Source: Scenedesmus sp. ARA3 (Eukaryota; Chlorophyta; Chlorophyceae; Sphaeropleales; Scenedesmaceae). From it: a stretch of 64,000 nucleotides of DNA. How positions within the stretch are numbered: the stretch's first letter is position 1; each line of letters starts with the position of its first letter. The notes under the pieces were generated by a model. That model saw only the letters and a list, made by a program, of their open reading frames with translations, was not told the origin of the DNA and made no database searches. Positions 1 through 64,000 of this stretch are shown here, one piece after another. The DNA is taken from assembly GCA_004335835.1 (NCBI GenBank), contig RWJK01001421.1, positions 1-64,000 on the forward strand, in the 5' to 3' direction. The translations under genes and the position numbers were made by a program.

Positions 1-55
<55 letters not shown>

Positions 56-57
56 AG
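1..57 (+). repeat. (CTG)n run ending in a 3' splice site
   Basis: About 18 CTG triplets run from the window edge directly into CTGCAG, after which an open exon begins at 58. The repeat is the 3' end of an intron of the gene that follows. The same arrangement recurs at many acceptors in this window. Confidence 0.85.
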
Positions 58-1324
58 GCCATGGAGCTGCATGCACGCTTTGTGCGGTCCGCGCTGCTGA
101 AGGACCCTTCGCTGCTGCCGCCCGAGTATGCAATGCTGGACTTCAAGCAGCCTCCCTTCAACGCTGCGCCTAGCAACACCTGGGCCTTTGACATCAAGTG
201 AGAGGCACACTGTGCTGAGGGTTGTAAGATCTGAGGTTGCAAACATGTTGCCTGGTATGAAAGTATAATGTACATGTGTGTGATGCTGGTCTTCGGGCAG
301 CGACCCTTCAGCAGCGCACCCAGCAACACCTGGACCTGTCACAACTAGTGAGAGGCACGCTGCTGCGCTGCGGACTAGCTAATTTGGTGTATACGCCAAT
401 GTTTCAAGGTGTACTGGATTGTACTGTATCACTGCTTTGGAGTAGTCTGCAAGAGAGCTTGCCTGCGACTGCAGCATCAACCACGCTGGCTGTTGAACTG
501 GACCTGCCTGTGGTGCTGTTACGATGTGTGCTGTTTTCATGCTGCAGGGACCAGGTGTGGCGCTGCACCAAGGACGGCACCAGCAGCGTGCTCAACGACC
601 CACGCAAGTTCCTGCGCGAGTGAGTGGGCCAGCCGGCAACTGCACCACCTAAACAGTGCATGTTGCGCCACAGCAGCAACACTGCTGTCAGTGCTGTGTT
701 GCTCCTAGCCGATGCATGCTGTGCAGATGGCATTTGTAAAGGGAGATTTTTCTTTTTACAACAAACTGTGCATTTGTGTTGACTGGACAGCCGTGCGCCT
801 TGGCACCAAGAGCAGCAACAGCTGCACCTCTCATGCAATCTCTCACGTCCCCGTCGCTGTGCTGTGCTGCAAATAATGCGAATGTGGCGCAGCATCGGCT
901 TCCTGCCTGCTGCCTGGGAGGTGGGCTACAACCATTTTGCTGGCCGGCTGGGGTTGGCCATGCCTGAGACGGCGGCAGTGCTGCAGGCCTACTGGCCAGA
1001 GTGGCAGGTGCGCGAACGCAATGATGTTGTGCGTAGTTTGACTGCAAGCAGCCCTTGCAGTGCGCACTGCATGCTTCTGACGTGTTGATGCATGCTGTCC
1101 AATGTTTGAGCGCTCTAGCGCTATATGCGTCCTGCAAGCACATCCCTGTGCCATGCGCCATGGCGACAGACTGCGTAGCAGGACACACTAGGGATAATCA
1201 TATTATCCTTGAGATATTCGACAAATAATTGAATATCCCGCGAGATAAACACAGCCTGGCGTCTGTAGGAACTGCGCTACGCTTCAGTCCAATAGTGTGC
1301 TGTAAACCTGGTGACATGAGCTCA

Positions 1325-1361
<37 letters not shown>

Positions 1362-1467
1362 CTCCCAGGAGTTCCACTGGGGCCTGGGCAGCCTCACACA
1401 TGGCGACACGGCAGGCCTGCTGTGGCGTGCGGGGGTGAACAGCGCGCTGCAGCCCCCTGCAAGCTAG
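58..1467 (+). CDS. Unrecognised protein, 3' part (four exons)
   Basis: I do not recognise this protein with confidence. Four exons chain in phase: 58-197, 548-619, 893-1007 and 1369-1467, ending in TAG at 1465-1467. They are bounded by AA|GTGAGA, GA|GTGAGT and CAG|GTGCGC donors and by CTGCAG, GCGCAG and CTCCCAG acceptors. The encoded tail of about 141 residues contains WAFDIKDQVWRC, WEVGYNHFAGRLGLAMPET and EFHWGLGSLTHGDTAGLL. The W-E-V-G-Y-N-H-x-x-x-R-L-G-L-x-x-P-E-T stretch recalls, from memory only, the C-terminal part of some alginate-lyase-like proteins; treat that as a weak guess. The 5' end lies outside the window. The third exon is the least certain because its acceptor (GGCGCAG) has a poor pyrimidine tract. 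The gene converges on the JMJD6-like gene downstream. Confidence 0.5.
300..355 (+). repeat. Tandem copy of an exon 3' end plus donor
   Basis: This stretch repeats the end of the exon at 58-197 and its donor: CTTCA..GC(A/G)C(C)..AGCAACACCTGG..CT followed by GTGAGAGGCAC, as at 150-207. The copy carries a stop in the original frame (CTAGTGAG), so it looks like a decayed junction duplicate inside the intron. Confidence 0.6.
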
Positions 1468-2660
1468 CTGTATGAAACCAATCCACCAATACCAAAGTAT
1501 AGGAGGGACCTACCTCAGGCACAAGCCCAGCCAGCCAATTCACCGCATCTATAAGAACAAATTTAGACACCCACCGAGTCCTGAGGACTACCTTGAATGC
1601 GTAGCTGTTGCCAGTGATGGGCGCTGCCAGCAGCCAGAGCTCGAGCAGCAGCTTGCGGCGCGGCGCTGATGCTAGCACTCAGTGCTGGCGTGTCGCTGCG
1701 TAGTGCAGTGTGCTTGGCTTGTATGCATGTCGCACCATCATGGTGCGTTACATGATGTAACGGGTTTACATAAATGGTATACCGGTTTCACCAGGAGTGT
1801 GCGGCATGAGATGCTGGGCCGGGGTTGAGGAACGCACTGCAGCCGCCAGCAAGCTGCGTGTTGTTGCACGCTGACAGCATTCAGAGCAGCAACGTGCCGC
1901 TGCAGCGCTTGGTGCTGGTGTGCTACTGCGCAGTGCAGTGTATTCCGCTGCATGTGTGCCGCACAATGTAAGCGGCTGTGTACGGTGACAGTGTGGACTA
2001 TATTAGGTGCTAAGCATGTGTCTATATGAGGTGTTGCTAGCAGCGCTGGTGGCTTCGCCACCAGGCCTGATCGCAAAGCGCTGGGCCGGGATTGCTGAGC
2101 AACACTGGGGCTAACAACATTATGTCGGTGGATCCATGTATACTCATTCAGTTGAGATCATTTTAATTTGATATATTTGACGCATCCATCAATAGAGAAC
2201 ACATGCAATTCAATTAAAAATTTCACATGGCCAGCACTGGCTAGCTGGCAAGTAGTAAGAGGTTCTGAGGCCATACAGATGTGTTGCCTCATGACGCACA
2301 GGCTACCGCTGCAGCGGCCGCTGGCAACACAGCGATGATCATGATGAGTCAACCACAGCAGCCCTTGATCAAGAGCACTCTGCAACATAAGAGGATCTTT
2401 CCATGGCGTCATGACGCACAGGCTACCACTTGGCCGTCAAGTGTGTGACGCCCACGATCACAGTCGCAAGCAAATACTACCAGAGATCACATAGATCTAC
2501 TAAATCTAGTGGCTAGAGATCCAGTCATGTTGCCATGCCACAACAGCCTGCAGTCACACACAGATTGCAGGATACTCGCGCTGAATAGTCAGCCCCTGAC
2601 ACCTGAGGTGGCCGCCCACCGCTGCCGCTGCTGCTGACGCCGCCACTCAGAAGTCAAGAT
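1468..2660. other. Convergent intergenic spacer with decayed copy of the last exon
   Basis: This lies between the TAG at 1467 and the stop of the minus-strand JMJD6-like gene at 2661. About 1820-1970 resembles 1430-1740 (AACGCACTGCAGCCGCCAGCAAGCTG against AACAGCGCGCTGCAGCCCCCTGCAAGCT, and the GTGCTACTGCGCAGTGCAGTGT stretch). The final exon and its 3' flank therefore seem to have been duplicated and then decayed. I see no supported gene. Confidence 0.45.
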
Positions 2661-5600
2661 TCAACGCTGCTGCTGCAGCTGCTGCTGCTGCAGCTGCTCC
2701 TGCAGCTGCTCCTGCCGCTGCTCCTGCAGCGGTTGCTGCAGCAGCTGCTGCTGCGCTTGCTGCTGCTCCTGAAGCGGCTGCTGCTGCTCCTGCTGCTGTT
2801 CCTGCTGCTGCTCCTGAAGCGGCTGCTGCTGCTCCTGCTGCTGATCCTGATGCTGCTCCTGAAGCGGCTGCTGCTGCTTTTGTGCTACTGCCGCATCAGC
2901 ACCAGCAGCCGAATCACCAACTTGGTCCTTGCTGCCATCAGCAGCGGCCTTCCGCCGCTTAGCCTGCCTGCTGCTGCCGCCATCCCCCGCCTCACTATCC
3001 GAGCTGCTGCTGCTGCTGCTGCTCCCGTTGCTGCTACTACTGCTGCTACTGCTGCTGCTACTGCTGTTGCTGAGCTGCGCCGCCCCCTGCGCATCTACTG
3101 CGTCAGCAATCGCCGCCAAATCCGGCCGCTGCTGCCGCAGCGCAGCCAGCAGCTTAGCACTCATCTTGGGCCGGCCTTTCCGCGTATGCCTCCAAGCCGT
3201 CTCAAAGTTGCTGCTGCTCACATAATTATGTGTAACTGCAATTGTGAGGTCAAGATTCAGCACTGCGTGCCACCAGCCATGCGGTACAAACACTGTTTCA
3301 CCAGGCCGTTGAATGAGGTCTAGGGGTTTGGCGGTTGGCCAGTCCGGCTGCTGCGTGCGCGGGTAGACTTTGCTGAACCAGCTGACTGCTTCTCGCTCCA
3401 GGCCGGGCTCCTTGGGCAGTATGTGCTGCACGGATTGATGTGGATGGATGTGTTGGTGGCGGTGGGGAGATGCAAAGAAATGTGGTGTCAGAACAAGCAA
3501 GAATGATTGCTAATTACTCTGGCACGTGAGGCCGGGCTCCTTTGGGAGTATGTGCTGCAGCGGTGGATGTGTGGCGGTCGGAAGACGTGCAGGAAAGAAC
3601 AGGACATGTCAGTTGAGATGGTTCTTCAATGGTTGATGGGAAGTAACTGCTGCCACTACTGCCGCTGCCGCTGCTGTCGCCGCTGCTGCCGCTGCCACTG
3701 CTGCTGCTGCTACCACTGCTGCTGCTGCCGGCCTCACCTCTCTTGGTGTGCCTGGCGGGAACAGCGCCCAGCGCTTGTGCCCAGCCAGCAGCGCATTCCA
3801 GGCGCTGGTGGCCAGCGGGTCTACATGCAGGCCTGTGCCGCTGCGCGCCGGTCCCATCACAAACCACCTGCAAGTGCAGCGCAGAAGTGTGGCACAGCGC
3901 AACATGCTGTGGGATGGAGTGGCACGCATGTAGTCAGCCTCCGCATTGCAGCATGTCACAGCTGCGTCTTGACGACTCGCAGCTCAGCATTGGCATAGTC
4001 TAAAAACACCAATCAGCGATGCACAGAACCTATCGTTACAACCTGCTGCTGCCAAGCACAGCGTCCACAAACATGTACGGCGGCTGCCGCAGCTGCCCTG
4101 CCGGCTGGAACAGATCCTCCGGAAACAGTCTCGTCGCAGCATACTGCGTTGCCAGCACTTGGACAGACAGCAAACAACACCCACAGTAACAGCAGCAGCG
4201 ACATCACTGCCACCACCACCGCTACCAGCAATGACCGGTTGTGAAGGTTTTGTTGTAGCTGCTGCACTTTGCGGCAGCTACAACAAAACCTTCACAACCA
4301 GTCATTGCCAACAAACACATCAAACTTCCGCTCAAGTGCAAGCACTGCAGCAATTCCCACTAACCTATACGGCGGCCGCCGCCGCTCCCCTGCCAGCTGG
4401 AAGAGGTCTTCTTGGAACAGCCCTGGCACACCGTACTGGCGCTTCATTGCTTCAACAGAAAGCAAACAACACACCCAGTAACAGCAGCAGCAACACCGCC
4501 GCCACCGCTAGCACCTGGTGCAAAGCGTAACGGCCACAGCAGCACCCCAACAACCAGATCCTGCCAGCAGAAACACGAGTCTGTACACACGAGGTCAATC
4601 ACTGCAGAATTTGCACCAACCTGTATGGTGGCCGCCGTCGCTCCCCTGCCAGCTGGAAGAGGTCTTCTTGGAACAGCCCCGGCACACTGTACTGCTGCTT
4701 CATTGCTGCGCTGCCGCTGCGGTCAGCAAAGGTGCCATCGAATATGTACAGGGGGCTGTCATCTGCGCCTGCGTGGTGGGGGTAGGCGCAGTAGCGCAGG
4801 AAGTGCTCAAAGCGCAGTCGCACTGCGTAGCCGTCATCGTCGGAGCCGACCTGCGTGTTATAACATGCATGCGACATTGCAAGGTCACAGTTTATGACTG
4901 AGGCCAATCAAGGCATGCACAAGTGTGTTTTGCAGATGCAGCGGTGTCTGTGTGTGGTACAATGATCGCCAGCGTTTGGAAGGGTATGGTAAATGAAGGC
5001 AGCCAATTCACCAAAACCACGCATGGACTCTTTCAAGTAGCATTTTAGCCTATCAGGAGTGAGGGTGATACAGGCGGACGGGATAAGATGTTGCAAGAAT
5101 TACACTGTTGCAGTAACATAGGAGGAGCACATCTGACCATGCAAACTCGGCCCGCACGGCAGCTGACACAGCAGCAATTACACATCTCTTCCTGCAAACC
5201 ACCCACCTTGAACTTGTGGTCCCGGAACTGCTGCAGCAGCGCCTGCGGCGTCCACTGCTGCGCTGCCGGCCACGCCTCTGTCAGGCCTGTTATGACAACC
5301 GGCTGCCGCGGCGCCTCAAAGAGCTCGATGAAGCGCTCTGAGGTGAGGTCCTGTGGCCAGCAAAATAACAGCAGAGCAATAAACCAGAAGCAGGAACATC
5401 CCAGCCAGAGGAAAGCCAGCAGTGAAGTCCTGTGGGCAACAAAACGACAGTAATACTATGAAACAAGTGACGGAGCAGCATGCTGCAGTTGCAGTTCAAT
5501 GAAGCGCTCTGAGGTGAGGTCCTGTGGACAGCAAAACAACAACATGGCATTAAACAACAAGCAGGAGCATCCCAGCCAGTGGGAAGCCTCTCTGTCCCTC

Positions 5601-6063
5601 CCCCTCAGGCAGATGCTGTTTAGGCACAGCCACCACTGCCACAGCCGCCGTACTACAAAGTGTCACTCACAGAGATGTGTATGCGCGGCACGCTGTCCTG
5701 CAAGCCCTCTAGGCTGAGGATGTCCGACTGCGCGTTCTGCACAACAGCACATTGCTACTAGGTTTGCTGCAATTGGCCGTCCAGCTGCACTACAGGACTG
5801 CAGGTCACATGTCCTGCTGCCTTGCAGCTTCTCCCCTCCTCACACAGAGCAATTGCTGTTTAGGCACAGCCACCAATGCCACAGCGGCCGCACCACAATT
5901 ATATGCACTCACGGAGATGTGTATGCGAGGCACGCTGTCCTGCAAGCCTTCTAGGCTGAGGATGTCTGACTGCGCGTACTGCTGCCGCTGCCACTCGCCG
6001 CGGCTCACGCTCAGCTCGCTGCGCGCTGCGCGCTTGGCGCTGCGGATCTTGTGCTGCACGTAG
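2661..6063 (-). CDS. JMJD6: JMJD6-like JmjC oxygenase (first exon not found)
   Basis: Likely Fe(II)/2-oxoglutarate-dependent nuclear oxygenase of the JMJD6 family (lysyl hydroxylation or arginine demethylation of RNA-processing proteins in animals). Exons on the minus strand: 6063-5913, 5350-5207, 4850-4621, 3867-3738 and 3425-2661 (TGA), phases consistent, 472 codons plus an unseen start exon. In order the protein shows the N-terminal [14 protein letters not shown] segment, [45 protein letters not shown], then [20 protein letters not shown], which supplies the iron ligands H-x-D, and [17 protein letters not shown], which supplies the distal His. A poly-Ser tract follows the catalytic domain, as in animal JMJD6, then a KRRK basic patch and a long Gln-rich tail. 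Exon ends are duplicated in tandem at nearly every intron. The 5' exon must end in phase 2 upstream of 6063. Confidence 0.88.
3534..3561 (-). repeat. Copy of JMJD6 last-exon acceptor region
   Basis: On the minus strand the intron contains CTGCAG|CACATACTCCCAAAGGAG, which repeats the true acceptor and first codons at 3430-3405 (GTGCAG|CACATACTGCCCAAGGAG, His-Ile-Leu-Pro-Lys-Glu). It is a second, upstream 3' splice site with the same downstream peptide. Confidence 0.7.
4072..4155 (-). repeat. Diverged third copy of JMJD6 exon 4 end
   Basis: Minus-strand translation gives [18 protein letters not shown], matching the functional [18 protein letters not shown] at 4621-4700. The donor position reads AT|GTTTGT instead of AG|GTTGGT, so this copy may no longer work as a 5' splice site. 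Confidence 0.75.
4231..4305. repeat. Near-perfect 32-bp stem hairpin in a JMJD6 intron
   Basis: The left arm 4231-4262 and the right arm 4274-4305 are reverse complements with one mismatch (ATGAC[C/T]GGTTGTGAAGG...), separated by about 11 nt. It sits between two copies of the exon 4 end, inside the intron before the catalytic exon. The arm length and loop size resemble a small-RNA precursor, but nothing in the sequence proves processing. Confidence 0.85.
4365..4458 (-). repeat. Second copy of JMJD6 exon 4 end with intact donor
   Basis: This encodes [20 protein letters not shown] then ERRRPPYR on the minus strand, almost identical to the functional [20 protein letters not shown]. It keeps a usable donor in the same phase (TATAG|GTTAGT). 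The start of exon 4 (GSDDDGYAV) is missing, so the copy is a 3' fragment in the intron. Confidence 0.85.
5405..5535 (-). repeat. Two copies of JMJD6 exon 3 acceptor region
   Basis: The true exon 3 begins CCACAG|GACCTCACCTCAGAGCGC at 5350. Upstream on the minus strand the same junction recurs at about 5530-5497 (CCACAG|GACCTCACCTCAGAGCGC) and, more diverged, at about 5440-5410 (CCACAG|GACTTCACTG). All three keep the CACAG|GA acceptor. Confidence 0.75.
5618..5740 (-). repeat. Copy of JMJD6 exon 2 end with donor and intron flank
   Basis: This repeats 5857-5990. Minus-strand translation gives [20 protein letters not shown], identical to the functional exon 2 end, followed by a GTGAGT donor. Flanking intron sequence (TGCTGTTTAGGCACAGCCACCA on the plus strand) is duplicated too, so the unit is about 120 bp or more with an offset of about 240 bp. 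Confidence 0.85.
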
Positions 6064-7917
6064 CTGCGGGCAGGGCAGGCAGCAGTATGTTTAGTTGCAA
6101 CGCGTGTGTGTTTGGTTGCGGCGCATGCGCATAAGTTCAATTACGAATCCTGTGCTGCATGTAGCTGCAGGTAGGGCAGGATAAAGGCAAGCAACCAGCG
6201 CACTCACACACATGTGTGTGTTGTCAGGGCAGGCAGAGGGGCACATGAAGAGGCATGCCTATGAGACGACAGGAGGTATAGCTGGGAGATTCAGAAGCTG
6301 ACTGCTGCAATGTGTCGTAGGACAGGGTTTAATTGCGGCAGGATGTGAGTTCAGACCGTGCAGCAGCACCGGCAAGGGCATAGCAGATGGACCTGCTGTT
6401 GCATGCCTGGGCTGCACACCATGCACCATGATTTTACGACGTTGGACCCGCAGCAATACAAGACCTTGAACTATCATTATCACTGAGAAAAGCAAGGGCT
6501 CTGCCAACATGTGCCTCTACTGCTGCTACTGCTTGTCTGCTGCTGCTGCTGCCGCTGCTGTTTGCTCACTCGTCTTCCTCGGCTGAAAGAGGTGGCAGAA
6601 TGGACGACAGAGTTTGAAGCGAGGGATCTATGCACATGCTTGAACTTTGGCGTACAGTTGTGCCTGCTTTTGAAGCATTCAAGCTTTCAGGCGCCAAGCG
6701 TGCAGCAAGTTCTGTAGAGTCCAGTCGAGTCCCGCATAGCCAGAAACATACTCAGTCTAACGGGATGTGCCAATGATTCAATGCTGAACGATTGGCCGGT
6801 CAGAGCTGCCAGAACCGCGGCAGGGCGCAGGTCTCAACTCAAACGGCCAGAAGAGCTCTACTCGCCTTGAGGCGGGCCACTTGCCTACAGGTCGTGCATG
6901 CCTCGCACAGTCTATATACTTGAGCTCCTGTTACAACGTATGTCGGCCTCGGTGCTGCTTCACTGTGCACCACCAAGCTGCTGCACCACCATCGTAGTGC
7001 AAGATCCCAAACATACACAAATGTACATGAACCAGGCCACTACTGCTTTAAACCAGCCTACTTTCACACATTCGCTGGTCAAGGCTGTGCTGTAGTCTCA
7101 AACTGATATGCAGGTGTTATCTGACTGCATGTCAACAGTCAACGCGTGCATGTGTTTGTGCTTGCCAGCTGCATGTACAGGAACTTAACACATGGCTGGA
7201 TGGCCAACTGATGTACACAAAAAGGTCCAGCAATGCCCTGTGTGCACGCTGTGCTGTGGTAGCGCCAGGCCTGCACACACCAACTCCAGATGTCCGCTAC
7301 CCACAATAAGAGTACAAACCAAGCCATGCAGAGCCATGCAAGAGGCGTGCAAAAACCTGCAGAGCACCTTGTCCGCAACTAGCCCACAATGACTCGCACA
7401 AGACATGAACAGCAACTGCGAACATGGCAGATGCCCCGAGTACGCATGGCTGGTCGCCTGCTGCTCAACAAAATTGTAACAGCTCCTGCTGCTTCCCTCT
7501 GCCAGTCAAGAGCCTACACTCTACTGCACAAACAATGATGCACACGACTTGCTAACATATGCACAAAGCTGCCTGCAGTGCAGGCCTGCCCGCCAAACAA
7601 ACTACGCCAGCAACTGCAGGAGGGCACTGCTAAACAGTCCGCTGACAAGTCCCGCTGACAAGTCCACTAGACACATGCCAACAGGCGACACACAAGCCGG
7701 TGATACGGGCAAAGGGCCCAAACACGGCATTCCTCAGCAGCATGTCAAACGCAAAAAAATTTGGGCACCTGCTTCACATTGCAGGAGCCATCCAGCTGCA
7801 ACTGTCTCCAGCTGCTCAATTCCAAGCATACACTCCTCAAAATTGCCCTCGCACACAAGACCTTCATCAGGCTTCAAAGCACCACAGCAGTACATAGCAC
7901 CACAGCAGCACGAGTGT
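6064..7917. other. Spacer with JMJD6 5' region and malate synthase 3' flank
   Basis: About 6145-6180 is a copy of the JMJD6 exon 2 acceptor (minus: CTGCAG|CTACATGCAGCACAGGATTCG against CCGCAG|CTACGTGCAGCACAAGATCCG). The JMJD6 start exon, its promoter and the malate synthase 3' untranslated region should lie here, but I could not place the start exon. I see no other gene. Confidence 0.4.
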
Positions 7918-10900
7918 TTACATGCGCGGGCTAGCCCCTGCTGCCACCACGTGGTCGTAGCAGAGCGTGGTGAGGAAGTCGCTGTAGTCGCCTCCGCTGA
8001 TGGTGCCAGCCAGCAGCCGCTTCGCCAGGTCAAACTTGGAGGCAGAGAACTTGGCCTCGCCCAGATGGCTGCGGCAGCAGCAGCAGCACCGGCACAGGTC
8101 AGAAGGAGACATGGCGTGTGCTGTATCATGACATCCGCTGCAGACAACGGCCACACACAGGCCAACCCACACCAGGCCGGATCTGTTGCCTCCAAGCAGA
8201 TTCCTGCAAGCAGCTTCCTGCAAGCAGCTTCCTGCAAGCAGCTTCCTGCACGCAGCTTCCTGCACGCAGCTTCCTGCACGCAGCTTCCTGCTAGCAGAAT
8301 CCTGCAAGCAGCTTCCTGCAAGCACTTTCCTGCAAGCACATTCCTGCAAGCGGTTTCCTGCAAGCCCGCCGCCCACCTCCTGAACTTGGCCACCTCCTCC
8401 TCCAGGCACTGCGCCACCCACTCCTTGGTGATCACGCGGCCATTGCTTGTGCGCGCGTTGTGGCGCACCCACTGCCACAGCTGGCTGCGGCTAATCTCTG
8501 CTGTGGCCGCGTCCTCCATGAGGTTGTGGATGGGCACGCAGCCCACGCCGCTGCAGGACAGAACAGACCGGCGGGCAGATGCAAGGTGAGGATTGTAAAC
8601 AGCTGCGAACTTGAGTGGTTATATCCAATGTGGCTGCATCATCCATGCAGTTGTGGATGGGAACGCAGCCGACGCCACTGCAGGACAGAACAGATGGGCA
8701 AGCAGAAGCAGGATGGTAATAGAAGTGAGATGAAGCGGCACTATGCCAGCGCTCCATGTTAGCCAGCCACGTTGGAAGTCGCCCCTACCACATCAACATA
8801 AGCATGACAAAAGTAACAGAATTCAAACGCACCTGAGCCAGCTCTCCATGTAGGCCAGCGCCACGTTGAGGTTGCCCCTCACACCCTCCTCAGTGATGCT
8901 GCCAGGGAAGTTGATGTTGAGCAGGTCTGCTGCGCTCACGCTCACGTCCTCGCGCCGCTTGAACAGTTGGTTGCACTGCAGGAATGGCGCGGCCACAGCA
9001 GGGCAGCAGAGTCAAGCACACGAGGCACATCTGTACACATCAGCATAGCTGGTTTAGGTTCGCTGATTAGCTGTGCGAAGCTAGCTCTCCCAAGGGAGCA
9101 GCAAACACTGCTCACTTGACATCCTGCACCGACCTCATGCGCCTGCTGCATCTCTGCCGGCATCCAGGCAGCACCGTAGTAACAATTTTGTAACAGCGTT
9201 TGAATTTCGCCCCCACCTGTGGCATGTACTTGTTATACTGCTCCATGGCGATGCCCACCAGCGCGGGGTGTGCCACCCATGAACCGTCATGGCCCGCAAT
9301 AGCCTCCCGCTGCTTGTCAGCGCGCACCTGCAGCCACGCCCCACACAGAAACAATGACACAATAAGGCATGGTGCATTCGTTTCTGCCTTGTGCATCCCT
9401 TTGTAAGTCGCAGCAACCCTGGTTTTTGGATCTGCACCAGCACCTGCCCAGAGCATTGGTGACTCTGCTGGAGGGCAGCAACAACAACAGCGAATGACAG
9501 CAGCAGCAGCAGCAGCGCCGCAACTTGGCCAGCGCTGACTCATTGGCTGCTGCGTCTCCCTTTTGACGGGGATCCGATAACATGCACTGCATGCCATGAC
9601 GCGCAAAACACTGAGGGCAGCAACAGCAGTCATGTTGATACAACCGCCGCACCTTTGCCAGTGCTGCCTCGTTGGCTGCTGGGTCTCCCTTGATGGGGAT
9701 CCAAACATGCACTGCATGCCAGAACACTAATCAAGGCCAGCAACAGCAGTCAGGCTACAAGCACAACCTTACCTTGGCCAGTGCTGCCTCGTTGGCTGCT
9801 GGGTCTCCCTTGATGGGGATCTGTGCTGCCATGCCACCCATGGCGTGCACGCCGCGCTTGTGGCAGGTCTTGATCAGCAGCCGCACATACGAGTCCATGA
9901 ACGGGCTGGTCATTGTCACATCAACCCTGCGCGCAATTGTGTGTTCAGATTTTGGTTATGCAGACATCATAGCCGTTGCGACGCACAGCAAGGCGCACAA
10001 GCAGAGCAGATGCCACTTGCAAGCAGCAGGAAGCAACCGTATGCGTCCATGCAAGGGGCTGGTCATGGTCAGATCAACCCTGCGGGTGATTAGGCAACAA
10101 ATATCAACCAGATGTAACAGCCGCTGCCATGCAAGAGAGCATGCACAACAATGCTTATAGCACGCCGCTCCAACCAAAACACAGCAGCATCGACGCATCA
10201 AAGTACACTTCAAACGCTTTCCCGCCAAACCCACCGCTGCGCACCTGTTGGGCAGCACCTTGTCCGGGTGGTTCCTGAACTTCTTGATGAACGAGAAGAT
10301 GTAATCCCAGCGCCCGCAGTTGAGCCCGCTGCTGTGCTGGCGCAGCTCGTAGATGATCTCCTCCATCTCAAACGCAGCAGTGATGGTCTCAATGAGCACC
10401 GTGGCGCGAATGGTGCCGCGCGGGATGGACAGCATGTCTGCAAACAAAGGCGCATGCAGCAGCAGAGCCCAGTGTTGTTGAGACGTCGGAAGTGATCGTT
10501 TCAATAATGCACGATGCGGGGTGGGATGGACAGCACGTCTGCAAGCGGAGGCGGATGCAGCAGCGGCGCATAGTGTAGCAGCGTTGGAAGTGATGCTGTG
10601 CTGGCGCAGCTCGTAGATGATCTCCTCCATCTCAAAGGCAGCGGTGATGGTCTCAATCAGCACCGTGGCGCGAATGGTGCCGCGCGGGATGGACAGCATG
10701 TCTGCAGGTATAGTTACACAGCAGAGCACAGCAGCAGAGCACATCATTCAGGTGCTGCAACATGCGCGGGCAGATGAGTGCAGTCTGACCGGACATCGTG
10801 ACAAGCAAGCAAGGTATGGGGCTGCTGCTGCTGCTGCTGCTGCTGCTTCGCTCCACTGCAGCAGCATTCACCGTGTGGCGGGTTGAACGAGTTATTCCAC

Positions 10901-13153
10901 TGCTGCTGCTGCTGCTGCTGCAGCTGCTGCTGCTTAACACCATGCCCTCTCCCTCTCTACAACCACCCACCCTGTGCCAGGTTGAAGGCATCATTCCACA
11001 GCCGCGCCTCCAGGTGGCTCTCCATCTTGGGCAGTTGAAACTACTGCAAGCAATGCTATGACCATACAGCTGCTCCATCTGCTCCTGCTGCCTGTATCAT
11101 TCATTCAGCGTACCATTTTCATATGTGTTAACAACCAGCCACTCACCCTGTGCCAGGTTGAAGGCGTCGTTCCAAAGCCGCGCCTCCAGGTGGCTCTCCA
11201 TCTTGGGCAGGTAGAAGTAGGGGCCAATGCCCGCAGCCAGGCTCTGGCGCGCATTGTGGAAGAAGTAGAGCCCAAAGTCAAACAGGCTGGCGCTGGCCGG
11301 CTCGCCGTCAACCATCAGGTGCTTCTCCTCCATGTGCCAGCCGCGCGGGCGCACCTGCGCGGGCAAGCAAGCAATGTTACCAGCAAGCAGCAGAGAATAT
11401 GGTCAGCGTTGGGGTGCGATCAGTACACAGTAGCTGACAGCAGCAGATGCTTCTCCTCCATGTGCCAGCCGCGCAGGCGCACCTGCGAGGGCAAGCAAGC
11501 AACAATAGAGCAAGCAGCAGTGAGAATGAATAAACTTGGGGCGCGTACATACTACACAGCTGCTGACGGCAGCGGGTGCTTCCCCTGCATGTGCCGGCAG
11601 CGCGGGTGCACCTGCGCGCGCAAGCAAGCAAACAATAGCAGGAGGAGGCCAAGGTTGTGGAGGGACTGCGGTTGATTGCTGATCGAGTGGTGCTGCATGT
11701 AGAACGCCATTCCTGCAGCAACCTGCAACACGAATGCACTTGCACAGCTGCACCAGCAACACCGCTGCTCACCTCAGCAGCAGCAGGGGTGCAGCAACGC
11801 CAGCAGCTGCGTCAACAGCACACAGCAGGTCAGCAGGGCAACGCCTCCCCGGCCACAGCACCAACAGCACAAGACAGAACCCCACATACGCTATGCGACA
11901 CAGCAGCAGCATCGCCAGCTCACCAGCAGTGTTGCCAGCTGGTTCTCTGGGCCCAGGCGGTACTGCTTGCCGTTGGGTGCATCGAAGACGATGGTGCGGC
12001 GGTTGGCGTCCCTCAGGTTGACCTGGCCATCCATGTTGTTGGCCCAGGTGGGCGCGTTGGAGTCTGTTGTGTGGGGCGTGTTTGGGGTTTGCAGGTGCGG
12101 TGAGGCAGGGGTGAGTGAGGCAGGGATGAGTGTGTGATGTGTGGAGGTGCTGCTGTGAGCAAAATCAACTGCTGCTGGGTTCCTGGTAGCACTTGCTAGG
12201 CATGCAGCAGGGGTGTGTCAGGTCAAAACAGATGCAGGTCAACAGAAGGTCACTTTGTGATATTTGACCCAACAATTTAAGTGCCAAACTAAGATCAGAC
12301 GTGCTCAAAGAGTGGTGAGTTTAGCTGCTGCTGCAAGTGCCTAGGGCTTCCTGCGTGTGCGTTGACAGTGTGTGGGTTGCTGCTAGCCAGACACCCAGGG
12401 CGCCTCTTCTGCAGCAGCAATGCCAGCCGCTCTGGCAATCAGGCAGCATGCGCACTGCGTAGAGCTTCCCATTTGCTTCCTCAACCTCTACTGCACGTTG
12501 TCTGTGCCTGGCCTGACCGTTGCCTTGTCACCAATATGGCTGATTCGGCCGTTCGCTGCCGTTTGGCTGACGTACTACTGCTGTGCTGCGGGCTCACCCT
12601 CGAAGTCTGCCATGAAGCAGGATGCACCGCTGTTGAGTGCGTTAATAACCATCTTGCGGTCCACTGGGCCCGTAATCTCCACACGACGATCCACAAGGCC
12701 GGGAGCTGGCGGTGCTCCCTGCCACGTCGGATCATCGCGGATGTTGGCTGTCTGGGGCAGGAAGTCTGCAACGTAAATGTGTAAGTTTGACTTAATGATT
12801 GATGCGCATCTGCTGCTGGCGATCAGGCTGCCACCAACAGAGTGCCAGGTTGACAAACAGTCATCAGCAGTAATGCACGTGTATTCTAAGCCATGTCTTG
12901 TCCCTGCCGACTCCGAGATGCAATAAAACTGATCTATGTTTATCTGGTTTGCCCTTGCTGTCTTACCTGGCAGCTGCCCAGCATCGATTTCATACTGGCG
13001 CATCACCCTGCGGTGCAGCAGCTCCTTGCGCCTGCCATTGAAGCAGCGGTGCAATGTAGCCACGAATCGCTGTGCCTCGACCGTCAAGATCTCTGCATGC
13101 TCAGCTGTGCAGGTCCCGAGCACCTGAACTCCCGGAGCACACTGGATAGGCAT
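7918..13153 (-). CDS. Malate synthase
   Basis: Condenses acetyl-CoA and glyoxylate to malate in the glyoxylate cycle. Ten minus-strand exons: 13153-12967, 12765-12598, 12063-11924, 11354-11147, 10437-10245, 9926-9773, 9327-9217, 8975-8833, 8550-8377 and 8068-7918 (TAA). They join in phase to 542 codons, the usual eukaryotic length. Recognisable blocks: [33 protein letters not shown] with [45 protein letters not shown] followed by [16 protein letters not shown] (the family signature); [35 protein letters not shown]. The ATG at 13153 is the first in-frame one that gives the normal N-terminal length. The C-terminus is -SPRM, resembling a weak PTS1 peroxisomal signal rather than SKL/SRL. At least five introns hold tandem copies of neighbouring exon ends. 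Confidence 0.93.
8199..8366 (-). repeat. 14-bp x 12 tandem array in a malate synthase intron
   Basis: Twelve units of 14 bp (plus-strand consensus CTTCCTGCAAGCAG) begin about 10 bp inside the donor of the intron between exons 9 and 10. On the transcript strand each unit reads GCTTGCAGGAAGCT, so each carries a TTGCAG|G acceptor-like motif. A 42-bp (three-unit) period makes a 14-residue peptide repeat if the intron is retained, and the frame of exon 9 stays open through the whole intron. Confidence 0.9.
8630..8800 (-). repeat. Copies of malate synthase exon 9 start and exon 8 end
   Basis: About 8690-8632 repeats the exon 9 acceptor and first codons (CTGCAG|TGGCGTCGGCTGCGTTCC, Gly-Val-Gly-Cys-Val-Pro-Ile-His-Asn). 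About 8800-8745 is a decayed copy of the exon 8 end around AACGTGGC..GGCTAACATGGAG. Both lie in the intron between functional exons 8 (8975-8833) and 9 (8550-8377). Confidence 0.75.
9515..9705 (-). repeat. Two extra copies of malate synthase exon 6 end
   Basis: The exon 6 end [15 protein letters not shown]| (functional donor at 9772) is repeated at about 9702-9655 with a GTGCGG donor and, more diverged, at about 9572-9518. Intron text (CATGCACTGCATGCCA) is repeated with it. The spacing of about 120-135 bp suggests successive tandem duplication. Confidence 0.85.
10590..10704 (-). repeat. Nearly identical copy of the malate synthase exon 5 start
   Basis: This 115-bp block differs from 10330-10444 at about three or four positions. 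It carries a TCTGCAG|ACATGCTG acceptor and encodes [20 protein letters not shown] and [14 protein letters not shown] before the frame leaves the exon. A shorter, decayed third copy lies at about 10505-10550. It is one of the youngest-looking junction duplicates in the window. Confidence 0.9.
10965..11038 (-). repeat. Copy of malate synthase exon 4 end
   Basis: Repeats 11140-11212. It encodes [20 protein letters not shown] with a following donor-like GGTGGGTGG on the minus strand. The functional exon 4 (11354-11147) ends in the same peptide. Confidence 0.85.
11446..11620 (-). repeat. Two copies of malate synthase exon 4 start
   Basis: The exon 4 acceptor and first codons (GCAG|GTGCGCCCGCGCGGCTGGCACATGGAGGAGAAGCA at 11354-11318) recur at about 11480-11448 ([11 protein letters not shown]) and about 11605-11572 (diverged). 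The period is about 125 bp. Confidence 0.8.
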
Positions 13154-14588
13154 GGCTGCTGTCTGAGTGTGCTGCACAGTGTCTGTCCAGCTTGTTTGCG
13201 TGCTCGATAACACCTCGGATGCCACGGCCGTCTCAGGCTTTGGAGGCTCAGCCTGAGTGTGTAACAGTGGGTGCGAGGGAGTTGAACAGACACTACCAGT
13301 TCCTCACGTGATGAAATAGCATAATTCATCACTTCTAAGCACGCTGATGGCTTGAATCCCCGTTCAATGAGACATTTCTGAGTAGTCGCTAAAAGTTGTG
13401 AAGGAGCACGAAGGATCAACCCAGCCCATTGGGTAATTCTGGCATTGACCGATGTCTGCTTACCAAGGCAGATCCTCTGAGACTGGACATGCACACACGG
13501 CGGTCATTACTGTTTTTTGATGACTGTTTCATGGGTGTTGCCTTGAGCTGTGGCTGGTGCGATCGCCTAGAGGACAGCACTACCATGTTGCTGCTGCAGC
13601 TGTTGATAAGAGCAAACATCTTCTCCTGAACTTGAGATTCGTAATAAAAATGGTGCTTATAGTACTTTCGTGCGTGTAACTCAGCTATTCTAGGTAGTAC
13701 ACGATGGTGGGCGTTTTTGTCATTGTCACACATATCTTGAGATATGTACAGCAAGTCTGCTCCCGCTCAGCGGTTATCGTACCTACATGTTTTATCCATA
13801 CGTTGTGGTTTTCAGTCTTCGCATCCATGAGGCGCCAGTGGTGTGACCCTGTCAGGGTAGAATGGCGCGCTTTTGACACCGCGGAAGCCCTCCGCCCATC
13901 AGCCTTCCGTGGGCCAGTGGAGGCCAAAACTTGCAATTCAACGGCATCAGTTAAACTTGTTGCAGGCCCTGCTCAACACAAGTCCAGGTCCGGCATGCAC
14001 CACTACAGCAACTTGGCAGCAGCTGATGTGACAATTGATTGCAAGTTCCAACTTGGCAGCATGCACTCTGCTGCCTTGATGCTGCCGCCAGCCCTGGGTC
14101 TGCTGCTGCGCTGAGCGCTGTGCAGGCACATGCCTTGTCTAGAATATGTCATTTTGTTTGTCTAGAATTCGTCATTTTACATGCAGGCATCCACACACCG
14201 CCAAGGTTCAGCAAACTTTGTGGCACAACGTGTAAAGTGAAAACTCTCCCTTTACAACTGTGTCAACGTTCAGCACATTGCGCAGCACGCGTTGCACTGC
14301 TCTGTCAGAACGTGATAAGGCGCATGGCTCGCCATGCGCTTCAGCGAACAGCTGCGGCCCCACTGCTGCCTCTCCCCTGGTGGCACAACCAGACATGCAT
14401 GGCTCGCACCAAAGACAGGTTGGCGGATGACTGACCCCAGCATCACGTTCCCGAATGAGGCAATCTCTTTTTTTGTTACCAGGGGTGACGACATCCTACT
14501 GTCGCTCGCTATGTCAAATTCCCAGCAAAAGCTGCACGTGAAAAATGTATAGTACAGAAAAGCTGCACTTCTGCGGCGCAGCTATTGC
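13154..14588. other. Spacer: malate synthase 5' flank and GST 3' flank
   Basis: Both neighbouring genes are on the minus strand. The reading frame stays open upstream of the chosen malate synthase ATG to about 13250 but has no ATG there. I see no conserved coding signal in the remainder; open frames here have no recognisable motif. Confidence 0.4.
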
Positions 14589-15535
14589 TCACAGGCGGGC
14601 GGCTGGCTTTGCCGCTGCTGCTGCTGCCAGCCGAGCTACAGCCGCAGCCAGCTTGCCGTGTGCCTCATCATACAGCGCCGGCCCCACCGCTGCCCGCACT
14701 GCCGCCATCCACTGGCGCACTATGGGGTGTGGCGCCAGCAGCTGCTCCAGCTGCGGTTGACTGGGCTCAGCCACCATCATCCTGCAGCAAGTAAGTGTGC
14801 ATATGCGCAGGCAGCGAGCGCGACATCAAATTACGGGGCTCGTGCATAGCAATCGGGTGTGGCGCCAGCAGCTGCTGCAGCCACCATCGTCCTGCAACAA
14901 CAGCGCACACACACCGAAATATCTACCATGTGTTTGTGCTTAATAGTGGCGTATGGATTCGCATGTGGGTGGGGCGCTGGCAGCTGCTCCAGCTGAGGCT
15001 GACTGGGCTCAGCCACCATCATCCTGCAGCGACAACAGCGTGAACAAATGTGCAGCCAGCGAGCAGGATACTGCAGGATGTGTCTTTGACTATGGTGATC
15101 TGAGCGCTGGTCTTGTTACGACGCAAAAAGATCGGTGGTGTGTTTGTGCTCAATACTGTGAATACTGGGTTGGCAATTGGGTGGGGCGCCAGCAGCTGCT
15201 CCAGCTGCGGCCGACTAGGCTCAGCCACCATCATCCTGCAAACACATTGTGCACAAATGCGCAGCAAGCCAGCAGGGAGTTTGTGGTGTAGATCAAAGGT
15301 GTTATTGACAGACGTTTTTGACATGCGTAACTGCTCAAGGGTGCATTATATTGTTATTTGTTAGCTGACCAAGGCATGCTGCGTCCGTGCAATCAACAGC
15401 TATCCCACCTCAACTGCTCCAGGTCACACACGCACAGCAGGTCTGGCGTTGACACCTGCTGCCCTGTCAAGAAGGGCCGGCTGCCACCCCCCAGCCAGTA
15501 GGACTCCAGGTCCTTCAGTGCCTGCTGCAGCACCT

Positions 15536-15577
<42 letters not shown>

Positions 15578-15900
15578 GCAGCAGCGGGGGCGGCGCGTTG
15601 CAGCTTGGGTGTGCCATGCTGTGATGCAACAGTGTTGGACACTTGACCACAGTCTCGCGTTGCTGTGTCAGGCAGAGGCCTCTGCACAGCCGCATAGCTT
15701 GATTCCTTCTGCAGCTGCAGCACGCGTGGCTGTGAATAAATGTTTGCTTGAAGGGTGCCATGCTGCTTTTGCACATCTGCACGCATGCATGCTGGCCCCT
15801 GGGCAGGAAGCAGCTGCTGCTGCTGCTGCTGCTGCTGCCGCCCACCTTGAGTCCATCTGCAGCAACCTGCGGCACAGCAGGCACCTTGAACACGCGGGGG

Positions 15901-15940
<40 letters not shown>

Positions 15941-16492
15941 CAGGCAGCCGGGACCTAGTAGGTGTTTGTGATGCAATGCATGCGAGGTAAACAGCTTCAC
16001 GGCAGCTGCAGCCTGCCACACTGCATTGCCCCGGCTAATTATACCATAGCTTAGTCAATTGTCCAGTAAAGCAGCGGCAAACAAAGTTACATCGGCAACA
16101 GCAGAACCGTAGACACTCGCCATGTATGGGTGCGGGACTTATTTGATTTGCATTCACCCTCTGCAAGTCGTCCACACAGGTATGTTAACCTTTACTTTAT
16201 TTTTACAGCAAGTTAGCTTTGAACACAGCACCCACACACGATCTCTCACCTATCACTGTGTGGAACACCAGCCGCATGCATCCAGCTCGAATGTTCAGGT
16301 GCTGCCAGTGCACCGCAGACTCATACACCGCCCTGCGCTGCTGCTCCTGCTGCTGCTGGTGTGCTGCCGCCTGGCCACTGCTGCTGCTGCTGCCCGGGTG
16401 CCAGTTGTCTGGCAGGCTGTACTTGTCAGAAAGATAAGCCATGATGGCTGCTGACTCTGGCAGGCGCAAATCGCCATCCACCAGGAACGGCA

Positions 16493-16556
<64 letters not shown>

Positions 16557-17705
16557 ACAGCAGCAGCAGCAACAACAGGATGTTGAGACGGCACCAAAGC
16601 CTAGGGATGAGAGGTACCAAGCAATAGTGGACAGTAAAATGCAGTCGAGAAGTTGCGGAGAGGGGGCATGAGGGGGTGCAAGTATCTATTTCCGAGTGCT
16701 GAATGCAGTGCTAGCTTGCGGCAGCAGGACAAGTGCAGCATGCAATGCGCCTGCCAGGGTGCACCATGGCGCTGCTGCCAGCCGTGCTGCTGTTGCTGCT
16801 GCTGGTAAGGCACAGCTCTGGCGAGAAGGCTCAGAGACCAGCTACAGACTTCAATGCACGTGCTGCAAGTGGGCGTGCATTGCGTCATCTGCTGTCACCT
16901 ACCTCTGCTGCCACAGCCCGTCCTGAGCACACTGCACATGCCTTCACTGCTTGATTCATTGTGCAATTCTTGATACTATCAGCTGCAGGCTGGCTGAGCC
17001 GCTTGCTGCTGCTGCTGCTGCCAGCAGCGCCCACATTGCCATGAGAATGGTAATCTAGGTATAGGTGACGCATTACCACCAGTGCACTACGGCTACTTCA
17101 TACGATGCAGTGTCTGCTGCTGTTGATACTCTTGGAGAGTTCAAGGAGTACTGCTTACCTTGCCCAGGGGGTTGATCTGCAGGTAGGCTGGCTTCTTGTG
17201 CTCCCCTTTGTCAAGCCGGATCATCTGCACATCCACTGGCAGGCCATGCTTCCTGCAAGAGCGGGAAAAATGCTTGAACCTGGCGCTTGTGTAGCTCATG
17301 GCGCTAGCAGAGTGCACTGCAAAGACAGCAAAAATGCACACCTAGTAACTGTGTACACTGTCTGATGCGTGTGTCGGCAGTTGGAATGAGGCTGCGCTGA
17401 TAATGCACGCCATGTTGGGGAGTGTGCAGATCCACAGCCAATACTGCCTCCCTGCAGGACATCAGGCTGCAGCGATGCAGCCCCTGAGCTGCTGATCTTG
17501 TGATATCAACTTGCTGTTACATGATTTTAAGCACTGTGTGCTCTAACTGGCCATGCTGGTGGCTGCTGCTGTGATGCTGCAGCATTGCAACAGCTGCCCA
17601 TGTGCGTGCGCATGGGCAGCCTGGCAGGCAGCAGCTGGCTCACTTGCAAAGGATGTAGCAGGCCCGGCTGGGCTGGCTCATCAAGTCTATGTACAGCGTA
17701 GGCAT
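14589..17705 (-). CDS. Theta-like glutathione S-transferase
   Basis: Glutathione conjugation enzyme, probably cytosolic. Six minus-strand exons: 17705-17644, 17252-17159, 16493-16250, 15901-15846, 15533-15409 and 14781-14589 (TGA), all in compatible phase. The start ATG gives MPTLYIDLMSQPSRACYILC, whose SQPSRA carries the serine typical of theta-class active sites. RLDKGEHKKPAYLQINPLGK and VPFLVDGDLRLPESAAIMAY follow; the ESAAI stretch is the glutathione-binding segment of the thioredoxin-like domain. The C-terminal helical domain includes LKDLESYWLGG, FLTGQQVSTPDLLCVCDLEQ and PHPIVRQWM. Exon 3 carries a Ser/Gln-rich insertion between the two domains. Exon 4 is only 56 nt; phase and the otherwise missing linker led me to it. 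Three introns end in (CTG)n runs on the transcript strand. Exon 6's 5' end has three extra copies. Confidence 0.9.
14857..15241 (-). repeat. Three extra copies of the GST exon 6 acceptor region
   Basis: The functional exon 6 starts TGCAG|GATGATGGTGGCTGAGCC. The same junction recurs at 15241-15181 and 15030-14968, both encoding MMVAEPS-PQLEQL-APHP, and truncated at 14896-14857. After APHP the copies diverge from the functional IVRQWM, so they are 60-bp exon heads attached to intron. All keep the CAG|G acceptor. Confidence 0.88.
17593..17620. repeat. Small perfect hairpin in GST intron 1
   Basis: GCTGCCCATG and CATGGGCAGC form a 10-bp perfect stem with an 8-nt loop, about 25 nt inside the donor of GST intron 1. 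No function is evident. Confidence 0.7.
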
Positions 17706-18321
17706 CGTGTAAATAGTCTGGCTGTTGCTGCGGACAGTCGTGTACAGGCCTGTAGCTCAGATGGGGCTCCTTTGCTGTGTCAGCAAACTAGCTGGTCGAA
17801 AGCCTGCTTTGTCGACCCTATGGCAACACCTGCGCTTATCCAGAAGATATTGCTGCGGTGCAGCTACGCTCAACGTGCAGCAGATGCAGCGAACGAACCA
17901 CCTTTGCCCGTGTTCGCACTGTTAAGTAACAAGGCAGTACTCATCTCACGTCGATCTTTGTAATTGTGCGTATAGTCGCATATGCACAAAACCTGCTGAT
18001 AGCTATCTGCTCATTGTTTCGCACTTCAAGATCTTGAACATTGCCCACTCTCTGCACCTGCCACTGCTGTTGTTGCTGTCGACGTGTCCGCAGCTTCGTG
18101 CCGTGCGAGATTTTGACGACATAAGCAGCACACAAACATAAAACAATGCAGTGCTTGCGGCAGCAAACATTGCAGCCCTTCCGGGCGCACAGGCAGACCA
18201 GCAGCAGAGCAGTAGCAGGTACTGCAGTGGAGCATGCTGCCCATTACCTCCTACCCTACTGATGCTGATGCACTGCATCTTACAAACTGCGGAAACTCTA
18301 TCTTAAACATTCAATCATTAT
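17706..18321. promoter_or_regulatory. Divergent promoter region between GST and UROS
   Basis: The GST (minus) and uroporphyrinogen-III synthase (plus) start codons are 616 bp apart and face away from each other, so this stretch should hold both promoters and 5' untranslated regions. I could not identify a TATA box or specific elements with confidence. Confidence 0.5.
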
Positions 18322-18941
18322 ATGTCTCGATACCTTGGTCGTTTTGCAGTGCGGGTGCGCTGTGCAGCTGGCGCGCCAACAGTGGTGGTGACGCGTGAGC
18401 ATGGCAAGAATGGCAAACTCATGGCAGCCCTCAGCAAGCACAGCATCCAGTGTGTGGAGCTGCCGCTGATAGAACACGCCCCAGGGCCCGACAGGTGAGC
18501 AGCAGCAGCAGCAGCAGCAGCAGGAAGAGGAACCAGTGCTGCACCTGGCAAGTGCCTATGCTTTGTGCCGTTCTGCAGACACGCAGCTCAGCACAGCAGT
18601 TGAGTGACACATTGCAGCGTTGAAGCAGCATGTTGCAGCCTCGTATCTGGAGTGTCGGCTGGTCAGGCATTGCAGTGCACAGCCCTGTCAGCAGCTGCTT
18701 GCTTGAGACACGGGTAGGCCGCGTATGCCAGTGCTCAGCATGTATCCTTGCTAGCAACTCGGCTGCTGCCATGTACCAAATAGCTCTCCTGCTGCTGCTG
18801 CTGCTGCATCTGCTGCTGCAGGGACCGGCTGCCTGGTCTGCTGCAGGCTGGCGCGTTTGACTGGGTGGCCTGCACCTCGCCTGAGTCAGCAGCAGTGTTC
18901 TTGGAGGGATGGAGGGCAGCAGGCTCGCCAAAGGTGAGGCA

Positions 18942-18974
<33 letters not shown>

Positions 18975-20006
18975 GGGTATCAGTTGCAGTGGCAGCAGCA
19001 GTGTTCTTGGAGGGCTGGAGGGCAGCAGGCTCGCCAAAGGTGAGGCAGCAGCAGCAGCAGCAGCAGCAGCCGTAGGGTATCGGTTGTGAAGCGGCAGCAG
19101 TGTTCTTGGAGGGCTGGAGGGCAGCAGGCTCGCCACAGGTGAGGCCACGCAGCAGCAGCAGCAGCAGCAGGGTTTCAATTGCAGTGGCCGCAGCAGTGTT
19201 CCTGGAGGGCTGGAGGGCAGCTGGCTCGCCAAAGGTGAGGCAGGCAGCAGCAGCAGCAACAGCAGCAGCAGCCGCAGGGTGTTGGTTGTGAAGCGGCAGC
19301 AGTGCTCCTTGAGGGCAGCAGGCTCGCCTAAGGTGAGGCCAGGCAGCAGCAGCGCCACCACCAGCAGCAGCAGCGACAGCAGCAGTTCTCTTGCTTGACT
19401 TGGTGGCAGCAGTGTTCCTGGAGGGCTGGAGGGCAGCAGGCTGAGGCGGCAGCAGCACCAGCAGCAGCAGCACCAGCAGCAACTACTGGACGATGTGTCA
19501 ACAAGTGGCATCTAACATATGCTGTTGTGCTGTTGTTATGTGCAGGTGCGGGTGGCTGTGGTGGGTGGCGGCACTGGCGAGGTGCTGGCAGCAGCAGGCG
19601 TCACGCCGGAGTTCACAGCCACCAAGGTGGGCGGTGAATTGACTGTTATATTTTCTGTTACAAGTCATTGTGCCAGCAGCTGGTGCCCGGACAGCTCTAA
19701 CTGCCACCAAGGTGGGTGCAGCCGCCAAAAGACTGCTTTGAATTTCAACGCGTTGGACATCTGGGTGTCAGCAAGTAGTGCCCATGCTTATTACATCACA
19801 GCCCAAGTCGTAGCAGTACAGAACAATTGCCCCTCAGCCCACTCACGTGACGCCGAGCTTGGGCTACTGCTGTTTGTTTCTCATACACCTGCATGTCTCA
19901 CACAGTTAGTGTCCAGTACCCTGTGCACAACTGCTACTCATTGCAGCTTGTAATTGTATGGGCTCTGCAGTGGAAAAGGAACTTCCACAATGAAAACCTG
20001 ACCCTG

Positions 20007-20042
<36 letters not shown>

Positions 20043-20166
20043 AGGCGCTGGGCAAGGTGATGGGTGCTGAGCTGCCTCACAGCCCAGGTGGCAGCGATGT
20101 GGTGCTGTTGTGAGCCAATCATAAATCTATGTTTTAAACCCCTGCTGCTGCTGCTGCTGCTGCTGC

Positions 20167-20202
<36 letters not shown>

Positions 20203-21703
20203 CGCAGGCGCTGGGCAAGGTGATGGGTGCTGAGCTGCCGCACATCCCAGGTGGCAGCGACGTGGTGCTGTACCCTGCCAGTGTGAAGGCCTCAACTGAC
20301 CTGCAGGACAGCCTGGCAGCAGCAGGCTTCAGCGTGCAGCGCATCAACACCTACAACACGGTAAGGGGTGTGAAGCTGCCAACTTGCAGCACTGCGCATA
20401 AGTAACACAGACAACCCTCGATAGCTTGGTACACAACTGAATCAGTTCACCATATAGCAGAGCCTCATGCTCCCTGCCTCCAGTGCACCACCCTGCTGGT
20501 TGCTGGTGCCGACTGCCGCTGTGGCTGCACTGCTGCTGCTGCTCCCTGCTTGGCTGCAGCAGATTGGCATCAGCACTGTGGATCAGGCGCTGCTGCAGCA
20601 GGCGCTGGCTGCTGACGTGGTCACCTTCGGCTCGCCCTCGGCAGTCAAGTGAGTAGCAAGAAGGTGTTTGTTCTGCGGTTTATGGTTAAGCTTGGGTGCC
20701 AGGTGTAGGTGTAGCCGCTGACGTGGTCACCTTCGGCTTACCCTCTGCAGTCAAGTGAGTAGCATACTGTTACATGTACAGTTGAACTTATGGCTGTAGC
20801 TGCTGGCGTAGCATTAGGTGAAACTGAAGGTGAAGCTTAGGTGAAGGTGTGGGTCTGGCTGCTGGCGTGGTCACCTTCGGCTCGCCCTCCGCAGTCAAGT
20901 GAGTAGCAAACAGGTGTTAGTTTTGCGGTTTATGGTTAAGCTTGGGTGCCAGGTGTAGGTGTAGCTGCTGACGTGGTCACCTTCGGCTTACCCTCTGCAG
21001 TCAAGTGAGTAGCATACTGTTACACATACAGTTATGGCTGTAGCTGCTGGCGTAGCATCAGGTGAAACTGAAGGTGAAGCTTAGGTGAAGGTGTGGGCGT
21101 AGCTGCTGACGTGATCACCTTCGGCTCGCCGTCGGCAGTCAAGTGAGTAGCTATCCGATTGGTATCGGCAGATCCGGATTCAGGCTGGCTGTCAGGTGTA
21201 GGTGTAGCCGTGGACGGCATCACCTTCGGCCCGCAGTGTGTGGCAGACATGAGGGTTCTGAATCCTTGAACAGCCAGCAAGCGCTTTCACTTCTGAAGCT
21301 GCTACTACATCAGTCAGTGGTGAACTTGCTGACCTATCCACAAGTTTGTCAATGCCTAAAGTATGGTTGGGACAGCCAAGCTTGGTGGGCCTGCCAGCGC
21401 ACAGCATGTTTTTTGTGGCATGTTGAATACACCTGCTCATGATTCTAACACCCTGTTGCCACATGTTTTGCAAATTGGTGCTGCGCCGCACACTGCAGGG
21501 CCTGGGTGGCGCTGGTGGGCTTGCAAGCAGCCTCACAGAAGATGAATGTTTGCATCGGCTCCACATCAGCGCGGGCTTGTGGCAACGTGGGGCTGCCAGC
21601 AGACACAATCATCTTCCCGGATGCGCCGGGCATTGAGGAGTGGGCCCGCTGCGTGCTGCAAGGGCTGCAGAAGATTGGCAAGCTGCCTGCAGTGGTGGCT
21701 TGA
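18322..21703 (+). CDS. HEMD: Uroporphyrinogen-III synthase
   Basis: Cyclises hydroxymethylbilane to uroporphyrinogen III in tetrapyrrole (haem and chlorophyll) synthesis, expected in the plastid. Exons 18322-18494, 18822-18933, 19546-19626, 20208-20360, about 20560-20648 and 21499-21703 (TGA) join in phase to about 270 residues, the normal length. Conserved blocks: [96 protein letters not shown] and the C-terminal [13 protein letters not shown]. The ATG at 18322 gives [18 protein letters not shown], short for a plastid transit peptide, so an upstream start is possible. Exons 2, 3, 4, 5 and 6 all have tandem fragment copies next to them, the densest case in the window. Intron 1 carries (CAG)n at its 5' end and (CTG)n at its 3' end. 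Confidence 0.92.
18889..19447 (+). repeat. Six-copy array of UROS exon 2 end plus donor
   Basis: The exon 2 end ([16 protein letters not shown]) and its GTGAGG donor are repeated at about 18889, 18994, 19095, 19191, 19294 and 19404. The period is about 100 bp and each copy is followed by a (CAG)n stretch. Copies 1 to 5 keep GGTGAGG; copy 3 has ACAG|GTGAGG, copy 5 has lost part of the exon and copy 6 lacks the GCTCGCC-AAGGTGAG end. Confidence 0.92.
20015..20113 (+). repeat. Truncated copy of UROS exon 4 start with its CTG run
   Basis: A (CTG)n run, CTGCAG acceptor and [20 protein letters not shown] are followed by Leu-Leu-TGA. The functional exon begins after a second CTG run at 20208 with [20 protein letters not shown]. 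Splicing to the first acceptor would end the protein, so it is a poison acceptor. Confidence 0.88.
20609..21240 (+). repeat. Five-copy array of UROS exon 5 end with GTGAGT donors
   Basis: GACGTGGTCACCTTCGGCT..CCCTC.GCAGTCAAGTGAGTAGC occurs at about 20609-20655, 20715-20766, 20856-20910, 20962-21016 and 21101-21152. A damaged sixth copy lies at about 21197-21240. Odd copies read CTCGCC and even copies CTTACC, giving a higher-order period of about 245 bp. All five keep the identical CAA|GTGAGT donor. Confidence 0.93.
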
Positions 21704-21764
21704 TTACAGTAGTGTTGAAGTCAACCAATATATCTGCGAGCGTTGTTCTGGTGGTTGCAGCAGT

Positions 21765-21970
21765 GGCTCGGGGTGCTGGAGGGTCAGCAGAAGATTGGCA
21801 AGCTGCCTGCAGCGGTGGCTTGATGTGCTGTGTAATATGACAGTTGCTGTGCTGTGTAGTGTACTTACAGTATGGCATTGTGACAGAGTGGTTGTCAGTG
21901 CTTGCAGCAGTGGCTGTGTGGTTGACAGGCTGCAGAAGCTAGGCAAGCCGCCTGCAGTGGTGGGCTATAG
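21765..21970 (+). repeat. Two copies of the UROS stop-codon region
   Basis: AGAAGATTGGCAAGCTGCCTGCAG.GGTGGCTTGA at 21786-21824 repeats the end of the coding sequence (21669-21703). A weaker copy lies at about 21930-21968 (AGAAGCTAGGCAAGCCGCCTGCAGTGGTGGGCTATAG). Confidence 0.85.
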
Positions 21971-24374
21971 CTTATGTCTGTACAGTCTGCTATGAGACTC
22001 ACGAGAGAAAAGAGTGTACTACTGTGGCTGCAGAGGTGAGTGGGAGCTGTGGTTGAAGATCCAGCACGGCTGCTGCACTGTCCACGCAGGGGACTGCATT
22101 TGCAGCAGCAACTTGTCCACCTGTGGTTGTGAAACTCAATCGGCATGCATTTCACATACCTGTACGTATCGGTAGCTGTAGCTGTGCATTGTGGTGCACC
22201 ACCTGCCACGTGGCAGGAAAGGTCGATGTGGTACCTGGGTGTCTGAGCACTGCGGATCATTCTGAGTGTGCACCCCCTGAGTGGTGCCTGACACCAGCAG
22301 TTCGTCTCAATGGCATGGCTCCTGTGTGAGCTGGTGCTGTTAACATGGAGTTGTTACATGGAAAATGGAGTTGTGACATGGAGTTTGCAGAGTGCTGTGC
22401 TTGTGCAAGCATGCTGCAGCGGCAGCGCTGCTGAGAGCGGGGTGTGAGCAGGGATGATCTCAGCCTTGTGTTGCATTGCTTCAGAATGCCACTACTAGCT
22501 GGGGCCCAGCTGGCTGTGAATGCACATGGGTGGGTGGCAGAGAATGCGCCTGGCGCTTTCCCAAGCACCTACTCCTGCGCACCCATAGCCAACTGAGGCG
22601 AGGCAGCTTCATGCTGTGACTAGGGCACGCCATCCTTGCTCATGTCAGCATCAGCAGGGGCTGTAGTCTCTGCAGCACGGGACACAGCAGGTGAAAAGCT
22701 GCCCTTGTCTTGATTGCTTCAGGCCATGGCATGTAAACTGACGAATTCTATACAAAGCCAGGATAACGAAGTATGCTGGTCATGTATGTAGGTGGGCCGC
22801 CACCCACACTGCCGCCTGATCTGGCCTGCCACGTCCACAGTCAGAGCGAGCCTCCCCATGGGCATAAGCAACAGCAAAACTACTGGTGATTGACAGCAAA
22901 TGCTTGCGGGTGAGAGTGCTCGCAGGAGCAGCACGAGCAGCAGCGGCAGCAAGGGTCAACAAAGCAACACTGAAGCAGCTCGCTGCTGCCATTGCGGTGC
23001 TTGCGGGCAACACTGCCAGCAGCTGGCGGTGTCGCCCGCAAGCACCATTGCTCTGCTGCTGCAGCTGCAGTCAAGCCTGCTGCAGGAGGTACCACACAGT
23101 GCATCTGTGACAGCTGGACCTCTCAGAGCAGCGCTGCGGACCATTGAGCACTGCTGAGCTGGCTGACCGGTGAAATACCCTAGCGGTTGGGCTGCGGATA
23201 CACCTGCACGGATTTCCTGCAAGGCGTAAGACAGGCACAGCAGCAGTGGTCAGCAACTGATTCCAAAAAAGCTCAGATTTGCAGCAGTTGTGAAGGTGGC
23301 ATAGACGACACAAGCAGCACAACACAGCGCTTGGCACCCAAGACATCACACAACAGAAATGCCACATCACAGGCCTCAGAAGCTAATGCTCGGCAAACCC
23401 GAAGGCTTACGGTGGTTGATCCTTTGTAATAGCACTTCATCAAAGGCCATGAAGACAGGTAAACATGCTCTGAAGGAAATGTTGCCCAAAAGATGCAGAA
23501 ACTTCTCAAATCGAAGAAGATGACAAGCACTGAGACACACGAGACACTGGCTAGCAAGCAGGCATCAGTTTGTCAGAGGTGATTTTTTTCTACAAGGCCT
23601 TTGGCCATTCAGTAGAACGAAAGTTTCATGGAAACATCCTCTGCCTGCACAGGTTCAACACAGGCACAGCAGCATGCACATCGGAACTGCTGCTGCAACA
23701 GCAGCAGCACCTTCAAGGCGGCACCAGCTGTGCAGCACCCCGGGAACAGGTACCAACGACTTTCAAACTGTTGAACATCTCCTACAAACAACGACACGCG
23801 GCACGACTACAGAACACACCGCAAGCTCACCTGGCAAAAAGGCGCCTCCTTCGGCTTGTCCTGCTCTCATGAGGTCTCGAGTTCAAACTGCAGTTTGCTG
23901 TTCGCACAGCTTAGGAAGTGAACAAGGTATAGCATCGGCAGAACGAGTGCAAACGATGCCTGGACGGCGGTGGGCGCCGCGTGCAGTACTGCAATGCTGC
24001 GTTGCACAACGATGAAAGTGCAGATGGCTTGTCAGCAGAAACCAGCATTTGGAAACAGTCACCAGTTGACGATTAAGCAGCTGGGCGGTATAAGGTGGCT
24101 GCGTTTGTGCAGACAGCACCCAACCCTTCCTGCCAGAACCCTCACGTAACCAGACACGCCAAACACTGATCAAAGGTGCTGCAATTCAATTGGAAGCTGT
24201 TTATTGTTGTTGAAACACTGGATGACAACGACCCACACGTCACTGCACACGTCGGACCTCCTGTAATCACATATACTCGCACAGCTTCGAACGCACCAAC
24301 AAGCTTGAGGAGTTGTTTGTGACCTGTGCTACGTAACACGGTTGCGTGGTGATCCGCTGTCATCACCCTGCATC
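21825..24374. other. Long spacer between UROS and thioredoxin
   Basis: No exon here could be supported by both splice-phase chaining and a known motif. A 70-codon minus-strand frame starting at 22992 has a hydrophobic N-terminus but no other support. The stretch should contain the thioredoxin promoter towards its right end. Confidence 0.4.
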
Positions 24375-25378
24375 ATGTTGTCAGCAGCAGCATCAGCAGT
24401 GAGGCAGAGCTTACCCAGCACATGTGCAGCAGCTTTGCTAGCAAGCAGCAGCTGGCGCACCGCTTGGAGCTCAGGGATACGTGGATATGCGTCAGGTGCA
24501 AGCTGCACTCGTGCAGAGATACAGACTTGCTCGATCAGCAACGCATGGAGCCAAGCCCTAACAGGTTTTGCTGTTGCTTCCCCTGCAGCGGGCTCCGCAG
24601 TGCATGAAGTGCAGTCGACAGCAGAGTTCAATAGCGTTCGCAAGCAGGTAGCAGGTGCGTGACATTCAGCCTGTTGCATGTGGTGCCTGCCCTGCTGTGA
24701 CGCCAGAGCGTTGGTCCAGCAGCTACGGTTGGTGTCCTCCATGCAACCTGGTTCTGCCGCAATGTTTGCCTGCCCAGAGTCAGGTCCCACCACACTTCAC
24801 TTGGTAGCATCTGCTCAATCTCAGCATTTCTGACTGGAGCCTGCAAGGATAGCCATGTAGTTTAATGATCCAATTCACTTTACTGAGGCGCAGTGCGGGC
24901 ACCATAGCAGCACATGCAGCCACCTGCAGCTGGTAGCGGGTGTTGTCAACACTGCAGCGCCTGTGTCTGTATGCTCACAGCTGCCCGATATACATCACCA
25001 GCAACAAGCATTGCTTTGCAAGTACGTCGCAGTCCTTCTGCAAGCTCAGCAAGACCTGTCAAGTGCTTGGCCTGCAAACATGTCTCGATTCCCCATCTCT
25101 GCAATTGTGCGCTGCCTGTGCTGCCTGTGCTGCCTCATGCAGACGACCCCAATGCAGTTGCCATCATCGACTTCACAGCCAAGTGGTGTGGCCCATGTGA
25201 GCAGCAGAGGCAGCAGCAGCAGCAGCAGCAGCAGTAAAGTGCTTGAGGTACCGATGTTTAGTTGCACACTTGCCGCTGGTCCAGCCTGCATCTTCGCAGC
25301 AGCGCAGTTTTGTTCTGCAAATACTGTGTTGCAGCCAGCTCAGCTTGCTCACCCGTCGACTATCATTAAGCCTGGCCA

Positions 25379-25432
<54 letters not shown>

Positions 25433-25482
25433 NNNNNNNNNNNNNNNNNNNNNNNNNNNNNNNNNNNNNNNNNNNNNNNNNN

Positions 25483-25542
<60 letters not shown>

Positions 25543-26483
25543 ATCGCGCGTCACACAGGCAAGGCCATTGCGCCAATCTACGAGCAGCTAGCGCAGCAGT
25601 ACCCTGGGGTGAAGTTCCTCAAGGTGGACATTGACAATGAGGGCTTGATGGAGGTGGTGCAGGAGCACGGCATCACAGGCGTGGTGAGCTGATTGGCAAT
25701 CAGTTTTGTTGCTGTGGCCGAATTGCCGTATGATGATGAGGCGTGGTGAGGGGGGAAGGGGTGTGGGTGGTGTGGCTGCTGGTTGTGATGATGTGCGTTG
25801 GCAAAGGGCAGCAGGGGCATCGGCAGTGGTGCAGGAGCACGGCATCACAGGCGTGGTGAGGGGGCCGGCTGCGGGTTGCTAAGTGCCATGTTTTGTTTTA
25901 AATCCACCTTCTAATCAGCATGCTATCAGGGCTTGATGGAGGTAGTGCAGGGGGAGCACGGCGTCACGGGCGTGGTGAGGCAGGCAATCATGACCATGAC
26001 ATATGATGCAGAAGGGCAGGGGCAGTGCTGCTGTGTGAGCGGCGGCAGGCGGCTGCCTCTGCACAACTGCTGCGCTCAAGCATTCTAGCGCATACAACGC
26101 AGGTTATTTGGTTCCTGTTGCTGCTTGTCTCAGCTGCTGCATGCTGTCGGCTGGCTGCCTGGGTTAGTCAGGCTGCGACAAGCAGCAATAGAAACCTTGA
26201 AACATTGTTTTTTATCGAGATGGACCTTTCACTGCCCACCAGCCCACCAGCCTACTTCCAGGGCACGGGCCCGCACAGGGCGGAGGTGTCCACCGTGGAA
26301 GTAGCCCTCAAGAGCAACAGTATGCCCTGCATCCAGCTGAAATCTGCTGCTGCATGTCGCCTGTGTGTTCTGCTGCCTCTCCAGCCCACGTTCACGATGT
26401 ACAAGGGCCCCCGCAAGGTGGAAAACTTCACGGGGGCGCGCATCGACCTGCTGCGCAAGGTGCTGCAGCAGCACGCCAGCTGA
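24375..26483 (+). CDS. Thioredoxin with targeting peptide (mitochondrial o-type likely)
   Basis: Small dithiol oxidoreductase. Exons 24375-24495, 24589-24654, 25143-25196, 25559-25683 and 26385-26483 (TGA) join in phase to 154 residues. Exon 1 encodes MLSAAASAVRQSLPSTCAAA and SSSWRTAWSSGIRGYAS, rich in Ala, Ser and Arg with no acidic residue, a typical mitochondrial or plastid presequence. The thioredoxin fold follows: HEVQSTAEFNSVRKQVADD, AVAIIDFTAKWCGPC (redox motif), YPGVKFLKVDIDNEG, HGITGVPTFTMYKGPR with the cis-Pro, then a C-terminal helix. The intron after exon 3 splits the second active-site Cys codon (T|GC). That intron contains a long CTG run with a 50-N gap. The ends of exon 4 and exon 5 are repeated downstream of themselves. 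The class (o against h or m) is inferred from the presequence only. Confidence 0.9.
25381..25540 (+). repeat. Long (CTG)n tract with a 50-N assembly gap
   Basis: More than 17 CTG units precede and about 19 follow an N stretch at 25433-25482, so the true length is unknown. The tract lies in thioredoxin intron 3. The 5' end of the same intron (25197-25236) carries GTGAGCAGCAGAGG(CAG)7. Confidence 0.95.
25824..25982 (+). repeat. Two copies of thioredoxin exon 4 end
   Basis: GTGGTGCAGGAGCACGGCATCACAGGCGTG|GTGAGG (25827-25862) and GGCTTGATGGAGGTAGTGCAGGGGGAGCACGGCGTCACGGGCGTG|GTGAGG (25930-25980) repeat the functional exon end at 25640-25689. Both keep a donor in the same phase. Confidence 0.88.
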
Positions 26484-27714
26484 GGCGGCTGCAGCAGCGC
26501 GTCAGCGTAGAGGGGCGGCGCCAGCAGCAGCAACAGGCAGCGTAGAGGGGTGGCGCCAGCAGCAGCAGCACGCCAGCTGAGGGGCCGCAGCAGCAACAGG
26601 CAGCAGCAGCAGCTGGAGACGGCAGGCAGCAGCAGCAGCAGCATGCCAGTTGACGGGCTGCCAGTCCAAGGCGCAGCAGATAGCAGCGGCAGCAGGTAGC
26701 AGCAGCAATGGCAACAGCATGCCGGTTGAGCGCTGGCAGCTGCAGGAGCAGCAGCGGCAGCTGTCATGGTAGTAGTTTGGCTGCAGCAGCAGCACAGTAG
26801 CAGCAGCAGCAGCAGCATCTGGTGGTGCTGGCAGTTGCGCAAGGCCCTGCCGCAGCGGCAACATCCAGGTTGCAAGTAGTTGCACAGTTGCAGGCCAGAT
26901 GTTTGGCGTGGCTGTTGTGTTGCACCAAGATGCACGCCAGTGGCTGCCGCCTTGCTTCATGCTGTGGAAGTGTTGAAGCTGTGTGCTGCAGCAGCATGCT
27001 AGCTTGGCGTGGGTGCTGAGTGCTGCTTTGGCTGGCAGCACTGCATGCCTGATGTTTGTGTTTGCTGGCTGCAGTGTTGACTGGCTGCGCTGTTGACTTG
27101 CTGTGTTGTTGACTAGCGGCTGCGACCTGCAGTGCTGTGTGCCTGCTTGCTCTGCAGCTGGCTAGGGTGGGTGCCGTAATGGTTATAGCTGATTGGCAGA
27201 TTTCGCTAGCAGTGCCTGCAGCAGGCGTTGACGGCATCGCCTGCACCTTGCACTGTCATTTGTTGACTTGGTGGATGTCGCTTCCCTGGACACATTAACT
27301 GGCTCAATGTGGTTTTGGGAGCAGCCTGGGCTTTGTGGATACGGCAAGTGGCGTGAGCAACATGCTGGGGTGTGGACTTGGGGCAGAAACTAGGGATATT
27401 CAGTTGGCAGTTGTGACAGTGCAGTTTAGGGTTTGGCAGGACTCAGTACCCCTTGTTGAGCTGTGTGACCACAGTCCTGGTGTGCAGGTAACTTGGAAAA
27501 GGTCGTCAGTTGATCATCTTTTTGGTTGGCTAGCTGCGTATACATGCCTTCAGGGCATAGCAGACCTATTCGTCAGCCAGTGTCTCGGTGGTCAGCAGTG
27601 GTGTGCATCATCGCGAATCTTGCTCTGCTAGCTCGCCTGCTCTGTGCCTACCAAATTTTGCCGTTGGCAGTGTATGTAAGGCAACATCCTTCCAGTTGCC
27701 CAGGACGGACAGCA
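26484..27714. other. Spacer with decayed copies of the thioredoxin 3' end
   Basis: CAGCA.GCC(A/G)G(C/T)TGA motifs recur at about 26567, 26637 and 26716, echoing the last codons Gln-Gln-His-Ala-Ser-stop of thioredoxin. They are embedded in CAG-rich sequence. The remainder, up to the NYN gene start, shows no supported gene. Confidence 0.5.
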
Positions 27715-27890
27715 ATGTTGAGCAGTCGCCTGACTCGAGCACACCGGCACACAGCGCACAGCAACGCAATCTGCCTGCAAGGCAAACACTCCGCGAGTTC
27801 TTCAATTGCCTCCATCGCTAACTGGCGTCAGCCCAAGGTGGCAGCCGGAGCACGTGCCAAAGCATGTGCCAAAGCACATGCTTTGGCACC

Positions 27891-27944
<54 letters not shown>

Positions 27945-28930
27945 CGGCATCCCGCTGCACCTGGACGGTCGAGCAGTAGCTATCTTGTGGGACCTGGACA
28001 ACACGGCTCCCTCATCGCTGCAGCTGGACCTGCTGCCAGCAGTGCAAGAGCTGCAGGTGGGCAGCTTGATGCTCACAGAAGCGTTCTGTGACATCACAAA
28101 AGGACGAATGTGTACCGCTGGGATCGCAAAGAACCCGAGGTGCATGCATAACTGCGCACTCTCAAGCAGTGCTGGACCACGCGACCCCACTCATAGCCTT
28201 CTGATGGTCCGAGTGGGCTGTCATGCAGGAACAGCAGTCCAGCTACACAGCTCTGGCAGCACATCGTCAGCTGCTGTGATACCAGCTCAGCATACGAAGC
28301 AGCACCTTCAACTACTAGTGTTCAACACATGTCACATGCGCATGCTGTGGCAGGTGCTACTGACGCGCCTGGGCGGCTGCGTGTCCCACACAGCACTGTA
28401 TGCCAACCCTGCGACATGCAGGAGGCTGGGTGAGCTAGTACTACCAGCCCCATACGGCTGACACCAAAGCAGCTGGCAGCCTCATCTTGTCCCCCTTCAG
28501 CTGGCAGCCGCACAACTGCTCATGCGCTGCTGCCTTATCCTGCAAGCAAGCGTACCATTTGCTAGTAGCCTGCTGCTGACAACGACTGAGGCATGCGTAT
28601 GACCGACGCGTCTTCTGCTGCTTTGATTGCCTAGCTGCTGTCTTGTCACACAAAAGACCAGCCAGCACAGGACAGGACTGCAACGTCTGTTGGCCAGCTC
28701 TGCATGCCATGTTGCAGGTTGCGTCTTCTCATAATGTCCACAAAGCTTCTTGTTCAAAACTGCGCAGGGGCCTCCCTGCTGCAGCAGCTGGCTGCTGCAG
28801 GTGTGCAGCTGGTGCAGGTGCCCCTCAGGAACCAGGCAGCAGACATGCAGCTGGCTGCAGATGCATATGCGTTTGCGCGGCGGCAGCAGCGCCAGGGCTG
28901 CATCGTGTGCGTCTCTGGTGACACAGGTGG

Positions 28931-28967
<37 letters not shown>

Positions 28968-30655
28968 GAATGCACAGTAAGTACTAGTCACCAACACAGG
29001 GATAAGGCTGCTGCTGCCAGCTCACCCACAAGCTGATTGCGGTCATTTCCAATCGCACATGCGCACTTGGACTGCACAACAACGCAGGCGTGCCTTGTTT
29101 CCAGCTGTATCCTGCAGCTGCTGAATTTGGCCTTGACCTCTGTAGCAAGTAGACCCGCAAGCATGCACTAGTAAAGGCGCTTACTAGTATCAAAGCCTTA
29201 AATCTCTCAATTCGCCGGCCCTGCCCCTGCTGAAACTGCGCTGCAGACTTCTCCCTTATCCTCAATTACGTCGCCGGCCAAGGTTCTATTGCTATCAGCA
29301 TGTCTGCTGTTGCCTCCTCCAAGCGGCTTCCCCACCTGCTGCCAGACTTGAGGCAGCAGGCGCTGCCACAAGCATGCCATGCGGTGCTGGCGTGGCAGCC
29401 AGCAGCAGGAGCAGCCGCCAGAAAGCACAACCAGCAGCAGCAACAGCAGCAGCAGATTGCCAACAGCCAAACAAAGCATCGCGTGGTGGTCAACACCACC
29501 ACCAGCAGCAGCAACATAAGCAGCAGCAGCATGAGCAGCAGCAGCGGCAGCAGCAGCCCCGGTGTCACCACAAGCGCTGGCAGGGTGATCCTTGCTGGAT
29601 CAGGATGGCATGTAGTAGCAGCAGCAGGCGAAGCAGCAGCAGCAGTGGACGCCCAAGGAGGCCCTGTGCAGTTCATTGAAGCAGTCTGGATCAACCCAAA
29701 TAAGGCACTTGAGCAGCAGCAGCAGCAGCAGCACTTGAGCCAACTTCCTGGCTAGGGTGCTTGTGTTTCCGCCAAGTACCTTGCGCCTTGCGTTGTCCTG
29801 CAAGCACCACTGCGAACAGCACAGCGGTTGGCTTCAGGCTGTGCGCTATGCTTCTGCAGCAGCAGGTCAGGGTGGCACGCAGCACTTGATGCTGGCTAGC
29901 ACTTGTGGCTGCCCTGTGCTCCTGCTGTAGCAGCAGAAGAGCCACTTGACAGCTGCAGCCGTGGGAGTCCATGTCAGATGGATGCTGCAGCAGCTGCAGC
30001 TGCTGCTGCTGCTGCGCCCCTCACGTGGCAAGCACAAATTCCGAAAGTCTTATGCTGTGTGCGCGTGACGGAGCAGAGGTGAGTGGAGGGTGGCCTGCTG
30101 GCAGCATTGCCCGAGAGTGGGGCTCCTGCGTATACAGCTGGACGCTTTGTTGCACCTGCTGCGCTGTGCTGCAGGCTTTCTGACGTAGGGTGTATGCTTG
30201 TTGATCAGTCGCTCACTGCTACCTCTGCCCAAGCTTGCTTCAGCTGCAGGTGCCATGCTGCCTGCTGTTGACAGAGAGCTTGCGTGTTGCATGTGAGCAT
30301 TCTGTGCTGTGGTACCTTGCGATGTTTGTCTGCGGCTGCAGGTCATCAGCATGCGTGTTGTGCTGTGCAGGTCGCCGCAGGCTTCAACAGCATCATGCAG
30401 GGGGTGTGGTGGTGGCGGCAATGTGCTTTGGCCTGCCAGCTGGCAAGCTGGCTGTCAAGCTGGCTAGCACCCTGCCAGGCTTGTGTGGTTCATGCGCAGC
30501 TCAGGCCATCAGGCAGAACATGAAGTTCAAAAACGAAGATCTGGTCAAGTGTTAGAGGACAGAATATGCGCAATGAATGCAAAGCTGCGCACCTGGCGCA
30601 GAGTGTGCGCCAGCTTGGCGTGGTGGTGGCGGTTTCAAATGGCTTGTGTGCCAAG
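27715..30655 (+). CDS. NYN-domain putative ribonuclease (3' exons unresolved)
   Basis: NYN domains are PIN-like nuclease folds found in MARF1/limkain-type RNA-binding proteins. Exon 1 is 27715-28056 and encodes a Ser/Arg/His-rich leader, a poly-Gln tract, then VAILWDLDNTAPSSLQLDLL, the first acidic motif. Exon 2 (28354-28429) gives LLTRLGGCVSHTALYANPAT. Exon 3 (28768-28926) gives GVQLVQVPLRN, AADMQLAADAYAFARRQ and GCIVCVSGDT, the central and third acidic motifs. These join in phase. A fourth block at about 30582-30645, AHLAQSVRQLGVVVAVSNG, fits the strand-helix that normally follows SGDTDF, but I could not place its acceptor, and the Asp-Phe after GDT is not accounted for. The C-terminus is unknown. 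The leader before the domain may be an organelle-targeting peptide. Confidence 0.65.
27854..27889. repeat. Perfect 15-bp inverted repeat inside NYN exon 1
   Basis: GTGCCAAAGCATGTG and CACATGCTTTGGCAC form a perfect stem with a 6-nt loop. The sequence is coding (Ala-Lys-Ala-Cys-Ala-Lys-Ala-His-Ala-Leu-Ala) and lies just before the CAG/poly-Gln tract. Confidence 0.9.
29300..29755 (+). other. Open frame of 151 codons within the NYN intron region
   Basis: The frame runs from ATG at 29300 (MSAVASSKRLPHLLPDLRQQ...) to a TAG at 29753-29755 and is rich in Gln, Ser and Ala. I recognise no domain. CAG-rich DNA makes long chance frames in this window, so this may not be a gene; it could also be an unspliced piece of the NYN gene. 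Confidence 0.2.
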
Positions 30656-31409
30656 AACAGATCAGCTTCGTGCTTCAGCCTGCCAGTGGCGTCACATGGG
30701 TTGTGTGCCTGCGGCAGCTCCCAGCCACTGGCATTGAGTCACGTCACCAGAAAGTTTTCCTGGCAGAGTGTGCACCAGGGTGCCTGCAGAGGCACAGCCT
30801 GCTGGTGGCACTGGACACATCACTGCAGCGTGTGCACTTTGTGGGTTGTGCTGGCGTTGTGGCTACTCAGCTGTGCAAGGGTCTGGGTATGGGCAGGTTC
30901 TGGGACCAGTCACTACTGCTGTTCAGCCATGTGCCACCTGTCTTCCCGCATTTGTCTGGAAGCTCAAGGCGGAGGCCTCAGCTTGCTGAAAATGCGTTAA
31001 GCTGGTTTTACTTGTGTTTTGTCTAGTACTTGATCTCAGAGGCTGCCTGCTAGGGAAGTACACCTGTGTAACTCGCAGCGCACCTGCAAGCAGACTAAGC
31101 CGTCACCTGCGTATGTGCTTGATCAATCCAGTAAAAGTTGAACTTAACTACAATCACGGATGATTTTGACGCGTTGGTACTCTTGGGAGGCTACCATTGG
31201 TCACCCGTCATATCGACCTTCCAGCTCGGTTCTTTCTACCCTTGTTGTTGGATCGCATCGGTCTTCGCACGTTGATGCCTTGGTTTGCGTTTGATTGTTT
31301 GTCACTGCATGCACAGTTGGAAAAACACGTTGATACCGTGCAAAGTTCATCACCATGCGAGCGTGAGTATCGGCGTCGGTCGATGCAGCTCCAGTCGCGT
31401 TACCAAACA

Positions 31410-32111
31410 ATGAGATTCAGATTTCTGGCATTTACCGCAGCGCTCGTCCTGCTGTCAGGTGGGTTTCGACCGGACTTCCCTGCTGCTGTGGGCTCCATGC
31501 CCAATCGCTCGCATGGACAGCCACCTCACGCCTGCTGCACGTGCAGGCGCGCTCGGCGGCAATGCAACTTCAAATACGAAGGTTTTGCAGCCACTGCAGC
31601 AGCATGGCTGCAGCTTACAGTATCAGCCTGGGGGCATGACAGTAAGCTTGTCTCCAGCGATGCAGAAGCGATGCCAGCGGCGCTTCAGACGCAAGCAGCT
31701 GTCAGCCCGGAGAGCTGCGGTTGGGATAGCAAGCCTATCAGCAGCAGCAGAACCCAGTGCAGGCAGCAGCGTCAACCCGCTGCTGTCCAGTGAGACACCT
31801 CCAAACTGGGACCAGATCATGGGTGGTGTGTCCAAGTCAGAAACCGACACAGCCATGTATATTGTGAACGCAATTACACAGCTGGCAGCACCTGCGCCGA
31901 TAGGCAACAGCAGCGGCACGCCTGGCGAGGAGGTGGCGTCACTGCTTGGCTTGGAGCTGGCCCTGCGCAACAGCAGCAGCAGCAACGGCACCCTGGCCAG
32001 CTTCAGTGCAGTGGTGCTGCCACTGACTCAGATCAGGCTGCGGCTTGACTCTGTGTACCAGCAGATAAACCAGCTGGAGGTGAGAGGCGGCTGCAGCCAG
32101 GTCAGAGCTGT

Positions 32112-32151
<40 letters not shown>

Positions 32152-35100
32152 CAGCGGTACATGTCTTCCTAAATTGCAGGCTAGCTGCCAATGCTCATGG
32201 TGCTTGCAGTGATACAGCCAGAAATACACCACACAGCAGCAGACAGGGTGACATGATACGAAGCTTGGTGTTCTGAAACACAGCAATGGAGCTGCAGGAG
32301 CAAGCAGCTTGGCTGGTGTTTCGATGCTGCTGTGCAACAGCAAAAGTGGGTGTTATACGGTTGTAAGTGTGATTTAGCAGAGCATAACTGCCGCTGTTTA
32401 CAGCATCGATGTGAAATTACATAGCATGGCAGTTGAAGGCGTTGCTGTAATCTACCTGCTCACCCCGCCTGTGCTCTTTCTGCTGCTTTTCCTGCTGCTG
32501 CTGCTGCTGCTGCTGTTTGCTGCATGCAGTACCTCACCAGTGAGGTTGTAGGCGACGCAATCGACACAAGCAGCCCCATGCAGACCGCATTTGAGCAGCG
32601 GCTACTGCAGAGCAACGACACATACGTGGCGCTGCTCAACCTCAGCAGACCCGGTGGCCTGAATCGGACAGAGGAAATGCGCGTGGTGCGCGGTTTGCTG
32701 CAAGCCATGCAGGCAGCAGGGGCGGGGCAGCCCTCCAACAGGCTTGCGCGGCTGAATGACATTGAGCGGAGGCTGACTGCCCTGCAGAATCAGTTTATGG
32801 ACAACTTGCAGGCGTCACAGGAGGTGCGGCGAGCCGGATGCAACCACAGACACATGCAATGCACAGGCAGTGGAACATTGCTGAGTGGGCCAGGCGCAAT
32901 GCAGCAGCAGCAGCAGCAGCACCCACTGCGCGAGGCTGGCATCAGCAGCACCGCAGGCAGTGCAGCCATGTGCAGTACCTACTCCCCAACTAGCACAGTG
33001 TTTAACCCGCGCAGCAGCAATGCAGAGCAACATGCACTGCTTGCCTGGCCTGCCTCAAACCCCCTTCTGCAATGTCTCCTGTTACGAATCTGTTATATAT
33101 TTTTGTTTTGTTACTTTTTCCCCCTGCAGGGCTTCGGGCTGGTCGTGCGCAACGAAGCGGTGCTAGGCGGCCTCCCGGCTTCCGTCGCCGCCGCTGCGCG
33201 TCAAAACGCGCTCGACGCAAACGTCACAGCCACTGGCAGCAACCGCAGCGGCCCCTGGCTGTTCAAGTTTGATGGGGCCACCGCCGACTTTGTGGTACCT
33301 TTTGCAGACAACCGGCAGCTGCGGCAGGCGGTGTTTAATGCGACTCTGAATCTGGCGAGCAGCGGGGCGTTGGATAATAGTCCTGTGGTGAGCCAGATAC
33401 TGGCGTGGCGGCAGACAAAGGCGAGCCTGCTGGGATTCAGGGGCAACTACGCGCAGTTCAAGTTTGCGCGCATGGTGAGTGCAAGCCTTTCGTCTGCTCT
33501 CTATGCGCCTTTTGCCAGCTGCTTATTGGATTGCCGCCACATTACGTTTGGTGCGTGTCCAACAAATACAGCGAGCTGTTGAAACCGCCTGTGCGTGGCA
33601 AGTATATAAAATGCACGCTTTTAACAAGTATGGCCAAATGAGTGCTGCTGCTGCTCCTGCTGCTGCTGGCGCTGCCTTTGTTTCACTTGCGCAGATGGCC
33701 ACACTTAGCCAGGCCAACGCAACCCTGTACAACTTTGCAGCTGCAGCAAAGCGCAAGGCTCAAGTTGAGATCGACTTGATCACGCAGTTTGCAGCTGACA
33801 AGAATGCAACGTTGCCGCTTGAGCCGTGGGATGTGAAGTACTGGCGGGAGCGCTACAAGCTTGATACATTCAAAGTTGACCAGGCTGCTTTGCGGGAGTA
33901 CCTGATGGTTGACAACGTGCTCAACGGCATGTTCCAGGTGCGGTTGTTACAATGCCTGTTAGTGTGTTACATTTGGTGTTTGAATTTTCCAGCATGTGTG
34001 TTTGCAGATGTGCGCTGCTGCTCACTGCTAGGCAGGATGCCTGTAGCATGTTGAATGGCCTTGCGGCTTGCTTCTTGGCTTGCATGTAACACACAGAAAC
34101 AGTGTCAACAGTAAAACAGGCCTGGCACAGTGGAACAATCCTGTACAAGCGCTACTGTCCCCACAACCTGCATGCTGACACTGCAGCGTTACTGTTTTGA
34201 TGCTTCTGCAGATGGCATCGAAACTTTACGGTGTCACGTTTGTGCGCAACACAGATGCCACTGCCTGGGACGCCGAGGTCCTGGTTTACAACGTAACGGA
34301 CAACGCAAGCAACGGCACCCTTGGTATCATGTACTTTGACCTCTACACACGTGATGGCAAGGACTCCGGAGGTTTCACCATGGGCATCATTGACGGCGCG
34401 AGGTTTTGGAGGGCAGCAAACCCTGCATATGTGGCCGGCACTAAGTCGCCCATCAGGGATTCAAACGCCTGGCTGACAGCTGCGCAGCGGCAGCTGCCTG
34501 TTGTTACACTGGCGCTGAATCAGGCCAACCCGGATCAGAATGGGCTGGCGCTGATGTGGCTGGATGATGTGGGCTACCTCTTCCATGAGTTTGGCCATGG
34601 CTTGCACCACATCCTGACAACCACACCGTACGGGCTGGCCTGCGGCGAGAGGTATGTGTATGTGCATGTGCATGTGTATGTGCATGTGTATGTGTGGGTG
34701 TATGTGTGTGTATGTGTACAGCCAGCAGCATGCCACTCTACGACTTGACAACTAATCCAACTGCAGAGAGCCCAATCCCTCTGCTGGTGCATCAGTGCTT
34801 TGCAACCGCTACATACAGGCGCTATAATGCCAGGCCACAGTTTATGCCCCATATGTCCGACCACAACTCACATGGCCATTGTTCTGTGTGTCTCCGTGTG
34901 GCTTCTGCTTGCAGGAACATTGAGTTTGATGCTGCTGAGACAGTGTCCATGTTCCAGGAAAAGTGGGCCTGGGACAAGTCAACCTTTCTCAGCTTTGCGC
35001 GGCACTACAAGACCGGCGAGCAGCTGAGCGAGGATACATACAACAACGTGATGCAGATGCGCCGCTTCGGTCAAGGTAGGGGTGTTACTTTGACTGTCAT

Positions 35101-35268
35101 GTTTGACCAAACTTTGACTGACGTGTTTGTTGCGTCATGACTGCTCGACATGCCATGACCTGCCAACAACAGCAAAGTGCACATGTTTAGTGTTTACCTG
35201 AAAGCTTTTTTCACCAAGAGAGCGGGAGCAGCAGCAGCAGCACCACCACACCATCCCCTGCTCCTGAC

Positions 35269-35318
<50 letters not shown>

Positions 35319-36303
35319 AGGCATCTACCTGATTGAGGACATCATCAAGGCTGTGGTTGACTTGAAGCTGCACTCTTCCTGGGTGTCCAGCGGCACAGAG
35401 GCACCTGATGACATTTATGACAAGACCTACCGCGAGCTGGCGGTAAGGCCACACGGCATGCCTGTATGCTTTGTATGAAGCTATATTTGATTGCATCTGA
35501 AAGCTGCATGCAGTCACGTACTTCCATTCTGCAACGCTGTGCGTCACATTCTGGCCGTTCTGTAATCGCCAAACCGTGATGCGGACCATCTTTGCGTGTG
35601 CTGCTAGGCGTGGCCTGCTGTTCATCCTGAGCAGCCACTGCCAGGTGCGTAGCTCTTGCAAGCATCAAGCCCTGCTGCTGTTTCATGCGTCTGCTGCCTT
35701 TCCTGCAGCCTGATGGCCTCACCCCTCCTGGAGGCAAGCCCCTGAACAGCTTTGACCACATCTTCGGAGGGTTTGACTATGAGTCAGCCTACTACAGGTG
35801 GGTGTAGCACAAGCAACAACAGCAGCAACAACAAAGGCAAACACAGTTTATGTCGTTTAGGCGTGGCGGATAAGAGTTCAAGCAGTGGACAGATAGCATT
35901 CTAGTTCCTTCACGGCTGGACATGCAGGGCAACTGAGACGCGCAGCGTGCATTTGCAGGAGAAGCTACATACAATGCCTGCAGCCCTGTGCGACTGTCCT
36001 TAGACCATTTATTTCGTATTATGAAACGCGCTCTGCCTGCCTGACTGTCTCGGGGTTCTGACCAAACCCTGCTGTAAACCCTGCTGCCCTTGCAGCTACT
36101 GGTGGTCCGATATGATGAGCTGCGACCTCTTCCTGAAGTTTCAAAACAACGACGAATCAGCCTTGGGCAGCAACGGACGGCTCTTCCGCAACACCTTTTA
36201 TGCGCAGGGTGGCGCACTGAGCCCAACGGCGCTGTTCCGGCAGTTTATGGGCCGCAGTTACACCACAGATGCAGCCAGCCTCATACAGTACTACGATTTG
36301 TAG
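31410..36303 (+). CDS. M3-family metallopeptidase, probably secreted
   Basis: Zinc oligopeptidase of the thimet oligopeptidase / oligopeptidase A type. Ten exons: 31410-31458, 31547-32079, 32530-32823, 33130-33474, 33695-33937, 34212-34651, 34915-35075, 35321-35442, 35709-35797 and 36096-36303 (TAG). They join in phase to 827 residues. Exon 1 encodes MRFRFLAFTAALVLLSG, a typical signal peptide. The zinc site is FHEFGHGLHHIL, with the third ligand Glu in FDAAETVSMFQEKW. GIYLIEDIIKAVVDLKLH and the C-terminal YAQGGALSPTALFRQFMGR also fit the family. I count roughly fifteen Asn-X-Ser/Thr sequons, unusual for a family that is normally cytosolic or organellar. Together with the signal peptide this points to the secretory pathway or cell exterior. 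Intron 2 carries (CAG)n near its 5' end and (CTG)n near its 3' end. I found no junction duplicates in this gene. Confidence 0.93.
34649..34722 (+). repeat. TATG/TG-rich microsatellite at a donor
   Basis: A run of GTATGTGTATGTGCATGTG-type repeats begins at the donor of M3 peptidase intron 6 itself (AG|GTATGTGTATG), so several GTATGT motifs follow the true 5' splice site. Confidence 0.8.
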
Positions 36304-39300
36304 TGTGGTGTGGGTGGGGCCGGCGCGCTGGCAGGCACTGACGCACAAAGGGCGTCGTGGCGTGCGTTACGGCTGTGTCTTGACGTGCGGGATGGATACA
36401 AAAAGGGTGGAGGGTTTGACCCATGACGTTGCGTGGTGTGCTTTTGTGACGTATTTCTGGAACTGACGACGGTGTACATGAGTTTGGTGTGCGCAGGTGT
36501 TCAGTGTGTTGGGAGAGTGCTGGTAACTGCTGCAGGCTGCCACAGCTTGCATAGCTGTATATACGGTACTGCCCATGTCAGGTGTGTTGTGCGGTGTGCT
36601 TTCAGCCAGCGCTGCTGCGTTCTTGTTGATTGGGAACAAATTAATCAGGTGTGCTGCACACCTGCACATACGTATCCAGGCGTAGTTTATTAGTAGTATT
36701 ATCTTGTGGACATAGTTGCGCGAGATTGCGCACGCACTGCAGTGTCTTCTACTTATTTATGACATGGTCGCAATGCTGCAAGCATATGCACACACCGCAG
36801 TGTCTTCATTATTGACACAGTTACACCATCCTGTGCGTGTTGGCGTGTGGAAAGGTGGCTGTGTGTATGTTTGCCAGGCCTCTTTGCAGGCACATGCAAG
36901 TGTTTCTCCGCCTGCTTGACTGCTGCCCCTACGTTATGCAAAACGTTGGACGGCTCCCCTCACAATATGCCAAATGCAGGTGGCTCACCTACATGCTGTG
37001 TGACATGTGCTTGCGTATGAAAGTGTGTATCCTGCAAGACTTGCCTTTGTGCACCAATATCAAACTCAAAAACACAACCCTGCGGCCATGCTTGACCCAG
37101 CGTATGGCTGGCACCCACGTGCTAGCTGTAGCTTTGCTGCCGTCCTTTGTGTGTTCCTTCCAAGGGGTGGAGTCCTGCATGCCACCTCGCCTCTGTGTGC
37201 AAGGCACTGCCATGTTGACCTTTTGTTGCAACAGGCCTGGCTGATTAGCTTGTGTTGAGGGTGGCATTGCTCTGCAGCCACAATGTGACCAGTCAGCATC
37301 AGTGTTGGTGCTTTGCTACACAATCACAGCCTCTCCTGTCTAGTTTGGGCCGCGTGATGCACCGCCAGGGCGCACTACCAGCAAACTGATATTCCTTTCA
37401 AAGCGTTGCGACGTTGTGTTAATTCAATGTAGTTGAGTGTGCTGGTAGTACCCCATTTCCAGTGCTGGCTGCAAGTGCCAGCTAGCAAAGGCACGGCTGC
37501 TTGTGGAAATCTTGATTACAGCTGGCCCTGGCATGTTGCGCTTGGCTTAACAGCATCCCTGCACCTGCTGTGGGCCGCCATGCAATGCAATGCAATGCAA
37601 GAGGCAGCAGCATCCCATAAGATGCTCTCTTCGCCTCTGTAGTTAGTGCTGCTGTATGTACAGCAGCAGCAGCAGCAGCAGCGCGTGGTGCAACGGCGCG
37701 TGCACGTTGATGTGTGTGCATCTGCAGGTACGCGTGTTGACAGAGTGTATGTGTTTGTGCAGCAGGTGCCTCACTGTGGTAGTACCTAGGGTGTTGAGCT
37801 GGTCCGCTGTTTCTTCTTCCAACAACTGCCAGATGCTCCATCGATATCGTTTGCGATGTTCATTTCTGTGCTGTTAAAAGGGAGTTTGCAGAGTTCTTAG
37901 CATGTAAAGCAGCTGTGCCCTGCCATGATGGGCACACTGCTCCTCTTGCGGTGCTGCTAGCCTGGGCGGCTGACACTGGCAAGCATGCTTTGTCTTGTGG
38001 CATCCAGCTTTCTCTAGGCTGGCTGTTGGTAGTGTTAAAGACAAGGCGCTGTTGATCAACAGTATGTTACGCGCGTGTGTGCCGTCAAGTGGGCCTTGCC
38101 GAACTGTCCATGTCGTCATCACCATGCCACCTTCAGCCGCAGCACCACCGCCATCAGCCCTGCACCTCCAGGTCTAGAGCGCTCTGAACGCAAGGATCAT
38201 CCTCCTCAGTGAGGAAGCACTGCCCCAACGTGCTTCCAGGTATTGGGGTAGGCGTGCGCATCTGATACAGCAGCCCGCGACCCCTGCCACCATGCCCATG
38301 ACGGTGCCATGACGGTCAGTGACCGTCACGCTGTGACAGCGCTGTGTCGGCTGTCGGCGCTGTGCTGGCTAGCCTGCAAAGCCATCCTGTCCTAGGGCCC
38401 TAAACCATTTAGGCTAAAAGCCTTTCCTGTCTCCCATTGGACCTTGCTTGAGCACAAACCGTTTGTGTGGCACATGCAGGCTTGCCTGCGCGGAACCAGG
38501 GCCAGACTGTACACGTAGCACTCATGATGTCGCCACGTAGCATCATCGTCATGTTACAATTACGCCATGTCGCCACGTAGCACAGTGATTGTCTGACAGG
38601 AGAAGGGGCAAGGCAAGCTACAGCCTTGCCGCGCCACACCCACGGCATGGTAGGCAGCAGGAGCTTGCACCATCCGCCACAGCTGCAACACATATACATC
38701 CGACATAGCGGCTGCAGCAATCACAGTAGCCAATGCACCAAAAGCAAGCAATGACGCCTGCGCGCACCCCATACCCCAGATGCGGTCTGCTGTGACACCA
38801 CACAAAATGAGGCGGCGACACAGTAATGGCAGTGATACCCAAAGCAACGTGTGCTGTGCTGGAAAGCCCGTGCATATGCAATACCACTGCACAAATGGCA
38901 CACCTCAGGCTGCTGCTGCAGTGCCACTAGTGCAAGCACTGGCAGTGCCAGGCTGCGCTAAAACACTGGCGCCATGTCACTTGAAATGCTAACGGGGCCT
39001 GTACCTGCAGCCCCTGCAGGCACGCAAGCCTTGCTGACATACACCCTACAGATTCCAAGGACAAGACGGCAGCATCAAGCAAGAAAACAAGCATGCAGCC
39101 CGCGTGGTGCAGCAGCGAGCTTGCAGGTTGATACAATGTGCAGTGAAAGGTGATGGCACGGCCCCGTCAGAGCAGCGGGGCCAAGTAGGCCGTGCAAGTA
39201 AAGCGTTGCTCTGAGCACGTCTCAACATTGCGCGCACTCCTGTGCAATGTTAAAGTCCCGCAACGGCCTGTACGCAACGGCCTGTACGCAATCCTCAGTG

Positions 39301-39573
39301 CAGCACTCCAACCAGACACCCCCTATGCCTGCTGTCTGGCAGCTCACCTAGCCTACAATGCACAGTCTGTGCATGCTCAAATCACGCTCAAAATCATGGA
39401 AGACAGATGTACAATGTGGCAGACATTCTGCACATGTGTGGCTAGCGCTCCTCTGCAACATCCCAGCCTGCGCCAGCTGCGACAAGCCTCCCATGAACGC
39501 ACACACGCGGCCAACAGCAAGCATTGAGAGCTACACAATATCAAATACCACCCGCCGCAAATGCTTGCCTCGC
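36304..39573. other. Convergent spacer between M3 peptidase and PIP kinase
   Basis: This 3.3-kb stretch separates two convergent genes. I found no exon chain or known motif. It holds small direct repeats, for example CGCAACGGCCTGTA twice at 39258-39285 and ATGTCGCCACGTAGCA at about 38525 and 38568, and a CAG run at 37662-37681. Confidence 0.4.
38310..38328. repeat. 19-bp near-palindrome
   Basis: TGACGGTCA-G-TGACCGTCA reads as its own reverse complement apart from the centre base. A related TGACGGTG precedes it at 38299. It could be a dimeric protein-binding site; no function is evident. Confidence 0.7.
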
Positions 39574-40605
39574 CTAGCTGCTCTGCCCCACGCCGTTCAC
39601 AACCACAACGTGGCCGTTCACACCCTTGACACCATTAGCACCCGCTGTCAGCTCCATCTGGCGCTCCAAGCTGCCCTGCTTGCTTGCAGGAGACTTGTCA
39701 GCCACCCCCTGCAGCTCCACCACCACTGCAGGCACCAACACCCCATCCCCATGCTCGCCAACTGCTGCTGCTGCTGTATGCCCAGCTGGCAGCTGCTGCT
39801 GCCTGCCATTCGAGACAGCTGCTGCCGCAGGGCAGTCCAAGGAGCCGAGTGACTGCAAGGTAACCTGCACTTGCTCCTCTGAGAGCATCTGTCCTGCTGC
39901 TGCGGCGTACTTGCTACCATTACTTTCAGCAGCAGCATCCACTGCAGCATTGCCACCGCCGCCGCCAGAGGTCAGCTGGATCATGCCTGTTGGCGCTGCT
40001 AACAGCTCCAGCAGCATCGACTGCTCATCTGGCAGCACAGGGGAGGCCACTGCCGAGCCTTGCTGCATGACAACACCAACGCCGCCTGCTGCTGCTGCTG
40101 CTGGGCCTGGTGCTGCCAACACAATGCCGGAGCCTTCGCTGCCAAGCTGACCAGGCGGCAGCGGGAAGCTGTCTTCTGTCACCAGCGGCATCTGAGCACC
40201 AAAGCTGCCGTTCTGCGCCAAGTGTGGCTGCTGCTGCTGCTGTAATGGCTGCTTCAGCTGCTGTTGCTCCTGCTGCTGCATGGGCTGCTGCAACCCCTGC
40301 TGCACGGGACCTGCATCTGCTGGGTACAGCACGCCCTCACTTGCCCAGGGCGACTGCATCGCAGCAACGCCTAACTGCTGCTGCTGCTGCACGCCAGCAA
40401 GCGTGTCTGCCTGGCTGCTGCTGCCGTAACCCGACTGCGCCAGGCTGCTGCGGTACTCCTGCTCCGACATGAACACCTGCCGCGTGGCGAAGTCCAGGAA
40501 TCGCCGCGCGTACTGCTTGGGTGGTGCCACACTGATGGCTGCCTTGTCATGCGTGACGCCCTTCACTGTGCGCTCCAGCACCTTGCGCGTGGAGTAGTCC
40601 TGCAC

Positions 40606-40642
<37 letters not shown>

Positions 40643-43600
40643 GAGTTAGTGCTTGCGTGACGAGTAGTAGCAATTGTACGAGCGCCATACCCACACTCCA
40701 TGTCCATGGACTTGAAGCCCTGCACAGTACACCCACGCAGCCCTCAGCCCCATCCACAGCACAACATCCAGCAGCACACAACACCTCAACCGCCAGCGCC
40801 CTGTGCAGCCGTCCCACAGCCAGCTGCAGCACACACTGCCTCACCTGCAGTATATCAATGATGCCAAAGCACAGCACCACTTCCTCAGGCCCCAGCCGAT
40901 GGTCCAGCGCTGCTGCCGCACCCGCTGCTGCTGCTGCTGCTGCGCCGCCCTTGCCACCGCTGCTGCCACCCAGCGGCTGCACTGTTGGCACCGCCTTGGC
41001 TGGCATGTTAATACCCAGCCGGCCACTGCCCAGCAGCCCAGCTGCCGCATTGCCTGCTGCTGCTGCTGGCGCCTTGGGGTCAGGCAGCCCCAGGGCCATG
41101 GGGGTGTCTACTGCTTCTTCATCTTCCTCGAAGGGCACCCCAAGGCCTGTGAAGGCGCCGCGCAGGCTGGTGAGGTGGCTGGGCAGCGTCGGCCGCACCA
41201 CCAGCGGTGCTGGCGGGATGGCTGCAATAGCAGAGAGCAGACGCAGCAGCGAGACACAAAAATGTGCAGCACTGTTGAGTAGATGAATGCCGCTGCATGC
41301 GCTTTTGCACAGGAGTTGCATGCGCGCACGATGCACATGAGCTGCTGACGATAGCGCGATGCTTGATTAAGCGTGGCACTGCCGAGTGACGCCAGGCAAC
41401 CCCCCAGCTTCCCCCGACACATCACGCACAGCCCGCGCACCCCACCAAACACACACGTTTTGACGCACACATGGCCAGCCACCAACTCAAAAGCAGCCCT
41501 CACACCCCCAGCCCACCCTGCCCTGCCCCACCTGCAGCTGGCGTGCCCAGCGCTGCCGCCGCTGCCGCTGCAGCCGCGTCAGGGCTGCTGGGCGCAACCG
41601 GCAGCAGCGCGCCATGCGCCAGCGGGCCGTCCACTAGCGCGCCCTCCGCCTCCTGGCGCTGCTGCTGCATGGCCTGCAGCACCGCTGAGGGAGGCTCCTT
41701 GCGCGCCGCGGACTTCTTGAGCTTGCCGCCCAGGATCTTCAGCCGCGCCAGCTCAGCCACATCCTGCGCGGCAGCAGCAGCAGCATCACACCAACATTAG
41801 GACAGCAACACGAACCTCAGGAGGCAAGCAGGCCGCACAAACATTCCAACAACGCGCAAGGAGCGCAGTGTCGCCACATGGCTTCTCCACCAGCAGCGCT
41901 GACGCTATCACTGCACCCCCTTCAGCCACGCGTGCCTTCTCCTCCCAAGCATGGCCATCAACTGCACCAACCACCTGCCACGTCAAGGGACCCGCCACAG
42001 CAGCAAATGTGGACACCGACACGCCAACCCACCACCACCACCACCACCACCACCACCGCCACCCGACAGCGCCCCCTCACCTTCATGCGCTGCTCGCTGA
42101 AGCCCATCTCCTTCATGCGCTCCACCACCTTGCCCAGCAGCTCCTCCTGCTCAGCAGCGCCACTCCACAGCTCCCAGTTGCGCGCGCCAGCAGCACCCGC
42201 ACTCGCACCCCCGGCCAGCATACTGCTTCTGTCCCCACCATGATGACTGCCGGCCGCACTGCCAGCGCCACCAGCTGTGCCTGCGGCCGAACCAAAACCT
42301 CCAGCTGGGAAGCCGCCGGCGAATGCGCTGCCACCTGTGCTGCCCGCACCGATGCCGGGCGGCAGCGTAAAGGCAGCAGCTGCTACAGGCGGCATCTGCA
42401 CGTCTTCGCTCGTGCTGCTGCGCCCGATCGGGAACTGCACGGGCGCGTACGGTACCTGTTCATAGCTGCTGCGGCCGCTGCGGCCGCCGCCGCCTGCGAG
42501 GCCACCCGGCACCTCCGCACCACCACCTGTTGCATTGCTTGCTTCCTGCTGCTGCATCTGCTGCTGTGCATACGTCTGCGCCTGCTGCTGCGCGGCCAGC
42601 CGCAGCAGCTGCGGCGGCTGCTGCACGTCGTCGTCCGACACAGTCAAGTGCCGCGTACTAGCCCCTGCTGCACCCCCAACTCCTGCACCCCCCGCCACTG
42701 CAGCCGCGCCAGCAGCGCTGCTGCTGTAAGGCTCTGCCAGCAGGAAGGAGCCCTGCGCTGATGTCAGGCCCGAGCCCGGCACTGTGCTGGCGCCAGCGCC
42801 GCCGGGCAGCGGGCTGGCCTGCGGCGCGAGGCCATCCAGCGACTGCGAGTGCACGGGCTCCAGCGACATGCGCGTGTAGTTGCGCGCGGGGTAGTGCACG
42901 CCCAGCAGCAGCGAGTAGTCCATGACGCCCACGCGCCTGCAAGACAACCAGAAACGATAAATTGATGTCGGTGCCAAGCTATGGATGCCATAAGGCGCCG
43001 CGGTTGCTGCATGCATGCATGAGCTTCAAACTATATAAAGAGCACAAACAGCGCACAAACAGGCGAGTGCATAGTGCCAGAATAACCCTGACGCCACATT
43101 CTGCTTGTCTATACCACCACCAGCAAGCCACTGCAGAGCCCTGCCGCTCACTTGAGCAGGTCGCTGTCTGCCGCCAGCTGCTGCAGCAGCGCCTCGTGCT
43201 GCGCCTGCTCCAGCACGATGCGCATGTCCACGTCCAGGTCCTTGAAGATGATGTTGGGGTCGCCGTCAGCAGCCCTGCAGCCGGATCACAGCAGTGGCAC
43301 ATGTGAAAACCAAACAGCGACCAGCGGGAGAGCTGCAGATAAGTGCTGACACGGCAGTCGGTTGAGAGCAATGCCTGCTCTGGATTCAAACAAGGTTGTC
43401 CTACTCAGAAAGAAGTCCACTGCACACATAGCTGTGTGTAGCTGGAGGGCTGGACCGCTGTGCTGCTTGTATGCAGTCGCATCATACTCACTTGTTGCGG
43501 CCCTCCGGCCCCACTGTGCGGCCGTCTGTGCTGCCCTTGATGTCGTAGCGCCGGTGGATCTGCAGGTCTGTCACAAATATGTTGGCCATCACCACGAAGC

Positions 43601-46580
43601 GCACCTGCACGCAGCAGCAAAACATCACAGCACGTCAGCAACAAAAGCACTCATGTGCAGTGGCCCTACTGCAAACTTGAACCTTGCTTGTTCAGCCAAC
43701 CCATGAAGCCAAATGCACAGAAACCTTATTCTGACATATCCCAAACCCAGGCCGTCAACAGCGCCTCACCGAGCGGCCGTGCGCGGGCGTGACCTTGTGC
43801 AGCCCGAAGAAGCGCGTGATGAGGCTGTTGGGGTGGCGCTCCATGTGCTCGCTGTACGCCTCCAGCATGCCCAGCAGCACAGACATCTCGCTCTTGCGCA
43901 TCGTCTTCACCAGAAAGCGCTCGTCCTCTGCAGCAGCAGCAGCAATAGCGGCAGCAGCACCAGCAGCAGCATCAGCACAACACATAATACAATTTCCTTA
44001 CTGCGCCATTGGGAGCTCAAAGGAAAACCAATTTGAGCTGCCTCATGAGTTTCGCCATGCAATTGTCGCTCACCGCTGAGCAGGAACATGCTGCCGCTCT
44101 TGCCCGGGCTGTTGAGCTGCCGCAGCGCCTGCGCGCCCGCCAGCGACAGCATGTAGTCGGCCTCGTCAATCCCAGCAGCCTTGCGCAGCCGCCGGAACAC
44201 ACGCGGGCAGTAGTCGCGCCACATGAAGTCCATGGAGGGGTGCGCCGGCGTGGTGGAGCTGCAGGAAGGTGGCATGCAGCAGCAGCACACAACAGCAGGC
44301 GTGTGTCAGCACACAGCAGCACAGCATGCATTGAAGCAGCGGCTCAAGGCACATGGTCACCAGGGTGGTTCAGGTCACTGCTGCTCGCCAGCCACAACCA
44401 GAGGAGTTGGGTAGCAAGGAACGCACAGCACGAGATACACTTGCTGCTGCATGCCTGCTGATCACTGCAGGCAGCTCCTGCAGGCGCTTTGCAGCAGCTT
44501 CCCAGCACTGCCAGCACCAGGCTCTCTAGCTGCTGCCTACCACCCACCTGCCGCTGCTGGGGAAGTACACCGCAGCTTTCTCCCGGAAATCCTGCCCACA
44601 CAGCTCCCCCACATCCTCATCAGCCACCATCACTGCTGCCTCGCTCGCCCCGCGCTGCTGCTGCTGCTGCTGCCGCTGCTGCTCGTCCTGATCGTCCTCT
44701 TTGGTGTGGCCGCCAGACACGCAGCTCACGCCACTGACCCCAGCACTCATGCTCCACCAGGGTCGCAGCCCATGCAGCGCAAACGAGCTGCGCAGCAGCG
44801 ACACCGCAGAGCTGCCAGATTGCGCGGAGGCGCCCCGCGGCCGCAGCGCGCGGCCCACGCTGTAGCGAATGCCCAGCTGCAGCTCCAGCATGAGGCTGTA
44901 GCTGTAGTGGCCCTTGTAGACTACCTCGCCCAGCTTCTTCTGCATGCGCGGGCCGCGCCGCAGCACGCGCTGCACGCGCCGCCGCACCTGACAGCAGCAA
45001 CAGCAGTGGCAGGCGCGCGCATGCGCGGTAGGTGTGCAGCCACGACAGGTGCTTGAGACGCGCACGACGCATTTCAGCGTGAGCACTTTGCTGTGCAAAT
45101 TAAAATGCGCTCCCTGTACTGCCCTCACCAGCTGCGCAACCGTAAGGCCACTAGCACCACAACAGGCATGTACACCACACCAGCCAATAGCATCACAACC
45201 GTGTAATGCTGATAGGTGGCTCCTAGGCAGCCGAGCAAATGCTCACCTTGTTCTTCGGCCACAGGAAGCCAAAGATCATCTTGATCTCCTCTGCCGTCAG
45301 CGGGTACTCGCGCAGCAGCTGCCCCATGTCATACTCGCGCACAAACAGCTTGCGCGGCGCAGCGGCGGCAGCAGCGCCCGGCCCAGCTGCAGCTGCTTCG
45401 CCGCCGCTGGCGCCAGTAGCAGCCCTAGCCATGTTGGTGGGGCTGGTGCTTGGCATGTCTGCTTCAGCTGCTGCTGCAGCAAGCGATGACGCCCTCTGCT
45501 GTAAGCTTGCTGCTGCATCTGAGTCGCCATTCGTCAGCACAGCCAGCGTAGGCTGCCAGCGTTCTTGATGCTGCTGTTTGCCTGCCGGATGTATCGAGTC
45601 AATAAGGACGGACGGCTCGCTGTTGAGGAAATGAGCAGCCTCTGCAAACGGCGTTGTCGCCGCAACGCGAGGGCCCTGATGCGCCTGCTGCCCTCTGCCT
45701 GCGTTTGCAGCTGCTACTGCTGCTGCTGCCTGTACTGCTGCATCGTCTTCTGCCTCTGCAAGCACCTGGCTGCTTTCTACGTGATGCATGCCACCCCCAG
45801 TCGGCTCCAGCGGCCCATCAGCGCCCTGCTGCTGACCCTGCTGCTGCCCTGCTGCTGCACCTGCTGACGACTGCCAGCCGTGGTTGTTGCTGTGGCGCCT
45901 GCTGTTGGGCTCCTCTGGTGCTGGCCTGAATACGCCCAAGCCGTGCTTCTTGCCTGACCTCCAGAAGCCATCATACATGGAGCCGTCAACATATGTCTTG
46001 ATTCCAATGCCCTCTCGGCGGCCATCCTGTTCGTCACAACGTCCCAAGGTTAGATGAGTAAGCACAGTGATGAGGGTAGAATCAAGTGCAGTATAACTCA
46101 AGGTAAAGCGGTCGCACAATACTGTGTCAGCATGCACACATGAGCTGCCACCAGCAGGTGTGTTTGCTGGCGGAGGCCATGAGCATACATACCAGCTGCT
46201 CACAATGCGCAAAACTCAAGCTGGCTTCCCAGCAAGCTGTAAACTAAGCTGTTCAACCTGCTCCTGCTGCTGCAAGCATGACAAGCTGGTAAAATTTCTG
46301 ACATTAACTGCTGTAGCTACACCTGAAGTCCGCAGCAACACAGTGCAGCATCAGCTGCAACTCCTCGCACCTTCCACTCCCCGTCATAGCGCTGGCCGTT
46401 CTTCCAAACATAGGTGCCAAACCCGTGCATGACGCCGTTGCGCCATTCGCCATCATAATGGCAGCTGTTGGGCCAGATGCATGTGCCCAGGCCTGATGGC
46501 ACACCGTTGCGCAGCGTGCCATAGTACCTGGACCCATCTGAGCCCACGAAGCTGTCCACCACAAAATCAAGAGAAGCCAT
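39574..46580 (-). CDS. MORN-repeat phosphatidylinositol phosphate kinase
   Basis: Phosphorylates a phosphoinositide, probably PI4P to PI(4,5)P2, at membranes. Eleven minus-strand exons: 46580-46371, 46026-45247, 44987-44548, 44258-44074, 43927-43770, 43604-43492, 43274-43152, 42936-42081, 41763-41532, 41221-40845 and 40599-39574 (TAG). They join in phase to 1499 residues. The N-terminus holds about four MORN units (YYGTLRNGVPSGLGTCIW, YDGEWRNGVMHGFGTYVW and two more across the exon 1/2 junction), the plant B-subfamily arrangement. The kinase shows GSMFLLSGEDERFLVKTM (P-loop and Lys), YDIKGSTDGR, GVMDYSLLLGVH, CFGIIDILQDYSTRK and PPKQYARRFLDF. Between MDYSLLLGVH and FGIIDIL lies an insertion of roughly 450 residues rich in Gly, Ala, Ser and Gln, far longer than usual. 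A Gln/Ala-rich tail of about 300 residues follows. No junction duplicates were seen. Confidence 0.93.
42034..42060. repeat. (CAC)n run in a PIP kinase intron
   Basis: About nine CAC triplets lie in the intron after exon 8, some 20-50 nt inside the donor at 42080. Confidence 0.8.
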
Positions 46581-48381
46581 GGCTCAGCGTGCACAGCAGC
46601 TGCAGCTGTTGCTGCTGGCGTGCCTGCAGGCAGGACAGAAGGGAGGCAGAACAAGGCTGCAGCTGCAACATACTGTGTAGGCAGGAGCTTATCGACTGTC
46701 ATCGGCTGTCAACATATGTAAACAATCAATCTAGAGCGACTGCCGATACGTTGCTCAACCAATCAGGAGGCTGCCGGATGTCAACCCACTCTGCTGCTGC
46801 GTTGGTGTACCATGGTGAGGTGTGCAGAGCGGGATGTCTGCTTGCACGGTCAATCCTCGAGAAACGTCCCTGCCTGCTTTCGGCTCACCTCCACAACATG
46901 TGAGGCCGCAGCTGCTTAACCTGTCTGTTCGTCTTGCTCACGAGGAAGCCCCTTGCTGCCTGTCCACATGCACTACCACAGCCGGTCCAGGTATACGAGC
47001 TACATATGTCGCTTCAACTCTGCATTACCCACAGGCGACCTGTGCAGAATTTGATGATGGCAGGTAAGTCAAGTAAACTGCTGTCAACAGGGGCCCCGAT
47101 ATATATGTGAAACAGGCAAGACTGCACACGCACTGCTACAAAAGTATTTCAAGTGTTTGGTTATCACGGGCATCACTCAACTTCTGGCCATCGTTCTGCT
47201 TTGGGTAACAGGGCTGGGGTGGGTAGGGCTTTGTGTGCAAGACTGATGAAAGGACTTAAACAGTTCAAGGTAGCTTGCGAGCTTCCCTATCAGCAAAGCT
47301 GTTTAGTACTTGCATCACTAATCAGGCCACGGTCACTGGTTCCGGGATGTCGATGACCATGATCCCTGGACCCTTGCCAGCTGCTTGCACTGAAGAGTCA
47401 GAGCTGCATGTGTGCTAGCAGCAGCTTCTTGAGCACATTACCCAGTTCCTCACTTGCAAACACAATGTTGTGAATTGGCCAGCTTCCACACACGTATGCA
47501 AGCACCACCTTTGCAAGCAAGGCTGCTTGACGACAGCTTCAAGCAAGTCACAGTGCGCCTGCAGGCTAGGCGGCTGTGTGCATGTTGTGTTGGGTCCAGC
47601 GCGGTGGACTCCAAACAGCCATGCAGCCCAGCCCTGCTGCAGAGTTAGAAGCAATTATGTGCATGTCTCTTTCATGTTCAAGACGCTGCGCAATACTGGT
47701 CAGTTTGGGCGGTGTAATCCTCCATGCAACGCCTCCAATGTTTCCGTTGTTCCCATGCAACAGCATACGCAAAACCCCTGAGGAGCCGCCACAACAGCTA
47801 GTACGTAGTAGTGTTTTTTTGCTGATCATTTAGCTGTATGGCATTGGCTGCCCGATTGCTTCATGGCTGCACCTCTTGAAACTGGCAGCTCAGCTCAGAT
47901 GACAAGTTGTCATTGTCAGCAGCGCTGCAGCTGCATAAAGCGACCCATGCCACCTGCGAGCCTTCCCATCATCAAAGATACTGTGAAGCTTGCCAGACAG
48001 TACGTCACTAATTTCTGGCAGTGCTCTGCATACCGTTGCAGTTTGGGGTTCTGAGTGGTTCATCATCATCATCATCATGTTACTCATCAAGCCATAGCAT
48101 CAACGCCATCGGCCCCGCGCCCCAATGAAGCGGCAACACGTTCTGAGTGGTTGTAGTTGCGGCACTCAGCGGCTGCGATGTTAAATGGCTGTAGGTTTCA
48201 GTACGACTTCTGTGCGTTGCGTTGCTGTTTAACCTTGAGTCTGGTGCACCAAGTTCAGCACCAGCGCTAGCAAGCGAAATGCAGAGCCGTTTCTTCCAGT
48301 TGCGAAACTGTGCTCCCATTCAGACGAAAGTGTAAAGCTCAACTAGTTTCAAAAGCCGATTCAAGAAATCCTACAGCTGCA
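46581..48381. promoter_or_regulatory. Divergent spacer between PIP kinase and LRR gene
   Basis: The two start codons face away from each other across 1.8 kb, which should hold both promoters. GGGTTCTGAGTGGTT-type text recurs at 48046 and 48139, next to a (CAT)n run at 48060-48077. I could not place core promoter elements, and no gene is supported. Confidence 0.35.
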
Positions 48382-49836
48382 ATGGCTACGGTGAGCTCGG
48401 TCCCTGGGAGCATGGTCGAAAACTTTGTACTGGCCATTGGCAGCATCGACCAGCTTTTCACCGTGCAGCAACGGTTGATACCTGATTTTATGAACAGCGA
48501 TGCCAAATATATCTGCCCGAGGTCTATACCTGAAGAGGCCTTGTCTGCCTGGTCTAGTACCAGGATCACCCTGGCTACAGCAGTACAGTATGTGTTTGCC
48601 AGTCTGCCGTAGCGTGGCACAGCTGGGCACATTTCCGATGTGCGTGCTGCGGATTCATTTTTGACTGGTATGCCCTGCGTGAGCCACATGGGTCCCTGTG
48701 AAGGCGGGTGGCGTGCTGCTGACCCGCAGTACCGCTGCTGCTGCTGCTGCTGCTGCCATCCACAGGAACCAAATGAGGGACCACGCAGTGCACCATATCC
48801 CGCTCTGGAGCACATCATGCGTCAGCTGCCTGTACAGCAGCGCATGGGCAACTGCAGCCTGGCCTGCCGCAGCTTGCAGGAAGCAGCTGTGGCAGTAACA
48901 GGCGCCGTGCAGGTGCATAACATCAGCAGCCAGCAGCAGGCAGATGCTCTGTGTGCATGGCTGCACAGACATGGCAGCAAAGCTGTAGCACAACTAGATC
49001 TTGAGGGCGTTTGGGGCTTTGATCACCCTAGCACTTTCATCCGCTTGCCATGGCAGCAGCTGCTGCAGCTGCAGAGCTTGCGGGTGCGGCGCCTGCAGCT
49101 GTCAATGGGAAGACACATGGGCTCAGGCTGCACTACAAGCAGCTGCAGCCAGCAGCCAGCCAGCATAGCAGCAGAGACAGCAGCAGCAGCAGAGACAGCA
49201 GCAGCAGCAGCAGCACCCAAATCACTGTCTTCATTGACGCGGCTCACCAGCCTGCAGCTCAGCACTTTAAGTACCTGCAGCCCAAGCGCCACTGTGCGCT
49301 GGACCGCACGCCAGATTGCGCAGCTGACAAGCTTGTGCTGCCTCAGCCTGGGGTTCAGCGGCTTTGGACCCCGCACACACACCAGCAGCGGTGCGCCAAG
49401 TGCAGATCTGGCAGCAGCGCTGGGCCAGCTGATACAGCTGACATCCCTCAGCTTGGACTCACATTTGGACGGCACAGCGCTCAGCACAGTCAGCAGTCTC
49501 ACTCAGCTGCAGCGGCTGCAATTGATTGACGTCGGCCGCGTAGGCAGCAGCGAAGAGCCACTGAAGGTGCATGACTTTCCCGGCAGCCTGACACACCTGC
49601 AGCTGTTAGGCTGCTGCATTCAAGCTCCGGACGATGGCAGCAGCTGGCGGCTGTCGCTGCTGCAGGAGCTGGACATGTGGGATGTTCAGGGCTTTGAACC
49701 GGCAGTTATGGCAGACACACCGCAGCTGCGCTGGGTGAAGATGGGAGGTGAAGAAATGTCTGACCTGAATATGGAGTGTATGCTGGGCTGCCTTGAAAGC
49801 CTGCAGCACTTGCAGCACCTGGAGCTCCACAATTGA
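48382..49836 (+). CDS. Leucine-rich-repeat protein, possible F-box-like N-terminus
   Basis: A long open exon starts after (CTG)n..CCATCCACAG at 48766 and runs to TGA at 49834-49836. It encodes ALEHIMRQLPVQQRMGNCSL and ACRSLQEAA, reminiscent of an F-box helix pair, then about ten leucine-rich repeats such as LTRLTSLQLSTLSTC, IAQLTSLCCLSLGFSGF, LIQLTSLSLDSHLDGTALS and LQHLQHLELHN. A minimal first exon ATG GCT ACG at 48382-48390, followed by GTGAGC, is in the correct phase and is my best candidate start. A second in-frame Met (HIM at about 48823) is possible. LRR coding continues beyond the TGA in other frames (next entry). Function is probably protein recognition; the partner is unknown. Confidence 0.65.
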
Positions 49837-51226
49837 AGCAGAAGGCATCTGCTGCCAGCTTCTCAGAGCTGACTGCCAGCAAGCCTGACAGCGCTGCTGC
49901 TGCTCGACTGCAGCATCCCTGCTGGAGCAGCGCGGCACATGTTTCCACCGGGACGGCAGCTGCAGCGGCTGCAACACCTGCAGACTGAGCCGTCAGATGA
50001 AGTATTTGACGACTACGTTGAAGGGAGTCAGGGGCCGGACACAATGCAGCTTCAAAGCCTGGTGCTGCGTCGTGGAATCTGCAGCGGCTCGTTGCGTGCT
50101 GCCCTAACTTGCAGGAGCTGTCACTGATCTGGCCGAAAGGCTCATTTAATGCGGGGGCTGCTGGCAATGTGCGGCTGCTGCTGCAGCTGAAGCGGCTGAC
50201 CAGTCTGAGCGTGGGAGGGCCCCTGTGGGACAACCGCGCAGCGACAGAGGTGCTGGCTCGCTTGACAGGTGCGTGGTGTGCTGTGCAGACAGAGCTTTGT
50301 AAGAATTCTCCCACGAAATATTTTGATGCAGTGCAGCTGCTCAGCACAATGAGTGCTTTGCTGCACATGAACCTAGTTTCTAAGCTTGATACGTGCCAGA
50401 GTCTGCCAAAATTGTGCCTGGTGTAGCCACAAGCACAGGGCCTTGCTGCCTTTTGGTGCAGCACTGGCTATGTTGCTGATGACCATTGACACATGACCTA
50501 TCGACTGCTGGCATGCAGGCCTGCAGGAGCTCTATGTGGTTGGCAGCACAGAGCTGTCACTGCCAGGAGTGAGGCAGCTCACCCGCCTGACAGCACTGAC
50601 CACACTTTGCTTGAGCAAGTGCGGCGTGGCTTTCCTGTGTGATGTGACGGGCCATGACCGGACACTGAGCCTAAAAAGCAAGGTGAGACTGCAGAACAAG
50701 CGGTTGCAGACATAGCAGGTGCACATGTTGCTGAGCTAAATTGCAGCTGTATTTACTGTCAACCTGTGACATTCCATGCGTTGCATTGGATCTGTTGCAC
50801 GTGCCAGCGACTCACACGCGTGCATTGTGCTTGTCATCACAATGCATTGTGGTCAAGCATGCATTTGGGGGTTTCGTCATGGAGCCAACGCCAGCAAAGG
50901 TTGCAGACTAGGGCACACACACTTGTAGTTTGTGTCAGTGCCAGCACTTGCTAGCGTCAGCAACCTGCTGCTTTTCACATACCCATAACTGCCCGGCAGT
51001 AGTGGCACTACTGGTAGTGCCAATGATTTACTTATCGTGCAGTGGCACAGCACCTGTGCCGTCCAGTCTTCTGGCAACCGCACAACGGTGGGTGTTTCAA
51101 TGGGCACCAAAATTTGTTCTAAGACAATGTGTGCACGCTGACGTGTCTTTGCAGGCCTCACCGCCGGATGTGTGGCGCCAGCTGCAGCACAAGTGCGACC
51201 AGATGGCTGCAATGCATCGCTGGTGA
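49837..51226 (+). pseudogene. Frame-broken continuation of the LRR gene
   Basis: After the TGA, LRR-type coding resumes as LPASLTALLLLDCSIPAGAA and QLQRLQHLQTE in one frame (about 49870-50080). It then shifts to LQRLVACCPNLQELSLIWP and LLQLKRLTSLSVGGPLW in another (to 50268). A normal intron (50269-50518) leads to 50519-50682 (GLQELYVVGSTELSLPGV), and another to 51155-51226 ending in TGA (ASPPDVWRQLQHKCDQMA). The last two junctions are in phase. Either the gene is a recent pseudogene, or the assembly has indels near 49836 and 50085, or I have missed unusual introns. Confidence 0.55.
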
Positions 51227-52609
51227 TGATCATCATCATCCGGGAGGTGCAGCATGCAAGAGGGAGGATAGTGATGCTGCCGAGACAGTGATTACGATTG
51301 CATGTAAGCATGCAAGGGAAGCAGGTGTGTTCTCCAGCATGGCAGTACGCGCCAGGCTGACAAGGCTGTTGCGCCTGCAGGACTTTGATATCATACGACC
51401 ATGCCAGTGCGTATGACAAGTGGTTGGAAGCAGGCAATGCACGAAGTTGACGGTCCTGACGTTCATGCCGCATGCCAGGCTGGCAGGAATTTGTCACGTT
51501 TGCCGCACATGTTGTCACGTGGCCTACAAGCCTTCTGAGCAGGCATGTTTTGTGCAACACACGTTGCTTTGGTTTGTCTGCTGGAGATCTGCTGCCCATG
51601 CATGCAGCTGAGCTACTGTGTGTTTAAACGGTGGCGAAGTGTGCCACCTCCACAGAACACTAGTGGAACAGTACTGTTCGGGCAGTGTTGTGGCAACCGG
51701 CCTCTCAGGGGCTCAAGTTGTGATAGCGTAGTTGATGCAACAGGAGCACATGCCTTGTGTCCCCTGCAGTCAGGTTCGCCTGACTGTTGCGTGTGACTAG
51801 CCAGTAGGATTTCGTCCCCCCTGGTAACAAAAAAAAACCCAGGAGCACATGCTATGATTCATTTTCCTGAAAGCAGGTTGCTGATGGTTACAAAAGCGCC
51901 ATCACTACCAGACTGACAAGGGTACAACGCCTTCCTTCAACCCAGGGCGCTAATGGACACTGCAATTGCACGCCATGCAGAAAATGACACTCACATGCAT
52001 ACAGACTAAGCTGCCAAAGAACAGCATGCTGATGCCACAGCACAGTGGTGTCTGTGTGTGGTGAACAGGAACTTCCACTTTGAAAGGGGCACAACTGGCA
52101 CCACATGGGGGTAGCAAAACTATAAGCAGCTTAAGACAGGGGCAGCAGAAGCTACAGCAGCGCAAGGACGCCGCCAAAAAGACCCTGATTTCATTTGATG
52201 TTGTATGGCAACCTGCACCTACACCATGCAAGTCAGCATGTAATCCAGCCACAGCATATATGTTGCACTCAGAATCTGAGTGATGCAGCCGACTTGCAAT
52301 ACCAAGCCGGCGCACGGAAGAAATTAACCCAGCATGCACGCGCACACTCCAAAAGACCACAGGCAGCACATCCTGCGGTCAGCAAACACGTACATGACAA
52401 CCATCAACATAAAAGCCAGCCGGCTTGCACCTGCACAAGCCCTGACACAAACCACTCCCCACACAAACCAGTTGAAAAGAGGGCACCAGCAGCAGATCAA
52501 AACAGAGAGAGTCAAAGACGCCGCAGCAGCAAGTATACCGGCAAGCCAAGCATCAGATCTGAACCGTCATCCAATGCATTGCATTGCATCACAATGCATC
52601 CGCATACAT
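51227..52609. other. Convergent spacer between LRR gene and RH3-like gene
   Basis: I see no supported gene. The stretch holds an A8 run at 51831-51838 and small CAT repeats at 51230-51240. Confidence 0.4.
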
Positions 52610-55600
52610 CTACCAGATAGGCTTGCCGCCGCCGCCACCCCTGCTGCTCTGCTGACCCCTGCCCTCCCAGCTATTGCCGCCGCCGCCCTGCTTACCCTCC
52701 NNNNNNNNNNNNNNNNNNNNNNNNNNNNNNNNNNNNNNNNNNNNNNNNNNNNNNNNNNNNNNNNNNNNNNNNNNNNNNNNCTGAAGCCATCCCTATCCCT
52801 GCCCCTGCCGCCGCCGCCGCCACGGCCGCCGCCACCCCTGCCCCTGCCGCTGTCACCCCAGCTTCCCCTGCTGTCGCCCCTGTCTTCCCAGCCGCCTTGC
52901 CTGCCGCCGCCCTGCCTATCCCGGCTGCCCCAGTTTCCGCCGCCGCCGCCGCCACCACCATCCCTATCCCGGCCGCCGCGGCCGCCGCCGCCCCTGCCGC
53001 CAAACGACCTACGGGGGCTAAAGCTGCGGTCTGACATGGGTGGCCTGCCGCCGCGCCTGCCTAGCACCAGCTCCTTGACATCTAGCGGCAGCGAGTTGGG
53101 CTTGCTGACCAGCACACCCTGTGCCTCTGCGTCTGCTGCTGCTGCTAAGACGGCAGCAGCGGTGCGTGCGGGCAGGTCAACTGCCACTCCCTCCACGTCT
53201 GGGCCCTCATTCAGGATGCGCAGCTTGCCGATCTGGCCATTGAAGCTGGCACCCAGCAGCTGCAGAAACAGAGGGATTGCAGAAAACAGAGCACCAGACG
53301 CAGCACAAGTCAGACCAATGATCAGACTGATGAGGGATGATGAATGGGTAGCTGCAGCTGATGCAACATGCATGCATATACATTGTCAATAATATTGCAG
53401 GAAGCTGCAGGCTGCACATACACACACCACAAGAGCGCTGCAGCGCTGCACCGCGCAACATCTGCTGCTTGACAGACACGATGCAAGTGTATACACCACT
53501 GCCTGGCACACATCCTCACGCACGACCAACACACAAGAACATGCAGAACCAGCCAAGCTCAACCATCCAGCCATACATCACTCACCCCTCCCAGGAAGCG
53601 CGCGGTGCTGTTGAAGCCATCCAGCTTGCCCACGCTGCCCAGCATCTTGATGGTCACCATGCCCACCTCGCCAGTCAGCAGGCTGCGCTCCTGCGCCACA
53701 GTCCTGCAGCAGCAAAAAACGCAGGAGGCAGGCAGGAAGAAAGTGGTGAGAAGAAATGCGGTGGTATGGGGCTGACGGGCAACAACGTACATATGCACCG
53801 CAACAACTCTGCTGCTCAGGAAGCTAATCACACGCTTGGACAACGCATGATATGCAAACTGCATACAAAATCTCGCAGCAAACCCAGACAACCAACCCCA
53901 CCTGAACCCAACATGCCATTGCCCCCCCCCCCAGCCATCAGAATCAGCAAGCTGCATCTAAACCATCTGCAGAAACCGCCCCTACCTGAAGCCCGACATG
54001 CTGGCCAGTGCAGCCGCCAGCACGCGCTCCGGCTGCGGGCTGTTCATCAGGCGGCTGGCGGCCGGCATGAAGAAGTCAATCACGCCTCCCTCCACCTTGT
54101 CCAGCTTTGACAGCACGGTGCGGCTGGCTGCTGCCATGACGTCAGCTGGAGAAGGTGCGCCGATGACCTCGCCACTGGCCAGCTTGACCTGCAAGAGGAG
54201 CAAAGTCAAGCACAGCACATAAGGTTGACTGGCTCACTGAAATACAGTTTAAGAGTTTGCAGGAACCACATCAGCTGGCAGTCAGCTGCATGCGATCACA
54301 TACGCCTGATGCGCGCAGGCAGAACACAGAAAACACTAATTAAAAAAAGACACCATGCTCTGCACACACACAGCAGCAGCAGCAGCTCGCACCTGCTGCA
54401 GCAGCAGTCCCAGGCTGCGCGCCTCTGAAGGCGTGTGCATCACCACAGCGCGCCCCTTGTTGCCCGCCCTGCCCGTGCGCCCGCTCCTATGCAGGAAACT
54501 CTCACTGTCCTGCGGGATGTCATAATGCACCACCAGGTCCACATTCGGAATATCCAGCCCGCGCGCTGCAACATCTGTGGCAATCAGCACGGTCACTTCT
54601 CCGCTACGGAAGCGTCCAAGCGTCTTCTCGCGCTGGTTCTGCGCAATGTCGCCGTGAAGCGCCTCGCACGGCTGCTGCTGCGAGATGGCTGCTGCGACCT
54701 CGTCCGCGCCGAGTTTGGTGCGCGTGAAGATGATGGCCTTGCCGCCAGCTGCGTAGACGGACAGCAGGTCGACCAGCGCCTGGCGCTTCTCGTGGTTGTT
54801 CACCTGTTGCAGGAGCAGCACATTACAAGATCAGTGTGGATGCAGAGTGAGGATAAGGGCGGCTGGGGAGAAAAGCAAGCCGCAGGGTGTTGGACGGATG
54901 CTGCACGGCAAGCGCACCATACGCACATCAGGCATGCTGATCGCACGGCCGCAAGCCACGCCAAGGCAGCCACCATTATTTGGCAGGCGGGAGCAGCGGC
55001 TGGAGTACATTGCAGTGTGTTTCCCGCATTACAGGAGTTGAAGCTGCTGAGGCGGCACTGCAATTTGCCCATTTCAGTGCCGCCTCAGCAGCCCTAACTC
55101 CTGTAGCCTGCATTGCTTGCTGCTCTGCATTCCTGTAACCTGCCTACTTGCTGCTCTACATTCCTGAAAGGCCACCTCTACTTCTATGTAATTTAATGCC
55201 GGAAATACCGCGGTACTACACTGCAATGTACTCCAGCCGCTGCCCCTGTGCCTGCCCACCTGCATGATGTTAAGTGTCACGTCCTCGTTAAGCTTGCCCG
55301 TCTGGTGCTCTCCGACCAGGTCAATTGTCCTGGGGTCCTTCTGGTAGCGCTTGGCCACCTTGCTCACCCAGCTGGGCAGCGTGGCACTGAACAGCATGGT
55401 CTGGCGCTCAGCAGGCATCTGGCACAGCATCACAAATATAACACACATACAGCAGATACAAGTTTAGCAAGCTGGACAAGCGGGCAGCGTGGCACTGTAA
55501 CAGCATGGTCTGACACTCGGCAGGCATCTGGCGCAGCAGCACAAGCAAGTAACATACAGCAAATAGATTTCAGCGAGCTGGCCAGTCACACGCAGCCACA

Positions 55601-58055
55601 TGCCTGATAGCTGCCGTGTGCTGCATACACAGCTACCAACCCACCCAGCGGCACTTGCTGCATCACAACTGGCACGCTGCATCTGCAACCAGCCACATGG
55701 CTGCCAGGTGATGGGCAAGTGGCAATGGAATTCCCACCAAACCGCGCGCTTGCATGCTGCTTACAGCAGCACCACACACCCCACCAGCAGCCGCACCTGC
55801 TGCAGGATGACCTCCATGTCTTCCTCAAAGCCCATGTCAAGCATCTGGTCGGCCTCATCAAGCACCACAAAGCGGACCTGTGAGTTACAAAACAGCAGAC
55901 GCAAACAAAGTCAGCAAAGGCTGTCACATTGTGCATGGCAAGCTCACGCTGCAGGTCGCTGCTGCAGGTTGGTGCTGCGAGGCTGTAGTTGCTAACGTAT
56001 CCGGCCGCTGCACTTGCTGCAGCAACAGTGCAATGCTGCGCCCACCCGCTCCTGCTGACACATCTACTGCCCTGTCTACAGAACCGTACAGCCGCTGCCC
56101 TACCGCTGAACCTGCCCTACCGCTGCAGCAACAATCCACTACAATGCTGCCATCCAACGTGATCCACCAACTCATGTCCGCACCTGCTGGCCGTTCAGCT
56201 TTTTCCTGTCCAGCAGGTCCATCAGCCTGCCTGGCGTCCCCACCGCCACCTCGACATCATCATGCAATGCTAACATCTAACAAATACTCGCATCAATCCA
56301 CCACCTCGTGTCCGCACCTGCTGGCCATTCAGCTTCTTGCGGTCCAGCAGGTCCATCAGCCTGCCTGGCGTTCCGACCACCACGTCCACGCCCCTGCGCA
56401 GCGCCTCAATCTGCGTCATGATGCTGGTGCCGCCGTAGAAGCTGACAACAGTCAGGCTGGGGCACACCGAGTTAAACTCAGAAGCCACCTGCTTGGCCAG
56501 CTCGCGTGTGGGGGCCAGAATGAGGCACCTGCGCAGCAGCAGCAGCAGCAGCAAGGATAAGGCAGAGGCAGGGCAGGCAAAAGGTCAACACGTTGAGGTG
56601 ATGGCTGTGGAGGCTGTGAACAAGTAGTCATGTACTAGTGTGTGTGCATGAACAGCCCACAGGTGACAACAGCAAGCACAAACTTGCATGTCGACTCCCA
56701 ATTGCAGCAGCAGCAGCAGCGCCACACCTTGGGGGCCTGCCAGGGGCCTTCCTGCTGCCCCGCGCCTTGTCCTCTGCCAGCAGGCTCTCCACCACAGGCA
56801 GCGCAAACGCGAGCGTCTTGCCGCTGCCTGTCTTGGCCCTGCCGATCAGGTCAGTGCCCTCCATGGCTGGCTGCAGCACCTGCCTCTGGATGGGGAAGAG
56901 TGAGGCAATGCCGCGGGCCTTGAGGGCACGCACGGTCTCCTCAGAGAGGCCGAGGTTGTCCACTAGCAGGCTGGGGTCGATTGCCACGACTGATGGTGTG
57001 CAAGAAACACAGAAAATAGAACAGGCAGTAGCAACGGTAGTGAGCTGATCTTGTGCAACTGTGGACATGCAAAGCTGGGTACTCTTTGCGTACAACACGA
57101 GCATAGAAGCCGCAGCCAGGCAAACACGTGTGCAAAAATAGCAGTGCTGCCACTGCACACAAAGCAATGCTGCTGTCATGCCCCAACACCACCAATGGCT
57201 TCCTTCATGTGGTTTGCTGTCTGCCTGCTGTCACTACAATAACCCCCTAGCCGCACGACATGCGCATGCTCAGCTGCCTGCCTGCCTGCCTGCCTGCATA
57301 TGTGAGTGTGCAAGTAGTGCGAGTAAGCTGCACTTGGCTGCGTGGCTGCTCACCCTCCTCGTCCTCATCGATGAAGTCCTCCTCAAACTCATCCTCTCCC
57401 TCCTCATCCATTAGAGAGGCAAAGCTGGCCTCTGCTGCAGGAGGATCAGCCTGGCAGTGCAGCAGTGCAGCAGTGCAGCAGAGCGGCGACAAACAGAGAC
57501 TGAGGACGGCATTTGTCAGCAGTAGTTGGCAGGTGCAGCAGGCGGCAGCGCTGGGCTAGCTGCACAGGAGCCAGTGGGGGCTCTTTTGAGCTCGTTGAGG
57601 TCAAACTACGAAGCACAGTGCGTGATAGAGCAGTGACTGTTGGCGCATGATGGACTGGAGGGCCACATTTTGCAGAAACCCTTCAGACCACATGTGCACT
57701 GCTGCCAGCCTCAGGCTAGCGGCCCATGCGGGGCCCCTAGCCTGCCGCACGCTTTGCTGTCACATTGTCATCAACAAACTGTCTAAAATAAGCCACATCT
57801 AAAGCACTATCATCACTCAGCAGCCGCGAACACCGAGAGTGCCGTCTTAACAAGTGGTCCGTAATGGCAGAGCTACTCAACACCCACCAGTGCCGCATAC
57901 TGGCGCACGGATGTCCTCTTTTGATGATGCCTCGCGACGTGCTGTGGTGTGCAGCGAGCACTGCTAGCTGCTTTCGGCACGACAGCCCTCCTGCAAGCCA
58001 CTACCCTGGCCTGCAACTTGAGCATACATGACTTTTGGCTGAACAAAGCAGCCAT
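52610..58055 (-). CDS. RH3: Chloroplast RH3-like DEAD-box RNA helicase
   Basis: ATP-dependent RNA helicase; the plant homologue acts in plastid intron splicing and ribosome assembly. Minus-strand exons: 58055-57888, 57450-57354, 56989-56728, 56528-56318, 55877-55797, 55418-55260, 54803-54393, 54188-53986, 53703-53586 and 53259 to about 52610. Exon 1 is a transit peptide ([20 protein letters not shown]..). An acidic stretch follows, then the helicase motifs: FPIQRQVLQ (Q), AKTGSGKT (I), APTRELA (Ia), GTPGRLMD (Ib), VLDEADQML (II), LFSATLP (III), IIFTRTK (IV), [15 protein letters not shown] (V) and [10 protein letters not shown] (VI). The GUCT-type domain ([22 protein letters not shown]) and an Arg/Gly-rich tail follow, ending [12 protein letters not shown]. 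Exon 10 crosses an 80-N gap, so its length and frame there are uncertain. Confidence 0.92.
52701..52780. other. Assembly gap (80 N) in the RGG tail of the helicase
   Basis: An N run interrupts the last exon within GGC/CGG-repetitive RGG coding. With exactly 80 bases the frames on each side do not agree, so the gap size is an estimate. Confidence 0.98.
54987..55243. repeat. Long foldback inverted repeat in a helicase intron
   Basis: The left arm (about 54987-55060, AGCAGCGGCTGGAGTACATTGCAGTGT ... CTGAGGCGGCACTG) is the reverse complement of segments at 55075-55101 and 55217-55243. The right arm carries about 100 bp of extra sequence, itself made of CTGCATTCCTGTAACCTGC-like repeats. The inner stem around 55034-55101 has a loop of about 14 nt. 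It sits in the intron between exons 6 and 7. Confidence 0.85.
55485..55535 (-). repeat. Copy of helicase exon 6 start
   Basis: On the minus strand GCGCCAG|ATGCCTGCCGAGTGTCAGACCATGCTGTT repeats the true exon 6 head (GTGCCAG|ATGCCTGCTGAGCGCCAGACCATGCTGTT at 55418). A one-base insertion puts the copy out of frame after Met-Pro-Ala-Glu-Cys-Gln-Thr-Met-Leu. Confidence 0.85.
56161..56258 (-). repeat. Copy of helicase exon 4 end with donor
   Basis: This encodes [20 protein letters not shown] followed by GTGCGGACATGAG, repeating the functional exon end and donor at 56395-56297. Motif Ib is therefore present twice on the pre-mRNA. Confidence 0.88.
57281..57298. repeat. (CCTG)n microsatellite
   Basis: Four to five CCTG units lie in the helicase intron between exons 2 and 3. 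Confidence 0.75.
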
Positions 58056-58540
58056 CAGATGTGTTGTGGTGCGTTTGCCTGCTCAATGTGTGGTGGCAAG
58101 TGGTGGGCGCACGACACAGATGGGAGACAGGCTGAGAAATGTATGAAACCAGAGTCAGTCCAGGGAAGTGATGTTTAAAGAAGCCCTGGACCTGCCTGCG
58201 CGCCACTTTGCACCGTTGTCAGAGGCGAGCGGTTCATGGTTCTTGCCAATGTTTCCTGTGCTTGTTTTGATATGCCCTGAAAACAAATAAGAAAAGTCAG
58301 AGTATCATCAAATTGTATTTCTGTGCTGCTCTCTTGTATTCGCTTGTGTCGGAGTCACAGGCGAAAGTTGCCGGCACAGTTTTTTCCGCTAAACGCCGAG
58401 CATCTGGGTTGTGGAAAAGCGGCAGACACCGCTTCAACATTTCGCGCTCACGTGCACACTCATATACACAAGCTCACCGCTTTCGGCAGTGATCTTTGTC
58501 AGCAAGAAACTTGCTCCGGCCGCGCAGCGCAGCAAGCACA
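58056..58540. promoter_or_regulatory. Short divergent promoter between helicase and PARP-finger gene
   Basis: The two start codons are 485 bp apart and point away from each other, so both promoters should lie here. There is an AT-richer patch at about 58259-58320 (AAAACAAATAAGAAAAGTC..CAAATTGTATTT). No specific element could be assigned. Confidence 0.5.
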
Positions 58541-61500
58541 ATGGCCGAGGAGACAACATATAAGATTGAATATGCAAAGTGAGTTGAAGTGCCTGGTACG
58601 GCCGGGTGCGACGGTAGCCGGGTGCAGGTGACCTCACAGCAGCGTCCTCCTGCCCTCTGCTTGCAGGAGTGCAAGGTCTGCCTGCAAGGGGCCCAAGGGA
58701 CCTTGTGAGGCAGTGTCCGCAGACCGCAACATTGCAAAAGGTGGGCTGTGCAGCTGTTGTGGGCAGCCAGCTGATCTGGCAGTGAACAGGAGCTGCAGCG
58801 CAGGGCGCAGTTGTCATTTGCATCGCATGTCGCCTGCTCGCTGTCCTGCAAAGACCCTGTACCTTGCTTCATCCCCAAAGGTGCATTTGCTGCCCCTAAA
58901 AACAGGCAACCAGCGCCACTGCACTGCTGGCTGTGCTTTGTTGCACTGGGCTGGCACTATGCATAGTTGTGCTGTGCAGTGGGCAGCTTTCCACCTGGCT
59001 GCCAGCACCCACCCATCCACATGCACTTGCCAGCAAGTATGCTTCCTTTTTCATATTGCCAATGTTCAAATCAGCTGCCTTGCCTGCGCACTGACACTGA
59101 GAGCACAGTGGCTGGGGTTGCAGCAACGCAACTGCCTGCAGGGCAGCGCCTGCTGCAGCTGCTTTTGAGGATATCAGCATCTGCTGCTTCTGCTGTCATA
59201 GCAGTCACATAGTATGTGTTGTCAGAACCCACTCACTACCCTCACTGTATGTTGAGCTGAAGCTGCATTGACTCAACGATGCGTTTTACCGCCTGCGGCT
59301 GCTGCTTTGTCTGTATCCTGTGTGCTCACAGGAGAGCTGCGGCTGGGCACCTTTTTCACTGCCAATGGCCGCCCAGGGTCATCATGGAGGCACTGGTGAG
59401 CATTTCAAATGCCGTTACATAACAGTTACAGTGCATGAACTTGATGGCAAGGGCTGCGGCTGCTGTGTATTTTGGGGATGACCTTGCCGAGTCATGCTAG
59501 TGCCAAACAGTTCATATGCTGCTGCTCATATGCTAGCAGCTGCTGTGCGCAGCTCTGCCGTATGCTGATGACAGAGCAGCGGTAGCCACGTCGTGTGGGC
59601 TCGGCTGTTGCAGCGACTCCAGCATGGGTCGCAGTAGCAGTTGCTGTTGCGCAACCTGCTCAGCATCCTGTGCTCAAACTCTACTTGTGCTTTGGATGAT
59701 GCAGCAGCAGTGCTGCATGTGCCCACATGCTGCTAAGTGCGCAGAACACGTGCATTCCTGTGTTGTGGCGTGCGATGTGTCGCCAGAAACGTCTGTCCTG
59801 CAAGCTGTGGCATGCTTGCTGCCCTGCCACTGTGTCACAGCGCCGGCCTGCACGTACTACACCACCAACACTACTAAGACAGTGGTGCTCAGGATGCTGA
59901 ATCTCTCTCTTTTCTCACTCCAGCTCACCCTTCCTGCAGACCCTCCTTGACACCTCATTATGTTCCCCGCCAACTGTCTGTGTCTCTGCCTCATGCCGCA
60001 GGCCCTGCACTACTGCTGCTGCTGTGCAGGAGAGTATGGGCAGCAGCAAGGGCTTTCACACTTGCTGCACTGCTCTCGCCTATCTCACCCCAACACCTTG
60101 TCGTTACGCTTTTGTTTTTCTGCCGCAGGCGCTGCACCACTGCTGCGGTGCTGGAGAACATCAGCAGCAGCGACAAGCTGGAAGGCTTGACCTTTGCTGT
60201 ACCGCTTTCGCCCACCTCACCCCATCACGTTGTTGTTATTTGTCCATCCTGCAGGCGCTGCACCACTGCTGCTGTGCTGGAGAACATCGGCAGCAGCGAC
60301 AAGCTGGAGGGCTTTGAGGAGCTGAGCGAGGCTGACCAGGCCATGGTGCAGAAAGCACTGGAGACCAAGGAGCTGGAGCTGCCCGAGGACGTGGCAGAGG
60401 CACAGGAAAAGGTGCGGTTGTGTATATGCTATTGCACAAAGGCAGCTGCTGTAGTGCTGTAGAGGTTAACATACCAGGCCATGCTCAACAAGGCGCTGGA
60501 AACAAAGGAGCTGAAGCTGCCTCAGGACGTGGCTGAGGCGCAGGAAAAGGTGCGGTGTGCCACCTGTTGAGCCATAGCATAACCATTGTGGTGCAGTGTG
60601 CAGTGTGCTGTAATGTTGTGGCTCAGCGCCAGCTGCTGAAGTGCTGTGCATGTGGATGCGTGTGCAGTCGATGGTGCTGGAGCGGCCAGAGGATGTGGCA
60701 GAGGCACAGGGAAACGAGCAGTGGGCTGTGCTATGCTTAGCATGCTTGCCTACTGCAGTTGACTACATATAGGCGTGCACATCAGTGAGGTGAAGGAGTG
60801 ATTCAGGCTGCCCCGAAGCACACTTGCTGGCCTGGTTCTGTGTGTGCCGTCATCAAATGCCGCTGCCCGAGCACGGTGCGGCATGTTGTCAGCTCAACAC
60901 TGCTGCTGCTGCTGCTGCTGCAGGCCAAGAGTGGCGGCAAGTCCTCCAAGGGAGCCGACAAGGCTGCAGACAAGGAGGCAGCAAAGGCAGCCAAGGCCAA
61001 GGAGAAGGAGGAGGCCAAGGCGGCAAAGGAGAAGGAAAAGGAGGAGGGAAAGGCAGCGAAAGAGAAGGAGAAGGAGGCAAAGGCCAAGGCAAAAGAGGAG
61101 GAGAAGAAAGCAAAGGAGGAGGCAAAGGTGCGCTGCAGTGCTGCCTGGAGTGGCAGCTGTGTTGTATTATTACACGTGTGATTTGTTGTCTGTGGCACGG
61201 TCTATTATGCCTCCGAGGGGTTGCAGCAAGCTGCCCTTCATGCTCAATGCACATGCTATGCAGATGATTCACGTGCATATGGTGCATGCTGTGCTGCTGC
61301 CATTTCTTCCATACATTTGATAGTAAAACCATTTCTTCCATACATTTGATAGTAAAACCAACAAAGTACATCATACTGTGCATATTTTGCAGGCCGCCAA
61401 GGCCAAGGAGCGTGAGGAGGCTGCAGCAGCCAAGGCGGCAGCCAGCAGCCAGAAGAAGCGCAGCAGGCCCAGCAAGAAGAAGGGTGCGTGGCCTGCTGAC

Positions 61501-63057
61501 ACAGCAGGGGCGTGCATTGCATCTCTGCATGCATGCTAAGGAGAGGTCTGCATGCACAGGAGAGGTCTGCCTGTGATGCGTTGAGAAAAGCCTCAACTCG
61601 TCGGTGCACTGCTGACACAGCATGGGCATGCAGTGCACTTTTGCTTGCATGCTAAGGAGATATATGTGCCTGTGGTGCGTTTAGAAAGGCAGTTGAGCCA
61701 TGCAGCAGATTCAGCAGACACTGCTTGTAGTCTTGAGCCCCTGGCACGGCACTGTTGCTTGAAACATGTTGCGCTTTTTGACTTGCGCTGACTTAGGCGC
61801 CATATTCACAGCTCACACCTCTCTTCCTCTATGTCTCTGTCTGTTGCTGCCTGTGCCGCTGCATCTGCTGCTGCCGTGCCTGTGTTGCTGCCTGTGCCGC
61901 TGCATCTGCTGCTGCCGTGCCTGTGTTGCTGCCTGTGCCGCTGCATCTGCTGCTGCCGTGCCTGTGTTGCTGCCTGTGCCGCTGCATCTGCTGCTGCCGT
62001 GCCTGTGTTGCTGCCTGTGCCGCTGCATCTGCTGCTGCCGTGCCTGTGTTGCTGCCTGTGACGCTGCATCTGCTGCATCTGCTGCCTGTGCCGCTGCATC
62101 TGCTGCTGCCCTCAGGCTCTGATGGTGAGGAGGAGGGCGAGGACAGTGGCGCAGAGGAGGATGAGGAGAAGGCAGCAGCAGCGCCCACGCCCACGCGCAC
62201 CAGCAAGCGCACCAAGGCGGCCGAGGGCGTGCGCGCAGCAGCAGCGGCTGCTGCAGGCAAGGATGTGAGCAGCGAGCCTGAGAGTGAGGAGGAAGAGGAG
62301 GAGGAGGGCGAGGAGCAGGAAGAGGTGCGGAGGGACCACCATTGCACATGGGCTGTGGCCATGGCATCGCTGTTGCTGTCGCTGTTGCTGGATGCTGGCT
62401 CTGGTCCCTGAAGCAACACCTTGCTAGCAGTCATGACTGTGGCCTGCCTGTTTACTTGATGTTCTGTGCAGCAGAGCAGGTGCAGTCCATGCTGCACACA
62501 CTTTCCACATGTTGTGGGACCCACAACATGTGGGACGGAATCAGCGCTTGGTGGAGTGGCTGTACTGTACTGCATAGCAGAGGGCGCTGCTGACGTCGTG
62601 CTGCTGCTGCTGTGTTTGCTGCCTTTGCCAGGGCTCTGAGCAGGCAGAGGAGGAGGAGCCTGCAAAGGAGGAGAAGCCCAAGGCCAAGCCTGCCAAGGCA
62701 GCAGCAGCAGCAGCAAAGGGCAAGGCAGCAGCAGCCAAGAAGGACAAGGCATCAGCAGCAGCCAAGGGCAAGGGCAAGGCAAAGGTAGGGGCATGGCGCA
62801 GCTGGCAGATGCAGCAGTATTCATGAGAGCTGTCACTGGTGCAGTGTGATGGGCGCGACGTGCGCTCTTGAAGGTCTGCAGCGTGTACACACCCGCATGT
62901 ACGCCACGGCGCTTGAAGCATTGCAGCGCGGAATCGATCAGCATGTGCTTGAGATGTTTTGCGTTGTAGGCCTTGTATGGCTGGACAGGCTGTGCTTCCT
63001 GACACTGTAAAGCTGCACAACGCTGCCGCCAGCATTCCAGTGTTGATTGTGTTTGTG

Positions 63058-63102
<45 letters not shown>

Positions 63103-64000
63103 AGGAGGCTGAGAATGAGGAGGAAGAGGAGCAGCAGGAGGAGGAGGAGAAGCCCAAGGGCAAGAGGGGCAAGCCAGCAGCAGCAGCAAAGGGCAAGGTG
63201 CGCGGCAGATCAGTGAAAATTAGTGCAGATCAGTGCAGATCAGTGCAGATAAGTGAAGTTCAGTGCAGATAAGTGCAGAGCAGTGCAGCACAGAGCTGCG
63301 ATGTAGCCGTGAGGTGCAAGGATGGCATTGCTGTCCTTCAAGCCATTTAAAGGCTTGTGTTGCAGGTTGCTGCTCGCGTGTGTGCTTTATGGATCTGCAT
63401 GGTCATAAAGTGCATGCTTGCAGCCTGCACCCTGCTGTGCAACGCTTGTGAACCTGCATCTGCTGTGGAGCAAGATTGAACTCGTTGACCGACAGTGCAG
63501 AGTGCTTAGCAGCATCCCATCTACACCGGTGCTGCCCATCTAACCTGGCACAGGCACACCCTATGCTCAATCTGCTGCCTGCGCTTAACTGACGCAATGT
63601 CTGTGCTGTCTTTGCTTATGATGTTGCTGCTGCCGCAGGCTGCTGCCGCGCCTGCAGCCAAGAAGAAGCGCATGACTAAGGCCGAGAAGGAGGCAGCAGA
63701 GAAGGAGGAGAAGGCAGACGAGGATGAAGAGGAGGACGAGGAGGAGCAGAAGGTGTGTTGGTGTTTGATTTGTTGGGAGGAAACCTGCTGATGGCGCACA
63801 CATGATCATTGTACGGCCAACTGTGTGGCCTGTGCTCAATGCAGTTGCAGTTGTTTGATCTGGGGTCTTGCAGCAGCATGCAGGATGCAGCTCATGCATC
63901 TATGTAGCCAGCACCTGCTGTCATAAGCACGCGCTGCTTGCTTGAAGCCCACCAAAACACACACACGCACACACACACACACACACACACGCACGCACGC
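58541..64000 (+). CDS. PARP-type zinc-finger protein with Lys/Glu-rich tail, 5' part
   Basis: The N-terminal zinc finger binds nicked or broken DNA in PARP and DNA ligase III families. Exons: 58541-58578, 58667-58740, 59332-59395, 60255-60411, 60478-60549, 60924-61127, 61393-61483, 62116-62324, 62632-62784, 63105-63197 and 63639-63752, all in phase; the gene continues past the window. The finger reads YKIEYAKSARSACKGPKGPC, then KGELRLGTFFT, SSWRHWRCTT and SSDKLEGFEELSEADQAMV. Its first cysteine pair is spaced CKGPKGPC, as in a known subgroup, rather than C-x2-C; H-x2-C is present. From exon 6 on, the protein is alternating Lys/Ala and Glu blocks (KEKE-like) with basic patches such as KKRSRPSKKK. 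No catalytic domain is visible here, so whether it is a PARP, a ligase or a chromatin protein is open. Confidence 0.8.
59990..60195 (+). repeat. Two upstream copies of PARP-finger exon 4 start
   Basis: The functional acceptor at 60254 (CTGCAG|GCGCTGCACCACTGCTGC) is preceded at 60127 by GCCGCAG|GCGCTGCACCACTGCTGC, encoding RCTTAAVLENISSSDKLEG, and at 59999 by a diverged copy. The period is about 127 bp and includes intron sequence (CTCACCCC..TTGT). Confidence 0.9.
60478..60549 (+). repeat. Intact duplicate cassette exon in the PARP-finger gene
   Basis: ACCAG|GCC...AAG|GTGCGG encloses 72 nt encoding AMLNKALETKELKLPQDVAE plus AQEK. This parallels AMVQKALETKELELPEDVAE plus AQEK at the end of exon 4. 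It has acceptor and donor in phase 0, so it can be included without breaking the frame. A third, eroded copy lies at 60666-60720 (SMVLERPEDVAEAQG). Confidence 0.85.
61301..61358. repeat. 29-bp direct repeat, two copies
   Basis: CATTTCTTCCATACATTTGA..TAGTAAAAC occurs twice back to back, without mismatch, in the intron before 61393. Confidence 0.95.
61494..61690. repeat. About 118-bp imperfect duplication
   Basis: GCTGACACAGCA.GGGC.TGCA.TGCA..T...TGCATGCTAAGGAGA occurs at about 61495-61545 and again at about 61610-61660, followed in each case by CTG(T)G.TGCGTT.AGAAA.GC. Both copies lie in one intron. Confidence 0.7.
61843..62107 (+). repeat. 41-bp minisatellite ending in a 3' splice site
   Basis: Six units with an exact 41-bp spacing (GCATCTG at 61861, 61902, 61943, 61984, 62025 and 62066) consist of CCGCTGCATCTGCTGCTGCC.TGCCTGTGTTGCTGCCTGTG. 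The array runs straight into CTGCTGCCCTCAG|GC at 62115, so it forms the pyrimidine-rich end of the intron. Confidence 0.95.
62505..62533. repeat. Perfect 13-bp stem palindrome
   Basis: CCACATGTTGTGG-GAC-CCACAACATGTGG lies in the intron between the exons at 62116-62324 and 62632-62784. Confidence 0.9.
63211..63290 (+). repeat. 10-bp x 8 tandem repeat near a donor
   Basis: Eight units of exactly 10 bp with consensus CAGTGCAGAT start 14 nt inside the donor at 63198. The exact period of one helical turn is notable but may be chance. Confidence 0.9.
63957..64000. repeat. (AC)n/(ACGC)n microsatellite at the window end
   Basis: CACACACGCAC(AC)n followed by GCACGCACGC. It is a simple repeat inside the continuing gene; it does not have a plant or algal telomere motif (TTTAGGG or TTTTAGGG). 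Confidence 0.9.

Follow-up and report, generated by a model that had tools for sequence, protein, structure and literature searches.

The 64,000-nucleotide window analysed here, the whole stretch at positions 1 to 64,000 of contig RWJK01001421.1 of the alga Scenedesmus sp. ARA3, which is Tetradesmus obliquus or a near relation of it, carries a first gene (gene 1), JMJD6-like, malate synthase, GST, UROS, thioredoxin, RH3-like helicase and PARP-finger genes, and genes for an M3 peptidase and a PIP kinase. We compared the window with itself by blastn (E ≤ 1e-3), retaining pairs no more than 1.5 kb apart and discarding low-complexity matches; the 46 direct pairs obtained group into 25 clusters. 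Exons were curated by hand because the third of our self-trained gene finders over-calls copies as exons (versions one and two had each collapsed every contig into a single giant gene). Homologues guided the curation of UROS, malate synthase and JMJD6-like, and splice motifs with open frames that of the remaining genes. On these hand-curated exons, 20 of the 25 clusters touch a splice junction, with the copy lying within the adjoining intron; 18 were flagged, and two that reach just 5 bp into the intron (9893/10045 and 25637/25826/25925) were added. The junction clusters, and one at a coding end, are as follows (percentages are identities, periods in bp).

133..362, plus strand: gene 1, donor-side; unit 133-212 (65 bp exon, 15 bp intron), copy 283-362; 79%, period 150
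3400..3571, minus strand: JMJD6-like, acceptor-side; unit 3400-3442, copy 3529-3571; 86%, period 129
4065..4707, minus strand: JMJD6-like, donor-side array; donor 4621, copies near 4357 and 4065; 71%, period 292
5322..5588, minus strand: JMJD6-like, acceptor-side; unit 5322-5417, copy 5493-5588; 86%, period 171; peptide once in P0241
5596..5982, minus strand: JMJD6-like, donor-side; unit 5834-5982, copy 5596-5740; 87%, period 238
8502..8710, minus strand: malate synthase, acceptor-side; unit 8502-8583, copy 8629-8710; 84%, period 127
9516..9821, minus strand: malate synthase, donor-side array of three; exon end 9773-9821, copies from 9645 and 9516; 82%, period 129 (TRF period 120)
9893..10084, minus strand: malate synthase, acceptor-side; unit 9893-9931, copy 10045-10084; 90%, period 152; single-base insertion in copy
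10330..10706, minus strand: malate synthase, acceptor-side; unit 10330-10442 (108 bp exon, 5 bp intron), copy 10594-10706; 97%
10960..11210, minus strand: malate synthase, donor-side; unit 11136-11210, copy 10960-11034; 93%, period 176; 3 synonymous, 0 nonsynonymous differences
11313..11638, minus strand: malate synthase, acceptor-side array of three; 81-89%, period 128
14722..15276, minus strand: GST, acceptor-side array of about four; 70-93%, periods 130-454
18887..19483, plus strand: UROS, donor-side array; exon end 18933, about five intronic copies; 77-82%, period about 100; peptide once in P0121
20008..20271, plus strand: UROS, acceptor-side; unit 20168-20271, copy 20008-20108; 93%, period 160
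20605..21230, plus strand: UROS, donor-side array; exon end 20648, about four intronic copies; 71-92%, periods 106 and 250
21653..21963, plus strand: UROS, repeated coding end, stop and 3'UTR, no splice junction; 70-92%
25637..25979, plus strand: thioredoxin, donor-side; exon end 25683 and GTGAG, copies 25826-25860 and 25925-25979; 100% over 35 bp and 87%
55374..55584, minus strand: RH3-like helicase, acceptor-side; unit 55374-55478, copy 55482-55584; 82%, period 108; single-base insertion in copy
56162..56389, minus strand: RH3-like helicase, donor-side; unit 56296-56389, copy 56162-56255; 88%, period 134
59992..60314, plus strand: PARP-finger gene, acceptor-side array of three; exon start 60255; 78-80%, period 127
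60335..60722, plus strand: PARP-finger gene, donor-side; exon end 60411, copies 60473-60556 and 60673-60722; 84-85%

Besides the UROS stop codon and 3'UTR (21653), the clusters that touch no junction are a start edge of a partial first exon (6043), a pairing between low-complexity PARP exons (62070), an exon-only repeat in the Gly-rich tail of RH3 (52628) and an intron-only repeat (61493/61609). All eight genes in which a first-pass annotation had reported copies do bear them. Its units that normally hold only one side of an exon are borne out by the 20 junction clusters, each of which contains a single exon edge, with no whole exon copied with both its sides; several arrays, however, also span much intron, and one case is the stop/3'UTR edge. 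The highest identities are 100% over 35 bp, at 25654/25826, and 97% over 113 bp, between 10330-10442 and 10594-10706 (the copy already described as nearly identical), and the lowest are about 70%, in agreement with the range of ages proposed. An older copy also lies at 10515-10594. In JMJD6-like, the donor-side copy 5596-5740 almost abuts the acceptor-side copy ending at 5588. We considered tandem duplication of a whole intron together with the flanking exon end and exon start, which suits these abutting copies in one intron, and rejected it, none being seen in the others.

Over 290 kb, 236 near pairs were direct and 3 inverted at equal score, which rules out chance; the inverted count omits self-palindromes, five of which are visible in the window. 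Tandem copying of exon edges in this alga is real, and wider than first noted. The tandem joining of allelic or overlapping contig ends during assembly is a very improbable source: the window contains N runs (25433-25482 and 52701-52780) and is therefore probably scaffolded, and the spacing of the copies is near common k-mer and read lengths, but the copies have diverged to 70-85%, carry frameshifts and stops, and form arrays of up to five intronic copies.

A further 24 stretches (226 kb) were analysed with home-made gene models, from iteration-2 of the third gene finder seeded with the window exons. By these models 61 of their 86 clusters include a junction, one is intron-only and 20 fall outside predicted genes (32 with dust off). 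Within genes, junctions are enriched among the clusters, both in the window (20 against 12.0 expected) and in the other stretches (56 against 32.9 expected). Relative to its own junction a copy mostly falls on the intronic side, 58 of 60 donor copies being downstream and 44 of 55 acceptor copies upstream, and the spacing is narrow, the smallest period being 90-139 bp in 71 of 111 clusters. Only 3 of 82 in-gene clusters are intron-only, where about 20 would be expected.

It is possible, though on balance unlikely, that exon edges are active duplication sites, at which transcription-, R-loop-, nucleosome- or splicing-linked breaks and template switching, in steps of about 120 bp, copy the exon end and the splice-site consensus, and exon-templated conversion refreshes the copies. 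Exons would then drive the growth of their own introns. The narrow spacing and the rarity of intron-only clusters favour such targeting, as do the seven most similar pairs (95-100%), in which the copy stops 5-13 bp into the intron though 20-108 bp of exon was copied. The 20 clusters outside predicted genes, in contrast, suggest that the duplicating process may not target junctions; their median coding score (0.12) is intermediate between those of junction clusters (0.21) and intron controls (0.08). The stop/3'UTR edge also argues against targeting, as do fillers that retain tandem homology (see below) and full-length tandem units that include 200 bp of intron (L026, 482-823, 95%). Ratchet or recursive splicing through CAG/GTGAG at the copies, considered for the lower limit of about 90 bp, was set aside, about half of the donor exon ends being without AG.

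The M3 peptidase and PIP kinase genes are free of copies, as had been noticed (0 of 8 and 0 of 13 introns, 21 in total). The accompanying idea that gene context matters is consistent with heterogeneity over 12 genes (p = 0.013), but it depends on those two genes, the value becoming p = 0.27 once they are removed. Copy-bearing introns, 18 of the 74 curated, have a median length of 566 bp, against 298 bp for those without a copy (p = 2.7e-6). In 43 gene-finder genes, copy density drops as intron GC rises (Spearman -0.44, p = 0.003, uncorrected); no relation to GC3 or intron length was found in the same genes.

The duplicated peptides are single in the related proteins P0001 (malate synthase), P0121 (UROS) and P0241 (JMJD6-like), and at UROS 20008..20271 it is the downstream version (HIPGG) that matches P0121. 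Of the gaps, 34 of 41 in the exon parts and 179 of 229 in the intron parts have lengths that three does not divide, and stops make up 15 of the 1974 codons in copies. Given these frameshifts the copies look like unused debris, the used splice sites being assigned from homology and splice motifs. The 'competing' splice sites of the annotation were inferred, and single peptides in the homologues of the three genes checked, together with frameshifts and stops in the copies, do not favour them. Splice dinucleotides are mostly intact, as it stated (GT in 49 of 60, AG in 50 of 55), but this is close to the remainder expected by chance after a mean exon-part mismatch of 10.8%, and intact GT/AG therefore adds no evidence. 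That the copies serve as alternative exons or splicing decoys under selection is extremely improbable; the better preservation of the exon part than of the filler, and the intact GT/AG, would fit, but most exon-part gaps shift the frame, stops occur, related proteins of three genes are without the copies, and GT/AG retention is near chance.

Differences between exon and copy gave an omega of 0.31 (bootstrap 0.24-0.39), where about 0.5 would be expected for a neutral copy. The 14 clusters below 5% divergence hold 16 synonymous and 4 nonsynonymous differences, the malate synthase pair 10330-10442/10594-10706, whose peptide P0001 has once, shows 3 and 0, and omega climbs with divergence (0.09, 0.25, 0.27, 0.42). 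We rejected the functional coding constraint hinted at by this synonymous excess because of the frameshifting gaps and stops. The fit improves in a model that lets copies start out with about 10% synonymous divergence: it gains 17 log units, and one with a faster synonymous rate in exons gains 11; fitted separately, the gain was 16 in the window (rate model 10.5) and 3.7 in the other stretches (rate model 3.5). Birth from a diverged allele or homologue, by unequal exchange between chromosomes differing at about 6-14% of synonymous sites, would account for youngest pairs that differ almost only synonymously, for the climbing omega and for the better fit. We nevertheless think it improbable: the gain in the other stretches is small, a search of the assembly for one malate synthase exon turned up no further copy of the kind that another haplotype contig would carry, one filler searched across the 87 Mb assembly matched only its own locus, and such birth alone gives no explanation for the missing intron-only duplicates.

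When two intronic copies were compared, their exon-derived parts agreed at 82-84% over the 30 bp nearest the junction and at 68-74% from 30 to 60 bp; filler beyond 20 bp agreed at 56-61%, against 51-56% for an unrelated control. In 27 single-copy junction pairs the filler matched its tandem-predicted flank with a mean z of 2.66 (10 of 27 above 3), compared with 0.81 for a random flank (3 of 27; p = 0.0025) and 1.06 for the exon-side flank (0 of 27; p = 0.009). Gap openings per site were 0.0066 in the exon part and 0.032 in the intron part, and in some pairs the exon part is 93-98% identical while BLAST leaves the filler unaligned. Within a copy, the exon-derived sequence is thus fresher than the intron filler. 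Gene conversion with the exon as donor could account for this difference; filler of low complexity may also just be more liable to indels. Neutral tandem duplication with ascertainment and no gene conversion, in which copies that bear exon sequence can be recognised for roughly twice the time and filler of low complexity is eroded sooner, is a doubtful account. Two-fold persistence does follow from one constrained partner, and the gap frequencies agree with it, but the account does not sit well with near-identical exon parts beside unalignable filler, and it predicts about 18% intron-only clusters where 3 of 79 were found (intron-only plus junction; binomial p ~1e-4), or 7 of 84 after repeats were masked and dust was switched off. 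The window alone, with 1 intron-only and 20 junction clusters, is not decisive.

We believe that the best explanation, to which we give a probability of about one half, is ordinary tandem duplication in steps of about 120 bp with selective survival at exon edges and probable gene conversion. Segments of about 100-150 bp would duplicate in tandem in and around genes. Duplications of coding sequence would be removed by selection, and those of exon edges tolerated because splicing stays with the outer original junction (first donor or last acceptor), the copy turning intronic. Intron-only duplicates would decay on both copies, and exon-edge duplicates would remain recognisable because selection holds the exon side and, probably, because conversion from the exon refreshes the copy's exon part and splice-site consensus while the filler drifts. 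Introns would thereby grow by about 120 bp per step, and copies could seed arrays. The analysis shows the location, orientation and spacing of the copies, single peptide use (three genes), the lack of frame constraint, the residual tandem homology of the filler and the longer introns, whereas selection against coding duplicates, the tolerance of those at junctions and gene conversion are inferred. Two things count against this explanation: a two-fold advantage in persistence does not account for the scarcity of intron-only duplicates, and plain conversion from the resident exon gives no explanation for the synonymous excess.

The mean intron is 462 bp in T. obliquus and 230-302 bp in three other Sphaeropleales and Chlamydomonas, on the figures cited from PMC5966456. 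The process would show stepwise intron growth in a lineage where published introns average about 1.5 to 2 times the length found in related algae. It also provides natural experiments by the dozen, in genes that have between two and six similar-looking donors or acceptors and must choose one; splice-site choice, and whether exon edges attract duplication, become testable questions.

Introner elements likewise change algal introns genome-wide and have a preferred size, but they form a dispersed repeat family. We rejected an introner-like origin for the one filler searched genome-wide, which was found only at its own place; among 83 fillers cross-compared there were 102 short cross-locus matches, and of the 20 listed, 18 came from one repeat-rich filler. 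Whole-exon tandem duplication, with both splice sites in the copy, does not describe the 20 window junction clusters. Some arrays consist of minisatellite-like, near-identical head-to-tail units (120, 129, 99 and 250 bp), but single copies with diverged filler do not.

The annotation knew of no named mechanism; tandem genomic duplication is one (Rogers 1989, Gao and Lynch 2009 and Hellsten et al. 2011, as cited in PMC4974935; reviewed in PMC3443670). As in that model of intron gain, duplication is tandem and within a gene, and splice signals are doubled. The model leaves the mature message unchanged, and here the single peptides in related proteins are in keeping with this for three of the eight genes, malate synthase, UROS and JMJD6-like; the copies are direct, same-strand and near-adjacent, and the filler retains residual tandem homology. 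In the classical form, however, the unit is exonic and AGGT supplies both new splice sites, whereas here units straddle an existing junction, 4 of 9 copied exon ends listed at donors finish in AG (PARP 63197 omitted), and no new intron is necessary, the copies lying inside introns already bounded by junctions whose use is indicated by homology and splice motifs. Novel Drosophila introns from regional tandem duplications (PMC2891723) are similar in that part of an exon is duplicated along with its splice motifs and one of the copies turns intronic, but the parts of that account cited here concern few events and exonic proto-splice sites, and do not describe repeated junction copies in one intron. 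The closest precedent is the potato RdRp gene, in which a tandem duplication crosses an intron-exon boundary and doubles the splice signals (Ma, Lan and Niu 2016, PMC4974935); its authors also mention an 83 bp tandem duplication inside an intron. There a new intron arose in one gene, whereas here existing introns are enlarged in many. Other organisms are known to have undergone single events of this type; what differs in this alga is their recurrence over many genes.

The window's self-BLAST yielded 46 direct pairs at a spacing of ≤1.5 kb, falling into 25 clusters, and a splice junction is touched by 20 of these clusters, 18 of them flagged in the comparison itself and two extending 5 bp into the intron. 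The unit comprises an exon edge with the adjoining piece of intron, and its copy lies in tandem within that intron. The five other clusters comprise an exon start edge in a partial gene model, a stop/3'UTR edge, a pairing of low-complexity PARP exons, one exon-only and one intron-only cluster. The exons were taken from a hand-curated set of 12 genes and 74 introns, in which a few boundaries are approximate and almost every intron end is a GT... or an ...AG, most often GTG or CAG. Pfam supports JmjC/cupin, GST, HEM4, thioredoxin, PARP finger and MORN domains; RH3, M3 peptidase and PIP kinase are putative names from the first-pass annotation, and LRR-like and NYN-like are our own putative readings of two genes. 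All eight genes which that annotation had named as affected bear clusters, and the M3 peptidase and PIP kinase genes are free of them, as they had appeared to be there; among the curated genes, the LRR-like and NYN-like genes have none either. In the 290 kb made up of the window and 24 further stretches of the assembly, near pairs at equal score were direct in 236 cases and inverted in three, self-palindromes left out, so chance similarity is negligible.

Other features noted in the window and the sampled stretches:
Window 4228-4308: palindrome or inverted repeat, JMJD6-like intron
Window 54982-55256 and 55030-55105: palindromes or inverted repeats, RH3-like introns
Window 5493-5740: JMJD6-like intron with donor-side and acceptor-side copies 7 bp apart, nearly abutting, which jointly resemble a nested copy of an exon end and an exon start separated by a short intron of 150 bp
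Window 8189-8365 and 61842-62109: minisatellites within introns, units of 14 bp and 41 bp, of another kind than the 120 bp junction copies
Window 25433-25482 (within a CTG repeat) and 52701-52780: N runs, either scaffold gaps or letters withheld
Window 48063-48137: dispersed repeat of 70-75 bp, matching stretch L027 7708-7781 (97%) and L023 528-599 (85%)
Stretch L029 124-1330 and 6367-7921: large inverted repeat inside 10 kb, 81-95% identity

The 24 stretches, picked by contig number from the 87.3 Mb, 1567-contig assembly (in which the window is C1049:1-64000), cover 226 kb (20 + 4); their exons were predicted with a gene finder built for this analysis. Their 86 clusters comprise 61 with a junction, one intron-only, 20 outside predicted genes and four of exon/intron or exon/outside type without a junction. 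The load is uneven, with 16 clusters in L025, 12 in L026 and none in L011, L017 and L024; counting the window too, at least one junction cluster occurs in 26 of the 43 genes from the gene finder. We then compared in-gene clusters of period ≤400 bp (22/25 in the window and 60/86 elsewhere, the others being dropped) with an expectation obtained by relocating the best pair of each cluster at random within gene spans. The junction enrichment proposed from the sequence was borne out in both samples, although over-calling of exons in copies by the gene finder may inflate the junction counts outside the window.

Clusters observed and expected under random relocation
Class; window, observed vs expected; 24 stretches, observed vs expected
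With splice junction; 20 vs 12.0; 56 vs 32.9
Intron-only; 1 vs 5.3; 2 vs 15.2
Exon-only; 1 vs 1.3; 0 vs 3.2
Exon and intron without junction; 0 vs 3.4; 2 vs 8.7

Loss of exon-only clusters is expected under selection. The intron-only share was 3/79, against an expected 0.31. If exon-bearing copies remained visible twice as long, the expected share would be 0.18 (p about 1e-4 for 3/79); such a difference may suffice for the window data alone. When dust was turned off and simple repeats were masked, 7/84 clusters were intron-only; judged by coordinates, some of these are minisatellites of short period or belong to junction arrays.

What speaks most against strict targeting of junctions is the set of clusters outside predicted genes. 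Their median coding score (0.12) is intermediate between those of junction clusters (0.21) and an intron control (0.08), and the 90th percentile of the intron scores is exceeded by 3/20 of them but by 64% of junction clusters; some may therefore sit in missed genes and some probably do not. With dust off, there were 32 outside clusters in the 24 stretches and none in the intergenic DNA of the window.

Donor and acceptor junctions are about equally affected (39 vs 35), with donor copies downstream in 58/60 cases and acceptor copies upstream in 44/55. The smallest period of a cluster is 90-139 bp in 71/111 and 70-159 bp in 84/111, and the periods of all pairs show a second peak around 220-260. 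The seven pairs of highest similarity (95-100%) have 20-108 bp of exon copied together with 5-13 bp of intron, the latter being little beyond the splice consensus; in other clusters, such as L026 482-823 (95%), the whole tandem unit is duplicated, 100-200 bp of intron included.

The filler between unit and copy bears on their origin. In 27 single-copy junction pairs, it resembled the flank predicted by tandem duplication (mean z 2.66, >3 in 10/27) more than a random flank (mean z 0.81, >3 in 3/27; p=0.0025) or the exon-side flank (mean z 1.06, >3 in 0/27), which suggests that copies were probably born by tandem duplication of an entire period, the filler drifting afterwards; clear tandem residue was absent from the filler of 17/27. 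In one set of pairs compared, the identity of exon parts was 92-100%. When intronic copies are compared with one another, exon-derived sequence is 82-84% identical within 30 bp of the junction and filler 56-61% beyond 20 bp, against 51-56% for unrelated sequence. The filler may simply be much more mutable than the exon part, as gap openings of 0.032 per site in filler/intron part vs 0.0066 in exon part would favour; we prefer gene conversion from the exon, which would refresh the exon part of the copy.

The UROS (uroporphyrinogen-III synthase) gene joined from window exons is 98% identical over 97% to Tetradesmus obliquus protein P0121, and the malate synthase is 95% identical to P0001, an entry from JGI that lies on a contig of 2.4 kb; by these matches the window derives from T. 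obliquus or a close relative. Comparison with related proteins, covering three genes, found each duplicated peptide only once: the UROS peptides VFLEGW...[20 protein letters not shown] and [13 protein letters not shown] in P0121, with single counterparts in the transcript-derived P0122, and the malate synthase and JMJD6-like peptides in P0001 and P0241 respectively. In the UROS acceptor duplication, the downstream copy is the one found in the protein. Copies are free of coding constraint, because 34/41 gaps in their exon parts are frameshifting and 15/1974 codons are stops. That copies usually keep their GT or AG holds as a count (GT 49/60, AG 50/55), but this is close to the prediction from about 11% divergence. 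Two transcript-derived UROS proteins of relatives, P0136 and P0150, diverge or stop exactly where an exon ends (following INTYNT and SAVK), breaks that resemble intron retention.

Differences between exon and copy are nevertheless too synonymous for a neutral copy, a residue that our main account leaves unexplained. In 67 clusters we counted 183 synonymous and 166 non-synonymous differences (omega 0.31, 0.24-0.39; window alone 0.21, other stretches 0.36), where by our own reckoning about 0.5 would be expected if the copy of a constrained exon were neutral; copy against copy, omega was 0.45 (0.34-0.58). The youngest pairs show the strongest excess, 16 synonymous and four non-synonymous in 14 clusters. 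One reading is that copies arose from a diverged allele or were converted by one. If copies are modelled as differing at about 10% of synonymous sites from birth, the fit improves on the plain model by 17 log units (16 in the window and 3.7 in the other stretches when fitted separately); a rival model with a faster synonymous rate in the exon gains 11.

Copy-bearing introns, 18 of the 74 curated, have a median of 566 bp (mean 548) and hold 37% of intron bases, against a median of 298 bp (mean 305) for introns without a copy. PMC5966456 gives a mean intron of 462 bp in T. obliquus, vs 230 in Raphidocelis, 302 in Monoraphidium, 284 in Chromochloris and 270 in Chlamydomonas; the copy-free introns of the window are close to the size in its relatives.

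The first-pass annotation knew of no named mechanism for the pattern, a point that is not supported: tandem genomic duplication is, according to PMC3443670 and PMC2891723, an established route of intron gain, and in the potato case, as outlined in PMC4974935, the duplication crosses a junction as it does in this alga. Widespread junction copies in introns were not described in the titles and abstract openings searched, a search outside which most subscription papers lay. Unlike known intron gain by tandem duplication, existing introns are lengthened here and none is newly created. The event is of the same kind as that already known; its repetition, its centring on junctions, its narrow step and the exon-biased preservation of its copies are the new aspects.
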